From Amphibalanus amphitrite (lineage: Eukaryota; Arthropoda; Thecostraca; Balanomorpha; Balanidae), in assembly GCF_019059575.1 (NCBI RefSeq), contig NW_024882995.1:88765-152764 (forward strand): a stretch of 64,000 nt of DNA. The letters run 5' to 3'. Numbering within the stretch: position 1 is the stretch's first letter; the number at the start of each line of letters is the position of its first letter. A program made the translations under genes and the position numbers. Below, piece by piece: positions 1 through 64,000 of the stretch. The notes beneath the pieces are model-generated. The model made no database searches, was not told the origin of the DNA, and worked only from the letters and a program-made list of their open reading frames with translations.

Positions 1-317
1 CAAAGACAGAAGCGCGCCGGAACAGAATCACTTTGCCAGGCCAAATCCGGTCGGTTGCATTACTGTGTGCAGTGTTTACCGCTCAGATCATCTGGCAATG
101 CCGCGCAGTAGTCGGCTCTGCAGTATTGAACCCGGCATCAGATCCGTCCGACCGTGCCGGCCCGGCTCCCGCTGTCAATCAGACTGACGCAGCTGAGCGG
201 CCAGGGACAGTGTCCCGTCGGAGGGGGTGGGTCGGCTCCGCCAACTGAGCCACCACTGCACTGGGACGGGACATGGAGGGGACAGACTGTACCCGGGACA
301 GAGACGGACTGTACCCG

Positions 318-440
318 GGACTGGGGCGGTCCGTCGCTGGGACTGGGACGGTCCGTCGCTGGGACTGAGGCGGTCCGTCGCCGGGACTTGGACGGTCCGT
401 CGCCGGGACTTGGACGGTCCGTCGCCGGGACTTGGCGCCC
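318..440. repeat. 22-bp tandem repeat
   Basis: About five and a half copies of a 22-bp GC-rich unit built around GGACGGTCCGTCGC. Copies differ at a few positions. Reading frames through it are low-complexity and look like by-products of the repeat, not a gene. Confidence 0.85.
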
Positions 441-2336
<1,896 letters not shown>

Positions 2337-3659
2337 ACGGGTGGTCAGTATGAAACTGGACAAAATTTGATTAAGTATAGCTTCTCTAATTATGGACAGA
2401 TTTTAATTATTTTTGGCAGGTGAATACTTCCAGTTATTGTATATTACCAGCTCATATTTCAACTTTCTGCTATTAACTAGAAGAAAACATTGCGCCGGTA
2501 AGTCAGCAAGCGTTCCGGGACCTGTTCGCGGAAGTTTGTGAAAATAACACAAATTACAAAAATGCTACCATTATGCGTCACATTACGCCATAGGGTGTAA
2601 CCAGATCTTAAGAATATGTGATCATCGATAAACTCTGAGGACTTGCAGATGTTTTGCATGGTGGGAATCGCAAGATCACCAAGAAAAGGCTCATTCAGCA
2701 CCGGAAGAAACAAACCGGCGCCGTCACCGAACAGTTGGGGCTCTCCTTGTGATCTCTGGGAAGAAATGTTGGAATCTTCAAAACATATGAACAATTAATG
2801 CGTCAAGAAGCAGGAAGCAGGTACAAAAATAGGATAAAGGTGACGGAGGCACAATTTCGAACACAGAAAACCCGCCTGCGCCGTCTGTCACAGGGTCCAA
2901 TGCAGGGTAGCAAAAACATGGAGGTGCATATGGACGATGAATCTTATTTCACCTGCAGTGGCAGCCAAATGCCTTCCATTGTCGAATTTTACACCTCAGC
3001 TGGTGGAGACACTATTCCACATGTGGATCGCACCTTCGCTTTCGACCTGAGAGCAAGCATCCACTCGAGATGCCCGTCTGGCTTGCCATGCGTCCGAGGG
3101 GCTCACGCGTCCAGTTACTTGCCGAGCACAGGCAATGTAAAGGGCGAACTGTGCTATGAAAAGTGTTTGAATGGCGCGTTGCTACCACTTCGTGAGTCTC
3201 AGAACACAGAGCATGATGTTCTGTTAGGTTCCGACCTTGCAACAGTCACAGTACGCGCGCTAGAACACGAAACTTCTTGAGGAGGCTGGGGTGCCCGAAA
3301 TAGCACGTGACATGAACCTGCCATGTACCCCTCAGATTTAGCCCATTGAGGATCTGTGGGGGCTCATCAAACAGAGAGTGTATAAGGGAAGGTGACAGGC
3401 CAGCTGAGACACTCAGTTGAAGCGGAAAATCCAGCAGGTCATACGTCAAATCGACCCGGAGGTGCCGCGAAAGACAATAGCGGGGCTGCCAGCGCGCGTG
3501 CGCTTGGCGGCTGACAGAGGTCCGGTGTCACATATCCATTAGAGCGATCGTGATCACAACAAAATAATGGCACGGTAACGCGATTTTCGTTGCTTTTGCT
3601 TGGAAACTTTCGACACAGTAACAATTCAAACTTTGTCCAGTTTCATACTGACCACCCGT
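2337..3659 (+). mobile_element. Mariner/Tc1-type DNA transposon, degenerate
   Basis: A 1.32-kb element, a normal mariner length. Its two ends are inverted copies of one another: ACGGGTGGTCAGTATGAAAC starts the left end and the reverse complement closes the right end. About 34 bp match with one mismatch. A TA dinucleotide flanks each side (2335-2336 and 3660-3661), the target duplication expected of the superfamily. The interior encodes a broken transposase. It lies in the second intron of the CCDC141-like gene, or downstream if that gene is differently arranged. Confidence 0.9.
2490..3500 (+). pseudogene. Broken mariner-like transposase
   Basis: Fragments of a DDE transposase in several plus-strand frames. 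MDDESYFTCSGSQMP, starting near 2930, matches the MDDESYFTLSGSQMP-type block with the first catalytic aspartate in one arthropod mariner group. GSDLATVTVRAL near 3230 lies where the second catalytic Asp block is expected. Further on, in another frame, come MNLPC and PIEDLWGLIKQRVYKG (near 3310-3390), the third catalytic region, then a basic C-terminus. Stop codons and frame changes lie between 2570 and 2790 and again after 3280, so no active enzyme can be made. Confidence 0.85.
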
Positions 3660-4316
3660 TAGGTAATGGCCTAAACCTCAGGCAGGCAGTGACTGAGAAT
3701 TGCTATGAGCTCATTTTTAGAACTGTGAGAGCAGAGCTGAATTGTGCGGTCATAGTTCACATCATATGTCGTCCTCAGTTCCACTGCCCGGAGCTGGGCC
3801 CTCTCAGGCCCGCTGTGAGGGTGTGAAAGCTCCGCCAGCTCGCCGGGAGCTGCGCTGTCTGTTTATACCGGCCCATCCTGTGCCGGGCGGGGGCGGGGCG
3901 GGGCGGGCTCCTGGCGCCGCCGCCGGCCCCGGCTGGGTCAGGAATGCCGCGCAGCCGTCCGCGCCGGCAGGGGGTGACCGGTGAGCTCAGTGGACGCCGT
4001 CTCACCATCCGCGGCCCAGCCGTCACACAGGCTGCACACTGCACAGGCCTCCTTTGAACCTCGAGTTATCGCCCAGTTTTGAGACAGCACAAAGAAGAGG
4101 GTGATGCATCCAGTGTTGATAAAACAGGTGACTGTATTAAAGATAGGAGCAATAGCTCTGAATTCAGAACAATGCCGCACTAACATAGGCGCAATGTAGC
4201 AATTGAAAACAACGCAAAGAGTTGCTACTATTTACAGATAGATGCTCGATGCTGGTTTCCTGCGTCACACAGGCCATTATTTTACCTTCCCGATTAAATA
4301 ACTAGGCTGGTCAATA

Positions 4317-5210
4317 GGGGAAGTTGGGGGAACGCCGAAGACTTTTTTTTTCTGACGCCCGTAGCACGCAAGGTAGACAACATACGCTATTCTTGCTGGC
4401 GTCATTCGAGAGGCCAGTCTTTTGCCTTTCAAACATACCAGGCGCATTTGATGAATTCGCACACCGTTAAGCGCACAAACTAAAAATATCAAAGAAGTGA
4501 CTTTTTCGGCGTTGCCCCGGACTGCGGGGAAAGCCGAAAATGGGAGAAATGATCTACGGGGAATGCCGACATTGATGTTTTACCATTTTATCTCAAACTT
4601 TATCCAGAATTCATCAAAGCTGACACACGTTTCAAGAGATTGAGGACGCGGTGCACACTGGAAGTTATAATTGTGTGATATAATAAGAAAATGCCAGGTA
4701 AATCATTCCTTATAGGTAACAAGCCGTTGTGTCGGTTGAAAGTGTAATTTGTGTGACTAAAAATACGCGTTGCTTTTCTACAGCAGTAAAGTCCACGTAG
4801 CGTGCTTTTAACACGTGCGTAATCGCACGTTTTCGGCATTACCCCAGCCAGCCATACTTTCATTTGCAGGCCCATAACTTTTCAACGTGCTGTATAAATT
4901 TCAAATAGGCAGCACACTTATGCAAAGACATGCTGAAGATTACTTAACCGAATTGGCCAGACAAACGGTAGCATAATGAGTAAAAAATGCAGCTTCAAAG
5001 GCGCATGTAGTACAAGGGAAACGTACCTTGAAAACGCTCTTGGCGCCCTCACAGTCGAAGTATTCCGAATGACGACTCGTAACAAACATGCGATAATTGT
5101 AGTCACTTAAGCTTCAGAGCATCACTGACAGGTGGCATTCATGTCTTACGGTTTTCGAAATATCTCGAATTTCGGCTTTGCCCCAACTCCGGCATTGCCC
5201 CAACATCCCC
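4317..5210. mobile_element. Non-autonomous TA-flanked DNA element
   Basis: An ~0.9-kb segment bounded by imperfect inverted repeats: GGGGAAGTTGGGGGAACGCC on the left and the reverse complement of GGGGATGTTGGGGCAATGCC on the right, 3 mismatches in 21. A TA lies immediately outside each end (4315-4316, 5211-5212). The motif CGGC(A/G)TTNCCCC recurs inside near 4510, 4560, 4835, 5170 and 5190. No transposase is encoded. The TA duplication suggests a Tc1/mariner-type or pogo-type MITE. The family is not identified. Confidence 0.7.
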
Positions 5211-5369
5211 TACACAAAGGTCACCAGCCCGGCAGAGCTCAGTGTATCTAGTTCTACACGTGTTCAGCCGCAGCACAGCCGTTTGACGGCGGTGTCGACC
5301 CTGCCCAGCTGGCACTCACCGTACACCTGTGCGCTACACACAGCACACCGCGGCGGCCGGGGGCGACCC

Positions 5370-5575
5370 TACCGCGAGAGACCAGCGTTCCTTACCGCAA
5401 GTTTCTGCAGCACCTGCAGACCAGCGTTCCTTACCGCGAGTTTCTGCAGCACCTGCAGACCAGCGTTCCGTACCGCGAGTTTCTGCAGCACCTACAGACC
5501 AGCGCTCCTTACCGCGAGTTTCTGTAACACCTGCAGACCAGCGTTCCTTACCGCGAGTTTCTGCAGCACCTCGTC
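5370..5575 (-). repeat. Exon-edge array: donor of CCDC141-like exon 2, 39-bp unit
   Basis: The last 18 coding bases of exon 2 (reading VLQKLA) plus the 5' splice site GTAAGG and the first ~20 intron bases are repeated five times at exactly 39-bp spacing, with a truncated sixth copy. The genuine exon end is 5552; donor-equivalent positions follow at 5513, 5474, 5435 and 5396. Each copy keeps GCGGTAAGG or a one-base variant. In the coding frame the first extra copies read on as VLQKLAVRNAGLQ before a stop. Confidence 0.9.
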
Positions 5576-8500
5576 GTGCTGTTTTTGGAGCAGCTGCGCC
5601 TCCTCCAGGCTGTGTCCCAGGTGGGTCAGCTCCGGGCTCATCTCCAGTACCTTCAGCTCCACCCATTCTCGGCTCTGGAAACGAAAGCAACAAACCCGTC
5701 ACGAATAGAGAAATGCAGAGTCTATTTAGCCAGGGCTCATGGAGCGCTGGGTGGCATAAATCAAATTGACCAGAACGCCTAAACTGTCCGACACTGCACC
5801 CAATAAAGTATGTACTGCACAGTGCACACGCCGGTCGCTTTGGTGCTCGATGAGCGCATGTAAGCTGTCCAGCAACACACCAGACAGAATGCCGTAAACA
5901 TAGACTGTACCGCAATACACCAAACAGAACGCCATATACAGACTGTCCCGCAGTATGTACACCGAACGCCGTATACATAGGGTGCCCCACAGCACACAGA
6001 ACGCCGTAGACATAGACTGTCCCGAAGTACACCGAATGCCGTGTACACTGTACACAGACTGTCCCGCAATACACGGAACGCCGTAAATGTAGACTGTACC
6101 GCAAAACACCGAACGCCGTATGCCTAGACTGTGCCGCCTTACACACACCATACAGAGCGCCGTATATGTAGACTGTCCCGCAATATACCGAACGCCGTAT
6201 ACATAGACTGTCCCGTTGTACACCGAACGCCGTATATGTAGACTGCCCCGCAGTACACCAGGCGCCGTATATGTCGACTGTCCCGCAGTACACTGAACGC
6301 CGTATACATAGACTGGCCCGCAGTGCGCCAGACGCACGCATTGCATCACAATCTAGTTTATGAATATTCATCATTATTTATAGGGCCACTGTGAGGCATT
6401 GCAACATGGCTTCACTAGCCTGCCTACACAAATACAATTGTAATTCATATTAGCTACTCCTTTTTCCGCTATTATCATGCCTACGTTAACTATTTTCCCT
6501 TATCATAAAACAAAACCCCGCCCCCGACTAGAGGTTCAATGTCGACCGCACGCGCCCACGTCAGACGAAGAGCGATGAGTGACGGTGTCTGAAACAACAC
6601 AACGTTCTCCGACAGACGGGCTTTGTTCCTCTCAGGAGCCAGGCCCGGCCAGGTCTCCCGGTCCAACATTTCACGCGCGGTGTGCAGGTCGCCAGACGCA
6701 GCCACCGACCCCGCCAGGTCAGCCGGTCGGGTCGCGCCCCACCTGCGCCCTCCATTCCCCATAGGACCGCTGCCGCCCCTGGGACGGCCACACAAACAGA
6801 GGCGGAGGGGGGGGGGGGGGGGGGCGGGGGCTGTCGGCGCCGCCGGCCAGGCTGCCAAATGGCCGGCCCGCTCGGCCCCTGACGGAGCGCCTGTCGGGAG
6901 GGTGACGCTAGAGCGGCGAAATTAGCGCCTCCGCGCTGATAACGGACACTTCAATGTCAATGCGAACATACTGCTGTATGTAATTCGGTGGCGATGATAC
7001 TAACGCTCACAACATCCTTTATGCACACACTGACTGGGTGGCAATAGTGCGGCGGCTGCTGAAGTGGCACTCCGCCAACATCGGCTTTGAGCGGAACCAG
7101 CAGCGTCGGACGACTCTGCTCCAACAATGCCGGCCCCCGCCGTGTACCCGGGGCCTTTCCATCCTCCAGCACACAGGTGCTAATCAGCCGGGCAAACGGG
7201 CGCAGTGAATTGTACCGGGTCTGACTCGACAAACAAGCCCGACGTGCAGCCGCGGCAAACACGCCAGCGACCTGGCGGCTATCAACAATAGCCAGTAACT
7301 GCCACCACCGGCGGGCAAAAACGCTGCGACCCCGCACGGCCATGTAAGACCGCGCTATTCGCTAATCCTTATTACTGTTTTTAATGTGTGCTTTTACGAC
7401 TGTTATTCCTTTCAATTATTTAGACAGGTATAGGGGGTCGATAAGGCCGGATTAGATCACACTGTCCCATGTACATACTATAGTTCCGCACTGGTAGTGA
7501 ACTTACTCCCCATCGTCACCGCTGCCCTGCGACTCTCTGCGCCTGGTGCGTGGCCTGTCACTCTCCACCGGCCGTCGGAGGGCCGCACGCAGTATACCCA
7601 ACAGGTCACCACCGCTCTGCGGCGGACCGCACGCAGTACCCGCCGCTCTGGGGCGGACCGCACGCAGTACCCACCGCTCAGGGGCGGACCGCACGCAGTA
7701 CCCGCCGCTCTGGGGCGGACCGCACGCAGTACCCACCGCTCAGGGGCGGACCGCGCGCAGTACCCGCCGCTCTGGGGCGGACCGCACGCAGTACCCGCCG
7801 CTCTGGGTCGGTCGTCAGACCACCTGCGACGCCGCGGCGCCGTCCAAACAAACTGACCGCCGCGCACGGGCCGGGGCGGGCGGGGGGAGGTCGGCTCTGA
7901 CCCGGCTCACAGGTATATACGGCCGGTGTACGCCGCGGGCGGCGGAGAACGGGGAGACGAGGAGAGGGGAGAGGGGAGAGGGGGCGCCGATGAAACATAG
8001 CCCGGTCAGCGGTGAGATGGCGTCTATTTCAGGAGGCTGAGGCACCGACGGGAAATGCCACAGCCCCCGGCCACGGTGGCAACCGGAGGCCTCCTACATC
8101 GAACGGTGGCTTTATACTGGAAAACTTCAATTAAACTACAAATGACTTTGTTGATTCAACTTTAAATCATGAATGAACACCAAATAACAAATCTGCCCAT
8201 GTCCTTGTTAAGCAAAATTAAAGCTTCGGAAACGTTACTGCAAGCTTTTGAATGGCCTATAAGTGCGGCATTGCAACAAGATACCAGCACCACCTCAAAG
8301 GCCAGCCCCAGGCAGTGGTCAGTCATCTCCGCTGACGTCCAGCACGCCGGCAACAGCCTCCCGTCCCAAATCACTCCCCGGAAGCGTCTCACACATCATT
8401 CTGTTCCGCGGCGGCTCGTAAAGCTCATTTGTTTAACCCCATTTCTCGGCACCTGACGGGCGGGCTGCGGGCCCTCCGGCGCCGCGGCTGTGTGAGGCGC

Positions 8501-11500
8501 ACTGGAGGGGAGCAGCGCGGCGCCCTGCTCTCCCAGCCGGCCGTCTCAGCCAGTGACAGACGCCACTCGGCCGTGCAGAGAACGGCTGGGCGGGGGGGGG
8601 GGGGCAGGGACCGGGAGCACGGCGGCCGCAGAGTGAGGTCTGCCGCTCTGTGCCTCTCAGAGCGCATCGGCCCACCCGCCCCAGACCGGCACCTTTGAGG
8701 GCAGCACGGGCCGAGACAGCCGTGAGAGGAGCCCTTCACTTCGGAGGGAGAGATCAAAGTGTGAGACGAACAGCAGTTCCCGGCAAAAAGATATTCAAAG
8801 GAGCGCGACTGGGTGGCGCAAAAGATGACCGACAGACTGGTGAAGATTGAAAAGACGAAATAATTTATCTTACGGTAATTTATTCTCCCGTCTCCCACAT
8901 CCAGCCAAAATCCAACTCTGCATGCTTATTCCGATATATCTTCCTCATTCACACCACAAGACACGAGCAAGGAAAAGTGTTATTCAGAGGGCCACTCCAT
9001 TCAAACGCCTCCCAACACTGTTCCGGTAGCTATACAGACCCAGCGCGGGCAGTCCCAGTTGTTCCAGCCGCGCCGGCCGTCCCTGGCCGCCTGGAACCGC
9101 CGCTGGCCTCCGTCAACACGGTCGGGCCGCGCCGGCTGAAAGCGGTGCCGTCGTCGTACCGGCAGGTTGACGTCACCCGCTCCCTCTGCTCCCACCCCAG
9201 ACAGGGCATCGTCCCACCCCGCCCATCCCTAACCGCCGGTCATCGTCCCACCCAAACTCAGGAGTCCGCCCAGCCCCCAGATGTTTGTCCACTTGAAGCC
9301 CGTGCCCTAATCCCGACCTCACAGGAGTCAGGAATCATTCCTTCCCGAAGCCAAGCTGCCCTTCAGCTGGGAGGGCTTCCATCCCGCCCAAAACTCGGCC
9401 GCAGCCCTCGCTGAGCGCGGACGGGGCCGGGCGCGGCGCGGCGGTGAGGCCGGCCGGACCGACTCGGTTTACACGTGCGCGCCCGGTGGACCCTGCCCGG
9501 CTGCACGGCCGCATACGGCCCGGGTACGGCGGACCGGCCGAATTCCATTCCGCAGGTGCCCGGTGCCGCTGGCGGAGGGATGGTGCCAGGGGGGGGGGAG
9601 GAGGTGCCGGGGGCGAGGAGGCATTACCCAGACGGTGCGCCGACGAGCCTCTGGGAAAAACGGGCTGAAAAACGGGCCGTCGACGGATGCAAGTAGGCGA
9701 GAAACTGGCGCGAGAGCCAAGATAAGGTGTGGTAATTAATCTGGAATGCCGGCAAATTTTACGTGCATCCCTTGGTAACAAACAAAGCCAGAAGGCACGG
9801 TACACACTGATAAATTGAAGATTGGGGACGATACTCACCGACACGAGATAATAGTCATGATAAAGGGTCATCGCAATATAAGAATGCGGTAGTCGACGGA
9901 CGAGACGAGACGGACGAGACAGCTGCCAGCCGTTTTAATAAAGGTCGCCCCGTGCACCACCAATGTGTAAACGTCGTTGACACTGCGGGCGGCGCAGACC
10001 CGCTCTATACATCGCCGAGCCACTCAGCCGGACGACCAACACCCGATGCGCCTCTATTTGTTGTTGAATGTCGAGTGCTCCATGAAGTGCTCCTTGTTGC
10101 AATACAACGGCTATGCGAGTGAAGTCAGTTACGCGATCGATCCCCTATGGAGGCCTAGTTGGGACGCACGGGTAACATGAATTATTGGAGCGTGTAGTCT
10201 CGCACGGGGCACACCGTTGGTAACGAAAGAACACCGAGTTAGGTGGCCACATTATTCATTGGCTGGTGCGCATTACGACCCATGACACATATACGAAATA
10301 CATACTTCCGAATGCGATCCATACGCTCAGCATGTGCGCTACCACGACTCAAAAGCCATACCATGCAATAACCGCCCGGCTGAACAGTGAACACCACACC
10401 GGGGCGGCGTCAGTGATCGCGCATTCCGAGCCGACCGCCGTCACCGCCGCGCCCCGTGGGACCGTGGGTGTGTGACAGCAGCGCCAATACATGGCGACTC
10501 GCCGCCCGCTCCGCCGAGACAGGCCGGCCGGGACAGGCGGCAGGCACAGACCTGGCGCCCTGCCCCGCAGCATGCGTCAGGCCCAAAACTCTCAGAAGTG
10601 GCCTGTCGGAGCCGCGGTGAGGGGGGAGGGCGGGGCCGCCGGGACGGCACCGAGAGCCCGGGCGCGGACTCGGAGATGGGAAGCTATCATGACGCTACTA
10701 GACGGTGGTAGTCGTTCGACGACGGAGGTAGACCGGAGGGACACAGCGACCCCACCTGGCGGCAGAGTGGATCCGCTGGGGACTCAGTGGGTCCCGCCCA
10801 GTGCTGACGGCCATGGGTGCCCTGACCGGTCGGCTGGGCCGGCGGCTATTTATACCGCCGACGGTGAGCTCATAGCGGGCCGAGCCGTTCTCGGCCGGCA
10901 CCTGCTGCGACAGGCCGGCCGGACTCTGACTCGGAGTCGAGTCCGAGTCCAGCGCCAAGTTTACATCCAGCTCGGAACTTGACAATGACTCGCCGCTGAC
11001 GCAATGGCTGCTTCTGGACCCGCAAATCGAGTTTCCATTCCAAGTTCAACGCTTATTTTGAGTCTGACCCTTCAATGACATCATATTCTGTGGGCCCTCG
11101 CAGATGGTCTGACTCCGAATGCAAACAGTGTTTAGAACAGACTTCAACGAGGGCTTACTTTCATAAAGTAACTTTATAGCGACAGTCGCTACCTGCCGCA
11201 GACATCTGCCCGAACGAGCCAGATCAAGCAACGTTCATAGATAGACTCAGAATTCAGAATTCAGAATTCAGAATTCAGAATGTATTTCAAGCTCATCCAG
11301 GTAAACATACACCGGCTTTTCATGTGCTTACGTCAGTTGTGGGATAAAAGGCATACACACACGACACTAATACGACATAAAACAATGCAAAAGGCAACTA
11401 ACCCAATGAAAGAATGCTAAAAGGTACCACACACGAGCACGCTCACACCTGGGGCATTCCACGTCAAATCAAACACCGAAATCCGTCATCCCCTTCGATT

Positions 11501-14353
11501 TTTCTGAAAATTTGTAGGCAGACTGGGCATGGTTCAAAACTGAGTTACGTATAATATTTTCAAAATTTGATAACGTATCGCTGAGATATAGGTCATCGAA
11601 TATAGCGAAAAATGCCACACATCAATTTTTTAAATGGCTATAACTCTGGTTCCTTTTCTGGTATCAAAATGATATTAACAGGGTCTTATAGGCAATTGAT
11701 AAGGCTTTGATTTTTAATTATAAAATTAAATTGAAGTGACCTTGAAATGCATTTGACCTTGAATTAAAACAGAAAAATTTAAATAGCAAAAAACACGTCA
11801 CCTTCGATTTGGGTAATTTTTACATATTATGTCCGTCACAATGTTCCTAACCATCTGTGAAAAAATTGGAGTGGGCCATTCATAACTTTCGCGGCAAACG
11901 CCGTTTTCATGCATCAACATCACGCAACCGCGCGTGACCTTGAAAGACAGAGTCAAGACATGCTTGCTTGTGTACACTTTCTGAAATGAATGATTGCTGA
12001 TTAGCGATATCCCAAACTCTGCGAGAATGGAAATGCATAGTCATCGTAGTCAAGCATTCACGTTCCATAGTAAAAGTGTCTCAGGCAAACGGTATTTTGC
12101 GGTGAATTTTGAGCCGTGTGGAAATGCATCATGAAGTAAATTCAACGAAAACATTATCACGCTACGATATTTTCACGTCTTTTGATCTCCACTATACGAA
12201 AGAACATACATTTTTTAGTATGTATGGGGAATTTCTAGTTAATCCAATAATAAATATGGCAGTTAGAGGCCTGCTAAGAGTAACATGTCGCCGGCTGAGG
12301 CGGGCTCGGCCGATGCGGGAAACGCAGCAATCACAATTTTGTGTTTACACGTTCATATTTCAATTGTTTACCAACCGATTTTCAAAATTTTTTCGCCATA
12401 AGATTGCCTGTACATTTCTTAGTCTTCTCACAAAATTTGACGCGAATCGAAGGTAATCAGCGGTAGGGAGCGCGATGTAAAGACGGAACCGTTCCGTTCC
12501 GTCCCGGCACAGTCTACAATTCAGGCGGCGTGTAGCGGTCGGCGCCGGCTGCCGAGCCGCCGCGTTGCTGCGGCGACAGGATGTTCACTTTACACCGCTA
12601 TTACTAGAACAGTTGTGAACCGATTTTCTTATTGCTTGCACGATGAGATGCCCAATTCAATTCTTGACAGGTAGCCATAATTAATTTCGCATTAATCTTA
12701 TGAGATATTGGCGAAAAACAGGAGGGGTGGGCGAAATTTGTTCTTCCCCCTCCACTGCGCGTGCTAACATACGTTTGCATATGTGCAATTTTCTTCAAAA
12801 CTTATGAATGGCCCACTCTAATTTTTTCACAGGTTGTTAAGAATATAGTAGGCAATAAAATATATGAAAATGAGCCAAATCGAAGGTGACGTGTTTTTTG
12901 CTATTTCAATATTTGTGCTTAAGAACAGAGTTAAGCAAATTTCAAGGTCATATATTTAAGTTAGTGCAGTTCTAAACAAATGCTTAAGAAATTACCTAAA
13001 CAGTAAGGTTTATTTCATTCAAATCAAACAAGTACAACCAAAGTTATGGTCGTTCAAAAATATAAAGATGCAACATTTTGTAAAAATTTGATGCCCTATA
13101 TTTAGAAGACCTGTGGTCAGAATGTGCAAAAAACATCAATGTAATGTCCGGAGCCACACAGGAACTCGCTCACAAATTTATAATGAAATCGCTGATGGTA
13201 AGGTGCAAAACAGCCGATTTTTGTTCGATTTGACGTGGAATGCCCCACCTGCATCTGCCGCGCCTGACCCATGTGTATCCGCAAAGCGTTTTTGAAAGCC
13301 GCGGTGCGTCCGTCCCGTACGGAGGGTGGTAGGGCATTATATGCTCGGGCCCCCCGGTAGATGAACATTCTCCTCCCTGACTCTGTTCTGATGCGTGGTA
13401 AAACAAGATGGTCGTCCTGCCTGGTCGATCTCTGCCTCACACTCATCGCCGTTCGAAAGTGACTCGCTAAGTCAGCCGGTTGTTCGTAGGTGAGGATGGC
13501 TTTCAGCAGACACAGTGTACGATACATCACGAGGTCCTCGGCAGGCAACCAGTTCAACTCGCTAACAACTCGCTAGACGTAGGCCTAGTGCGCTATGTCT
13601 GTGGGTGTCTGTGTGCAGTACGGTCACTGCTGTTTGTCTGGCTGTGTAATACGGTGTCAGTCACCCAATCAGTGGTAGAACTGGCGTCGGCCGCCACTGT
13701 GTCTGTGAGTGGCACGGTAAGCGGAGCGATGCGAGATGCGACGGCGCCGCCCAGGCACTGCTATAAACAGCGCCCGGCGACCGACACCGTGCGGCCGTCC
13801 CCGCGCGGTCAGGGCCCGTTCGTCTCACCCACTTACAGAGCGGTCAGGGAGACCGACGGGCCGGGCGATAGGGACAGGGGCCGGGCTGTCAGTCGCCCCC
13901 TGCCACTGTCAGGATTGATCCAATGGCAGGGAGGAGAGCTGTCACCGAGAGGAGACCTTCAGTTCAGTCCAAGGTGTCAGAGGTGGATGTAAAAGAAGGA
14001 ACGCCGCACCTGAGCGGCGCTCAAAGGCATATCAAAGACGATCGTCGGGGGCTGTTAATGAAACAGGGTCATATTCCAGACGCAAATGGGTCAAATCTCA
14101 AAATCATTCCCAGACGCTACCGTGCACTAAATTTCGGTCCCATGCAGGCTGACTCGACACCCTCAGGCTCGGCCTCGGCTGACCTCAGCCCAGCCGGTCC
14201 GGTGCCCCGCGGCCGTACCTGCAGCAGAGCGATGACGATCCGCGTGGCGCCGCTCTGCACGGCGATCGTCGATAGGGTGGTGGGCACGCGCTGCTCGGGC
14301 CCCACCGACTCGAGCCGCCGGCCCAGCGGCGCCTGCTCCGCCTCCGTGGCCAT
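5552..14353 (-). CDS. CCDC141: CCDC141-like spectrin-repeat protein, N-terminal exons (partial)
   Basis: Two coding exons of a gene that continues off the left end. Exon 1 is 14353-14219: it starts MATEAEQAPLGR, holds STIAVQSGATRIVIALLQ and ends CTGCAG before GTACGG. Exon 2 is 5674-5552, after TTTCCAG: it starts SREWVELKVLEM, contains LGHSLEEAQLLQKQHDEVL and ends before GTAAGG. The junction is phase 0. The joined protein follows the start of vertebrate CCDC141: a short Thr/Ser leader, a V-A-I/V-Q-x-G beta-like segment, a W-V-x-L stretch, then the first spectrin-like helix. CCDC141 is a spectrin-repeat protein linked to cell migration and the centrosome in vertebrates. Function here is by homology only. 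Intron 1 is 8.5 kb. The start is the ATG nearest the conserved block; the frame is open further upstream. An exon-edge repeat array follows exon 2. Confidence 0.75.
5868..6335. repeat. 35-bp tandem repeat
   Basis: Roughly 13 diverged copies of a 35-bp unit containing GACTGTCCCGCAGTACACCG and GCCGTATACATA, lying in intron 1 of the CCDC141-like gene. Long minus-strand reading frames here are repeat by-products. I find no coding source for this unit. Confidence 0.9.
6336..7570. other. Intron 1 of CCDC141-like gene, no feature recognised
   Basis: Includes a poly-G tract near 6808-6822. No splice-bounded coding segment or known element was recognised. Confidence 0.5.
7571..7815. repeat. 31-bp tandem repeat
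   Basis: About eight copies of a 31-bp unit with CGCACGCAGTACCCGCCGCT and GGGGCGGAC. Copies are nearly identical, with alternating CTCTGGGG and CTCAGGGG variants. It lies in intron 1 of the CCDC141-like gene. Confidence 0.92.
7816..11246. other. Intron 1 of CCDC141-like gene, no gene recognised
   Basis: GC-rich blocks alternate with AT-richer ones, with poly-G tracts near 8590 and 9591. A TATAAATAG sits on the minus strand at 10846-10854 within a short palindrome. No protein family could be recognised in any frame. Confidence 0.5.
11247..13560 (-). mobile_element. CR1-like LINE 3' end, split by a nested element
   Basis: Minus-strand 3' fragment of a non-LTR retrotransposon in two pieces, 13560-13251 and 11450-11247, separated by the fold-back element. 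The first piece encodes the C-terminal part of a reverse-transcriptase polyprotein, with RQRSTRQDDHLVLPRIRTES and ARAYNALPPSVR as landmarks. Excising the nested element leaves the reading frame ending QMQV followed by a stop, as for an intact 3' end. The second piece ends in about five copies of the heptamer TTCTGAA (11247-11281), the microsatellite-like tail typical of CR1-group elements. Confidence 0.75.
11451..13246. mobile_element. Fold-back element with ~450-bp inverted arms
   Basis: A 1.8-kb element starting GGGGCATTCCACGTCAAATC and ending with its reverse complement. Similarity between the ends continues inward for about 450 bp (11451-11895 against 12795-13246). It includes a 31-bp perfect stretch around CAAAAAACACGTCACCTTCG and a segment around GAGTGGGCCATTCATAA. 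ACCT is duplicated directly outside both ends (11447-11450, 13247-13250). The ~0.9-kb middle has one 115-codon frame at 12109-12456 that resembles nothing I know. The family is unassigned. Confidence 0.82.
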
Positions 14354-15539
14354 CGCGCGCCGCTCGCCCTCGCGCTCTCCGGGAGTACCACCTGCCGCCG
14401 CGCCGGCTCGCCGCCCTGTCCGCCCGAGCTGCGACCGGCCACGCCCGCCGCGACGGCCGGCTATGATTAGACGCCGGCTGGCAGGAGCTAGTCGGCGCCG
14501 GCGCACTGCTCACCGGACCGCCCCGGGGGCGCACTGCAGGCGCGCCGCACCACCCGCAGCTCAGCCCCGCCGTCAGGTGGCAGGGTGGGAGCTGAGAGCG
14601 GCCGCCAGGTGGCTGGGCCCTCGGCACATCTGACCACCATGCACCCCCCGTGGCGCTGAGATCAGTCTGCAGGACCGTCGGCCGGTGTAGATGGCGCAAA
14701 CAGCCGCCCCGAACTACCCGCTCGTCACCGCCCGCCCGTCAGCGGTCGCTAGACATTAGACGATCAGGTCGCAGCTCAGTTCGCCGATACCCAACGAACA
14801 AATGTCAGCAATGGGAGGGGACCACTGGGTCACCAGGCCAGCCGCCCGCATTTGTCACACTATGCGGGCTGGTGCTGATATGTATACAGCCAGGCGGTGA
14901 TCCCAATAGCGGCGGTAGTCGGTAGAATCGCTCCGTGAACACGGCCCAATCTCGCTGAAAGACCGCTACCCGCCAGTGGATCAAACGCTCCCCGCAGGAG
15001 CGTGACGACGCATTACGAGACTGATCTGAGCGACTCACCACGTGCCTGGAGCTGCACTCGACTGGTAACGTTCTGGATAACATTCCAGCAATGGACATTG
15101 GAACTGAAACTGAATAGCTTGACCGTGATAACATGACTCCGAGCTTCACAAACGCCACTTATCAGGACTGAATCTATGCAAATGATCCAGCTGCCTCCAA
15201 CTGTGACTCTGGATCATCCAAAGTGTGATTTGACTAAACGTTGAAGGTAAACTGGCTCCAATGCTGCCTCGTATCTTTTCAAAGACTGTCGTCTGGGGCC
15301 AGCAATGTGTTTTGCTTAATTTGCTATAGACTGCCGTCGACTTCAATTTGTCGAGTGTTTCTAAAATGGCGTCAGACATTTCTGTTTTTATTTACACTGG
15401 CACCCGATACCCACTGCCTGTAGGCAGCAGTTATGGTTGGCAGCAGGCAGACCCCAGCGCGAAATATCCCCAGATTACGGAGAGGCCACCATCGCTGGCA
15501 CCAGACCACCCGAACGGCTCGGGCCAAATCAGATTCACA
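13561..15539. other. Flanks of CCDC141-like exon 1, including likely promoter
   Basis: Apart from exon 1 at 14353-14219 I see no coding segment. The DNA upstream of exon 1 (14354-14780) is very GC-rich, as expected for a promoter or 5' UTR, but no transcription start can be fixed. A TATAAA on the plus strand near 13761 has no gene after it. Confidence 0.4.
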
Positions 15540-15935
15540 TCCTGTATCCGGACCGGCCGAACAGAGACGCTCCTGTACCCGCGGACAGGCGGAACTACCA
15601 GAGGCACTCCTGTACCCGCGGACCGGCCGAACAGAGACGCTCCTGTACCCGCGGACCGGCCGAACAGAGACGCTCCTGTACCCGCGGACAGGCGGAACTA
15701 CCAGAGGCACTCCTGTATCCGGACCGGCCGAACAGAGACGCTCCTGTACCCGCGGACCGGCCGAACAGAGACACTCCTGTACCCGCGGACAGGCGGAGCT
15801 GCCAGAGGCACTCCTGTATCCGGACCGGCCGAACAGAGACGCTCCTGTACCCGCGGACCGGCCGAACAGAGACACTCCTGTACCCGCGGACAGGCGGAGC
15901 TGCCAGAGGCACTCCTGTACCCGGACATGACAGAG
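15540..15935. repeat. 33/37-bp compound tandem repeat
   Basis: About twelve units: a 33-bp form (CCGGCCGAACAGAGACGCTC with CTGTACCCGCGGA) and a 37-bp form carrying CTACCAGAGGCACTC, in an irregular higher-order pattern. It lies upstream of the CCDC141-like exon 1. Confidence 0.92.
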
Positions 15936-16211
15936 CTACTCCTTTACCCGAACAGCTGAACTGCCAGAGGCACGGTTTTCCAATCAAAGTGACCACTGAC
16001 CACAGTATGGTTGACTTAGCGTGACATCGCGTCGGCGCGGTTCATTACGATTACATAACACCGTCCGACCAGCCATACCTACCGTGGGAGAGACGGGCAG
16101 CCGGCCATGCGGTACAGCCTACATTCAGGCGCTCACCTCTAACGCCATCTAGCGGCTATGAATAAAGCCCAACGCCGCAGTTCACCGAGCGAAGTAGTTA
16201 TGTGCATATTC

Positions 16212-17014
16212 CGGGTGGCCCAAAACAACGTTCCGAACTTTGAATGCCTATATCTAAAATTCGAGTGCAAATAAAGAGCCAAAATTTTCATCAAGGTTGC
16301 GTCACTTCTTTCCGCATTGGTAGGTATGCCAAGTTGAAGTAATAACACTGTACCATCATTTTCAAGCCAGCAACCTTATGTTGAATTCAGTAAGACATTT
16401 TTGCTTTTTTGCCGATGTTGAACGGTAGTGATGATTGGCTTAGACGTACCATGTTAGAAAAAAAAAATAGAACACGTGAATGAAACCAGCACGTGTGTTG
16501 TTACCCTAAATATTTTTGTCCCACTTATGTGCCAAATATTCAAATATTGAGGCAAAATGGTGTAAATTGATGCCATTGGTTTCAACACTGAGTCCTGTTT
16601 CGAGCAGAGGGAGTGGCACGGTGCATGGGTTACTGCTGATCGCCCTCAATTTAAGAAGATCAAACAGTAAATCGACCGAATAAGGAAAAAAGCGAGAGGG
16701 AATGTGTTACCCTGAGGTCTGAACCATCAATGAGGCTAGTTGCCAGTAGCAGTCATGGCTGCAGGCCGTCGCGTCGAGATGGAAGTGGCCCGTTCACTCA
16801 CATTTTTTAGTAAACATCTGAGCAAAAAAGTAATTTTTACATGGCATGCTAGAAACACGAAACGTTTAAAAAGTAAATGACCGAATAACATAAAAATCAT
16901 ACCATTTACTGAAAATATATGCCGCATTGTCTGTTAGAAGTTTCAATGTTGTATCTTTATCACTTTCTGAGAAATATTGATTTTAAGTTGGGAACGTTAT
17001 TTCTGGGCCACCCG
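16212..17014. mobile_element. DNA element with GGGTGGCCC termini
   Basis: The left end, CGGGTGGCCCAAAACAACGT, is repeated in inverted form at the right end (CGGGTGGCCCAGAAATAACG read on the minus strand). Similarity extends about 30 bp, through TTCC and AACTT. The ~0.8-kb AT-rich interior codes for no recognisable transposase. A target duplication is not clear, so the outer limits are provisional. Confidence 0.65.
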
Positions 17015-19554
17015 ATACTTATCAGCTTTCATAAGCTAGTGTAGTAAGCAAATATTTAGGATAGAAATGCAAGGTTCGCTCATAGACAGGAAAGAGCACC
17101 CGGAAGGAATTTTATGCGACTGAGCGTCTCTGGTCTCCCTTCAATCAGATAGAGGCATCACACGACCGAGTATTAAAAATTAGCCGAACAGCTAATCCAC
17201 ACCACAGTCCACAATCCACTCCACAAGACTAACCATCATAACCAAAGCAAATACATGGGCTCAGCCGAGACTGCGTCAGTCGAGTCGATGCATTATGTAA
17301 CCACACTCGAACTGGTTTCCTGCCGTCTGGCGGCCGGGACAGTACCTAATCCCTTCCCGGCGGACACGGCTGCGGTGCAGGTGTTCCGATCTGCCCCCGT
17401 CCTCACCCCCACGGAGAGGATCCCAGCCCCTCCCCCGCCGAGCGGGGCACGCCATGAGTCCGCCGTTTGGACTACCCCACCACAGTCGCAGTTTGGACTA
17501 CCCCACCAGGCGACTGCCGGCGCCTCGGCGCCGGCTGGCTGGGGAGGGGCTCCGGACGGGCTGGGGACGGGCCCGGATCGGGCGCAGTCGCCGCGTGTTT
17601 TTGCTGCCTCACGCCGCCACAGCTGCAGACGTGCTCCCATCCGGTCTGTTAGTGAGCGGTGAGCACACGGCCCAGCGGCCTCCAATGGAACCACAGCCCC
17701 ATATGGACTGTCCAGGCCGCGCTGCGCTCGTCAGAGACCGAGACGAACGTATCGTGCACGTGCGCAGCGCACGTACCGGCTACTGTGCCACTGGACAGAC
17801 CGGGCAGCACAGAGTGCATCAGCACCGAACACGGAGCGGTACCGGAGCGGCGTGCACATTGCACACGCCGCCCGCGCCGGGAGAGGGGAGGGGAGGGGGC
17901 CGGGCGGCCAGATGCTGACGACACATCCAGTCCCGCTGTGGGGCGGGGAGGGGGACCTGTCGGTCAGCTAAATATGTAACCTCCAGTCCCGAGCTAAACT
18001 CGTCACCAGTGAGCGTTGACGTGGCGCGCGGAGCCGCTGCTGGGCGTTTGTGGCGGACGGCCTTGGCGCGCATTGTGGTGCATTGGCGCAGCGCTCCCTC
18101 AGTGCCCGCCGTGTCCCCGCCGGCCGTTGTTGGCTGCTCAGAGACTCACTCGGCACAGTCGCCGAAACGTTCGGGGATAAACACGACCGGTTGCCATAAA
18201 CTGCTACCTACACAGTACACACGTACAGACTGAGACGGACGCGGCGCCGCCAGAAGAGGGCGGCTGTTCTGCGCCCCGTCCCGGCAGGGGAGCCGGGCGC
18301 GCCGGCCGGCCAGCACTGAGGCTATTAACTGTGGCTGGAAACAATGGCCGTCACTTCACGTGTATTTTCTTACAGAAAATAGTAGTGCCGTAAGCGAAGC
18401 ATACAAAACAGTTAAACACGCAGGTGCGACGGAGAGGTCAGGTGACGGTAATACAAAAAAATGATTGTGCGATGTGACGGATATATCTCGGCTCAATGAT
18501 ATTAGGCATTGTACACGCAGAAGGCAGCGATATTGGTTAACTAGCGGTTGACCAAAGGCATGCATGCAACGAAAGCACGTCCAACACGGCATATCCTTCA
18601 TAAAAGTATATGGTGGAGCTGAATATGTCCTAGCAGGATAACGAACAAACTAAAATATGGTGGATGAAGCAGCTTTCCAAAATACCAACGCAAAGCTGAA
18701 GTGATTGAGCCCAAACATAGCTGCAGCTCATTGAAGCCTGCTCGACTTTATATCAAAGAACTACAAGTCCAAAACCAATATTTTCATTCACATTTCATAG
18801 GCACCTGACAAGGCCACTTGTAACCAGTGATCTACAGCTAGTGCACCTTAAAAGCGCTCAGAAATCAAACACCAAATGAGAGCCACAGTGAGCTCCAGTC
18901 TCTATACCTACGCGTAACAAGCTTCCGCACAATCAGAAGAGCTATCTGCTGGCCAATCGGGAAAAGAAGCTGGTGACCCGAACTCAGATCGCAGTGGACG
19001 CGCACACGACCCTGTCATCAGATGGAGAAATCTCCACTCAGATCGTATCGGTGCAGTGCACACTAGTCAGCACTGCTGACACCACTGCACAAAAGCGCCC
19101 GCAGTCAGCGGAGCCGAGAAGGCCGAATTCGGTAACGGTCTAACCCTACTCGTCCGCCACCTGCGTTTTCACCTCCGGCATCAGCGGATCCTTGTCTAGA
19201 CGTCCGTGCGTCCGTCTATGCTCACTTCACGCGCCACGACAGTGGGCACATCAGTTATCTTCTTTTCGTTTTCAGACGTTATTACGAAACGATCGGCTCT
19301 GATAAGTCCAAACAGAAAACTTTCTGTTCCAGGTCATGATCCATCTGACCCAGGTCACGACCCTGCTGTTCCAGGTCATAAGCCGGCTGTATCATGTCAT
19401 GAGTCGGCTGTAACAGGTCATCAGCCGGCTGTCCCAAGACATGATCCAACTGACTTTCGGCGTCAGATCGGCCTCTGAAGTGTCCTCGTGAAGCACCAGT
19501 CCGCTGCTGGGTCCGTAATCCGCGGACACTTCCGGCATGTTCAGGAAGCTCCGA
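17015..19554. other. Intergenic, no gene recognised
   Basis: Mixed composition between the DNA element and the first stomatin-like gene. It includes a small 23-bp duplication near 17460-17510 and the short repeat at 19330-19450. It should hold the 3' UTR of the minus-strand stomatin-like gene; no polyadenylation signal was pinned down. Confidence 0.45.
19330..19450. repeat. Degenerate ~21-bp tandem repeat
   Basis: Five or six imperfect copies around CAGGTCATGAGCCGGCTGT just downstream of the minus-strand stomatin-like gene. The unit contains the half-site AGGTCA. Confidence 0.7.
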
Positions 19555-20478
19555 CTACTTCTTCATCAGTCCTCCGATGATGTCGATGGGCACGGGGAAG
19601 ATGATGGTGGTATTCTTCTCTGCCGAGATGGAGTTGAGCGTCTGCAGGTAACGCAGCTGGAGGGCGTTCGGGCTCTCGGCCATGACGTCGGCGGCCTCCT
19701 TGAGGGCGCGGGAGGCCTTCATCTCGCCCTCGGCGGCGATCACCTTGGCCTTGGCCTCGCGGCTGGCCTCGGCCTCGGCGGCCATGGCGCGCTGCAGCTC
19801 CATTGGCAGCCGCACGTCCTTGACCTCGACACGCTCCACCTTGACGCCCCAGGCGTCGGTAGCCTCGTCCAGGGTGCTCTGCATCAGGTGGGCGATGGTC
19901 TCGCGCTGGGAGAGAATGTCGGACAGGTTGTACTGGCCCAGCACAGTACGGAGCGTTGTAGCGGCCAACAGTCGCGTCGAAGAGCCGCTGTTCTCCACGT
20001 TTGTGACAGACACCGTCGGCTCGAAGATCCTATAGTAGACGACGGCATCGACAGATACGGTCACCAGGTCCTTGGTCAGAATCTCCTGGGGAGCGACATC
20101 GAACGAGACGACTCGGAGGTCTACACAGCGGAAGGTGTCGAGGCAGGGCAGGATGAAGAACAGTCCGGGTCCCTGCGCGCCGCCGGGCGCCAGCCGTCCC
20201 AGCCGGAAGATGATGGCCCGCTCGTACTCCTGCACCACCTTGATGGTGAAGCAGAGTGACAGTGGGAAGAAGCAGATGACCAGCAGCCAGGAGATGAACG
20301 TGAGGAAGGCGGTGCAGCAGCCGTCCGGCGCCGGGTTCTCGTCGTCCCTGCCGAGCACGCGCGGCTTGGGTCGGTCCGGGTTGGTCGGCCGGCCGGTGAC
20401 CAGGTCCACCGTCGGCTCCGAGCCGTGCTCAGAGATCGACTTGCGCAGCGGCAGCTCCTGACTGCCGCCCTCGGCCAT
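19555..20478 (-). CDS. Stomatin/MEC-2-type band 7 membrane protein, intronless copy A
   Basis: A 307-residue stomatin-family protein in one exon. It has a ~65-residue polar N-terminus, a Cys pair (DGCC) that could be palmitoylated, the re-entrant hydrophobic hairpin FLTFISWLLVICFFPLSLCF with its conserved proline, and a complete PHB/band 7 domain starting QEYERAIIFRLGRLAPGG. The oligomerisation tail is rich in Ala and Glu (MAAEAEASREAKAKVIAAEG) and it ends LMKK. Stomatins form cholesterol-rich oligomers on the inner plasma membrane and regulate ion channels; MEC-2 acts in touch sensing. An ATG 33 bp upstream is also in frame; I chose the one giving MAEGGSQEL. It is head to head with copy B, and the core is almost identical at nucleotide level. 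Confidence 0.93.
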   Translation of the reverse strand: MAEGGSQELPLRKSISEHGSEPTVDLVTGRPTNPDRPKPRVLGRDDENPAPDGCCTAFLTFISWLLVICFFPLSLCFTIKVVQEYERAIIFRLGRLAPGGAQGPGLFFILPCLDTFRCVDLRVVSFDVAPQEILTKDLVTVSVDAVVYYRIFEPTVSVTNVENSGSSTRLLAATTLRTVLGQYNLSDILSQRETIAHLMQSTLDEATDAWGVKVERVEVKDVRLPMELQRAMAAEAEASREAKAKVIAAEGEMKASRALKEAADVMAESPNALQLRYLQTLNSISAEKNTTIIFPVPIDIIGGLMKK

Positions 20479-21817
20479 GATTGGCGCGCGGACGCCGCTC
20501 CGGTCCCTCACTCAGTCGCTCCGGTAACCCTCTCCGAGACTGTCTCGCCGCGCGGCGCTGCACTCGGCACAGATGGCCGCGGTGGCTCAGTCCTCAGACA
20601 CCGGTGTGGCAGTGAGCCGCTCCGGCAGTCTCCGTCTCTCAGTCACTGCACGCTACACCCGGCCTCGGCCAGCCACGGTCACCGAACTGCGGCGCGGCGC
20701 GGCGTGCCCGGCGGACCGGCGGACGCGCTGTTTACCGGCGCAGTTCGGCACGCCACCGGGCGCGGCGCCACCGTCACAGGCCGGCGCCGGTGAAGGTCAC
20801 CGTCCTGCTCTGAGCGCGCGCCGCCGGGTACAGCGGCGAGCCCCGCCTCCCGCGGCGGGGGACGCCGGGCGGCAGAGCGAGCGAGCGCACATCACCTGAG
20901 GTACCGATCGAGTCTGCACGACCGCCAACCCCGCACCACTTCCATTTCACGGGTTCAAACGGGAAACTGGAGGCTTTTGGTCAGCTATTGTGCAGACGCC
21001 TAGCCATTAGCTCGCGTACTTTCGAGTTTCGATGCATTTTTGATGACGATTTGAAATCCGCCAGATGCCTCTTGCGCTGCAGTCACGGGTTAAGCGGCGG
21101 CGGGCCACAAATGACCCCTATCAGCAGCAATAATGCAACATTTTAGAAACGGTGGGACTTTCACGATGTTAAAAACAGAAAGTTTTCGCAAAACAAGTAG
21201 GAAGGTAGCTACTAGCTATGCTACTAAAATCCGTCTTCTGAGCACGAATACCTGCCACTGGCTTGCGTTTGAACTCGTCAAAATTCAAGCGGCGAGTAGT
21301 CAAGAGGATATAGGTAACAGCATATAGGCAAACAGGGTTGTTACGCATCATTTATAGGTATTATTCCTGGCTCACGATCACTGTCAGACAGTAAAAAATC
21401 ACTCGAATGCGTAGTATAAGCGTCTCACCCAATGCCTGTCGAAATTTCGGATTTATTTTGACAGCGCCCTGTCGCCGGCGCCGGTCCGTCGGTGGCGTCG
21501 CGTGGCGGCGGCGCATGGAAGCATCCACCGAGCAGCAGCAGCCGGGCCGGCCGGCCGGCGGGCCAGCCCCGCGGCCGTCGGCAGGCACTGCGGCCGACGG
21601 CTCCGAGCGGGGAGGGTGGCGGACGCTCCCGACAGTGACCGCACGGCCGCAATATCGACCCAGTCCCACACGGCACGCGCCGCTGCACGCCGATCGATTC
21701 CGCCGGCGAATAACGTCCGGTGTGTGTTGACCAGCGGACGCAGCCGGTGCGGCAGTGAGCCCGAGGCGGCGGAGCGGTTCTCACGTGCACACGAGTGGGG
21801 CGCCGCGAGCACCGACG
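20479..21817. promoter_or_regulatory. Shared upstream region of the divergent stomatin-like genes
   Basis: The two start codons point away from each other across 1.34 kb. The parts nearest each gene (20479-20900 and 21450-21817) are very GC-rich and CpG-dense, with an AT-richer middle. The arrangement suggests two back-to-back promoters or one bidirectional one. No TATA box was found at a convincing distance. Confidence 0.45.
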
Positions 21818-22741
21818 ATGGGCGCCACGGCCGAGTACGAGTTGAGCAAAGGAGGCCAGGAGCCGGAGCCGGAGCCGACTGTTCAGCTGGTGCCGCGCCA
21901 GCCGAGCTCGCCGGGCGCCCGGCCGCCGCCCCGCGTCATGGGCCGAGAGGACGACAGCGACGAGAACACCAACGGCGGCTGCCAGGCCCTCCTCATCTTC
22001 CTCTCCTGGCTGCTGGTCATCTGCTTCTTCCCGCTGTCACTCTGCTTCACCATCAAGGTGGTGCAGGAGTACGAGCGGGCCATCATCTTCCGGCTGGGAC
22101 GGCTGGCGCCCGGCGGCGCGCAGGGACCCGGGCTGTTCTTCATCCTGCCCTGCCTCGACACCTTCCGCGGCGTAGATCTCCGAGTCGTCTCGTTCGATGT
22201 CGCTCCCCAGGAGATTCTGACCAAGGACCTGGTGACCATATCTGTCGATGCCGTCGTCTTCTATAGGATTTTCGAGCCGACGATATCTGTAACGAATGTG
22301 GAGAACAGTTCATCGTCCACACATCTGCTGGCGGCCACCACTCTTCGCACGGTGCTTGGCCAGTACAACTTGTCCGACATCCTGGCCCAGCGCGAGACCA
22401 TCGCCCACCTGATGCAGAGCTCCCTGGACGAGGCTACCGACGCCTGGGGCGTCAAGGTCGAGCGTGTCGAGGTCAAGGACGTGCGGCTGCCAATGGAGCT
22501 GCAGCGCGCCATGGCCGCCGAGGCCGAGGCCAGCCGCGAGGCCAAGGCCAAGGTGATCGCCGCCGAGGGCGAGATGAAGGCCTCGCGCGCCCTCAAGGAG
22601 GCCGCCGACGTCATGGCCGAGAGCCCGAACGCCCTCCAGCTACGCTACCTGCAGACGCTCAACACTATCTCGGCAGAGAAGAACACCACCATCATTTTCC
22701 CCGTGCCCATCGACGTGATCAGTGGACTGATGAAGAAGTAG
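21818..22741 (+). CDS. Stomatin/MEC-2-type band 7 membrane protein, intronless copy B
   Basis: A 307-residue paralogue of copy A, also in one exon: MGATAEYELSK start, acidic linker with GREDDSDENTNGG, hairpin LLIFLSWLLVICFFPLSLCF, PHB domain, Ala/Glu-rich helix, LMKK end. The N-terminal ~60 residues differ from copy A; the remaining ~245 are nearly the same, including long runs of identical synonymous codons. That is expected of recent duplication or of gene conversion between inverted copies. Absence of introns in both suggests that a retrocopied ancestor was later duplicated as an inverted pair. The function is inferred as for copy A. The frame is open 63 bp upstream without an ATG, so 21818 is the start. 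Confidence 0.93.
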   Translation: MGATAEYELSKGGQEPEPEPTVQLVPRQPSSPGARPPPRVMGREDDSDENTNGGCQALLIFLSWLLVICFFPLSLCFTIKVVQEYERAIIFRLGRLAPGGAQGPGLFFILPCLDTFRGVDLRVVSFDVAPQEILTKDLVTISVDAVVFYRIFEPTISVTNVENSSSSTHLLAATTLRTVLGQYNLSDILAQRETIAHLMQSSLDEATDAWGVKVERVEVKDVRLPMELQRAMAAEAEASREAKAKVIAAEGEMKASRALKEAADVMAESPNALQLRYLQTLNTISAEKNTTIIFPVPIDVISGLMKK

Positions 22742-25520
22742 TCCGATGTCGTCACGTCACGACGCTGCCCAGCTTCCCTGAACTCACAGCGTTGTTTCTC
22801 GGAAGGGCTGGGAGTCATGTCGGGTTGGGACACTGGACGAACTTTTACTCATTGTGGAATGAACAAAAATGCTCGCGGACTCTCAAAGCTATAGGAGAGA
22901 GAAAACGATGGAAAAGCGATGGACGGTGAGAAAAACGGTGAAGTATTAGAGGATTCGTAAACTTGGGAAGCAAGTTGTTTTCGATGCAGATCTGGTTAAA
23001 TTTAACAGCAGCATTTGTCCTGATTAAGTCTTTTCCAATGGATTCTAGTTTTCTTATCGCCTTCTTTTCTTGTCCGTATTAGAGGATGCGGACAAGTTTC
23101 CGCCCAGAAGCTCGTCCAGCCCCTTCCTGACGGATGGAGAGCGGTGGCTCGAGCGTCTGCACACAGTGCCGCGGAACGGGTGCCTTGACCGCCGTGCCTG
23201 CTGACGGCGGGGATAGTCCTGCTCAGGGTGGCCTGGCGCTGTCCCTGACTGTGATCTCTCGCACAAGGACTGCCGTCTGCGGCGCCTTGAAATTGAGCTC
23301 GCCTAATATCTCTGGTGACCGGGAGGTTCACGTAGTTTTTGATGTGCCTGCACCCGGCTCGTTTTGTAAGGGCCTCAAAACGTCTTTCGAAGGAAAATGC
23401 TTAGGTCCATGTTGTCGATGTGCACGTAACTATCTTGGAAGTGGTCAGTATTTATTTGCATTGACACGTCTCGACATTGATGCCATTCAGTTCCATACAT
23501 ATGTGTTTTTGAGCAAGCATATGTCTGCATGTTTCATCTCTCTTACAGCCATTCACATTTCTACTGAACGACCATCATCAGACCAGAACCGTGTTTTGGT
23601 GAAATTACACAAAACAAGGGCGAAGCAATTGGCGGTTAGACAAGTGCGTCTACGGAAACATGTATGTCAACCTATTGCAAAATTACCTCGAATCGACATC
23701 ATACTCGTGTGAGATGGAAGAGAACTCGAAGTTATCGTTTCATGTGCATACCAACGCTTCGCATGATTTCGTGTTCGGTCATCATCATCGTCTTATGTGG
23801 ATTAGGAGTCACATGATTTTATTTCCGCGGTTGATTATTATTTGTCGTTTAGTTAAAAAGGCACGTTTATCTGTATAGTTGTACACATACGAAGAATATA
23901 CGATCCTTTGGTAAAATAAAATGTGCGAAATCCAAATGATTTGTTTAACACCTACCCCACACATCCATTCGATTTATACCTAGCGGAAATGTACACATCT
24001 GGAATACGTTATGAATGCTTAACACGGACAGGCATTTACCGTGAACCAAATAAAGGATGTGCGTGTAGGTAGTGACCGACCGGTCCAAGCCATTTGTGAC
24101 CATGGTCACAAAACAACGAGTTTGGGATGATTTTGTGGGTGAAGGTTGGGACTACGACGAACGTTAAGATTGCTTTCTAGTAGAATCAGAAATGGGACAT
24201 TCAAATAAATAACATCAATAAATAACAGAAGTCCTGTAAACCATGAAAGAATATCAAAACCCCGTCGAAAACAATTGTAAACGGTAGCAAAACCCGTCGA
24301 AAGCAGGCACCTGCACCGCACGTGATGAAAAGGGTTTCACCGTCGCGTAAATAAGACTGTCTAGCGACTAGTTGCATGAGGTCGAGTCAAACCCACAAAC
24401 GATCGAAAGGAAAATGCATATTAGAGCCACAGCAGAATTCGGTCCAGTCCCGTCCCCGGGTTGCGATAAGCCAACACCGTTTTTAGGCGTACCTATGTCT
24501 AAGTACAAACCTCGCGATCTGTAAACTAGCTCAACTGAAGACATTAAAGCGAACTCGGTAATGACGTACGGTAGGTCTACAAAATGAGTCCTCTCCGTAT
24601 GCGGGCACCAGTGGGCAGTTAGCGCCTGAGCGCTACTCGGGCGCCACCTGCCCGCATACGGAAAGGACTTATTATGTAGACCTACTGTACGTACAGTATA
24701 TCTAAAAAGTATGTCCCCTGGTTTGGCTCTCCCACAGGAGGCGAATCGGTAACTTGGTTGAATCCCAGTTGCGGCACCCGGCCGCCAGGGTCGCTGCCGC
24801 GCGAGCGGCCTTGACCGCTCGCATGTCATTGGCAGTTCGGTCCCTCCCCATCTATACCGAGGTGGGGAGGGGAGAAGAGGGGAAGAGAGGGAGGGAGCGG
24901 CATCCGCTCGGCACTTGGCGATACCTGGCTGACCCCGCGCTCCCTCGCTGACCTTTGTCCTGCCCTCAGGCGAAGCCCGACTTCCTGGCCTGTAGCGGCC
25001 CAGCGGAAAACCGAGCTCGCGGGGCGCGACTCCATTGGCCCAATCTTATAAATGGAATGCTGTCGTATTCACGGCATTAGATAATATTAATAGTGATACC
25101 ACCAGTGGATGTGGTAAAATACAGTCCAAAATAAACGAAAGCACTCGATTCGTGCATAATGCGCCCTCCCATTCAAATAAGCCCGCCCACTTCGATAGAT
25201 GGTGTAGTTTCTTAGGGCGTAAAGGATGCAAAACACTACCGATTTTTTTTTTTAGCTCGGCCACTGGGACCGACAATATACAATTGACTGAAATGCATGA
25301 AAACCATTTTGCATTTAGGTAATAGCCGTTTTCTGCACCCAAACTTTAGCCAGTGACGCCCTGTCCATTCTAAAGCGTTTATAAGATTGTTCCCAGCACC
25401 CGATTTTATATGAGGAAGTCGTTTAAAAAGCATCTTATTTCTAACGAATTTATTATTATGGCCACTTTTACAGGACGTCTATAGAGCTTTGACTTTTACA
25501 TTTCTTCCTCGTTCAGGAGA
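22742..25520. other. 3' region of stomatin copy B and intergenic DNA
   Basis: AATAAA occurs near 23915 and 24049 and could end the copy B transcript. A plus-strand frame at 23134-23712 (192 codons) resembles nothing I recognise and has no family motif. The hairpin at 24563-24697 is listed separately. Confidence 0.45.
24563..24697. repeat. ~135-bp inverted repeat (hairpin or MITE)
   Basis: The arm GTACGGTAGGTCTAC...GTATGCGGGCA is matched by the reverse complement of GTACAGTAGGTCTAC...GTATGCGGGCA. About 42-50 bp pair with four or five mismatches, and weaker pairing extends into the loop (GCGCCTGAG against GCGCCCGAG). It could be a small fold-back element or a hairpin transcript. No target duplication was established. 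Confidence 0.8.
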
Positions 25521-25524
25521 AACG

Positions 25525-26775
25525 TTTTAACCCTCACCGGACCTTCAGGTTTTCTGAATACCGAGGGGACGTTGGGGGTTGGAAGTGAGGAAACACTTCC
25601 AACCCCTCTTCGCCGATTCGCCCCTAATTGAGCTAGAGCCTCACGAAAGAAACAATCGTGTGCGTCGTTACGAAATGCAGCGATTGGTCTCCGATTTAAG
25701 GACCAGGGTCAGCTGATGACTTCGGAGGTCAGGTCAAGTGGCCCAAGGCACAGGTTCGGTTTTTGGTAAATAACTTCGCTAAAAATGATCGCAGATCCGC
25801 GATTTTAGCAGCATCGTGTTTGTCTAGCTCAGGCGTGTCGAATGGTATACTTTTTCTTCGGGTGAGATCAACTTAACCCTCGCCCGTATAGAAGGGGGGG
25901 GGGGGGTCGAACGGACCCCCCTCCCTCGGTTTTTCGCGAATAACTCGCGTAAAAAGCGGCCGATCGCGACGAAACTTTCGTTACCCTCGCGTTAATCAAT
26001 TTTACACCCATCCTGAAATTGTCATGACCCTGACCTTAATGACCTTTGACCTGCGACCTACTTTTCGAGACCATGTTTGGCCGGAATCGCGATTCGGCGT
26101 ATGTCGGCTCGCATTAGCGGCGCGTTTGCAGTCTTTTCGTGGTTTTAAGCGTTCAAACATGGGATATGATGTTGCTTCCATGCATTAGGGTGGGTGTCAA
26201 GGTCACCGGAAAGTCAGGTCAGGTCATTGACCTTTGATGACCTCGGTTCACTTTTTCGAGTTTTACATGTTTCTAGGCCAGTTTTAGGAGCTGAATTCGA
26301 ATTTAGCAGCCATATGAACATTTACGAAGTAGTTTTGGTGCCCTCGTAACATGTTGCGAAGCTGTCAGAGGCGGTTGCCACCTACTACGAATACCCTTAC
26401 TGGTTGACCTGACCTGACCTGACCCGACCTGGCCTAAATGCATGAAGACATCATCTGTGATCAAAACTAACATGATATTCGTGATCAGCACCCCGAAATC
26501 CCCATAGCAGCCACGCTTTACGACTTTCTAACAGGCCCGATTTTCCCGACTTTTGGGTCATTGACCTGACCTGGAAAGTCAACCGATGACCAAGGACCTT
26601 AAAATTGGGTATCATCAACTTCCTCTCGTCACGGCCAACACGCTCGTTTTTTTCCGTGAAGCTCTAGCTCGATCAGGGGCGAAACGGCAAGGGAGGGTCC
26701 AACGGACCCCCCCCCCCCTTCCTTATACGTTTGCGGCTGGAAAAACACCAATACGGGCGAGAGTTAAGGTGTTAA
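25525..26775. mobile_element. Probable fold-back element rich in AGGTCA motifs
   Basis: The segment near 25600-25680 (TTCGCCCCTAATTGAGCTAG and onward) recurs inverted near 26640-26690 (TTCGCCCCTGATCGAGCTAG on the minus strand). Both outer edges carry TTAAC(C/T)CTC(A/G)CC. The centre repeats TGACCT/AGGTCA more than a dozen times, and poly-G or poly-C blocks sit symmetrically near 25893 and 26706. No protein is encoded. The ends are approximate and no target duplication was fixed. Confidence 0.55.
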
Positions 26776-29700
26776 CCTCGGGTCAAGGTCAGGTCACACC
26801 CCGTCAGGTCACGAAGCTGGTCAAAGGAGGTCATATTGCATATCAATCGATTCGGCAGGTCTTTTCATGTCCATTAGTGGCTTTATCGACTCGGTAGCTT
26901 TAGTTGATCGGGAGTTATTGACGAAAAACTGATACCCTTGGTTACGTGATAAATGACGTCACGCAAGATCAACAAAGCAAAATTAAAGCTTCAGACCTTG
27001 CAAGGGGCGCATGAAATCACGATTCCGTGTGCTTGAGAATTTGAGATAGTTGTATATATTTCCGGACCAAACTAGCAATTTCCATATTCCCCTGACTTTT
27101 AATGGTGAGAGACTGACCTGATCTCTGGCGACCCTTCAGAAAATCCGAGATATACATTTATACAAGTTGTGAGACTCTCGATCATACTATAAGATCCTGT
27201 AAGTTTCATCTCCCTATGAAAGCTCTGCACTGAGGGTGTTGCGAAGTTGGAACATTTTGGGAGTTTGCACACAGTCCCAAATTGTTGAGGACAGTTTAGG
27301 ACAGTTTCACACAGTTCATTTTAGGACTGCTCATTTATAGCGTCATAGATCAGTGACCTGACTTGACTTAAAAATGCGGTTGACGTAAAAAAATCCGACT
27401 TATCAAATCCCGACTAAAAAAATCGACTTAAAATCCGGTTAATCAAATCCCGACCATGTTTTTACCTGGCCATTAATGTTCTAGCCTTACAGGTGATTGT
27501 TTGAACGCGGAAGATGCTGAATCTTGGTTAACCCCATACTTATCGTATGATAAAGAACGTCAGTGTTAGAAAGTTAATTAACAATTTTATTTAGGATAGT
27601 TTAAATCAAGTGGGTATAATCCGACTTGACAATTTACTAGGAGCGTTTTGCAGCGCTATTAGTTCGGCATTTAATTATAAATCATTGCTAATTTCGATCC
27701 GGATATCGTTATTCAATGCTGGCCTTTGCGTCCTCAGAAAGTTGTTTATAGTCATGAAGGCTTGCATTGACCCATATTTTCCATTTTTCAGCACTATTAT
27801 TCGCCGTAGTTGAACAGGTGTTTTCTTCAGCTCTCCCCTGAATCCTTTGGCTTAGACCTGGCGTATCACCCGTGCATCGCCAGACGCACCTACCACACAC
27901 AAGTTCATGATCCCCACGAACCCACATCAGCGTCCGTTCGCTTGGTGTGTGACCCCTTGACCTTTGGCCGCGACAACTGCCAGCTTGCTGGAGCACCCCT
28001 CCCTACACGCGCTGCCCCGCCCGCTCCCCTCCCTCCCCCCCCCCCCCGGGGTCGTGTCACGAAGGTTCGGGCTTACGCTACTACCGGCCGCTGCGCAGCT
28101 GTCACCTAGCGCCTGGGAATGTGTGGTCTGGTGCGGATTCAGCCAACTACCGGCTCGCGACACCAGCGCCACGTAGTGGCGACGGTACATTCTTTTTAGA
28201 CACACTGTACGCCGCCACACATACGTCAGGCGAGTATGGCGTGTGTCACGCATTTGAAGCGACTCCCTAGTCCCTATTCATGTAAACGGCTGCTAAAACG
28301 GCCCTTAGGCCGTTTAGGGCCGCGTTTACACGTCCAGCTCTTTCTCGTGAATTAACCAGCCAGACAAACAGTTCTGACATCAGCACAGTCAGCACGCCGA
28401 GGGGCCAGCTATATGGAATTGGATACAGCGCACTCATCTGACAGTGGAGGAATGTGGCCTGCACTGGCGGCTGGCGGCCGGTTCTGGCGTGCCAGCCGGC
28501 CTGCTGCCTGGCGGCGGCGTGTAACTCATTCAGTGCATCTGTATGTCTGTATGTCTGTCTGTGCCAGTTCCATGACCGCCAAATTGGCCGTGCCGCCGCC
28601 GCCGCCCCCAGTCCGCGTCGTCGGCGGCCTCAAGGCCGGCTGGCCGAGCGGTGAGCCGCTGACCGATCCGCCGGCCGGCCGGACGGGGCCGGGCCGGGGG
28701 GCCGGCGGCGCAGCCCGGGAGTTCCCCGAGCCGCGGGACCGCCCACTCGCCGTCCCGGAGCACTCCCGAGACGAGCGCCGACAGCACGCCGCCAGTTCCT
28801 CCGGCCGCCGGTTTTACGGAGAGTGCGCCGGCACTCGGAGCGTGTTCCCAGAGTCCGGAGCGCGGCGGCGGGCCGGGGCCGACAGCGACTGACGGGGTAG
28901 CTCCAATGATCACCGTCCGGTCCCGGAGCGTCCCAAACGGCTTCCACGAACACGAGAGGTCACGTGAGACAGAGCGCATATCGCTAACACGGAAACCGGC
29001 GACTGAAGCGCCTGCCGACATTGGTGGGCAACAAAAACCGAGCGTGTCGCTGACATACCAACCAGAAAGCCCATCGTGAACCTGATTTTATCGCTTGTCA
29101 TGGGCACTGGGCAAGCCCCTTTCGGCTCGATCAGCATTCACCTCACTGAAGCTCGATTTGACCAATGGCCACGCGCCGGTTGAGTAAATTTGAGCCGGCC
29201 GGCCGGGCCATGAAAGCCCCGCTGCACAGAGCTGAGCGGGCGCACGGCTGCCGGCGGGCGCCGTCTGCACTGTACACGGACCACGTGCGTCGCTGGGACG
29301 GTGTGGGCGCGCACGGTCGGCGTCGCTAGGGACAGAGTCAACACTCCCCCGGGCCGGGGCGGCAGCTGCACCGGCGGGGGACGCACCGAGGGCGGGGGAG
29401 GGGACGCACCGAGGGCGGCGGGGGGAGGGGGCAGCAAAACGCTGCGGAAGGCTCCCAGCAGCGCACCGGAAGGTAGAGGCGGATGGAGCGTATTCACGAT
29501 AACGCTGAGAGGAGCAGACATCTCGAAACAACTAGCTGGCACCACACTACAAACAGCCTGAGCTGCAATCCGAGTGATGCTTTTGATGCGCATACGGAGC
29601 ATCTGCGATACGAAGCGGTAGGTATATTTAAACGCGGCTTTTATTCGCCGTGACAACACAGTTCAAACTTGAACTGTGTTGCAATCTATGTCAGAAATAT

Positions 29701-30610
29701 CAAAGGACGTCAGTGGGTGATATGAAATTTACCAAACTCTGCATGGACATCATGTGTACCTATACTAAGTTCGAATCAAATATCTGCCGAGTGCTACAGT
29801 CCGCGTTGCAACAAATAAAAATAAAAATAAAAATAAAAATGCGTAACTCTGCTCACTGCATGCTCTTTCCTCATTGGGAGGGCAGTGCGTGGTTCGGGCG
29901 ATTTCCTTTCCCGGCCGTCCGAAAATAGCTCCTCCAGACCTCCGGCGGGAAGAGCCTGGGAGAGGATGGCAGACCGGGAGGGGGGAGAGGGGAAGACGGG
30001 AGCTGCACGCCGAGATCGACCGGCCGGCGGCCACATGGTTTGGCATGGCGCCGCGCTCCCTCCCACCCGGCGCGGCTGGAGAGCCGCTCGGCCCGCTCTG
30101 GGCCGGCGGAACACCACAGAGCGGCGCCAGGTCCAGCCGGGAAAACAAACCGACCGACGGGACGGTAAAAAACTGGGCAAAACGCCGCTCGAGCGACCGG
30201 GCCGGACAGTGGAGCCAGCGCCAGTGTCTGCCGTCTGGAGGCGGTGACAGGCCAGGGTTGAGACAAGGCACGGTTATTGTTCACTGCATTGTGGTACAAT
30301 ACCCGCACTATGTAGATAGCAATGTAATGGGAGGTTCGGCCACCAGGCATGAGGCAGCAGCGTTGCCTTCATTCCGTTCCCCGTATTCAGCCAAGTTTTA
30401 ACTGAGCTGGCACGTCATCGGGTTGGATCTTATATGCTGCACGTGCCGCATGCAGCCACCATGAGCTCTGCAATCTTCCGTCCTGGCCCGCTGACAATGT
30501 CGGAGGGTAGGTTGGCTCGGCCGACTCCGGAGCCATGTCTATTCTCTATCCCCTACCGTCCCATGTGAGCGAACAGCATTACCTGCCGACCGGAGCCGAG
30601 CAGGACTCAC
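26776..30610. other. Intergenic, no gene recognised; small hairpins
   Basis: Holds a 54-bp palindrome at 28279-28333 (ends TGTAAACG and its complement), a perfect 13-bp stem CAACACAGTTCAA near 29653-29681, and an (AAAAT)n run at 29814-29841. GC-rich blocks at 28440-28900 and 29300-29450 contain only low-complexity frames. No exon could be supported. Confidence 0.45.
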
Positions 30611-30706
30611 CTCTGTGAGACGAGTCTCCAGCGAGTTCCCCGGCGTCTCAATCTGTTCCAGTCCCCTCGGGCTCGTGGCGGCGTCCGAATGGGCCGGCGG
30701 CTCGTC
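30611..30706 (-). CDS. Candidate exon of unknown membership
   Basis: A 96-base open segment with a strong acceptor (TTTTTTCAG) and a strong donor (ACAGAG before GTGAGTCC). In phase 0 it reads DEPPAHSDAATSPRG and on through ETRLTE, 32 codons without a stop. It lies just downstream of the SESTD1-like stop codon on the same strand, so it may be an alternative 3' exon of that gene or part of a transcript reaching toward the CCDC141-like gene. No family was recognised. Confidence 0.45.
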
Positions 30707-30973
30707 CTGAAAAAACGGGCACACATTCACACACACACTGGGATAATAGATGACCATAAGACAGTGGAGCTATTTTTAAGGAAGGAGAGTGATATCTTTG
30801 CAAACAATAAACAAACTTGAAGCATAAAAGCACTGCTGCCCTAAGCGCGGCTCGAGTTGGCTGCGCAGCCTGATCTCCCGGCCGGCGCTGCCAGATGAGG
30901 CCGCTGGCAGTTGGGAGTAAACATTTACCGGGCGCCACGGCCCCGGCACCCGGACGCGGCTCTGTCCCCTCAC

Positions 30974-31059
30974 CTACCCGTTCTGGCACAGCGCGGCCAC
31001 ATACTCCTCATCGGGGTCCACCGACTCATCCCATGCAGACCTCTGTTGGGAGCGAGCCC
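30974..31059 (-). CDS. Candidate alternative 3' exon
   Basis: Minus-strand open segment reading RSAWDESVDPDEEYVAALCQ, then Asn-Gly and TAG. The frame is open back to the possible acceptor at 31060 and beyond. A weak donor (ATCGGTGCAT) near the end of the large SESTD1-like exon would join it in phase. GTAGGT and GTGAGG donors overlap its stop codon. The acidic, non-repetitive reading looks coding, but splicing is uncertain. Confidence 0.35.
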
Positions 31060-31258
31060 CTCCATAGTGCCAGTCATCGTAATGTATTAAAGTGGTGCAT
31101 TAAAGGGCATTAAGGGGTATTAAAACCGTATCGTTCTCTCTAGTTTCGCTACTAGGTAGTCTGGAAAGTCCGTATCTACGAAGTTAATTTCTGCGGCTGA
31201 TTAATGAACATGTAATGGCTTACGCGACAAAACAAGTGTTCGTAGCCATCGAGGTAAA

Positions 31259-33061
31259 TCAAACAAATGCACCGATTCTGAGGTAGTCGCTAGGCCGTCC
31301 CGCCCGGCCCGGTGTGTCCCGATTGACTCGCCAGCTCGTCCGTCCCGCCCGTCCCAGTGCCCCCAGTGAGTGACTCGCCTGCTCGTCCGGCTCGTCGGCC
31401 GGCTCCGTCACACTGACCCGGTGCGCGTACTGCAGCTCCATGCCCTCGTCTCCGGTCCCACTGACGTCCAGGTCCGGAGACACGTCACCGCTGACGTCGG
31501 CCGGCCCCGTCCGCTGACGGCGCGCCGCCGCCGTCTCCGCCACTGTGCGCGCCGTCTCCGGAGACAGCGGCGGAGACGGAGACGGCTCGGGCGCGGCGGC
31601 GCGCGGCTCGACCGGGGGCTGCGTCCACGGCTCCAGCGGCGGCGGCAGCTCCGCGCAGTCGTCAGAGGCAGCTCTGTCCGCGCCAGTCGCCGGCTCGTCG
31701 TACGGCGGCGGCGGCGGCGGCAGGCCGGCCAGCTCCAGCTCTGGTGGCGGCGGCGGCAGACTCCCCAGCTCCGGCGGCGGCGGCAGCTCCTCCTCGGCCG
31801 CCGGTGTCCCGAGCGGCGGCGACTGGGGCGGCGGCGGCGGCGGGGGCGGCAGCTCGTGTCCTCCGGCGGTCTCCAGTACCGGGGTCCGTGGCGCGGTGGG
31901 CGTCTGGGGGGTGACGCGGCCCGGCAGCCGCCATCCGTCCACCTCGGCGTCCTCAGAGGCAGACGGTGTCAGGGTGCGCGGCCGGCCCAGCGGCGACGGG
32001 GTGCTGGCCAGGGAGGAGGGCCGCCGGCCGGGCGCGGTCTCCAGTCGGCCCTCCTCGCGCACCGCCGGCGGCACGGGCGTCAGACTCTCCGACTCCGCGC
32101 ACAGGTCTACCTCCAGTACTGTGGAGGACTGCTTCCGAAGCTGGTGTTCGTGCTGGTCCTCCGGCTGGTTTACGGGTTCGCTTCCTTCGCATTTTCCGTC
32201 CAGCTCTTCGTAATGCTCATCGTCATACTGTTCCTGGTCTTGTTCGCTCGCCTGGCTCTCTATGCGAGCGTCCAGGTGGCCTTCCAGCTGGAGCAGCTGC
32301 GCCTGGACGGCGTCCACGCAGGCGTCCAGACGCTCCAGGCGGCGCTCCAGGCGGCTGAGTTTGCGGGGCCGCGCCGGACTGCCGCCCTCGGCCGGCCGCG
32401 ACTGTTTGGTGGACGTGGCGGCCGGCCGGGGCCCTCCGCCGGCCTCAGGCGACTCCGAGTCCCCGCTGGCGGCCGGCCTACTGCGCAGCTCCGTGGAGAA
32501 GGAGGCTGAGCGCTGCACGAGCCGCTGCTCGGGCCGGTAGAGCGCCGGCGCCGTCACCACCACCACGGCGCCGGCCGGCTCCGGCGGGCCGTGCGGCCCC
32601 TCCGCGCCGGCCGCCGCGCCGGGCCGGCTCACCACCAGTCGCGCCCCGCAGCCCGCCGGCTGTGGCGGCCGGCGGCCGGCGGCGGACACAAACACGGCGG
32701 ACGGCCGCCGCGGCTGCCCCTCGGACGAGTCCGCCTCTGAGGACGGCTCCCGGTCCCCGGCCGATGACGACGGCAGACCGTCATCGCACGTCACCGCCGG
32801 CGTCATCGCGGCCGGTGAGCGCGTCTCGGCGCTGCCGCTGGCGCCGCCGCTGTCCCGGCTGCCGGCGCTGCTGCTGCGCCGTCCGCTGAAGCCGGCCCCT
32901 AGGGGTGGCAGCGGCGGGAAGTCCTCGTCTAGCAGCTTCTCCAGGGAGGGCGTGCGCGACTTGCTGCGCCAGGCGGCCCAGCCGGGCAGCGAGAGGTCGG
33001 CCGTGTCCGGCGGCGAGTCGTAGCTCCAGTCCTCGCCCAGCGACGGCGGCTCCGTGTCCTG
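31259..33061 (-). CDS. Terminal exon of the SESTD1-like gene: disordered proline-rich tail
   Basis: A 1.8-kb exon encoding the last 600 residues. It begins QDTEPPSLGEDWSYDSPPD (or one Gln shorter, since the acceptor is a CAG-CAG pair) and includes SLEKLLDEDFPPLPPLG. A short coiled coil follows (KLSRLERRLERLDACVDAV), then long proline blocks including PPPPPPYDEP, which has a PPxY-type WW ligand and polyproline SH3/EVH1 ligands. It ends DYLRIGAFV and TGA. Such a tail suggests an adaptor that binds actin-regulatory or signalling proteins; this is inference. The 379-codon frame on the opposite strand is a GC-driven shadow. Confidence 0.8.
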   Translation of the reverse strand, partial: QDTEPPSLGEDWSYDSPPDTADLSLPGWAAWRSKSRTPSLEKLLDEDFPPLPPLGAGFSGRRSSSAGSRDSGGASGSAETRSPAAMTPAVTCDDGLPSSSAGDREPSSEADSSEGQPRRPSAVFVSAAGRRPPQPAGCGARLVVSRPGAAAGAEGPHGPPEPAGAVVVVTAPALYRPEQRLVQRSASFSTELRSRPAASGDSESPEAGGGPRPAATSTKQSRPAEGGSPARPRKLSRLERRLERLDACVDAVQAQLLQLEGHLDARIESQASEQDQEQYDDEHYEELDGKCEGSEPVNQPEDQHEHQLRKQSSTVLEVDLCAESESLTPVPPAVREEGRLETAPGRRPSSLASTPSPLGRPRTLTPSASEDAEVDGWRLPGRVTPQTPTAPRTPVLETAGGHELPPPPPPPPQSPPLGTPAAEEELPPPPELGSLPPPPPELELAGLPPPPPPYDEPATGADRAASDDCAELPPPLEPWTQPPVEPRAAAPEPSPSPPLSPETARTVAETAAARRQRTGPADVSGDVSPDLDVSGTGDEGMELQYAHRVSVTEPADEPDEQASHSLGALGRAGRTSWRVNRDTPGRAGRPSDYLRIGAFV

Positions 33062-36000
33062 CTGCGGGGGGTAGAGGGAGGTACGTCAGAGACGAGCGAC
33101 ACAATACGGAGCAGCGGATACACTGGCGAATTCTGGGACCAACGTCATCCTGATTATGTGAGCCAGTATGATGGAAACAGTGCCGATAAATCATAAATCA
33201 TAACTATGCCGATAAATCATACGAAGCAAAGTTTCCGTCCCAAAGGATGATCCATTTACTCACAGACTGAGTGCACACAAATACCTCAAAGTATGCTCTT
33301 ACGGACACATGATCACCATCTGGGCCAGTGAATTAGTTACCTGTGACTCGGGGCTGGAGTCGCCGTCGCCGTGCTCCAGGGATCCGGAGCCGGCCAGCGG
33401 AGCGGTGACCAGCTCCTCCAGTGAGGCCAGGGAGCCGGCGGCGGCGGCGGCGGCGCCAGTGGCGCCCTCTGCGCTGCCGTACTCGGACGACTGAGCGGTG
33501 AGCCAGTCCGAGTCGGTGGACCGCCAGGAGGCTGACCGGTGCAGCGCACAGTCCGGCCCCTCCTGGGGGTCACAGAGCGGTCAGCGGGTCACAGGAAGGG
33601 TCACGGAGAGGAAGGGGGTCGGTGCAGCGCACAGTCCGGCCCCTCCTGAGGTCACAGAGCGGGGTCACAGGAAGGGTCACGGAGAGGAGGGGGAGACCGG
33701 TGCAGCGCACAGTCCGGCCCCTCCTGAGGTCACAGAGCGGGGTCAGAGGGTCACAGGGAGGGTCACGGGGAGGGTCGGAGGGAGGGCCCAAGGACAGGTC
33801 GGAGGGGAGGGGAGTCGGTGCAGCAGGGATTAGAGCAGGCTCTGAAGCCAGAGAAAGGGGTAAGATAAATAGAACGAGGGAAGGGGCCAGAGAAGAATGG
33901 AGGTGAACTTGGTTTGGGTGAGCAATCAAGTGATAGCACAAACAAGACCCGCACAAGTACCACCAAACACTTCGCAAATTAACAGGTAAGACAGTTGACA
34001 GCATCATTCCACCGCTAGAAACGACTGACGGAAAAGTACTGACAGACGACTACGAAAAGGCGACATTGTTAAACGACTACTTTGCCAGTCAGGCAAAGCT
34101 CGATATTCCAAATTCGCACACCGTACCAATGGACAACATAGGACACACGACGATTCCCACCCTCGGTACAATTGAGACAACTGAGAGAGAAGTCCTACGA
34201 ATCTTAAACTCCCTTGACTCTAATAAATCCACTGGCCCGGACAAAATCCCAGTAAAAATATTAAAATTATGTGCACTCATCATAGCAGGCCCACTTTCGA
34301 AATTGTTTAATAAGTCTCTCGCGTCTGGAATTTATCCTTCAACGTTTAAACAGGCCAATGTGAAACCCATATATAAAAATAATGGATCACCATCTGATTA
34401 TACCTGTTACCGACCCATCAGTCTTTTATCTTCCCTTTCAAAAGTTTTTGAAAAAATTGTCCACAAACGCATTTATGATCATTTAACAGAACACTTATTA
34501 TTGACTGACAAACAGAGTGGATACCGGAAAAAAGCACAGCACGGAACAACAATTACTTTATTTGACCCATAACATGCACAAATCACTCGACTCAGGCCAT
34601 GACTTCACAGTAATTTACCTGGACATATCAAAATATTTTGACAAGATCTGGCACCAAGGACTATTATACAAATGCAAACATGACTTTGGCATAACTGACT
34701 CACTGTTAAAATGGTTGACTTCCTACCTCAGTGACAGACGACAACGAGTGCAAATAAACAACACCTTTTCGAACCAACAAATTGTTAACGCTGGCTGTCC
34801 TCAAGGCTCTGTACTCGGACCTCTCTTAGCCTTAATGTATCTTAACGGAATTCAACAAAACATCGACAATGAAATTTTACTTTTCGCAGACGACACATCT
34901 CTTCACGCATCCCACTCAACGACAGACCTCCACGACGTAGAACTTTCACTTCAACGCGACCTTGACGAAATATATAAATATGGCAGAAAATGGGCAATTA
35001 CATTCAACACAACAAAGACAGTCCAGCAAACATTTTCACGTAGAAATAATTTCACAGCACCACGTCTCACATTTGGTAGGAATCCCATACCCATTCATGA
35101 AAACCACACTCATCTGGGATTAACATTCTCCAATGACCTACATTTTCACCATCACATCAACAAAATTTGTAAAAAGGTCAACCAATCACTAAGCCCACTA
35201 TATCCAATTGCACAGTACGTACCCAGGCCCATTCTCGACCAAATTTATAAGACGTATATCAGACCACACTTCGACTATTGCGACACAGTATACGACGGAC
35301 ATATCACGACACACGACGCCATGCGACTCGAGAGACTACAAAACAGAGCGGCAAGACTCGTGACAGCAACCTTATTTAGAACACCAACTGACAAGCTTTT
35401 ACTCGACTTAGGGTGGGATAGACTATCGACGAGAAGACGCATGCATAGAATAACACTTTATCACACATTCAACAGCCACGAAGAGTACACACCACAATAT
35501 ATTAAAAATACAATGCCTCACACACGCGCTGAAAACACCGGACGAGTCTTAAGGAATGCCAGTACACATACAACGACACCTAGCCGGACCACTTCGTACC
35601 ATAATTCATTTTTTCCATTAACGGCTAAACACTGGAATGATCTCCCCGAAACCATCCGATCCCTGCCACGAACATCCTTCAAAAAGACCATTTCTGAGCG
35701 GCTGGGGGTGACCAAGCCTCCAAAATTTTATGAAACTGGGTCTAAATTGGGAAATATTTTACACACAAGACTAAGAACCGGAATGAGTCACCTGAACTCT
35801 CATCTCTTCCAAATTCAAAAAAGTGAAACATCAATGTGTGCTTGTGGCTTTCCAAACGAGAACGTTCGGCATTATATCCTTGACTGTGCACTCTACGAAC
35901 CACTAAGGCTAGAAATGTTTCAAACTATTTCTTATCAAATAGGTATTGAGCTAAATGAAATTTCTCCTAAGCAAAAACTTGACTTTCTTATTCACGGTGA

Positions 36001-39000
36001 AACTCTGGACGATGAGAGCGGCTGCGCGGTCGCACATCTCTTTCAAAAATTCATTTTATCATCAAACCGGTTTACAGAACACTAAATTCAACACCAAGAT
36101 ACCACCTTGATCTAGGTTGTCAGGCTGCGGTTGGACGTGGCGCTCCGGACTGACCGTGCGGTGGCTCGCGCACACTGCTTTACTGCTCGGTGTCTGTCGT
36201 GGCGGCGACAGCCAACTCGTATGCTTTGAGTTTTGCCTATCAAATGTTTTCTGTATCTTAAGTTTAGGATCTCATCTGGTATGTTTTTGTCTGTTTGTTT
36301 GTATTTTCTTCTTCCAGAGTGATGCTCAAACTCAAGCGCTTTGCGCTTTTGCATCCCTCTGCTGCATTCTTCCGGAATCTTTCTGTCTTTGATAATAAAC
36401 ATTGTGTGTGTGTGTGTGTGTGTGTGTGATATGGGCAAGTCCAACCAAGGGTAAAGCTAGAAACTGAATGAAATAAGTTGGCCGGCATAAAGCGTCTCAT
36501 TCATGATGCTTCTCGACCGTAACAGAAGGCTGACAATTTCTAATGTAAACATCTTCCGGAGAGCCGGAAGAATCGGATGGTTTGGATCTGATTTCCCAAA
36601 GAAACAAACGTGGCCTCACCCGCCACAACATTCCACAAAAGAACACCATCACAGGTCCCATAAAAAGCAGCGCGGGCCGCGGGCCGCCTGGCGGAGCGTG
36701 CGGGGGGTTGTGGCTGGCAAGCGCTCTGGCACACCGGTGCTACCTCAGCTACCCAGCGAGGAGCTGAACCACTTCTTCGTCTCTGTCGGACCGCGAGTGG
36801 CCGCCGAGGTGGCGGACCGGGACCAGGGTGCTGCTCGATCCGTCGCGTGCCGTTTACCGCGTGTGGGGGCGTGTGGTTTTACTGTATCACCTATCGATAT
36901 TGACACTTTGACCAGCACGCTGCTCAGCATGCGCAACTCCCTGGGTTGCCGTCAGCCGCCGCTGCACTGGGACCCTCATCGGTCTCTCACAGGTACGACG
37001 TCGTGCCCCGGGGCATATTCGTCTCTCTTGTGACAGCCCTGGTTCTCTCGCAGGTTCGCTATTGCATATCAGTTTATGGCAACGGCTCAAAAAAGAACAC
37101 AGCTAGAATCCAAAAAATCCTTAACTTTGCAGCAAAAGTTATTTTCGGCCGGAGAAAATTTGACCATGCGAGTGACCTGCTGGAGAACCTGGGCTGGCTG
37201 GGGGCTCAGCAACTCGCTGAGTACAGTACGCTCTGCCTCACGCAGAAACTGCTCTCGAGTGGCGAGCCGGTCTCCCTCGCGGCCGTCCTCCGCTCGAACT
37301 CGGACGTACGTGAGCGCACGACCAGGCAGGACAGTCATCTCCATGTACCACGGTCAAGAACCGAGGCGGGGAAACGGCGTTTCTGTGCGAGAGCCCCGAG
37401 GCTTCACAACCAGCTGCCACCTGAGACCGTTTCCCTCAGAGGGAAACGCTTCCAACGAGCCCTGAAGCGACAGATGCGGAGCCGGACGCTGTCTTTAAAC
37501 TGAAGTAAGGTCGTCTGACTCAGTGTGTGTGCGTGTGTGTGTGTGACTTGGTATGTTTCGGTTGGATGACTAATTGTTTTGTACACATCTGGTATCTACC
37601 CTATTCTCTGACTCGGAGCTTGAAAAGCCACTGTTGCTGTGGAGTGCTCTTCAAAATAAATACAAATACAAATACAAATACAAATACAGTGATCCGGAGG
37701 CGCCGGAAGCGTGACTGCGATAGCACTTAACACAAACCCGGAGAGAAATGGGCAATATGCGATGAAATTTATAATGAAAAATGAAATGCAGCACAACACG
37801 AATCAATGGCACGGAACAGGCCAACACATAAAAAGAACGACGCAGGACGAGGTGACCGCAGAGCCCATATAGTCAATGATTGTGCTAATCCTTGGTACGC
37901 ATGATCTTGTCAGTTTAACAAGACGGTTCTCCCTCGATTCTTACCTCATCTCTGCCGGTGCCGGTGGCGGGCGCCCGCTCCTGAGCGCCCGCCGCGCCGC
38001 GCACCTGTCTGGACACGGGCGAGCTCTCCATGACGGGGCCGGAGTCGGGCGAGTCGCCGGCCGCCCGCCGCCACTGCCGACACTGCGCGTCCAGGCGCGC
38101 CCACAGGAACCCCACCTCGGAGAGTTTAGCGGAGATGGCCGCCCGGGCGCCGGCGTTGCGGTCCGACTCGCTGAAACACGACAGCGGGGCGCCCAAACGG
38201 TTACCGAACGGGACATGTTTAGGCGGCGGGTCTGCTAGGCATGCTGGGTCTGGTGTGATTGGGCGGGGGGGGGGGGGGGAGGCGGCCTGGTTGACCTGCG
38301 TAGGTCCGCATCCACCAGGCGAGAGGCGAGTCGTGTTTGACTCGGGCGTTACCATTCACCGGTTCCTGAAATGCTAGTAGTTATATGTGAGTACGAAGTC
38401 TACGCAGTTTGTCAATAGCCTAAGCAGAGCCGACAGACCCCTCGATCCCCTCGATAACTTGTTGGTAGCGATGAGAACAAAAAAAAAATCGGTCGTCGTG
38501 TTAAATTCACTGGACGGTAAATGTGGTCAGTTCACCAAGGAGAGACCGGTCACGCGAGGGAGCAGACCGACGTCGCCAGCTGTGATAATAGCTTCCGACT
38601 ATTGGAATCCTCAGTCGGCACTAAAGATTATCGGCTTAGCAGACTTATCTCACCGCTCAGCAGGATTCAACGCTCTGTGAGGCAATGCTTTTCAGTTTTC
38701 AACATTCAAAATATGCGTCGCTCAGGCGCTGAATCTCACCAAAAGGACATTTGACCGAGTCGGTTCTAAAACTGGCGAGTGCACTAACTCAAAGAGCGCG
38801 TCACGGTGAAATGAGCCGCTGTTTCCGGCGCCGCAGGGCACGCGGCCAGCACCCGATGACAACCGGGCGCTACGCGCGCTCTGACGGATCGGCTGGCGCT
38901 GCCAGCTGTCCCCGCAGTACCGCCCGGGGGGAGGGGGGGGGGGGCAGCAGACGGCCGGAGTAGCTCCGGCAGGCGCCGCAGGCAGGCGGTGCGCCAAATC

Positions 39001-42000
39001 GGCCGGCACGGCTGCCACGCCGCAGCGGCCACGGTCAGCTCAGAACGGCGCGGAACGGCACGGAGCACCGCGGCCCGATACGGACCCGTCACGGCACAGA
39101 CCGGCACGGAGCGACTGAGGAGCGGGCGCGGCGGCTGAGCCCGTCTCCCGGGCCGGCCACGGCTCGCCGACAGCCCACCCGTCGGCGCTCGCCGGCCCAT
39201 TGAGGGGTGCCAGGGCGGCGGCCGGCACCGTCCGCGGTCCGCTGCCGGGATTTATCGCCGGCCGGCCGCCGGGGGTCTGCTGCCGCCCGTCAGCCGGGGG
39301 TCTGTCGCCGGCCGGCCGCCGGAGGTCTTCGCCGGTCCGCCCCGAGTCGTTTGTCTCGTGACCCGGGCGGAGGAGGTGTGGGAGACAAATTGGACTTGGC
39401 ACTGGGCGTCACATAGTGTGACGCTATGGCCCTGCCACGGCTGTGGCCGAGCATGCCATGGTCAGGTGGCTGTGACTGTTCCATAATTCAGTGTCCAGGG
39501 CTTTTAGAGGGGACTTGTCTCTAATCCCCGCCATTCGGTTACAGCGCAGACCAGCCGCAAGAGATAGTATAAAAGTCATTCGTTTTGTCTTCAAATCATT
39601 AGTACGACCGGCTCATTGCGTTGCACTGAGTGATCCATTACCATTATACAGAGAACGCCAGCACTGGCCTATGTCGGATGGACAGAACGATCTGAATGTT
39701 TCACCTGTCAGTCGCCCCTCTGTAACCCAGACACGCACAGACCGCGCCGAACTTGGCCCAATACCTCCTGCCGTCCCTGAGGAGCCTGCTCCCTCCCCGC
39801 CCTCCGGCCATCCCTCACGGGCGACCCCCGGCCGTCAGAGGCGATCGGCGCGGGGCATACCGGCCCGGGTGACGGGGCGGCCGCTCGCCACGGCCGCGGC
39901 GCGGCGCGCACCAGGAACGTGGAGGTCGGTGTCGAGCCGCCGGCGGCTGCCAGCGCGGCCCGGGGAGCCGGGCGGCACAGTTTGGGACGGAGATCGTGCC
40001 GCCGCCCCGGTAAGGCAGCTATTCTCGGTGAGAGGGGAGGAGGGCGGGGTGACGACTGGTGAGAGTGGAAATGGGTCCGATGGATGTGGGCGGGTACTCG
40101 GGCGCGGAGATCCCTCAGATGTGCCGATCGGTCGCTGATGGAGACGACCTCACACCTGTTCGGCGACAGCGGATACGCCGCGAAGTGTGTCGGACATCAA
40201 AGGAAGCAGGTCAACGCAGCTGAGCGCGAAGGCAAGACTCAAGGGGGATCTGTCAAGATGCTCACCGCTTTTCACACGGCGGTCGGCGGGGATCCTAGGA
40301 CATGCGTGTTTGTAAGGAAATTTAACTTAACAGCACTGGTTTATTGGAAGTCACTGAGTAATGATATCATAATTTAAGTTTAGGCACAATCGAACTTATT
40401 TCGGTAATCAGATCGACGGTGAGTCCATATCGAGCTTTCGCGATCGTGAACAATGACCAAATAAAGATCGTGAGTACCGTGATACATGACATGATACCAT
40501 GATCCACACCTCAAACACCCTGATGAAGTCAACGTCATATTTAAATGTTCAGCTTAGAACAGCTACCCTCCGCTGTTCAGCTTAAACTTGAGGAAATGCA
40601 GAAAAAATGGAATGCCTATTTCAATTCCGACATGGCCTTCCACATGGGTATCCTCCCGGCCGCCCCCCCCCCCCCCCCACCTACCCACCCACACCCACAC
40701 ATCTGCACGCCCACTCCCCGACCTACCTGTGGTTGTGCGGAGTCCCGGCTCAGTCACACCGAACGCCGGCCACTCGTCACTCTGTACCCACTCTCCCTCA
40801 CTCGGCTGACCGGTGTGACCCGCGCCACTCGGCCTGTCCTCCCGCGGGTCGTCCGCCGGTCACCGTCCGCGCTCCGCCCGCCGCCCACTGGGTAGGTCGC
40901 TCGGTCCCGGCGGCAGCTGGCGGGGACGCTGCCAGTGCCGGCCGTCGCCTCACGTTTGGCACTGCGACCAGGTCGGCCGGGCGGCCGCCCCCGGCTGCTG
41001 CCCCGGCCCACAACTCGGAGCCGCCGGCGCCTACCGACGCACCGGGCCGGCCCCCGTCCAAATCACCGCCGCGGGGGAGGGCGGAGCCGGCGGCAGAGCG
41101 ACGGAGGAAGGTGGGCGGCACCCCGCGGCCCTCCCCCTAACCCCGCTCAGGTACCCCCGTTTGGAGCTGCGGAGCTAAACGCTAATGGTGGCGGTAGGAT
41201 GTTTACGTAAAGAGGGTGTTAATGGTTGTGTGTGGGCCAACCGCGGCGGCGGTGATTATATTCCGCATATCCGCTGCTGCCCACCTATTTGACACCGCGT
41301 AGTCGCACTCTGAGCGGCTCTGCCCACCTGGGTTTGACGTCGTCCTGGAGCCGCTCTCGGAGCAGCTTTCCCAGCCGGATGGTGCGGCCGACGTCTCGCA
41401 GCAGCGTCTCCCGCTCGCCCAGCTGACTGCCGACGGCGTCAGAGGAGGCCGATGACGGCGACGACCGCGGCGAGGAGGCGACCGACGAGGCGCGCGCCGG
41501 CCGCGGCGGCTCGCAGCACAGCTGCCGCAGTCGACGCAGTTGCTAGGGGGGAGGGGGGGGGGGGCGTGAAACGATACTGAATACGAAATACAGAGGGAAG
41601 CGAGGGAGAAACAGGAACACCATACACAGTACAGTTGGTACGATTGGGTGAAACCTCCATCTTCTTTCGGTGACACCCTCCGGCCGTCCTGTTATCACAC
41701 TGTGGTCGACCGTTCCCCACCCCCGGCCAGTAACACCTCCCAGCTGTTGGTGATCGGCTGTCCCACAACCCACTCTCCGGAGAGTGACTCCTCCCAGCCT
41801 ACGGCCGGAGACGGCGGCTCCCGGCCCAGGGACCCGAGGAGGAACTGACAGCCGTCGTCCCGCTCCCAGCCGTCCCAATGGACGGCCCCCGGTCAGTGGG
41901 ACGGGCCGCGGTCCCCGCCCGGCAGATCGCACCGGACCGGCCGTACCTCGTCGGCGGTGCGGTGGAACACGGCGGCCACTCGAAGGCGCGTGATGTGCTC

Positions 42001-45000
42001 CTGGGCGGCGGCCCTCAGCCGCGACCAGGCCTGCTCCAGACGGCCGCTCAGCTGCCCGGACACCTCGTCACCGCCCAGCCGGCCGGCCGCCGCGCACGAC
42101 TCCGCCCCGTACTCGTACGTGCGCTGGAAAAATCGAACAAATTATTCGTACTTCATAGTACTTGCAGTTAAATACAGCACTGAAGCATCAGTACCTTTAC
42201 TCAAATGTAACGCTAGGAGACGGAACAAATATTGAAGCACACCAAAAGTTGCAGTCACCCGCTGCCTGCGCCGGCCTCACCTTGGCCGTCTCCTCGAAGC
42301 TCTGGTGTTGTCGCTTCATCAGCTGTATCTCGGTATTGTCTCGACCCACCCGGGCGTGCTCTGAGCCGAGCAGGCGACTCAGGTCCGCCAGCCAGGAGAG
42401 CGCCTGGGGCGGAGGTTAGGGACGTCATATAACCGGCACACACCGGAAGAACGCCTGAGGCGGACTACAGGGGGTCATATTCATATAACCACACACAACC
42501 AGCTGTCACACAGTCATCACTCCATTCTGAGGTAACGATGATACCCTTCCTGTTAACGAGGTCACTGAAAGATCGGCGTGTAAGTCCAATATATCGTCCC
42601 GTCGGCCACCACACCACCCCAATAAATAGCCCGGTGGTCTCAGCAGCCTCTCCTCTGTGGGATGATGGAGCGGCCGTTCGCCGAGCAGCCGGTGACCGTC
42701 AAGGAGCGACTGCCCGCTGACAGACAGCTGTGTGTGTGTCTGTCTGTCGGTGCTGCCGCAGCGGGACAGACACGACCCACCGGTTACGGCTGCCGCTCAC
42801 ATACGGCGCATATGGTCCCGCACCGGCCCTGTAAACAGCCGCGGCCGACCCCGGCGCCCCCACTGACCTGCTCGGCCTGCGCCTGACACTGGCCCAGCTG
42901 CAGCGTCTGCTGGAGCCGCAGCCGGCTGATCTCCCACGTCTCCAGCACCGTCTGCACGTGCTGCTGCAGCCGCTGCGAGAGACGCGTCACGTGCGCCAGC
43001 TCCGAGCTGCCGGCGCACCAGCGACACGTGTCACGGGGACCGACAGGTGGCGGGCTCGGTTTGGATGGGATACAGGGTAGCAGCTGCTTACTTGGTTTTG
43101 GTCACACAATGAACACATGCAAATGATGTCAAAGCTGCTTATTCAAATTGTTCCTCTCAAAGAAGGACTGATTGAATGCGTACGCGGGTGATAACTGTTC
43201 GTATGTATGTATGTATGTATGTATGTATGTATGTATTTACGATCATGGGCGATCCACACATGGCGTGGCGATTACTGCCCACGTGTTCGATTACTGACCT
43301 GCAGTCGGGGGTGATGTCCTGGCCGTAAGATGGCGAGCGACAGGTCCACTCACTCACCTGTAGTCGGGGGTAATGTCCTGACCAGAGAATATCCGAGCGA
43401 TGAGCCCACTCACCTGTAGTCGGGGGGTGTCGTCCTGACCAGAGAATATCCGAGCGATGAGCCCACTCACCTGTAGTCGGGGGTGATGTCCTGACCGGCC
43501 GAGTTTTTCACCGGCAGTGTCAACATGTCCTGCAGCTTCTCACCCGTCCGGATCAGCTCGGCGTATATCCGCTCTACGCAGACAGACAATAAAGTGATTT
43601 TTACATCTCATATTTTCATAAAAACACCATGCAAGATTATATCCAACCGGTGTCTAAATGTAGTCAACTAGTTAACAAGGAGTGCGTTGCAGCTCAAAGA
43701 TAAGTCGCACTATAATATGCATATAAACGAGTAAACATGCCGCTGGTCATAAGAAGCGGCCTTATCCCCAACCAAGACTCGGGAGAGGACGGGGCCGATT
43801 CGGGGGCTATCACAGCGACACCTAGGTACACCGTTCGAGCTCCGTGTCGTCGACAGCGTGTCGGCAGTTTACCCGTGTCGTTCGCGACGGTCTGCATGCG
43901 CCGCAGCTTGTCGGCGAGCTGGTCGGGCTGCAGCGACTGGACGCCCTCATCGGCGGCCTCCAGCAGCACGTGGCACGTGTCAGACACCTGCCGGGAGGGA
44001 CACAGCACGTGACGCGTGTTAGATACCTGCCAGAGGGGCACAGCACGTAATACCTGTCCGGGGGACACGGACAGCCAGACGGATCACTGAACAGTCCTGG
44101 AGATGACGTATTGACAGCTGGAACAAAACTGTCAAACCAGCCCGTCGTCCAGCAACTACGAGGCTGTCAAACCAGTCAGTAGTCCGCGGCTACATCCTGA
44201 ACAACTTCGGACACGAGGAAAATATGAGGGGGGGGGGGCGGTGAGCAGCAGGTGTCCCTCCCCTCTCCTCCCCCGGCTGACCTGTTCCAGTAGACGGTAG
44301 AAGCGCGCGGCGGTGATGAGCAGGTCCATGGTACCCCTCCCTCCCCCTCCCCGGCTGACCTGTTCCAGTAGACGGTAGAAGCGGGCGGCGGTGATGAGAT
44401 GCCCCCTCCCCTCCCCCGTGGTACCCCGGCTGACCTGTTCCAGTAGACGGTAGAAGCGGGCGGCGGTGATGAGCAGGTGCCGCCGCCGCTCCAGCCGGCT
44501 GGCCAGCGCGCGGCACACGCTCTCCATGTAGCGCCGCTGGCCGGCCAGCGAGGCCGCCTCCTCGGCAGAGGCCGTCTCGGCCGAGCGGCCGTCGGCGGCC
44601 TCCTCCAGCAGCCGGCGCACCGCGGCAAACTCGGCGTACGTGTCCTAGGGCAGAGGTCAGCAGAGGTCAGATTGGGATAGGGGTCAGATATCGGCAGCAT
44701 AGAGGGGAGATTAGAGGTCAGAGGTCCCAATATAAGCCGGGTCAGGGCTGAACACTGGGCGTGGAGGGTGGTCAGGAGTCGGCAGAGGTTCAGGCAGATG
44801 AGAGTTTAGCATACAGGTCAACGAGGAAGTGCGATTGAAGCATGTTCCTAAGTAAAGATATAAAACAAAGTGGCCAGCTTCTCACCCTGCACTGCAGCTC
44901 TGCCTCGTCGTGGAGCTCGATGAGCCGCTCCGAGGAGGCCACGTCCCGACCAATCAGCGCCTGGGACGCCAGAAGCTCCTCCCCCGGGCCGAGCACCCAG

Positions 45001-48000
45001 CCAATCACGTCGTCGACCCGCCTGACCAGCAGCCGATGGAGGTCGGCGCGGCCCAGAGCCGTGTGCAGCTCCGACCAGGCGTGACGCACCAGGTCACAGT
45101 GAGAGGTCAGGTCAGTGACCCGCTGCTGCACCTGAGGGGTCACAGTGAGAGGTTAGGTCAGTGACCCGCTGCTGAACCTGAGGGGTCACAGTGAGAGGTC
45201 AGGTCAGCGACCCGCTGCTGCACCTGAGGGGTCATATAAGGTCACAGTGAGAGGTCAGGTCAGTGACCCGCTGCTGCAACTGAGGGGTCATACGAGGTCA
45301 CAGTGACAGGTCAGGTCAGCGACCCGCTGCTGAACCTGAGGGGTCACAGTGAGAGGTCAGGTCATGTCAGTGACCCGCTGCTGCACCTGAGGGGTCACAT
45401 AAGGTCAGGTCAGTGACCCGCTGCTGCACATGAGGGGCGACATAAGATCAGATCAGTGACACACTCCTTGACCTGAGGGGTGATATAAGTCCACAGTGAG
45501 AGGTCAGGTCTGAGACAAGTATTCCTATACTGGTATATTGACTCGGAGCTAAGCCACACTGACGGCACATCCAGCGTCCACACGCCGGTCACTCAGCCCT
45601 GTGACACGCACCTGTTGTCGCTGGTTGAGCGGGTCCGGATCCGGCGGGGTCCGGGTCCGGGGGTCCGAGTCCGGTGGAGTCCGGGTCCGGGTCCGAGGAT
45701 CCGGGTCCGGCGGCCTGCCGCTGCTCCGCCGCTGGAGGCCGGGCTCAGAGCTCGGCCGGAGACTGGACAGCAGCTCCTCGCCTGGGGAACACAACGGCCG
45801 TCAGAATAGAGCACGCAATTCGACTCATATTCGCCGACAAACAAAATAGGAAAAACATGATGATGACCGGGTCGTGTGACTCCTCATATAGCCAAGACGT
45901 AAGAGCCCATGGATAAGCGTATGTCGGCCGCAGCCCCCTCAGCCCGCCCCTGTGTGTATCTGTGTCCGGTCCCGGTCGGCCCTGTGTGTGTCTGTGTCTG
46001 TGTCCAGTCTGGGGCATATTTACCTGTGTGTATGACGCCCTCGGCGGTGTCCAGCGCCGCGCGGTAGAGCGGGCCGGCCGTGCCGATCGTCTCCCGCAGC
46101 TGCGCCGCTGGCGCGGCCTCGGCGGGCAGCAGGCGCAGCCACACCGTCTTCAGCGCGTCCAGCGCGGCACCGGCGTCCTGCAGAAACTGCTCCAGTCGCT
46201 GCCGGGGACGAACGGGAGGGAGCGCTGATTTCAATGGAGTTCTTTCTTTTGATCACAATGGTCTATAGGATTGAACAACATCGAAAGTTTTTCCACTAAA
46301 ATGCAGCTATAGTAATACAGCGACAGCGGAATTTCATCCTTCGTGACTTCAGTGAAATGCAAACTAGAACCGAGCGTATTCGTCTATCCGTCACGTTTCG
46401 CTATCACATCTCACCATTCTGTCCTGGATCCAGTCCTCGTGGTTGTACGGGAACGTCCCTCCCAACTCCTCGGGGATCTGGTCCGGGGCGATGTAACGCT
46501 GCAGTTTCGACAGAGGAATGTACTCCGGCTAAAGGCAGAGAATGTGGCATGTTAGACGAGCAAACAGTTCCACACTCGGCTGGCTTATGCACACACGACA
46601 CACGCTCTGATAAGGTTTACTCACTTCGGTAGTCTGTGTACGTTTGTAATGATTACAGCAAAAACAAATATGGGATTGGTACGTACATCAAAGTGGTATA
46701 TACAAACGTAGTACATGAAGGCTTCTGAGAGGCTAAGAAGCTTTTTCTATGTTTGCAGAACGCACTGCATGAAAAGTATTGTCACGCAAATGGCACTGAA
46801 CAGTGCAACATTATGCATAAATTCATGTGTGAAAATCATCCAACACTGGGTTGTTGACAATATTTATTTCGCCATATCATTCGAAACTACATATACAATC
46901 CATAATCTACATTCCACAGTTCTAATGAGGCTCATACAGTCAAGCAGGACACCTCAATCATCACATCACGCTCATAGTCTCACATATCCCGCCCCGTCTC
47001 CGCCTCGGTCTCCAGCTCCGTCCTCGTCTCCGACTTCGCCCGCTCCGTCTCCGTCTCTGTCCGCTCCGTCTCCGTCTCCGTCTCTGTCCGCCCCGGCTGC
47101 GGCCGCGCCCTGGGCACCTGGAAGTGGCGGAGCTTCTCGTTGAGCGCCCGCTCCTGCTCGATCAGATAGGTGGCGTGCCGTTTGTAGGCGTCGTACTCGG
47201 CTCGGAGAGCAGTCAGCTGCTGGCCGAGCCGTGCCACCTCGGCGTCGCGCAGCGCCTCGCGCCGCTCCTGCTGCGCGCGCAGCTCGTGCTCGGCCAGCCG
47301 GCGCTGCAGCTCGGCCAGCTCCCGGCGCAGCTGCTCCTGCTGGACGTCCTGCTGACGCACCTGCCGGCCGCGGTCAGACGCCAGCGCCGTCAGCTGCGCG
47401 CAGCGCCGCTCGCGCTCGAAGGCGCGCTGCTCCGCCTCCTGGCGCTCCTGCTGCGCGTGCAGCTCGGCGTCGCGCAGCCGCTGCTGCAGTGTGGTGCAGA
47501 CGGCGGCCAGCCGCGCGCCGCGCGCCGCCTGCAGCCGCTGGCGCTGCGCGGCGTCCTCCAGCCGGCGGCGCAGCGCCGCCTCCGTGTCGGAGCTGCTGCG
47601 GCGCAGCGTCTCCAGCTGGCGGCTCAGCCGGCCGCGCTGCTGCTCGGCGTCGCCCAGCCGGCCGCGGACGTGCTGCTGCTGCTGCTGGCTCTGCTCCAGC
47701 TGGGAGCGCAGCAGGTCCAGCTCGCCCTGTTTGCGGGACAGCTCCCCGGAGAAGAGCTGCTCGTTCTCGTGCAGCAGGCGCGCGTTGTCGGCCTGCAGGG
47801 CGCGGTTCCGTGTCTTGTACTCGTCTTTGATCTTGGTCAGCTCGTCATGGTTCTGACTGAGCACCTGGAATCGTCTGTGCAGCAGCTCCAGCTGGTCGCT
47901 GGTCTCCTGCAGCCGGATCTGCTGGACGCTGCGGCTGCCGCGGGGCGTCCTCCCGCTCTGCTGCTCCTGCTGCTGCTGCTGCTGCTGTTGCTGACGATGG

Positions 48001-51000
48001 AGTCGCTCTCCCAGCTCGCTGTTTCGCTGCGTTAGGAGCTCGATCAGTTTGTTCTGCTCCTGAATGCGCCTTCGCAGCACCTCCGGACCCTCACAGTCCC
48101 CAGACATGTTCTGTGTGTTGTTTCAACAGAGGGGATAATCAATCATACTTCAACACTTTGAATGCTTATTTGAGTACAAACTGGCGGTAGCGCCAACATT
48201 CTATCGGTGATCGTTTTCGAGAAGACGGCCCGGAACAAGGCGCCCGGCATGGCCATAGAGGCCAAGATAGGCATGGCAGCAATGGCAGTTAAGTTTTTTT
48301 TGCTCATATTTCGAAAACGTGCCGAACATCTGGCATGTGCTACCAAGAAAAATGTCCTCTTCACATTGAGGTCGGAAGTGTGTTCATGTTTTCGCATTTT
48401 AATGTTGAACATATGTATGCGGCTGTTAGCAGCATGATTTATCAATCCAAATCGCAACAAATTGTAACTTTTACTATGCCTCTATATTCCTCGCTGACAA
48501 CTTAAGCACTCATGTGAAATGTTGGCAAGATTTGTACGTAGAAGCATGTACATAGAAAACAAAAATACGAGTTTGTGCACTTGAAATGAAGTTTTTTCTT
48601 GAAGACCCCGTAAGCTGTAAACGTGCGAGTGCGTGCACTGTGCTGCGCACTGACCTGCACGTCGTCCTCTGGCCGTCCGCAGGTGACGCGCTGTTTCTCC
48701 CAGAAGGAGTCGTGGCGCAGCACCAGCTGCACGCCGGTCCGGCCGCTGATGGCCGCCAGCGTCCGCTGAACGGCGCGCACCGAGCGCCACGAGCCCGCGC
48801 GGGCGTCCAGCACCACACAGAGCGGCGAGTCGGCCGGTCTTTGAAAGGAAGGGAGAGTCAGTATCAGTAAAGGGCGCCCAGCACCACACAGAGAGGCGAG
48901 TCGGCCGGCCTGTAAGGAAGGGAGAGCTGTCAATATACATGGTCTGTTATACGGTTCTTTCCAAGAAAAAAAATGAAATCCACGAAACTAGGTATCAGAA
49001 ACGGGAAATGTCAGCCTAATTAGCCAGATAAGTTTCAGGAACAAACATCTACCTTGAGAAGTCGAGAAGGATGTGGTTGAAAAAAACGATGCTCAAGCGA
49101 AGAAGGATAAGGCAATAATCGGGCAGGTCATTGTAACAGGTCTGTCCGGTGACTGACCTGAGAGGAAACCCAGCTCTACCGCTCCAGTCCGGTTTAAACG
49201 GCGGCTGAGCCGAATCAGAACCCGACCCCGCTGCCACTGTCGGTGCGAACGGCGACAGGTGACCAGATGTTGCCAGCAGGACTCAGACGGCGTAATACGG
49301 CCTCGAGCGCGGTTTGTGACACAAAAAGCTGCCTTCCTAACTTGATACCTACTTTTCAACCAACGAAATCCGTTCCATCATAAGCAATTTTATCTTTTTT
49401 AAATTTTTGGGAGTCAAGCTCCCCCGACACCGCCATCTGAGCTTTTATTGCGTCGGAGAAAGGTCATAATTATCTAATCGAGATAATGACTAAATGGACT
49501 CACACCACCTCATTATGTTTTAATGCACTCAGCTTTCATGTAACACTTCAAAACAGAGTAGCAGATGTTTTGTCCAGCGGAAAAGCTGAAGGCCCGAACC
49601 GCGATGGACGCAGAGATCGACGGTTGGTAGACCACATTCCGGCCTAGTCAGCCCAGCCTTAGTCCGTAAGTAGCGCCGCCGCGCTGACCCCAGACCCCAT
49701 TATGCCGACTGTTTTACCGTCCAAACGAAAACAGCTCACAGACGCCCTGAATGTCACTTTTTGTCCACCGGGTCAGCTGTATAGCTGTCACTGTAAAGCC
49801 AAAATGGTTTCCCACACAGGAGGAAGGGCCAGTAGGTGGTGTAGGGGCAGCGAACAGCGGCGACAGTTCGACGGGTACTTACACGGCACAGGAGACAAGG
49901 TAGCGTCCTTGACCCGTCCGTCAACAGCCTCTTTATGCCCCCAACAAGGGCATTCGATCGGTTGGAAAGTGGCACGATGAAAAATCTTGGCTCCTTGATA
50001 GGACAAAAAAACATCACAAAAAAATCAAACTAACCGGAACGATGTGAGGTAGATGACTGTTCGGTATCAACTAACCCAAGAACACGATTTTCAATACTTT
50101 CGATTAGAAGTGCCGTGCGGCAGCTAATTGACTCTCGGTCAGATTGCAGACCTACCCACAGGCCAATACGTGGAACACGCCCGGTTGGAGAGGCTGCAAA
50201 GTGCGGTCCGTTTGACCGGCGGCCACAATCACTGAGCGGGGTCCAGGAAGTGAGGAGGGAAGGAGAAGGGGTGGCCGCAGCAACCAATCTCAGAACGCAT
50301 CGTCCGCCCGCAGTACGACCGAGTAATGACCGACACTAGTTACAACCGCCGGCATTATCGCGAGCCGTCGGGTGTGCTGCGCGAAAACCGTTCAGCCGTG
50401 TCAGATATCAAACGGACAGTGCAGAAAATGACCAACGTGTCAGGCAGGCCGCAGGCGTGTCAGGTTTCAGATGGCCCATACATATAACTTACTCCTTTGC
50501 TCTGAGAGGCGAGACAAGTTCCAGCATAACCATTTGAGCTAAATGTGCAGCAGTGAGTAATTACATTAATTGCCCGGTATTCGCGGAATGTGGGACGGTC
50601 ACTGACTCCGTGCTCCCTCCACAGCTGATGAGAGCAACAAACTCACCTGAGTAGAGTACACCGAACCTTAGAGCACATACCACAATAGCCACAGACTCAC
50701 CTGGGTAAACTGAGCCGCCGAGTACATACCACGGACTCACCTGGGTATGTCCACCAGGTACCGGGCCGCTGTGTACTAGTGATGTCAATTACAGAAAATC
50801 GGAATACCGATACCAAACCAAATACCAACCAAAACCACGGGAAAATACCGAAACCAAACCAACTTGGGAAAATGAGGGAAATACCTACTTTTTACCGATT
50901 TCTTAGCCTCTTATACCTTAGTGAGGCCTTATGATACCAACACAATACCAAACACATTACGATTGAAATACCAAATACCAAGTTGGTATCGGTTTGGTAT

Positions 51001-51232
51001 CGGTATACCAAAAAGTTGGTATCCGATTGACATCTCTACTGTGTACCTCACCATAGACTCACCTGGGTATGTCGGCCAGGTAGCGGACCACCTGTTGGAG
51101 CTCCTGCTCTGACCAGAGGCCGCCGTCGGCCGGCACGCCGACGAACAGCACCGGCCGGCCGGTCAGGTCGCGGCTGCCCGGCAGGCTGGCCGGCCGGCCC
51201 AGCAGCGCTCCCAGCAGCTCTGAGGCCCACAT
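31259..51232 (-). CDS. SESTD1: SESTD1-like: SEC14/CRAL-TRIO domain plus spectrin repeats
   Basis: Sixteen exons: 51232-51063, 48838-48655, 46528-46415, 46198-46024, 45781-45612, 45131-44886, 44644-44435, 43987-43873, 43573-43471, 43006-42868, 42403-42281, 42123-41947, 41542-41328, 38170-37945, 33562-33341, 33061-31259. All phases agree and they sum to 1463 codons plus stop. Residues 1-156 form a SEC14/CRAL-TRIO lipid-binding fold (LCVVLDARAGSW, DSFWEKQRV, ELGGTFPYNHEDWIQDRM). Residues 157-790 are spectrin-like helices (HTGEELLSSL, DDVIGWVLGPGEELLAS, ETWEISRLRLQQTLQLGQ, RTYEYGAESC), in the order of vertebrate SESTD1, which binds phospholipids and TRPC channels. Trio, MCF2L and PLEKHG4 share the N-terminal design but carry DH-PH domains, absent here. 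The ~670-residue tail is extra relative to the ~700-residue vertebrate protein. Introns hold a nested gene, LINEs, a MITE and seven exon-edge arrays. Confidence 0.88.
33562..33735 (-). repeat. Exon-edge duplication: acceptor of SESTD1-like exon 15
   Basis: The 3' splice site and first coding bases of the exon starting at 33562 (GAGGGGCCGGACTGTGCGCT) recur upstream in the intron. Acceptor-equivalent positions are 33645 and 33723, 83 and 78 bp apart, each preceded by CAG. The interposed sequence (GTGACCC repeats) is duplicated with them. Confidence 0.9.
33950..36430 (+). mobile_element. CR1/jockey-type LINE, 5'-truncated, antisense in an intron
   Basis: Plus-strand non-LTR retrotransposon in the intron between SESTD1-like exons 14 and 15. 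The protein-coding part (about 33950-36085) holds a reverse transcriptase: SNKSTGPDKIPVKILKLCA, YRPISLLSSLSKVFEKI, IYLDISKYFDKIWHQGLL, AGCPQGSVLGPLLALMYLNG and the catalytic FADDTSLHAS. A C-terminal Cys/His cluster (CACGFPNENVRHYILDC) follows. One single-base slip in the A-run near 34530 breaks the frame. There is no endonuclease domain, so it was truncated at insertion. After the stop, AATAAA near 36394 and a GT run probably mark the 3' end. Confidence 0.88.
36404..36428. repeat. (GT)n microsatellite
   Basis: A GT dinucleotide run just after AATAAACATT, at the probable 3' end of the LINE. Confidence 0.9.
36720..37690 (+). mobile_element. Second CR1-like LINE, internally deleted
   Basis: An upstream piece encodes LNHFFVSVGPRVAAEVADRD and VSPIDIDTLTSTLLSMRNS, the region just before the first reverse-transcriptase motifs. 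The frame then jumps directly to the C-terminal part (LVLSQVRYCISVYGNGSKK, LENLGWLGAQQLAEY, RLHNQLPPETV) ending at 37503. The catalytic core, including the FADD motif, is missing. The element ends in an (AAATAC)n tail at 37654-37688. Its C-terminal region resembles the minus-strand LINE fragment near 13.3 kb. Confidence 0.8.
38171..41327. other. Intron of the SESTD1-like gene, no nested gene recognised
   Basis: Between exons 41542-41328 and 38170-37945. GC-rich, with poly-G tracts at 38264-38279 and 38931-38943 and a short GGTCTGTCGCCGGCCGGCCG repeat near 39250-39330. No splice-bounded coding segment was recognised. Confidence 0.5.
43201..43236. repeat. (GTAT)n microsatellite
   Basis: Nine near-perfect GTAT tetranucleotides in an intron of the SESTD1-like gene. 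Confidence 0.95.
43285..43500 (-). repeat. Exon-edge array: donor of SESTD1-like exon 9, ~57-bp unit
   Basis: The exon end reading GQDITPDY, its split last codon and the donor GTGAGTGGG recur in the following intron. The genuine exon end is 43471; equivalents lie at 43414, 43358 and 43299. Each copy has GACTACAG (once GACTGCAG) followed by GTGAGT or GTCAGT, so all four look like usable 5' splice sites. Confidence 0.92.
43970..44070 (-). repeat. Exon-edge duplication: acceptor of SESTD1-like exon 8
   Basis: The acceptor and first exon bases at 43987 (GGCAG before GTGTCTGACACG) recur at 44026 (GGCAG before GTATCTAACACG) and partly at 44053 (GACAG before GTATTACGTG). The intervening CACGTGCTGTGTCCC is copied with them. 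Confidence 0.85.
44262..44480 (-). repeat. Exon-edge array: donor of SESTD1-like exon 7, ~77-bp unit
   Basis: The exon end encoding LLITAARFYRLLEQ plus donor GTCAGCCGGGG is present three times. The genuine end is 44435; copies end at 44360 and 44282. The copied coding part is nearly unchanged over ~45 bp, while the purine/pyrimidine-rich spacers between copies differ. Confidence 0.93.
45085..45500 (-). repeat. Exon-edge array: acceptor of SESTD1-like exon 6, ~50-bp unit
   Basis: Eight copies of the unit CCCCTCAG plus the first exon bases GTGCAGCAGCGGGTCACTGA and CCTGACCTCTCACTGTGACC. The genuine exon start is 45131. Acceptor-like copies stand near 45177, 45222, 45280, 45335, 45386, 45430 and 45471. 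The distal ones are the most diverged (for example CCACATGAGGGG), as if the array had grown outward from the exon or the outer copies had aged. Confidence 0.92.
46980..48107 (-). CDS. Coiled-coil protein, CCDC89-like, intronless, nested in an intron
   Basis: A 375-residue protein in one exon, lying in the intron between the second and third exons of the SESTD1-like gene on the same strand. It begins MSGDCEGPEVLRRRIQEQNK, has a nine-Gln run near residue 40, and is then almost entirely heptad coiled coil (QLELLHRRFQVLSQNHDEL, DAYKRHATYLIEQERALNEK). It ends in a Thr-Glu repeat (TETETETER). Length, single-exon structure, an early x-RIxEQ-x-LI block and a late YxxYKRH...ER-LN-KLRH block suggest CCDC89. 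That assignment rests on memory of the family and is moderate. No catalytic domain is visible. The 303-codon frame on the opposite strand is a shadow caused by Leu/Gln codon bias. Confidence 0.72.
   Translation of the reverse strand: MSGDCEGPEVLRRRIQEQNKLIELLTQRNSELGERLHRQQQQQQQQQEQQSGRTPRGSRSVQQIRLQETSDQLELLHRRFQVLSQNHDELTKIKDEYKTRNRALQADNARLLHENEQLFSGELSRKQGELDLLRSQLEQSQQQQQHVRGRLGDAEQQRGRLSRQLETLRRSSSDTEAALRRRLEDAAQRQRLQAARGARLAAVCTTLQQRLRDAELHAQQERQEAEQRAFERERRCAQLTALASDRGRQVRQQDVQQEQLRRELAELQRRLAEHELRAQQERREALRDAEVARLGQQLTALRAEYDAYKRHATYLIEQERALNEKLRHFQVPRARPQPGRTETETETERTETETERAKSETRTELETEAETGRDM
48825..48925 (-). repeat. Exon-edge duplication: acceptor of SESTD1-like exon 2
   Basis: The exon start at 48838 (CGGCCGACTCGCCGCTCTGT and GTGGTGCTGG) and its acceptor are duplicated once, with the acceptor equivalent at 48909 (TTACAG before GCCGGCCGACTCG), 71 bp upstream in the intron. 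Confidence 0.88.
48926..50630. other. Intron 1 of the SESTD1-like gene, no nested gene recognised
   Basis: Mixed composition. No splice-bounded coding segment, recognisable transposon end or RNA gene was found. Confidence 0.45.
50635..51085 (-). repeat. Exon-edge array: donor of SESTD1-like exon 1
   Basis: The exon 1 end (reading RYLADIP) with donor GTGAGTC recurs in the intron. The genuine end is 51063. The copy at 50741 still reads ARYLVDIP before GTGAGTCCG; shorter copies with GTGAGTCTG and GTGAGTTTG lie at 50701 and 50647. A hAT-like MITE separates the first two. Subtracting it and its target duplication leaves a spacing of about 52 bp, like the other arrays. Confidence 0.88.
50777..51038. 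mobile_element. hAT-like MITE with perfect 8-bp target duplication
   Basis: A 262-bp element with inverted ends TAGTGATGTCAAT and TAGAGATGTCAAT (the latter on the minus strand). It is flanked by the direct repeat CTGTGTAC on both sides (50769-50776 and 51039-51046). Eight-base duplications are diagnostic of hAT-type insertion. The interior is built of diverged GGTATCGG/ACCAAAC tracts and encodes nothing. Confidence 0.88.
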
Positions 51233-54200
51233 GGCAGGGCGGACGGTCCACGGAGGTGTCACAGGCCGCCCTGAGGCTGCAGTAGATCCACAGAGAGGGA
51301 TCGCGGGCGGCAGAGGCGCGCGGCTGCCCACTGACGGGACTCAGCAGTGCGGAGCTCCGAACTCCGGCGGCCGTGTCGGGTCACCGCGATCACGGCGGGT
51401 GGGTGTCCGTTCCCGTCTCGGGTCAGCACGAGGTCACAGCCGGGTCAGAAGGCCGTGAGAGAGCAGCCGCCGCTGGTCCCATTTGATGCAGCTGATCTGG
51501 AGCAGTGAAGGTGGCAAGGCTGACGCCAGTCCAATTCAGTGCAGACGTGGTGCTCAGGCTTTTTCGCACTTAAAACTTTTCGTTCACAATCACAATCGTA
51601 TATCACACTGCGCTCATAAAATTGTTACCCAGTAGCACAGTTGTTTTGTCACCAAACCATTACAAATTCGCTTCACCACAGAACATAACACTCTCGCTCC
51701 CGCCGCGGGCACGGGTCCTTCCGACCGTCCACCGTCCACCGTCCACTCGAGTTCCGCCGTCACCGGAGCGTTCCCACGCCTCCACAGCCCGCCGCGGCGC
51801 CGCTCTAAACGGTAAACACGCCGACCGGCCGCCGCAGATGCCTAACGGTGCACAGCGGCGGCGCGCACGCAGCCCACGTGACGGCGGTCCATGCGCGGCA
51901 CTGGGTCACCGCGGTCTCCGGGCGGCGCGCCGCCTGCCGTCTGCCGCCGGCGCCGACGCGTCGGTTTCGTCGGCGCGCGGTGTCGGGTGACCTCTCCGGG
52001 GTGTCGGGTAGCCGCTCCAGCGTCTGTACCGACGGAGGTCCGGCGGACGCGCGCGACTGCACTGCAGAGCCGAAACCGTCGTCTACCTCAGAAGAGCGCG
52101 CCGCCGAGCGCCTACCTGCAGCGCCGAGAGTCGCCGGGAGCACCGGCCGCGCTCCACGGCCCGGTCCGGCGCGGCCGCCGCCGCGGGCCGGGCGCACGCC
52201 GGCGTTCCCCGCGACTCTCAGGCGGGTTGACGACCCCGCGTGCCTCGCGTCGGTCAGGAGACGAAGTCGGCGCGGTCGGCGGTGGGCAGTTGGTCTGGGG
52301 ACGTGTCAGACCGGCCGGACGGGGTCAGAGGATCACAGGAGCAGCCATCCGGCGAGCTGACCCGTGCGGCGGCCGTCCGTCCGTCCGGTACGGTACCGGA
52401 CAGGTGTGGTCAGGGACCGGACCGCGGACCGGTAGTGGGGACCGCACCCGGACGTACCGGTGTGGGAACCGCACGAGGCGGACCATATCCTACCGGAGAA
52501 TCGAGCGCTATAGTCATTAGTCTGGGATAAATAAACAGGTTGATAAGTAGGTATAGGCACGCATTTAAACAATTAGGCATTCAATTAAAACTGATGGTGA
52601 CATGATTTAAGGGGCGAAACGGTGAATAACAAAAGCTTGAAACATCCATGGAAAAGCAGGGCAGCTGCAACGGCAAGATCAATACAATCACTCAGGTCAG
52701 TTACACTTGTTGCCTGTTTGGTACACGGCCGCTTCAATAGCTTACCAGTTACCATGAATAAAACATCAGTTCCTGAAAGACATCGTACACTGAGCAATGA
52801 GCGTGCCTTAGCATGCGCCTCGAACGGAGAGTGTGAGCGTAGAATGTCAACTAGCCAGGTTTCAATGTATGTGTGGCTGTTAGGTGCATAGACCAGCGCA
52901 CAAAAGGATTTTTTTCTCAGCGGTGGCAAATGACGTCGTTGTAAAAAAAAATGATGAATTTGAACGAGAACCACTACCTTATGTATCCGGTTATGGGACC
53001 AACCAAATTAAACGCCGTCAGTGTAGAACAGGACCGAGAAGCAGTACCTCAATGTTCAACACGTCTCGGATATTCGACATGAGCTCAATATACGGCAAAC
53101 AGCCAAACAAACAGAACAACAAATTGCCCTTTTCCGCGTCACTTGCGTCAACAGCCAGCTTTGCACGCCTATGACAGCCCTCAGCTTCTTACCCCAGTGC
53201 CGTCTGCAGTGCTCTGTGCAATTCTGTCCGTCCATCGCCCCGACTCGTATTCGCGAGTGTCTCCGTTTACGATCCCCTGATGATCAGATAACTCCGCGGC
53301 AGTCCATTAGGCCAGCCAACTGACACCCGATCACTGGGACCGTTTACAGCCTCGGTCCGTCTCTCCTCCCCTCCCCACCCTACTCCGGACTCCCTGCCCT
53401 GGGAGTGAGTACCCCCCCCCCCCCTCCCTCCCCAGCGCGCCGTGCCAATGTGGTTCGGCGGTCTGCCCCCGGGCCCGCCGTGCCGCTCGCCGAACCGTGC
53501 TGGCCGCCGCGCGATACGAAATACTGCAGTCCCGACGGCTATCTCATTATACGGCGGCCGGCGGCGCTCGATGCAGGACCATGCTGCGCCGGGAAGGCGT
53601 GGGCACGCGGCGAAGGTCAATGACAACGCAATGGGGCTGGGCGGGCGGCTGGGCTGAACGAAATGCCGGGCTGGGTGGGCGGCTGGCTGGGCCGGACTCG
53701 ACCAACGCTGGCCGAGCTGACATTGTAGCTGGTGGAGACGAACTGTTGCTGGAGATTTGTAGGTTGGACGGGCGACTGTGACGCTCAAGAGTCTCAGTCG
53801 GACAAAACCAGAAAAGACGGTGGCCGACTATGAGCCGAACCCGAAAATGACTCGATAGTGAAGGCCGGCTACTGACTAGTGCAGCAAACTGGATGAATAA
53901 AAACCAACGATACGATAAACGGATGTGAAACTTGTCACCGCATCAGCATCGAATAAATACATAAATGAATCACAAGGAATTAATAAATGAACACACTAGT
54001 AAGTAAATGAATGAGTGAATGAATGTATGTATCAATGAATGAATGAACGCATAAATGAATACCTAAATGAATGAATGAATGGGCACATGAACAATGAATA
54101 AATGAATGAATGAATGAATGATGAATGAATGCGCACATGAATAAGAATGACTAACTAAATGAACGAGGTCACAAATGAATGAATCAACGAATGATTGAAT

Positions 54201-54997
54201 ACTCGATAGAATGAATTATCTGAGCATCCGTGCAAGCAGCAATGATTAAATATCGACGGGAAATAATGGAAACAGCAATCGGCACAAGATTGAGATTGGG
54301 GTTGACTTTGACTTGCTTTAATGAACATTCAACAGGCACTATCACATAAATGGCAGCGTAACCGACCGACACAAATATTCAGTATTTAGTCTCTATGCAT
54401 TTCTCACCTGTGTTGAAAACAAATGCAAAACAATGACTGTTGCCGGAATCTTGTTTGTTTCCGGCACTGACTAACGAGCTTTCGCGAAAATAAATCGCAT
54501 TTGTTTGCTGCTACCAGATTACTTCATCGCTGCCAATTCCCTTCGAGAAAAAGGGCGAGAGTCGAGGATTGATCAATGAATTGATCAATGATCATATCAG
54601 AGTCGAATAGTGTAAATTGATTGTTATAATGCATCGTTTGTTGGATTTATATTATCCTCAGCCTGCAGAAGTACGACACGGTCAAGTACAAGTACGATGG
54701 TCATAGATACCTCGGGAACGGCTTCTTGACTTTAGCTTACCTACCTACCTAGTTCAGTTGTCACTAAATGAGTTGTCACTAAATGCTCACTCCTCATTGG
54801 TCATTTCACCCTGATGTGCTTTGCGTTTTGCGGTTTGGTCACTTTGCGCCATGGGTTTGCTAGCAGATGGGCTTTGTGCGGATGCTAACTGATAACAAAT
54901 TCATTTATCGACGCTTTTTTTTAAATCCCACATCCGTTCTCTCGTGAATTTCCGGGAAGAACGTAACATCCCTTAAAGGTGTTAAATCATCCGAGCC
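51233..54997. other. Upstream of SESTD1-like gene; intergenic
   Basis: 51233-52330 is GC-rich and CpG-dense and should hold the 5' UTR and promoter of the SESTD1-like gene; an in-frame ATG at 51331 lies upstream of the chosen start. 53410-53422 is a poly-C tract. 53950-54210 is a degenerate (AATG)n tract. No gene was recognised. Confidence 0.5.
53950..54210. repeat. Degenerate (AATG)n microsatellite
   Basis: Imperfect AATG/AATA tetranucleotides over ~260 bp, interrupted by unrelated 10-20-bp pieces and a duplicated GCACATGAA(C/T) segment. Confidence 0.9.
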
Positions 54998-55156
54998 CAG
55001 AGGCGGATCCAGCTCACAGGTTTGGGGGGGGGGGGCAAACCATAACAATTTATCGATTCTTTCCATGCATCGTCCATAGGCGTAATGTTAAAATTATGCC
55101 GTTTGGGGGGGGGGGGCAAATGCCCATTTTGCCCCCCCCCCCTGGATCCGCCACTG
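54998..55156. mobile_element. Short hAT-like MITE with CAG(A/T)GGCGGATCCAG ends
   Basis: A 159-bp element whose ends CAGAGGCGGATCCAG and CAGTGGCGGATCCAG (minus strand) are inverted. The flanks TCCGAGCC and TCCAAACC match at six of eight positions, which suits an aged 8-bp hAT duplication. Its interior has three poly-G/poly-C runs. Confidence 0.75.
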
Positions 55157-55787
55157 TCCAAACCTGATCAAAATATGTGTATTCGTAAGCTTGTTCTGAC
55201 ACTACCTGGTCTGCCGAGACAGACAAACTGAGAAAAATCGAGTGACAGTACTTTTTTGAAAGTGTTATCCAACTTGTCGGAAATTTACGGGAGGACGGAT
55301 AAGTGGGGTTTAAAAAACGCATCGATATAAATTAGTTGGGGTCAAAACAGCATTATATTGCAAACATGTTTCATCATCCGCGTCGACGGATTACGGCTTC
55401 CAGATTTACTCGGGGTACGTATTGACCTGAAAGGTTATAATGGTAGGTACACGGACGCAAACGTACACAGCAAGCGCGAAAAGTTGGCGACAGTATCGCT
55501 GCGGATTTAACACTTTTTCACTCGACGCTGAGACCGACCTTTCGAAAAGAGTCGAGACTCGTACATTGGCGGGGAAAGTCGGTAACAGCACGAAATCGTA
55601 AACTGACCTCGGGTTGAATCCCTGACCAGCTATTTCGATACCTCACGTTGCATTGCAATGCCACGGCGTAATGGGTAGGCCTGAACGGAAACGACAAATT
55701 ATGCTCGTCCAGCCGTCGCCGTATCACTTAGTAATGAATTATTGTCGTGAGCTAAACCACAAACGACCGAACGCTCTCTGCGGGCGA

Positions 55788-58700
55788 TCAGGGTTTGTTT
55801 TCCGCGATGAACTTGTTGCCCTGTGTGAGCATGACCTTTCGGATGGCCTGCTGGCAGAGGTGGTAGTCGCGGTAGGGCGGGTACAGACACTGGTCCAGCC
55901 GGCTGAGGTTCGACATCAGCGTCTGCATCCCGCGCGTCAGCTCGCCGTCTCCAGGTCCCGCATACCTGCCGGCAGGTCAGAGGTCACAGACAGGTCAGAG
56001 GTCACAGACGGGTCACAGAGGGGTCAGTGGGTCAGCTCGCCCGTCTGAAGGTCCCTCATACCTGCCGGCGGGTCACAAACAGGTCACAGTGGTCAACTCG
56101 ACCGTCTGCAGGTCCCACATTTATTTGTACTGACGGGGCACAGGTCAGAGAAGGTCAGGGTAGGTCTCCAGGTCACCAAACAGAGAGGTTCAGGTCAGAG
56201 TCGGTCGGATCAAGTTTCCGGATAAATCATCACTGTCGACAGGACACGGGTCACAGGTGGTGTACGCACTGCAGGTCACGGGATCAGAATGGGTCAGTTG
56301 TGCCCTAACAACGTGATATCAATAGGTATCACCTCACGTCGTTCAGCTGAACTTACAACAAGTCGCCATAATGCCAACGTTAACGCTTTCGTGCTGGTTT
56401 TGGAATTTGTATGGCTTTAAAACAGCGACAACTCGGCTGTTTCCGTTCTGTGAGCAGCCTGCTCACCGGCTCTGTAGGCGGCGTCGGTGTCCTGCAGGAC
56501 CTTGAGCGCCTTCATGATGTTGGTCTCGTGCCCGCAGTGCTGGCAGGTGAAGAGCGGCGTCATCGTCTCCGTGGAGACCGGCAGCGGTCTCTGCCGAGAA
56601 CCCACGGCGCGGGTATCAGCCTCCGACTCAGGGATGGGCTCCCGATCAGTAATCGAGCGGCGCCCATTGGCGTAACTCGGAACAGGCGTAGGATGGCACT
56701 TATTTAATTAACTTATTAAAATGGTAATTAAAGCAACTGAAAACATCTCAACATCTCAATATAACCGGACACTGGGCGGTCGCCTCTGACTATGAGCGTC
56801 GGTACCTTGCAGGTGGTGCATTTGAACTTGAGCACCGAGTTGTCCATCTCCTCGAATGTGGGCCACATCTCCGTACACGGCGTGCAGTGACACTCAAACT
56901 CGTAACGTTCGCGCAGGTACTGAAACGGAAATTAAACACCTGCTCAAAAGGAAACTGGGTTAAGCAATAAGCGTTGAACATGTAAACGATTTTGACTGAA
57001 CAGATGCCGAGGTCGTAGGACATAAATATAACTTATCAAATGCAACCGATAAAGTGGCACATCAACAAAGAGGCTGCAGCCTGAACGTTCTGTCCAAGGG
57101 TCTTCCTAAATGCTGTGCTAGACGCTGCCTGTCCACAACCGGCTCAATTGGGTCTTTTATAGATTAGCACATTAACAATCGTTCTATGGACAAAATCGTA
57201 CCTGCAATCGCTCTCTGAGCGGCTTCTGCGTAAATATCGGACCGTAGTTTTCCGCTATGAGGTCTCCCTTCTCGATGTTCTTGATTGCACGAGCGATTAC
57301 GTTGTTACCGCTGAAATAACTGCAACAACAGAGCAAAGCAATGAGGGTTAAACGAGAACTTCCTGATATGGCATGAAGGCGTGCAACGTGCACGACTAAA
57401 TGCGCTGTTTTGTTTAAATGTTTTGGTTTATATCGTTAAACCATTATAAGTTAACAAGTAAAGGAACCCACATAGAGTATAGCTTAGCCTTCTGAGCCTG
57501 TCGGCACAGCTGTTGCGTTTGGTACGGTCAATTCCCACCCTCCCGGCGCTCCGTCCGGCCGCGCTCGTCACTGACCGCACGATGCCCGGGTCGCAGGAGT
57601 GGTTGAAGAGCGCCAGCGTCGGGTAGACGGCCGCGCCCACGAAACACTCTCCGAGCCGTCCAGGTTGTTGTGGCCCTTCATGCGCAGTTCGGCCACCTCG
57701 TGCGCGTTGTAGGGCACCAGTTGAATGTGGTGCAGCAGCAGGCCGCCCACGAACCGGCGCCGGTCGTCCAGGACAGCGGTGTCCACCTCTGACAGGAGAG
57801 GGGGGGGGGATGAAAGTCGGATATGTTATTCACGGTTCAGGGGTCGTCCAGAAAAGCATAGTCCAACAGAAATTCATCCCGGCTGCTGAGCACCGATTTA
57901 TTTTTCCCGGATATTTTACTGCTCACAATCGGCATTTTACTTCTCACCCGCTACACTCTCCCCGTCTCCCTCAGTTACCGCTCACCGTCTCCGAAGTAGC
58001 CCTGGAACTGCAGACAGCGCAGCATGAACACGGCCATCAGTGTGAGCGGGAACAGGGTCTCGGGTGTGCGCCGGTCGGTGTGCGCCACCAGCCGGTACAC
58101 GGCGCCGTAGTCCTGTCCGCTGTAGGGCCCGGCCGGCGGCTGGCTGAGCCGCGGCCGCGCCGCCAGCAGCTGCTGCACGCTGAGCCGGGTGGTCAGCCGC
58201 AGCGACAGCAGACACGTCACGCTCATACCGGAGGCGTAGAGCAGCTCCTGGATACGGCACTCCACCCGGTGGTAGGAGCCCAGCGCCGCCTCGCGGCAGG
58301 GCAGCGAGCAGAACAGCACGCCGCTGCAGACCGTGCACGGCACGCAGTCGCGGATCCTGACAGCACAGGCACAGGGGGATGGGTGTGGGTGCATTTGGGG
58401 CCCGGTAATATGGTACATAATACGGTAATCCACACGGTACATCGGCGGAATCGGCGATCCACGGATCGGGAGAATGATTGGGGGGGATCGTCACTCGTGC
58501 AGGTTTGTGACAAACAGCGCAAATATTACCCATTCTGTCAACGAACATACCAGTGGAGGCGGTTTTTCGCATTCATTATGCGGTGAGGCGGTGTTAATTG
58601 TTCCCGTGTTACCTGACGTGGCAGTGCAGGCAGTGGGTGCCGTATTTCTGTAGCGTTACCTGACGTGGCAGTGCAGGCAGTGGGGGCCGTATCTCTGTAG

Positions 58701-61700
58701 CGGCAGTTACCTGACGTGGCAGTGCAGGCAGTGACATTGTATTTCTCTGGTGATGCCGTCAGTATTGTTCCCGTGTTACCTGACGTGGCAGTGCAGGCAG
58801 TGGGGGCCGTATTTCTGTAGCGTTACCTGACGTGGCAGTGCAGGCAGTGACATCATATTTCTGTGGTGATACCGTCTGTATTGATCCCGTGTTACCTGAC
58901 GTGGCAGTGCAGGCAGTGTGTGCCGTATCTCTGTAGCGTTACCTGACGTGGCAGTGCAGGCAGTGTGTGCCGTATCTCTGTAGCGTTACCTGACGTGGCA
59001 GTGCAGGCAGTGGGTGCCGTATCTCTGTACTATTACCTGACGTGGCAGTGCAGGCAGTGAGTGCCGTATTTCTGTAGCGTTACCTGACGTGGCAGTGCAG
59101 GCAGTGAGTGCCGTATCTCTGTAGCGTTACCTGACGTGGCAGTGCAGGCAGTGAGTGCCGTATCTCTGTAGCGTTACCTGACGTGGCAGTGCAGGCAGTG
59201 AGTGCCGTATCTCTGTAGCGTTACCTGACGTGGCAGTGCAGGCAGTGTGTGCCGTATTTCTCCGGTGATGCCGTCTGTATTGTTCCCGTGTTACCTGACG
59301 TGGCAGTGCAGGCAGTGGGTGCCGTATCTCTGTAGCGTTACCTGACGTGGCAGTGCAGGCAGTGAGTGCCGTATCTCTGTAGCGTTACCTGACGTGGCAG
59401 TGCAGGCAGTGAGTGCCGTATCTCTGTAGCGTTACCTGACGTGGCAGTGCAGGCAGTGGGTGCCGTATTTCTGTAGCGTTACCTGACGTGGCAGTGCAGG
59501 CAGTGGGTGCCGTATCTCTGTAGCGTTACCTGACGTGGCAGTGGAGGCAGCGGGTGCCGTATTTCTGTAGCGTTACCTGACGTGGCAGTGGGGGCAGTGG
59601 GGGCCGTATCTCTGTAGCGTTACCTGACGTGGCAGTGTAGGCAGTGAGTGCCGTATCTCTGTGGTGATGCCGTCTGTATTGTTCCCGTGTTACCTACCTG
59701 ACGTGGCAGTGCAGGCAGTGGGTGCCGTATCTCTGTAGTGTTACCTGACGTGGCAGTGCAGGCAGTGGGTGCCGTATCTCTGTAGCGTAGCGTTACCTGA
59801 CGTGGCAGTGCAGGCAGTGGGTGCCGTATTTCTCGGGCCGGAGGACGGCCGCGAACGGCTTCTCCACCACGAGAACGTCTCCGACGGCCACCGGCTGGGC
59901 GCTGACGGCGAACCGACCCTCCTCGGCAGTCTCCCGCACTGCCACCTGTCGGCCAGAGGCGGAAACTCAGCGGCCCGAGTGGGGCGCGGAATGGGAGGCA
60001 GGTGCAGCGCCCGTATATCCATCCAGTGACTACAAATGCTGTATACTTACGTCACTAGCCGATCAAATGCATTTGTTTGTACTTCGCGGTGCAAAAAGAG
60101 GGGAGAAGTAAAAATATTCAAAATATAACATTTTATTATAAATCGTCGTCGACAAAAGATTGTAATAGCAGAGCGCCGGCCTTGTATCGACTATGTTGTC
60201 CGTTATGGACAATGTTGTACCGACTTTGATACATCGTGACGGTAAACGTACGCAGCCGAGTGGGTCGGTTTCTCACCTTTTTGGACGCTGCCGGGTACAT
60301 CTGGTTGGCTCCGGCGGTGAGGGACGGCAGCGGAGGGAGCCAGCTGTGCGGCTGGGGGTCTGGAACACGGCCGGCCGGGAGTGAGGGCGGGGCGGGGAGG
60401 GGTGCATCATCATTGTCGCTCTGTGTTGTACGCCAGGAATGACCATAATGACCAAAGTGGACAAACTTATTATTCGAAAGCGAAGAGCTTCTACGTATTG
60501 CGCTCATACCGACGAATATCTCGAACAGCACCAAATCTATTATCAAAATGTTCTGCTCAGCTTCCATTTAAAAACCACTATGCTATTTATGCACAATGTG
60601 CTCTACAGCTGTGTTTACCCACCGGCGTCGGTGTACTTGCTCTTCTCGAAGAGCGCCAGCATCTTCTGCACCTCCTTCTGCCAGTGCATCTGCTTGCCGT
60701 CGCCGAGGCTGGCGTCGTCCAGTGCCTTGATGACGCTCTGGAAGGCCGTCTTGGCCTCGGTGAACCGCCTCAGTGCCATCAGACTGCGGGCGCGCCTGGG
60801 GAGCGGCAGGGGTCCCCACGGGGGGGGGGGGTACATACGTCAGTTGCGACAGGAGACTGAGGAGCGCGACAGAGGACCCCGGGAGGCACGTCAGCGGCAG
60901 GAGAGGGCTGCAAGCGGAATTACTCTCCTAAAGAATTGCAAGCGGAATTATTGACATGCAAATAACGTGCAAATGAATAACCGTCTCTGTCGAAGAACCG
61001 TCTCACCTGTCGAGCACCTTGTAGCGGAGCGCGGTGGGGTAGCCGGAGAGCAGCGCCAGCTCGATGTCGGCCAGGCAGCGCTGGTGTTTTCCCGTGTGGT
61101 AGAGGCAGGCAGACCGGTTGGCGGCGCACACCGCCACCAGCTCGCTGACGCCGTCTGGGGACAGACACGCGTCAGCAGGTCACAGCAGGTCAAATGGCAC
61201 ACAGCAGGTCACACCGCCACCAGCTCACTGACGCCGTCTGGGGACATGGCGTCAGCAGGTCACAGCAGGTCAAGTAGCACACAGCAGGTCACACGGCCAC
61301 CAGCTCGCTGACGCCGTCTGAGGGGGGGGGGGGAGGGGGAGACACACGTCAGCAGGTCACTGACACCGTCACGCCATCAGCTCGCCGACACTCGCCCCTC
61401 CCCGCCACTCGCTGCTCACCTTTGTACGGCGCCTTGGCCATGGCCTGGCTGTAGCAGCGCATGGCCGCCGGGTAGTTGCCCTCGGAGAAGAGTTTGTTTC
61501 CCTCGTCCTTCCTGGCCCGGGCCTCGGTCTCGTCCTTCTCCTTGTAGACGTGCTGCAGGGCCACCTGGCGCACCTCGGGCAGCTCGTACACGAAGGCCAC
61601 GCGCTGCTCGTCCGAGCTCAGCGCGCAGAAGCCCGTCCACTGGTCGGCGCTCAGGCTGCGCATCACAGACTGGCTGAACGGCCTGAAGAAGCCGGCCCGC

Positions 61701-61732
61701 TCCTCGTCCAGTTCCGGCCGCTCCAGAGGCAT
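55788..61732 (-). CDS. SMYD4: SMYD4-like TPR, MYND and SET-domain protein
   Basis: Eleven exons: 61732-61420, 61154-61007, 60795-60623, 60359-60277, 59945-59797, 58356-57986, 57788-57576, 57319-57202, 56919-56806, 56590-56467, 55965-55788; ~661 codons. The order is TPR helices (DEGNKLFSEGNYPAAMRCY, ANRSACLYHTGKHQRCLADI), the first SET half (EEGRFAVSAQPVAVGDVLVV), a MYND zinc finger split by an intron (HCLHCHVR, then VPCTVCSGVLFCSLPC and SYHRVEC), the SET core with NHSC (YPTLALFNHSCDPGIVR) and ENYGP, post-SET cysteines (CHCTPC), and a helical C-terminus ending FIAENKP. SMYD proteins are lysine methyltransferases; arthropod SMYD4 is tied to muscle development. Catalysis is inferred. Two single-base losses break the frame, near 57642 (T-run) and near 55946 (G-run); both are homopolymers. 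Confidence 0.92.
55930..56130 (-). repeat. Exon-edge duplication: acceptor of SMYD4-like last exon
   Basis: The acceptor and exon start at 55965 (CCGGCAG before GTATGCGGGACCT) recur at 56061 (before GTATGAGGGACCT) and, without a good acceptor, near 56120. The copy at 56061 reads MRDLQTGEL without interruption. The genuine exon has one G fewer in its ACGG(G)CGAG, which shifts its frame. Confidence 0.88.
58608..59828 (-). repeat. Exon-edge array: 24 copies of the MYND-exon donor, ~47-bp unit
   Basis: The 3' end of the first MYND exon is present 24 times, counting the genuine copy that ends at 59797. Each unit has ATACGGCACCCACTGCCTGC then ACTGCCACGTCAG, coding YGTHCLHCHV, followed by donor GTAACG or GTAACA. 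The basic period is 47 bp. A longer variant with GATGCCGTCTGTATTGTTCC appears at intervals, giving a higher-order pattern. The sequence before each exon-like part ends CTACAG (or TCTCTGGTG... in the long form), so most copies are framed as AG, 35 bases, GT. The array takes up about 83% of the intron between the two halves of the zinc finger. Confidence 0.95.
61130..61330 (-). repeat. Exon-edge duplication: acceptor of SMYD4-like exon 2
   Basis: The acceptor and exon start at 61154 (CCCCAG before ACGGCGTCAGCGAGCTGGTG) recur at 61237 (CCCCAG) and 61317 (CCTCAG), 83 and 80 bp apart in the upstream intron, with TGACCTGCT repeats between them. Confidence 0.92.
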
Positions 61733-62081
61733 GGCGGCGGCGGCAGCGACTCCGGGTAGGTGCCAGTCAGAAGCGGGACAACGGTCGGACAGCTCAGGGC
61801 GGCAGGGACTCCGGGGAGGTGCCGGTCAGGAGTGGGATCACGGTCGGACAGCTCAGGTTAGCACAGACGGTCTTGGAATACCACTCAGGCGCTCTGTGCC
61901 TGTGGTCTCACTCACACTTAGCACAGGACCGCAATTCACAGCCTTCCGCAGGTCACTAGCCGACTCAGACCAAACCAACAACAGGCTATCACTGAGTCCG
62001 ACGCAAAGTCTGACCACGTTCTCCTCAATAAGCGGCTGCCGACGACTTCGGGAGCGTTCTGCTATGCTCGCCTCGTCCTAC

Positions 62082-62278
62082 CTGAACCGAAGCTGGAAGT
62101 ACGACGCAGCCGGTGCGACGCTGCTGGGCCCCGACGAGCGCGACGCGACGCGACGGAGCCACGAGCTGTCGGCGGCACGCTGGGCAGCGAGCCAGCGGCC
62201 ATCGGCGTGGGGCGCTCCTCGCCACTGGAGGTGCAGCTCGAGACGGCGGTACGCTGAGCAGCAGACGAGCTGCAGGTA
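62082..62278 (-). CDS. Possible exon, unknown product
   Basis: A minus-strand open segment with a polypyrimidine acceptor (TTTTTCCCGCTGCTCAG) and a donor (GGTTCAG before GTAGGACG). It reads YLQLVCCSAYRRLELHLQW and continues open for 65 codons with GC-rich third positions. It may be a 5' exon of the SMYD4-like transcript or belong to another gene. No family was recognised. Confidence 0.3.
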
Positions 62279-62916
62279 CTGAGCAGCGGGAAAAAGGAGA
62301 GGTAAACAACTTAGGTACGGTGCAATCATGGTCTGCAGGAAGCATAACAGCGTCTCATCTAGGTGATCTGAGAGGATGCCTACACATAATGTCTTCAATT
62401 TGCATGTCGTCAGCGCTCTGCATAACTTGATCCTCAGGTGTGTATTTTTGGAACAGCAAGGAAGTGAAGGCACCACTCAGCATCTGGCGAGGGAGTAAAA
62501 ACTACCGTTATCAAACCACCCGACAGATGGCAGGACCTGTACCATTGGCCAGTCCATTGCGTGCTGACGTACCGCCGCGGCCCTCGCACGGAAGGGTCGT
62601 GGGCGACACGCGACCCTGCGTCTATCTGTCAGGCCCGGGTCTGAAATAGCCTCGAACGGGGTTAACGGCATGCAGATCAACTTCGCTAGCCAATCCGATA
62701 AAACAGCGAAACGAGTTACGTCGCTCCAGAGACCTCCAAAGCACAATACGGTCATGTGACTCATGCATGAAGTGTCATGCACGAGTCACACATTAGTCAG
62801 TTGAATAATGCGCCCCATTGACTTTACATCCAGTTCAATAGCTATCGTGGCGTATCTCTTAGTTTTGATCACACCCGAGGTCACCAGTCTTCTTTTTTCG
62901 GTACGCGAGCGAACAG

Positions 62917-63073
62917 ATGTCCGTCAATCTAGCAGCATTGATATTCGCGAATCTGCTGCTGGCACCCAGACATTCTGCCTGGCCGAAGATGCTGCTCTGG
63001 CAGCGAACTCGCCGAATTTCTGTCTACCAGCAGCAGATTCGCGAATATCAATCTGCTGCTAGAATGACGGACA
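62917..63073. repeat. ~155-bp inverted repeat around GATATTCGCGAATCTGCTGC
   Basis: The left arm (ATGTCCGTCAATCTAGCAGC, then TGATATTCGCGAATCTGCTG) matches the reverse complement of the right arm (ATGTCCGTCATTCTAGCAGC, then ATTGATATTCGCGAATCTGC) over ~55-60 bp, with a 3-bp indel and a few mismatches. A short loop separates the arms. It could form a stable hairpin or be a small fold-back element. Confidence 0.85.
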
Positions 63074-64000
63074 TAACAAACAGCCATCTTCAGCGGTAGG
63101 CAAGCACCACAATTGTCCAGCGTTATGGCCTGGTCGGACGCATTTTCCAGCGATTACATCAGCCCGCTGTCTGCAGGACGACTGCCAACACCCCTCCCCC
63201 TCCCGCCGGGCACATGACCACATAACTCCCACCATGGCACCTCTAGGGCGTCAGTAACCACAGTACCTACCACCAAACAGCGAGCGATTTGTTCAGCACC
63301 TGTATTCCTGTTCAGACACAGCGCATACCACTCGGCTCCTCTCACGTTAGACACACACATGGCAGGAAACAGCTCATCCATAGTAATGGACATGATCATC
63401 ATATCATTTCTACATAGTGGGGTGCGGCCGGGCGGGCGGCGGCGCCGGGACTGCACAGTCTCTGCCGCGCCCGCCGCAGTGCGCGCACCAATATAACACT
63501 CGGCCGGGCGCCCATATTGCTCTGTTCCGGCGGCGGCTCGCCCTGTCGGTCCCCTGTCGTCCGGGCGGACTCGGGCGGTGCGCCGCGCTCAGACTCAAAC
63601 CCGTACAAATCAGCAGTCCTCGGCCGGCCCGTCCCCCTCAGAGCAGGCGGGCGCGCCGCGGCTCGGCACGCGCCGCCGCGGTCCACGCGAGCGCGCCGCC
63701 ACTTTCTCCGGAGCGCGCCGCGCCGCACCAATCAAAAATAAATATCAACGCCTTCAAAGATCACTAGCCGGAAAACAGCTCACGGAGCGCCGGCGGCGGC
63801 TCGTCCACCACGGGCGGAATCTGCCGCCCGCCGCCCCCCGGCACCGTCCAGTCTCGCGCGCGGGCGGCGGCGGCACCGGCGGCGGCAGCTAGGTGGCCGG
63901 GCCGCCGGCTCCGGGCGGCGCGGCTGCGGCGCGGCCGGGCCGCCGGCCGCCGACTGGGCGGGAGCGGGCGCGGGCGCGGCGGCCGGCGCCACGGCGGGCG

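Follow-up and report, generated by a model that had tools for sequence, protein, structure and literature searches.

The 64-kb stretch of barnacle DNA analysed here (the window; 56% GC, within a genome of 807.6 Mb in 2644 contigs) carries three gene segments on the minus strand: a spectrin-like exon at 5.55-5.67 kb, part of a SESTD1-like gene at 41.9-48.7 kb, and a SMYD4-like gene at 56.0-61.4 kb. Forty-three exon boundaries were placed by hand in these segments. By our reading the hand-placed exons remain in phase, with the exception of exon M7, which contains a one-base break in the assembly; the break was left unmended and the exon was excluded from the training of the exon predictor described below. 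TRF gives 69 rows of tandem repeats for the window, and among them are arrays whose repeat unit runs across an exon-intron boundary. The gene models and the boundary arrays are collected in Table 1.

Table 1. Gene models and tandem arrays or duplications at exon boundaries in the window
Feature	Coordinates	Strand	Details
SMYD4-like gene	55788..61732	-	hand model, 11 exons M1-M11; MYND finger in M6 (Pfam)
SESTD1-like gene, part	41946..48838	-	exons S1-S11; spectrin-repeat match of the joined S exons below the Pfam cut-off
Donor array, 39-bp unit, 4.9 copies	5379..5571	-	exon 5552-5674, donor GCG|GTAAGG at 5551; TRF and hand exon
Acceptor array, 78-bp unit	33534..33749	-	predicted exon 33341-33562, CAG|GAGGGG; ab initio only
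Donor array, ~57-bp unit	43290..43496 (TRF 43351-43496)	-	exon S8 43471-43573, CAG|GTGAGT
Acceptor array, 39-bp unit, 2 copies	43964..44048	-	exon S7 43873-43987, CAG|GTGTCT
Donor array, 75-bp unit, 3 copies	44256..44478	-	exon S6 44435-44644, CAG|GTCAGC
Acceptor array, 46-bp unit, about 8-9 copies	45092..45511	-	exon S5 44886-45131, CAG|GTGCAG
Acceptor duplication, 71-bp offset	48790..48930	-	exon S1 48655-48838, AAG|ACCGG; acceptor ab initio only
Weak donor duplication, offset ~322	50740..51080	-	predicted exon 51063-51219
Acceptor duplication, 95-96 bp offset, 2 intronic copies	55949..56147	-	last SMYD4-like exon, CAG|GTATGC at 55965
Donor array, 47-bp unit, 24 copies including the exonic one	58608..59833	-	SMYD4-like exon M5 59797-59945, CAG|GTAACG
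Acceptor array, 80-83 bp unit, 3 copies (by reading)	61127..61320	-	SMYD4-like exon M2 61007-61154, CAG|ACGGCG

Duplicated boundaries and their copies

A boundary was scored as duplicated when gapped alignment found an intron-side copy with at least 10 bases on either side of the splice site. Eight of the 43 hand-placed boundaries are duplicated by this test, and both boundary types are hit, with four acceptors (45131, 43987, 61154, 55965) and four donors (44434, 43470, 59796, 5551). Strict ungapped matching, which finds only five of the 43, was replaced because indels close to the boundary made it overlook arrays. Exons predicted ab initio yield nine duplicated boundaries out of 62 with the gapped test; this set lacks the hand-placed cases 45131 and 44434, for which the predicted exon was either discarded or given a different end, and contributes three others, namely acceptors at 48838 and 33562 and, less clearly, a donor at 51062. 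Hand-placed and predicted boundaries together come to 11, six acceptors and five donors. An earlier note on this DNA had arrived at the same tally, but eight of our cases are hand-placed and three predicted, and the correspondence of those three to the ones originally claimed is uncertain.

Other particulars of that note agree well with the present survey. Unit lengths lie between 39 and 96 bp and the largest array holds 24 copies, both as described there, the weak donor with its offset of ~322 being the one exception. The units combine the splice site with some 18 to 30 or more bases of coding sequence. Most copies had been said to keep their AG or GT and, among the intronic copies that could be aligned (from ten arrays), GT is intact in 27 of 27 donor copies and AG in 12 of 14 acceptor copies. 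The copies also lie on the intron side, as had been emphasized, but this follows from the way an exon is defined. The 39-bp unit at 5379..5571 contains an acceptor-like CTGCAG|GTG in addition to the donor.

Selection in favour of extra splice sites had been offered as one cause of the pattern. The seven-base core of the 24-copy array at 59796 does not vary, but neither do most of the 47 columns of its unit, and AG has been lost in two of the 14 aligned acceptor copies; selection keeping the copies was accordingly rejected.

The assembly contains the other copy of this locus (C659), which is near-identical to the window from about 46 kb upwards and differs from it by about 6-8% below 44 kb. Because the two sequences are nearly identical from about 46 kb up, C659 is unable to confirm the arrays located there, and the haplotype comparison covers the three arrays of the divergent stretch (37.7-44 kb). 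At donor 44434 the array counts three copies in the window and two in C659 (by reading). The arrays at 43470 (about four and four, each haplotype having four donor-bearing units by reading) and 43987 (two and two) are found in both haplotypes with different substitutions. Haplotypes thus differ in length at one of the three comparable arrays, a length polymorphism of the minisatellite type. High heterozygosity is described for barnacles in the accessible part of a published report (PMC8270832).

Placement of the arrays in the window and elsewhere

A simple chance model was built by collapsing each array to one unit and dropping that unit anywhere in the array-free sequence of the 19 defined introns of the window. 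Seven of the eight arrays in these introns span a boundary, compared with 2.1 expected (P 1.2e-4, a post hoc value because the locus was chosen for the pattern). One of the seven, at 55965, was taken from alignment rather than from TRF, the single wholly intronic array was taken from TRF, and a 4-bp repeat at 43201-43236 was left out. The share of intron sequence covered by arrays was rejected as a null, since long arrays inflate that coverage; the collapsed-unit model and the rates at which noncoding positions fall in the end unit of an array were used instead. The introns are short (median 265 bp, n=19) and a fair share of random duplications must therefore touch an edge.

End-unit rates in the window amount to 43 and 49 of 3104 noncoding positions (1.4-1.6%), against which the ab initio count of duplicated boundaries can be set, and 7 of 317 decoy splice-like sites are duplicated. 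In C659 the corresponding values are 8 of 76 boundaries, 95 and 81 of 4009 noncoding positions, and 24 of 403 decoys. The window ratios run counter to neutral placement, as does the collapsed-unit result, though for a locus picked for the pattern.

A sample not chosen for the pattern was provided by 20 regions (194 kb) around myosin-head matches, several of which are allelic pairs. Exons in these regions were called by a small predictor that takes account of phase and for which the hand-placed exons and Pfam matches served as training data. It found 47 of the 57 Pfam exons, themselves part of the training set, and returned 243 exons over all sampled sequence; before strand resolution, reversed sequence gave 34 exons against 266. 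Low-complexity blocks, boundaries too near the ends of a locus and arrays with a period under 12 were left out. Myosin boundaries prove to be no more often duplicated than the intron background, at 4 of 344 (acceptors 1/174, donors 3/170) against about 1.2% (84 and 88 of 7403 noncoding positions fall in end units), and decoy splice-like sites are duplicated more commonly than true boundaries (14/451). A test tuned to exon tails finds little excess in the same set, with 5 of 170 donors against 1.26% and 1 of 174 acceptors against 1.35%, four of those five donors constituting two allelic pairs. With strict ungapped matching on predicted exons, the duplicated boundaries number 5 of 57 (window), 3 of 66 (C659) and 2 of 309 (myosin set).

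The window is therefore an outlier, a local cluster of boundary arrays, and a general rule for all genes is not borne out by the myosin regions. The contention that arrays centre on splice sites beyond what ordinary minisatellites would do holds locally, but the myosin boundaries are at background. In each of the three sequence sets, about 1.1-2.4% of noncoding or intron positions fall in the end unit of an array, and duplications are thus common throughout the sampled sequence. Exon interiors in the myosin set are depleted (86 of 24,405 positions against 2,212 of 126,771 noncoding positions), as expected if duplicated coding copies are removed.

Exon-edge arrays do occur at other loci. At one locus (L017) an exon with YRYLSQ at its end is followed by a donor array which, by reading, has roughly twelve copies. 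Two myosin alleles that are 89% identical (L027 and L028) share an older copy of a donor block, and L028 carries an additional, younger 32-bp array which is absent from L027, so that duplication has struck this one myosin donor on at least two occasions, in different registers. Eight stretches of 220 bp upstream of arrays listed genome-wide, picked by eye as multi-copy rather than at random, were also scored for coding potential. The donor repeated in the array ends an exon in three of the eight by coding score (L032, whose exon is homeodomain-like by reading, L033 and L037) and in a fourth, L036, by reading only, its coding score being low (0.9). At L038 a donor adjoins the array, the stretch at L034 still lies within its own array, and no exon is visible in the 220 bp upstream of the arrays at L035 and L039. 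The suggestion that boundary duplication is systematic is thus upheld to the extent that such arrays recur elsewhere, at myosin loci and in three or four of the eight sampled arrays, but no general rule has emerged.

Motif pairs across the genome and the possible explanations

In the reading that we consider best supported, and rather probable, these are minisatellites of the type known as mirages, tolerated at exon edges. Tandem duplications of roughly 30-100 bp would by chance include an exon edge, and the resulting arrays would then lengthen and shorten by slippage or unequal exchange. They would persist, we infer, if splicing keeps using the copy beside the true exon, leaving the message unchanged. 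A mild extra bias towards edges spelled CAG|GT is suggested, but not established, by the comparisons that follow.

Tandem pairs, defined as the same motif spaced 22-52 bases apart, were counted genome-wide with the reversed motif as control. CAGGTRAG forms 3805 pairs at 68,660 sites (5.5%), whereas its reversal forms 716 at 41,517 (1.7%), a 3.2-fold difference after scaling. AAGGTRAG, intended as a replication, has no excess (567 of 46,762, or 1.2%, against 809 of 51,521, or 1.6%, for its reversal), and neither has the acceptor motif TCCCCAGR (904 of 40,232, or 2.25%, against 816 of 35,871, or 2.27%), a weak test in that single sites are only about 12% above control. Among the 243 predicted donors of the sample, CAG|GTRAG (25) and AAG|GTRAG (20) are similarly frequent, and a general donor effect should therefore appear in both. 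Among the motifs tried, the excess is specific to CAG|GTRAG. A process tied to splicing in general, as had been put forward for the window, is not supported by this outcome. The CAG|GTRAG excess is also not obviously predicted by plain minisatellites.

These counts bear most directly on a first rival, namely that a process or a selective tolerance is specific to CAG|GT edges, so that arrays there survive or grow where others are lost. We regard this as unlikely, yet the most serious of the alternatives. Such an edge is usable both ways because it is the end of an acceptor and the start of a donor at once, and mis-splicing inside a CAG|GT array would be silent because splicing from a GT to the next CAG removes exactly one unit and restores the junction. 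Carried further, and more doubtfully, CAG|GTRAG copies would serve as 3' and 5' splice sites together, forming 'splice-silent ladders' from which unit-long mini-introns could be removed in any combination. The final message would be the same, and duplications might thereby escape purifying selection and accumulate at CAG|GTRAG edges. Were this so, it would amount to a rule governing the places at which introns can lengthen, and would offer an intermediate on the way to recursive splicing and new introns.

Beyond the pair rates themselves, specificity for CAG|GT is favoured by the lower raw pair counts of the one-base change CAGGARAG (436; reversed 583) and of CAGGTYCY, which has CAGGT but no donor tail (1001). 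On contigs C1-C4 (12.4 Mb), 100 CAGGTRAG pairs fall into 22 clusters, 14 of which contain at least two pairs, while the five CAGGARAG pairs listed there are all single. The sampled arrays that begin on an exon donor point in the same direction, as does the occurrence of CAG|GT at 6 of 8 duplicated boundaries as opposed to 7 of the 35 other hand-placed ones (Fisher P 0.0055, post hoc). Extrapolation from the motif counts would place the number of CAG|GTRAG arrays in the genome in the hundreds. However, the reversal of CAGGTYCY scores 2445 raw pairs, so a motif without a splicing role can score high; and when simple 8-mers are dropped, the rate at which noncoding 8-mers of the sample in the vicinity of exons recur within 30-60 bp runs from 0.8% (myosin set) to 3.6% (window), so that 5.5% does not greatly exceed the level of the window itself. 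Furthermore, four of the ten window boundaries whose letters were read are not CAG|GT (5551, 61154, 48838, 33562), and the exon-tail test at the myosin loci also argues against such specificity.

A second rival, which we think improbable, holds that CAGGTGAG-like words are prone to form minisatellites for reasons of sequence and that exon donors so spelled are carried along. It retains a place because a reversed motif can score high and noncoding 8-mers recur as often as they do. CAGGT has the highest pair rate among six pentamers in the sample, a rank on which the window arrays weigh, and two of the sampled arrays have no exon in view. Conversely, CAGGTYCY has no pairs in the sample (0 of 49 sites) compared with 6 of 79 for CAGGTCAG, an exon lies at the start of about half of the eight sampled arrays, and the listed arrays have different units, as do most CAGGTRAG clusters on C1-C4 by reading.

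That some arrays are coding repeats, with the exon running through the copies, is very improbable. An open frame does extend across three copies at 44156-44644 and across the 39-bp array at 5.4 kb, and unit lengths of 39, 57, 75, 39, 78 and possibly 96 bp are divisible by three. Against this, lengths of 46, 47, 71 and 80-83 bp are not so divisible, the 44-kb array shows an offset of 79 in its C659 allele, and by reading a stop lies just past donor 43470 and the intronic copies of the 61-kb acceptor array reach a TGA stop. Expansion or duplication error in the assembly is hardly credible, in that copies within arrays differ from one another and both haplotypes carry arrays with different substitutions in the divergent 37.7-44 kb, even if the near-identity of C659 from about 46 to 64 kb deprives that part of independent confirmation.

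The clustering of boundary-spanning minisatellites here and their presence at further loci make the choice between attraction and mere tolerance at exon edges testable at scale. Gene annotation in such genomes may meet many near-identical decoy splice sites beside real exons. A genuine CAG|GT bias would connect the growth of minisatellites with the choice of splice sites and the gain of introns.

Relation to known systems

Our literature search recognized no arthropod or barnacle case of boundary duplication among the items found, and the part of a paper on intron repeats in fish that was accessible (PMC3045353) yielded no boundary duplication. A related proposal is the Rogers model, in which an intron is gained by tandem genomic duplication of AGGT-bearing sequence (cited in the available portion of PMC3087553); a potato RdRp case of gain by tandem duplication is given in the portion available of PMC4974935. 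Like that model, the window arrays involve tandem duplication carrying AG|GT; in the model, as far as these excerpts describe it, the duplication makes a new intron, and in the window existing introns are lengthened. Ordinary intronic minisatellites resemble the window arrays in period, copy number and haplotype variation, but the window arrays lie on exon edges more than placement predicts. Recursive splice sites are juxtaposed acceptors and donors, and the CAG|GTRAG spelling of many duplicated edges is similar; any role of the window copies as ratchet points is putative.

The pattern had been thought undescribed, a view that is superseded by amphioxus, in which tandem duplications of exon-intron boundaries have already been published under the name 'mirages' (PMC3087553, PMC3902484; both as far as the accessible text extends, here and below). 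These lancelet boundary-spanning minisatellites were reported gene by gene, the genes being Adh3, troponin C (TnC), the globins BflGb6 and BflGb9, and PGBD5 (PMC3087553, PMC3902484), with the PGBD5 and troponin C mirages covered in PMC3902484, and their units measure 10-160 bp (PMC3087553, PMC3902484). Two haplotypes had six and three units (PMC3087553), and somatic instability is reported for the Adh3 mirage (PMC3087553, PMC3902484). RT-PCR suggests that mirages do not interfere with splicing, and the authors call the mechanism unclear while putting mirages forward as a model of intron gain (PMC3087553).

The window arrays share with amphioxus mirages, as described in those excerpts, units that span a donor or an acceptor, AG or GT kept in many copies, copies on the intron side, and a copy number that differs between haplotypes. 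The amphioxus cases include RT-PCR and somatic-instability data, and the window arrays were characterized from sequence. The host is moreover an arthropod, in keeping with its COX1, which reads in the invertebrate mitochondrial code and looks arthropod, and 8-11 boundaries are affected within one 64-kb stretch, in contrast to amphioxus. Given the presence of four mirage features, namely a boundary-spanning unit, both boundary types, retention of AG/GT and a haplotype length difference, the best-supported assignment is that the window arrays are probably mirages in another animal, at an unusual local density.

Unit lengths and registers of boundary duplications

Among ten tandem-repeat units that span exon-intron boundaries in the window, five or six have lengths that are multiples of three (39, 57, 75, 39 and 78 bp, perhaps also 96 bp), against an expectation of about one third. 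Comparison of two allelic myosin-gene regions of the same genome, 89% identical, reveals that a donor common to both has undergone at least two duplications, in different registers: one duplicate copy is present in both alleles, while another is private to one of them.

The second haplotype copy

Comparison with C659, the contig carrying the other haplotype copy of the locus, shows near-identity across window positions 46000-64000, while the flanking part diverges by 6-8%. The near-identical stretch would be either a block of one haplotype common to both contigs or a segment that the assembly contains in duplicate.

Genes and reading frames in the window and elsewhere

Features read in the window
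Feature	Position	Strand	Basis
Stomatin-like gene 1, single ORF	19555-20511	-	Pfam Band_7
Stomatin-like gene 2, single ORF	21731-22741	+	Pfam Band_7
Reverse transcriptase ORF	34505-36085	+	Pfam RVT_1
Coiled-coil-like gene, single ORF, up to 380 aa	46980-48122	-	ORF reading; coiled-coil match (Pfam) sub-threshold only
SMYD4-like exon M7, broken in the assembly by a one-base frame shift	57575-57788	-	Exon reading

The stomatin-like pair is arranged head-to-head, and the coiled-coil-like gene is flanked by exons of the SESTD1-like gene, whose strand it shares. Each of two further contigs carries a myosin head covering about 640 positions of the profile (C287:285476-287329 and C142:397607-399466); both heads run in a single uninterrupted frame, unlike the myosin-head matches elsewhere in the genome, which proceed exon by exon.
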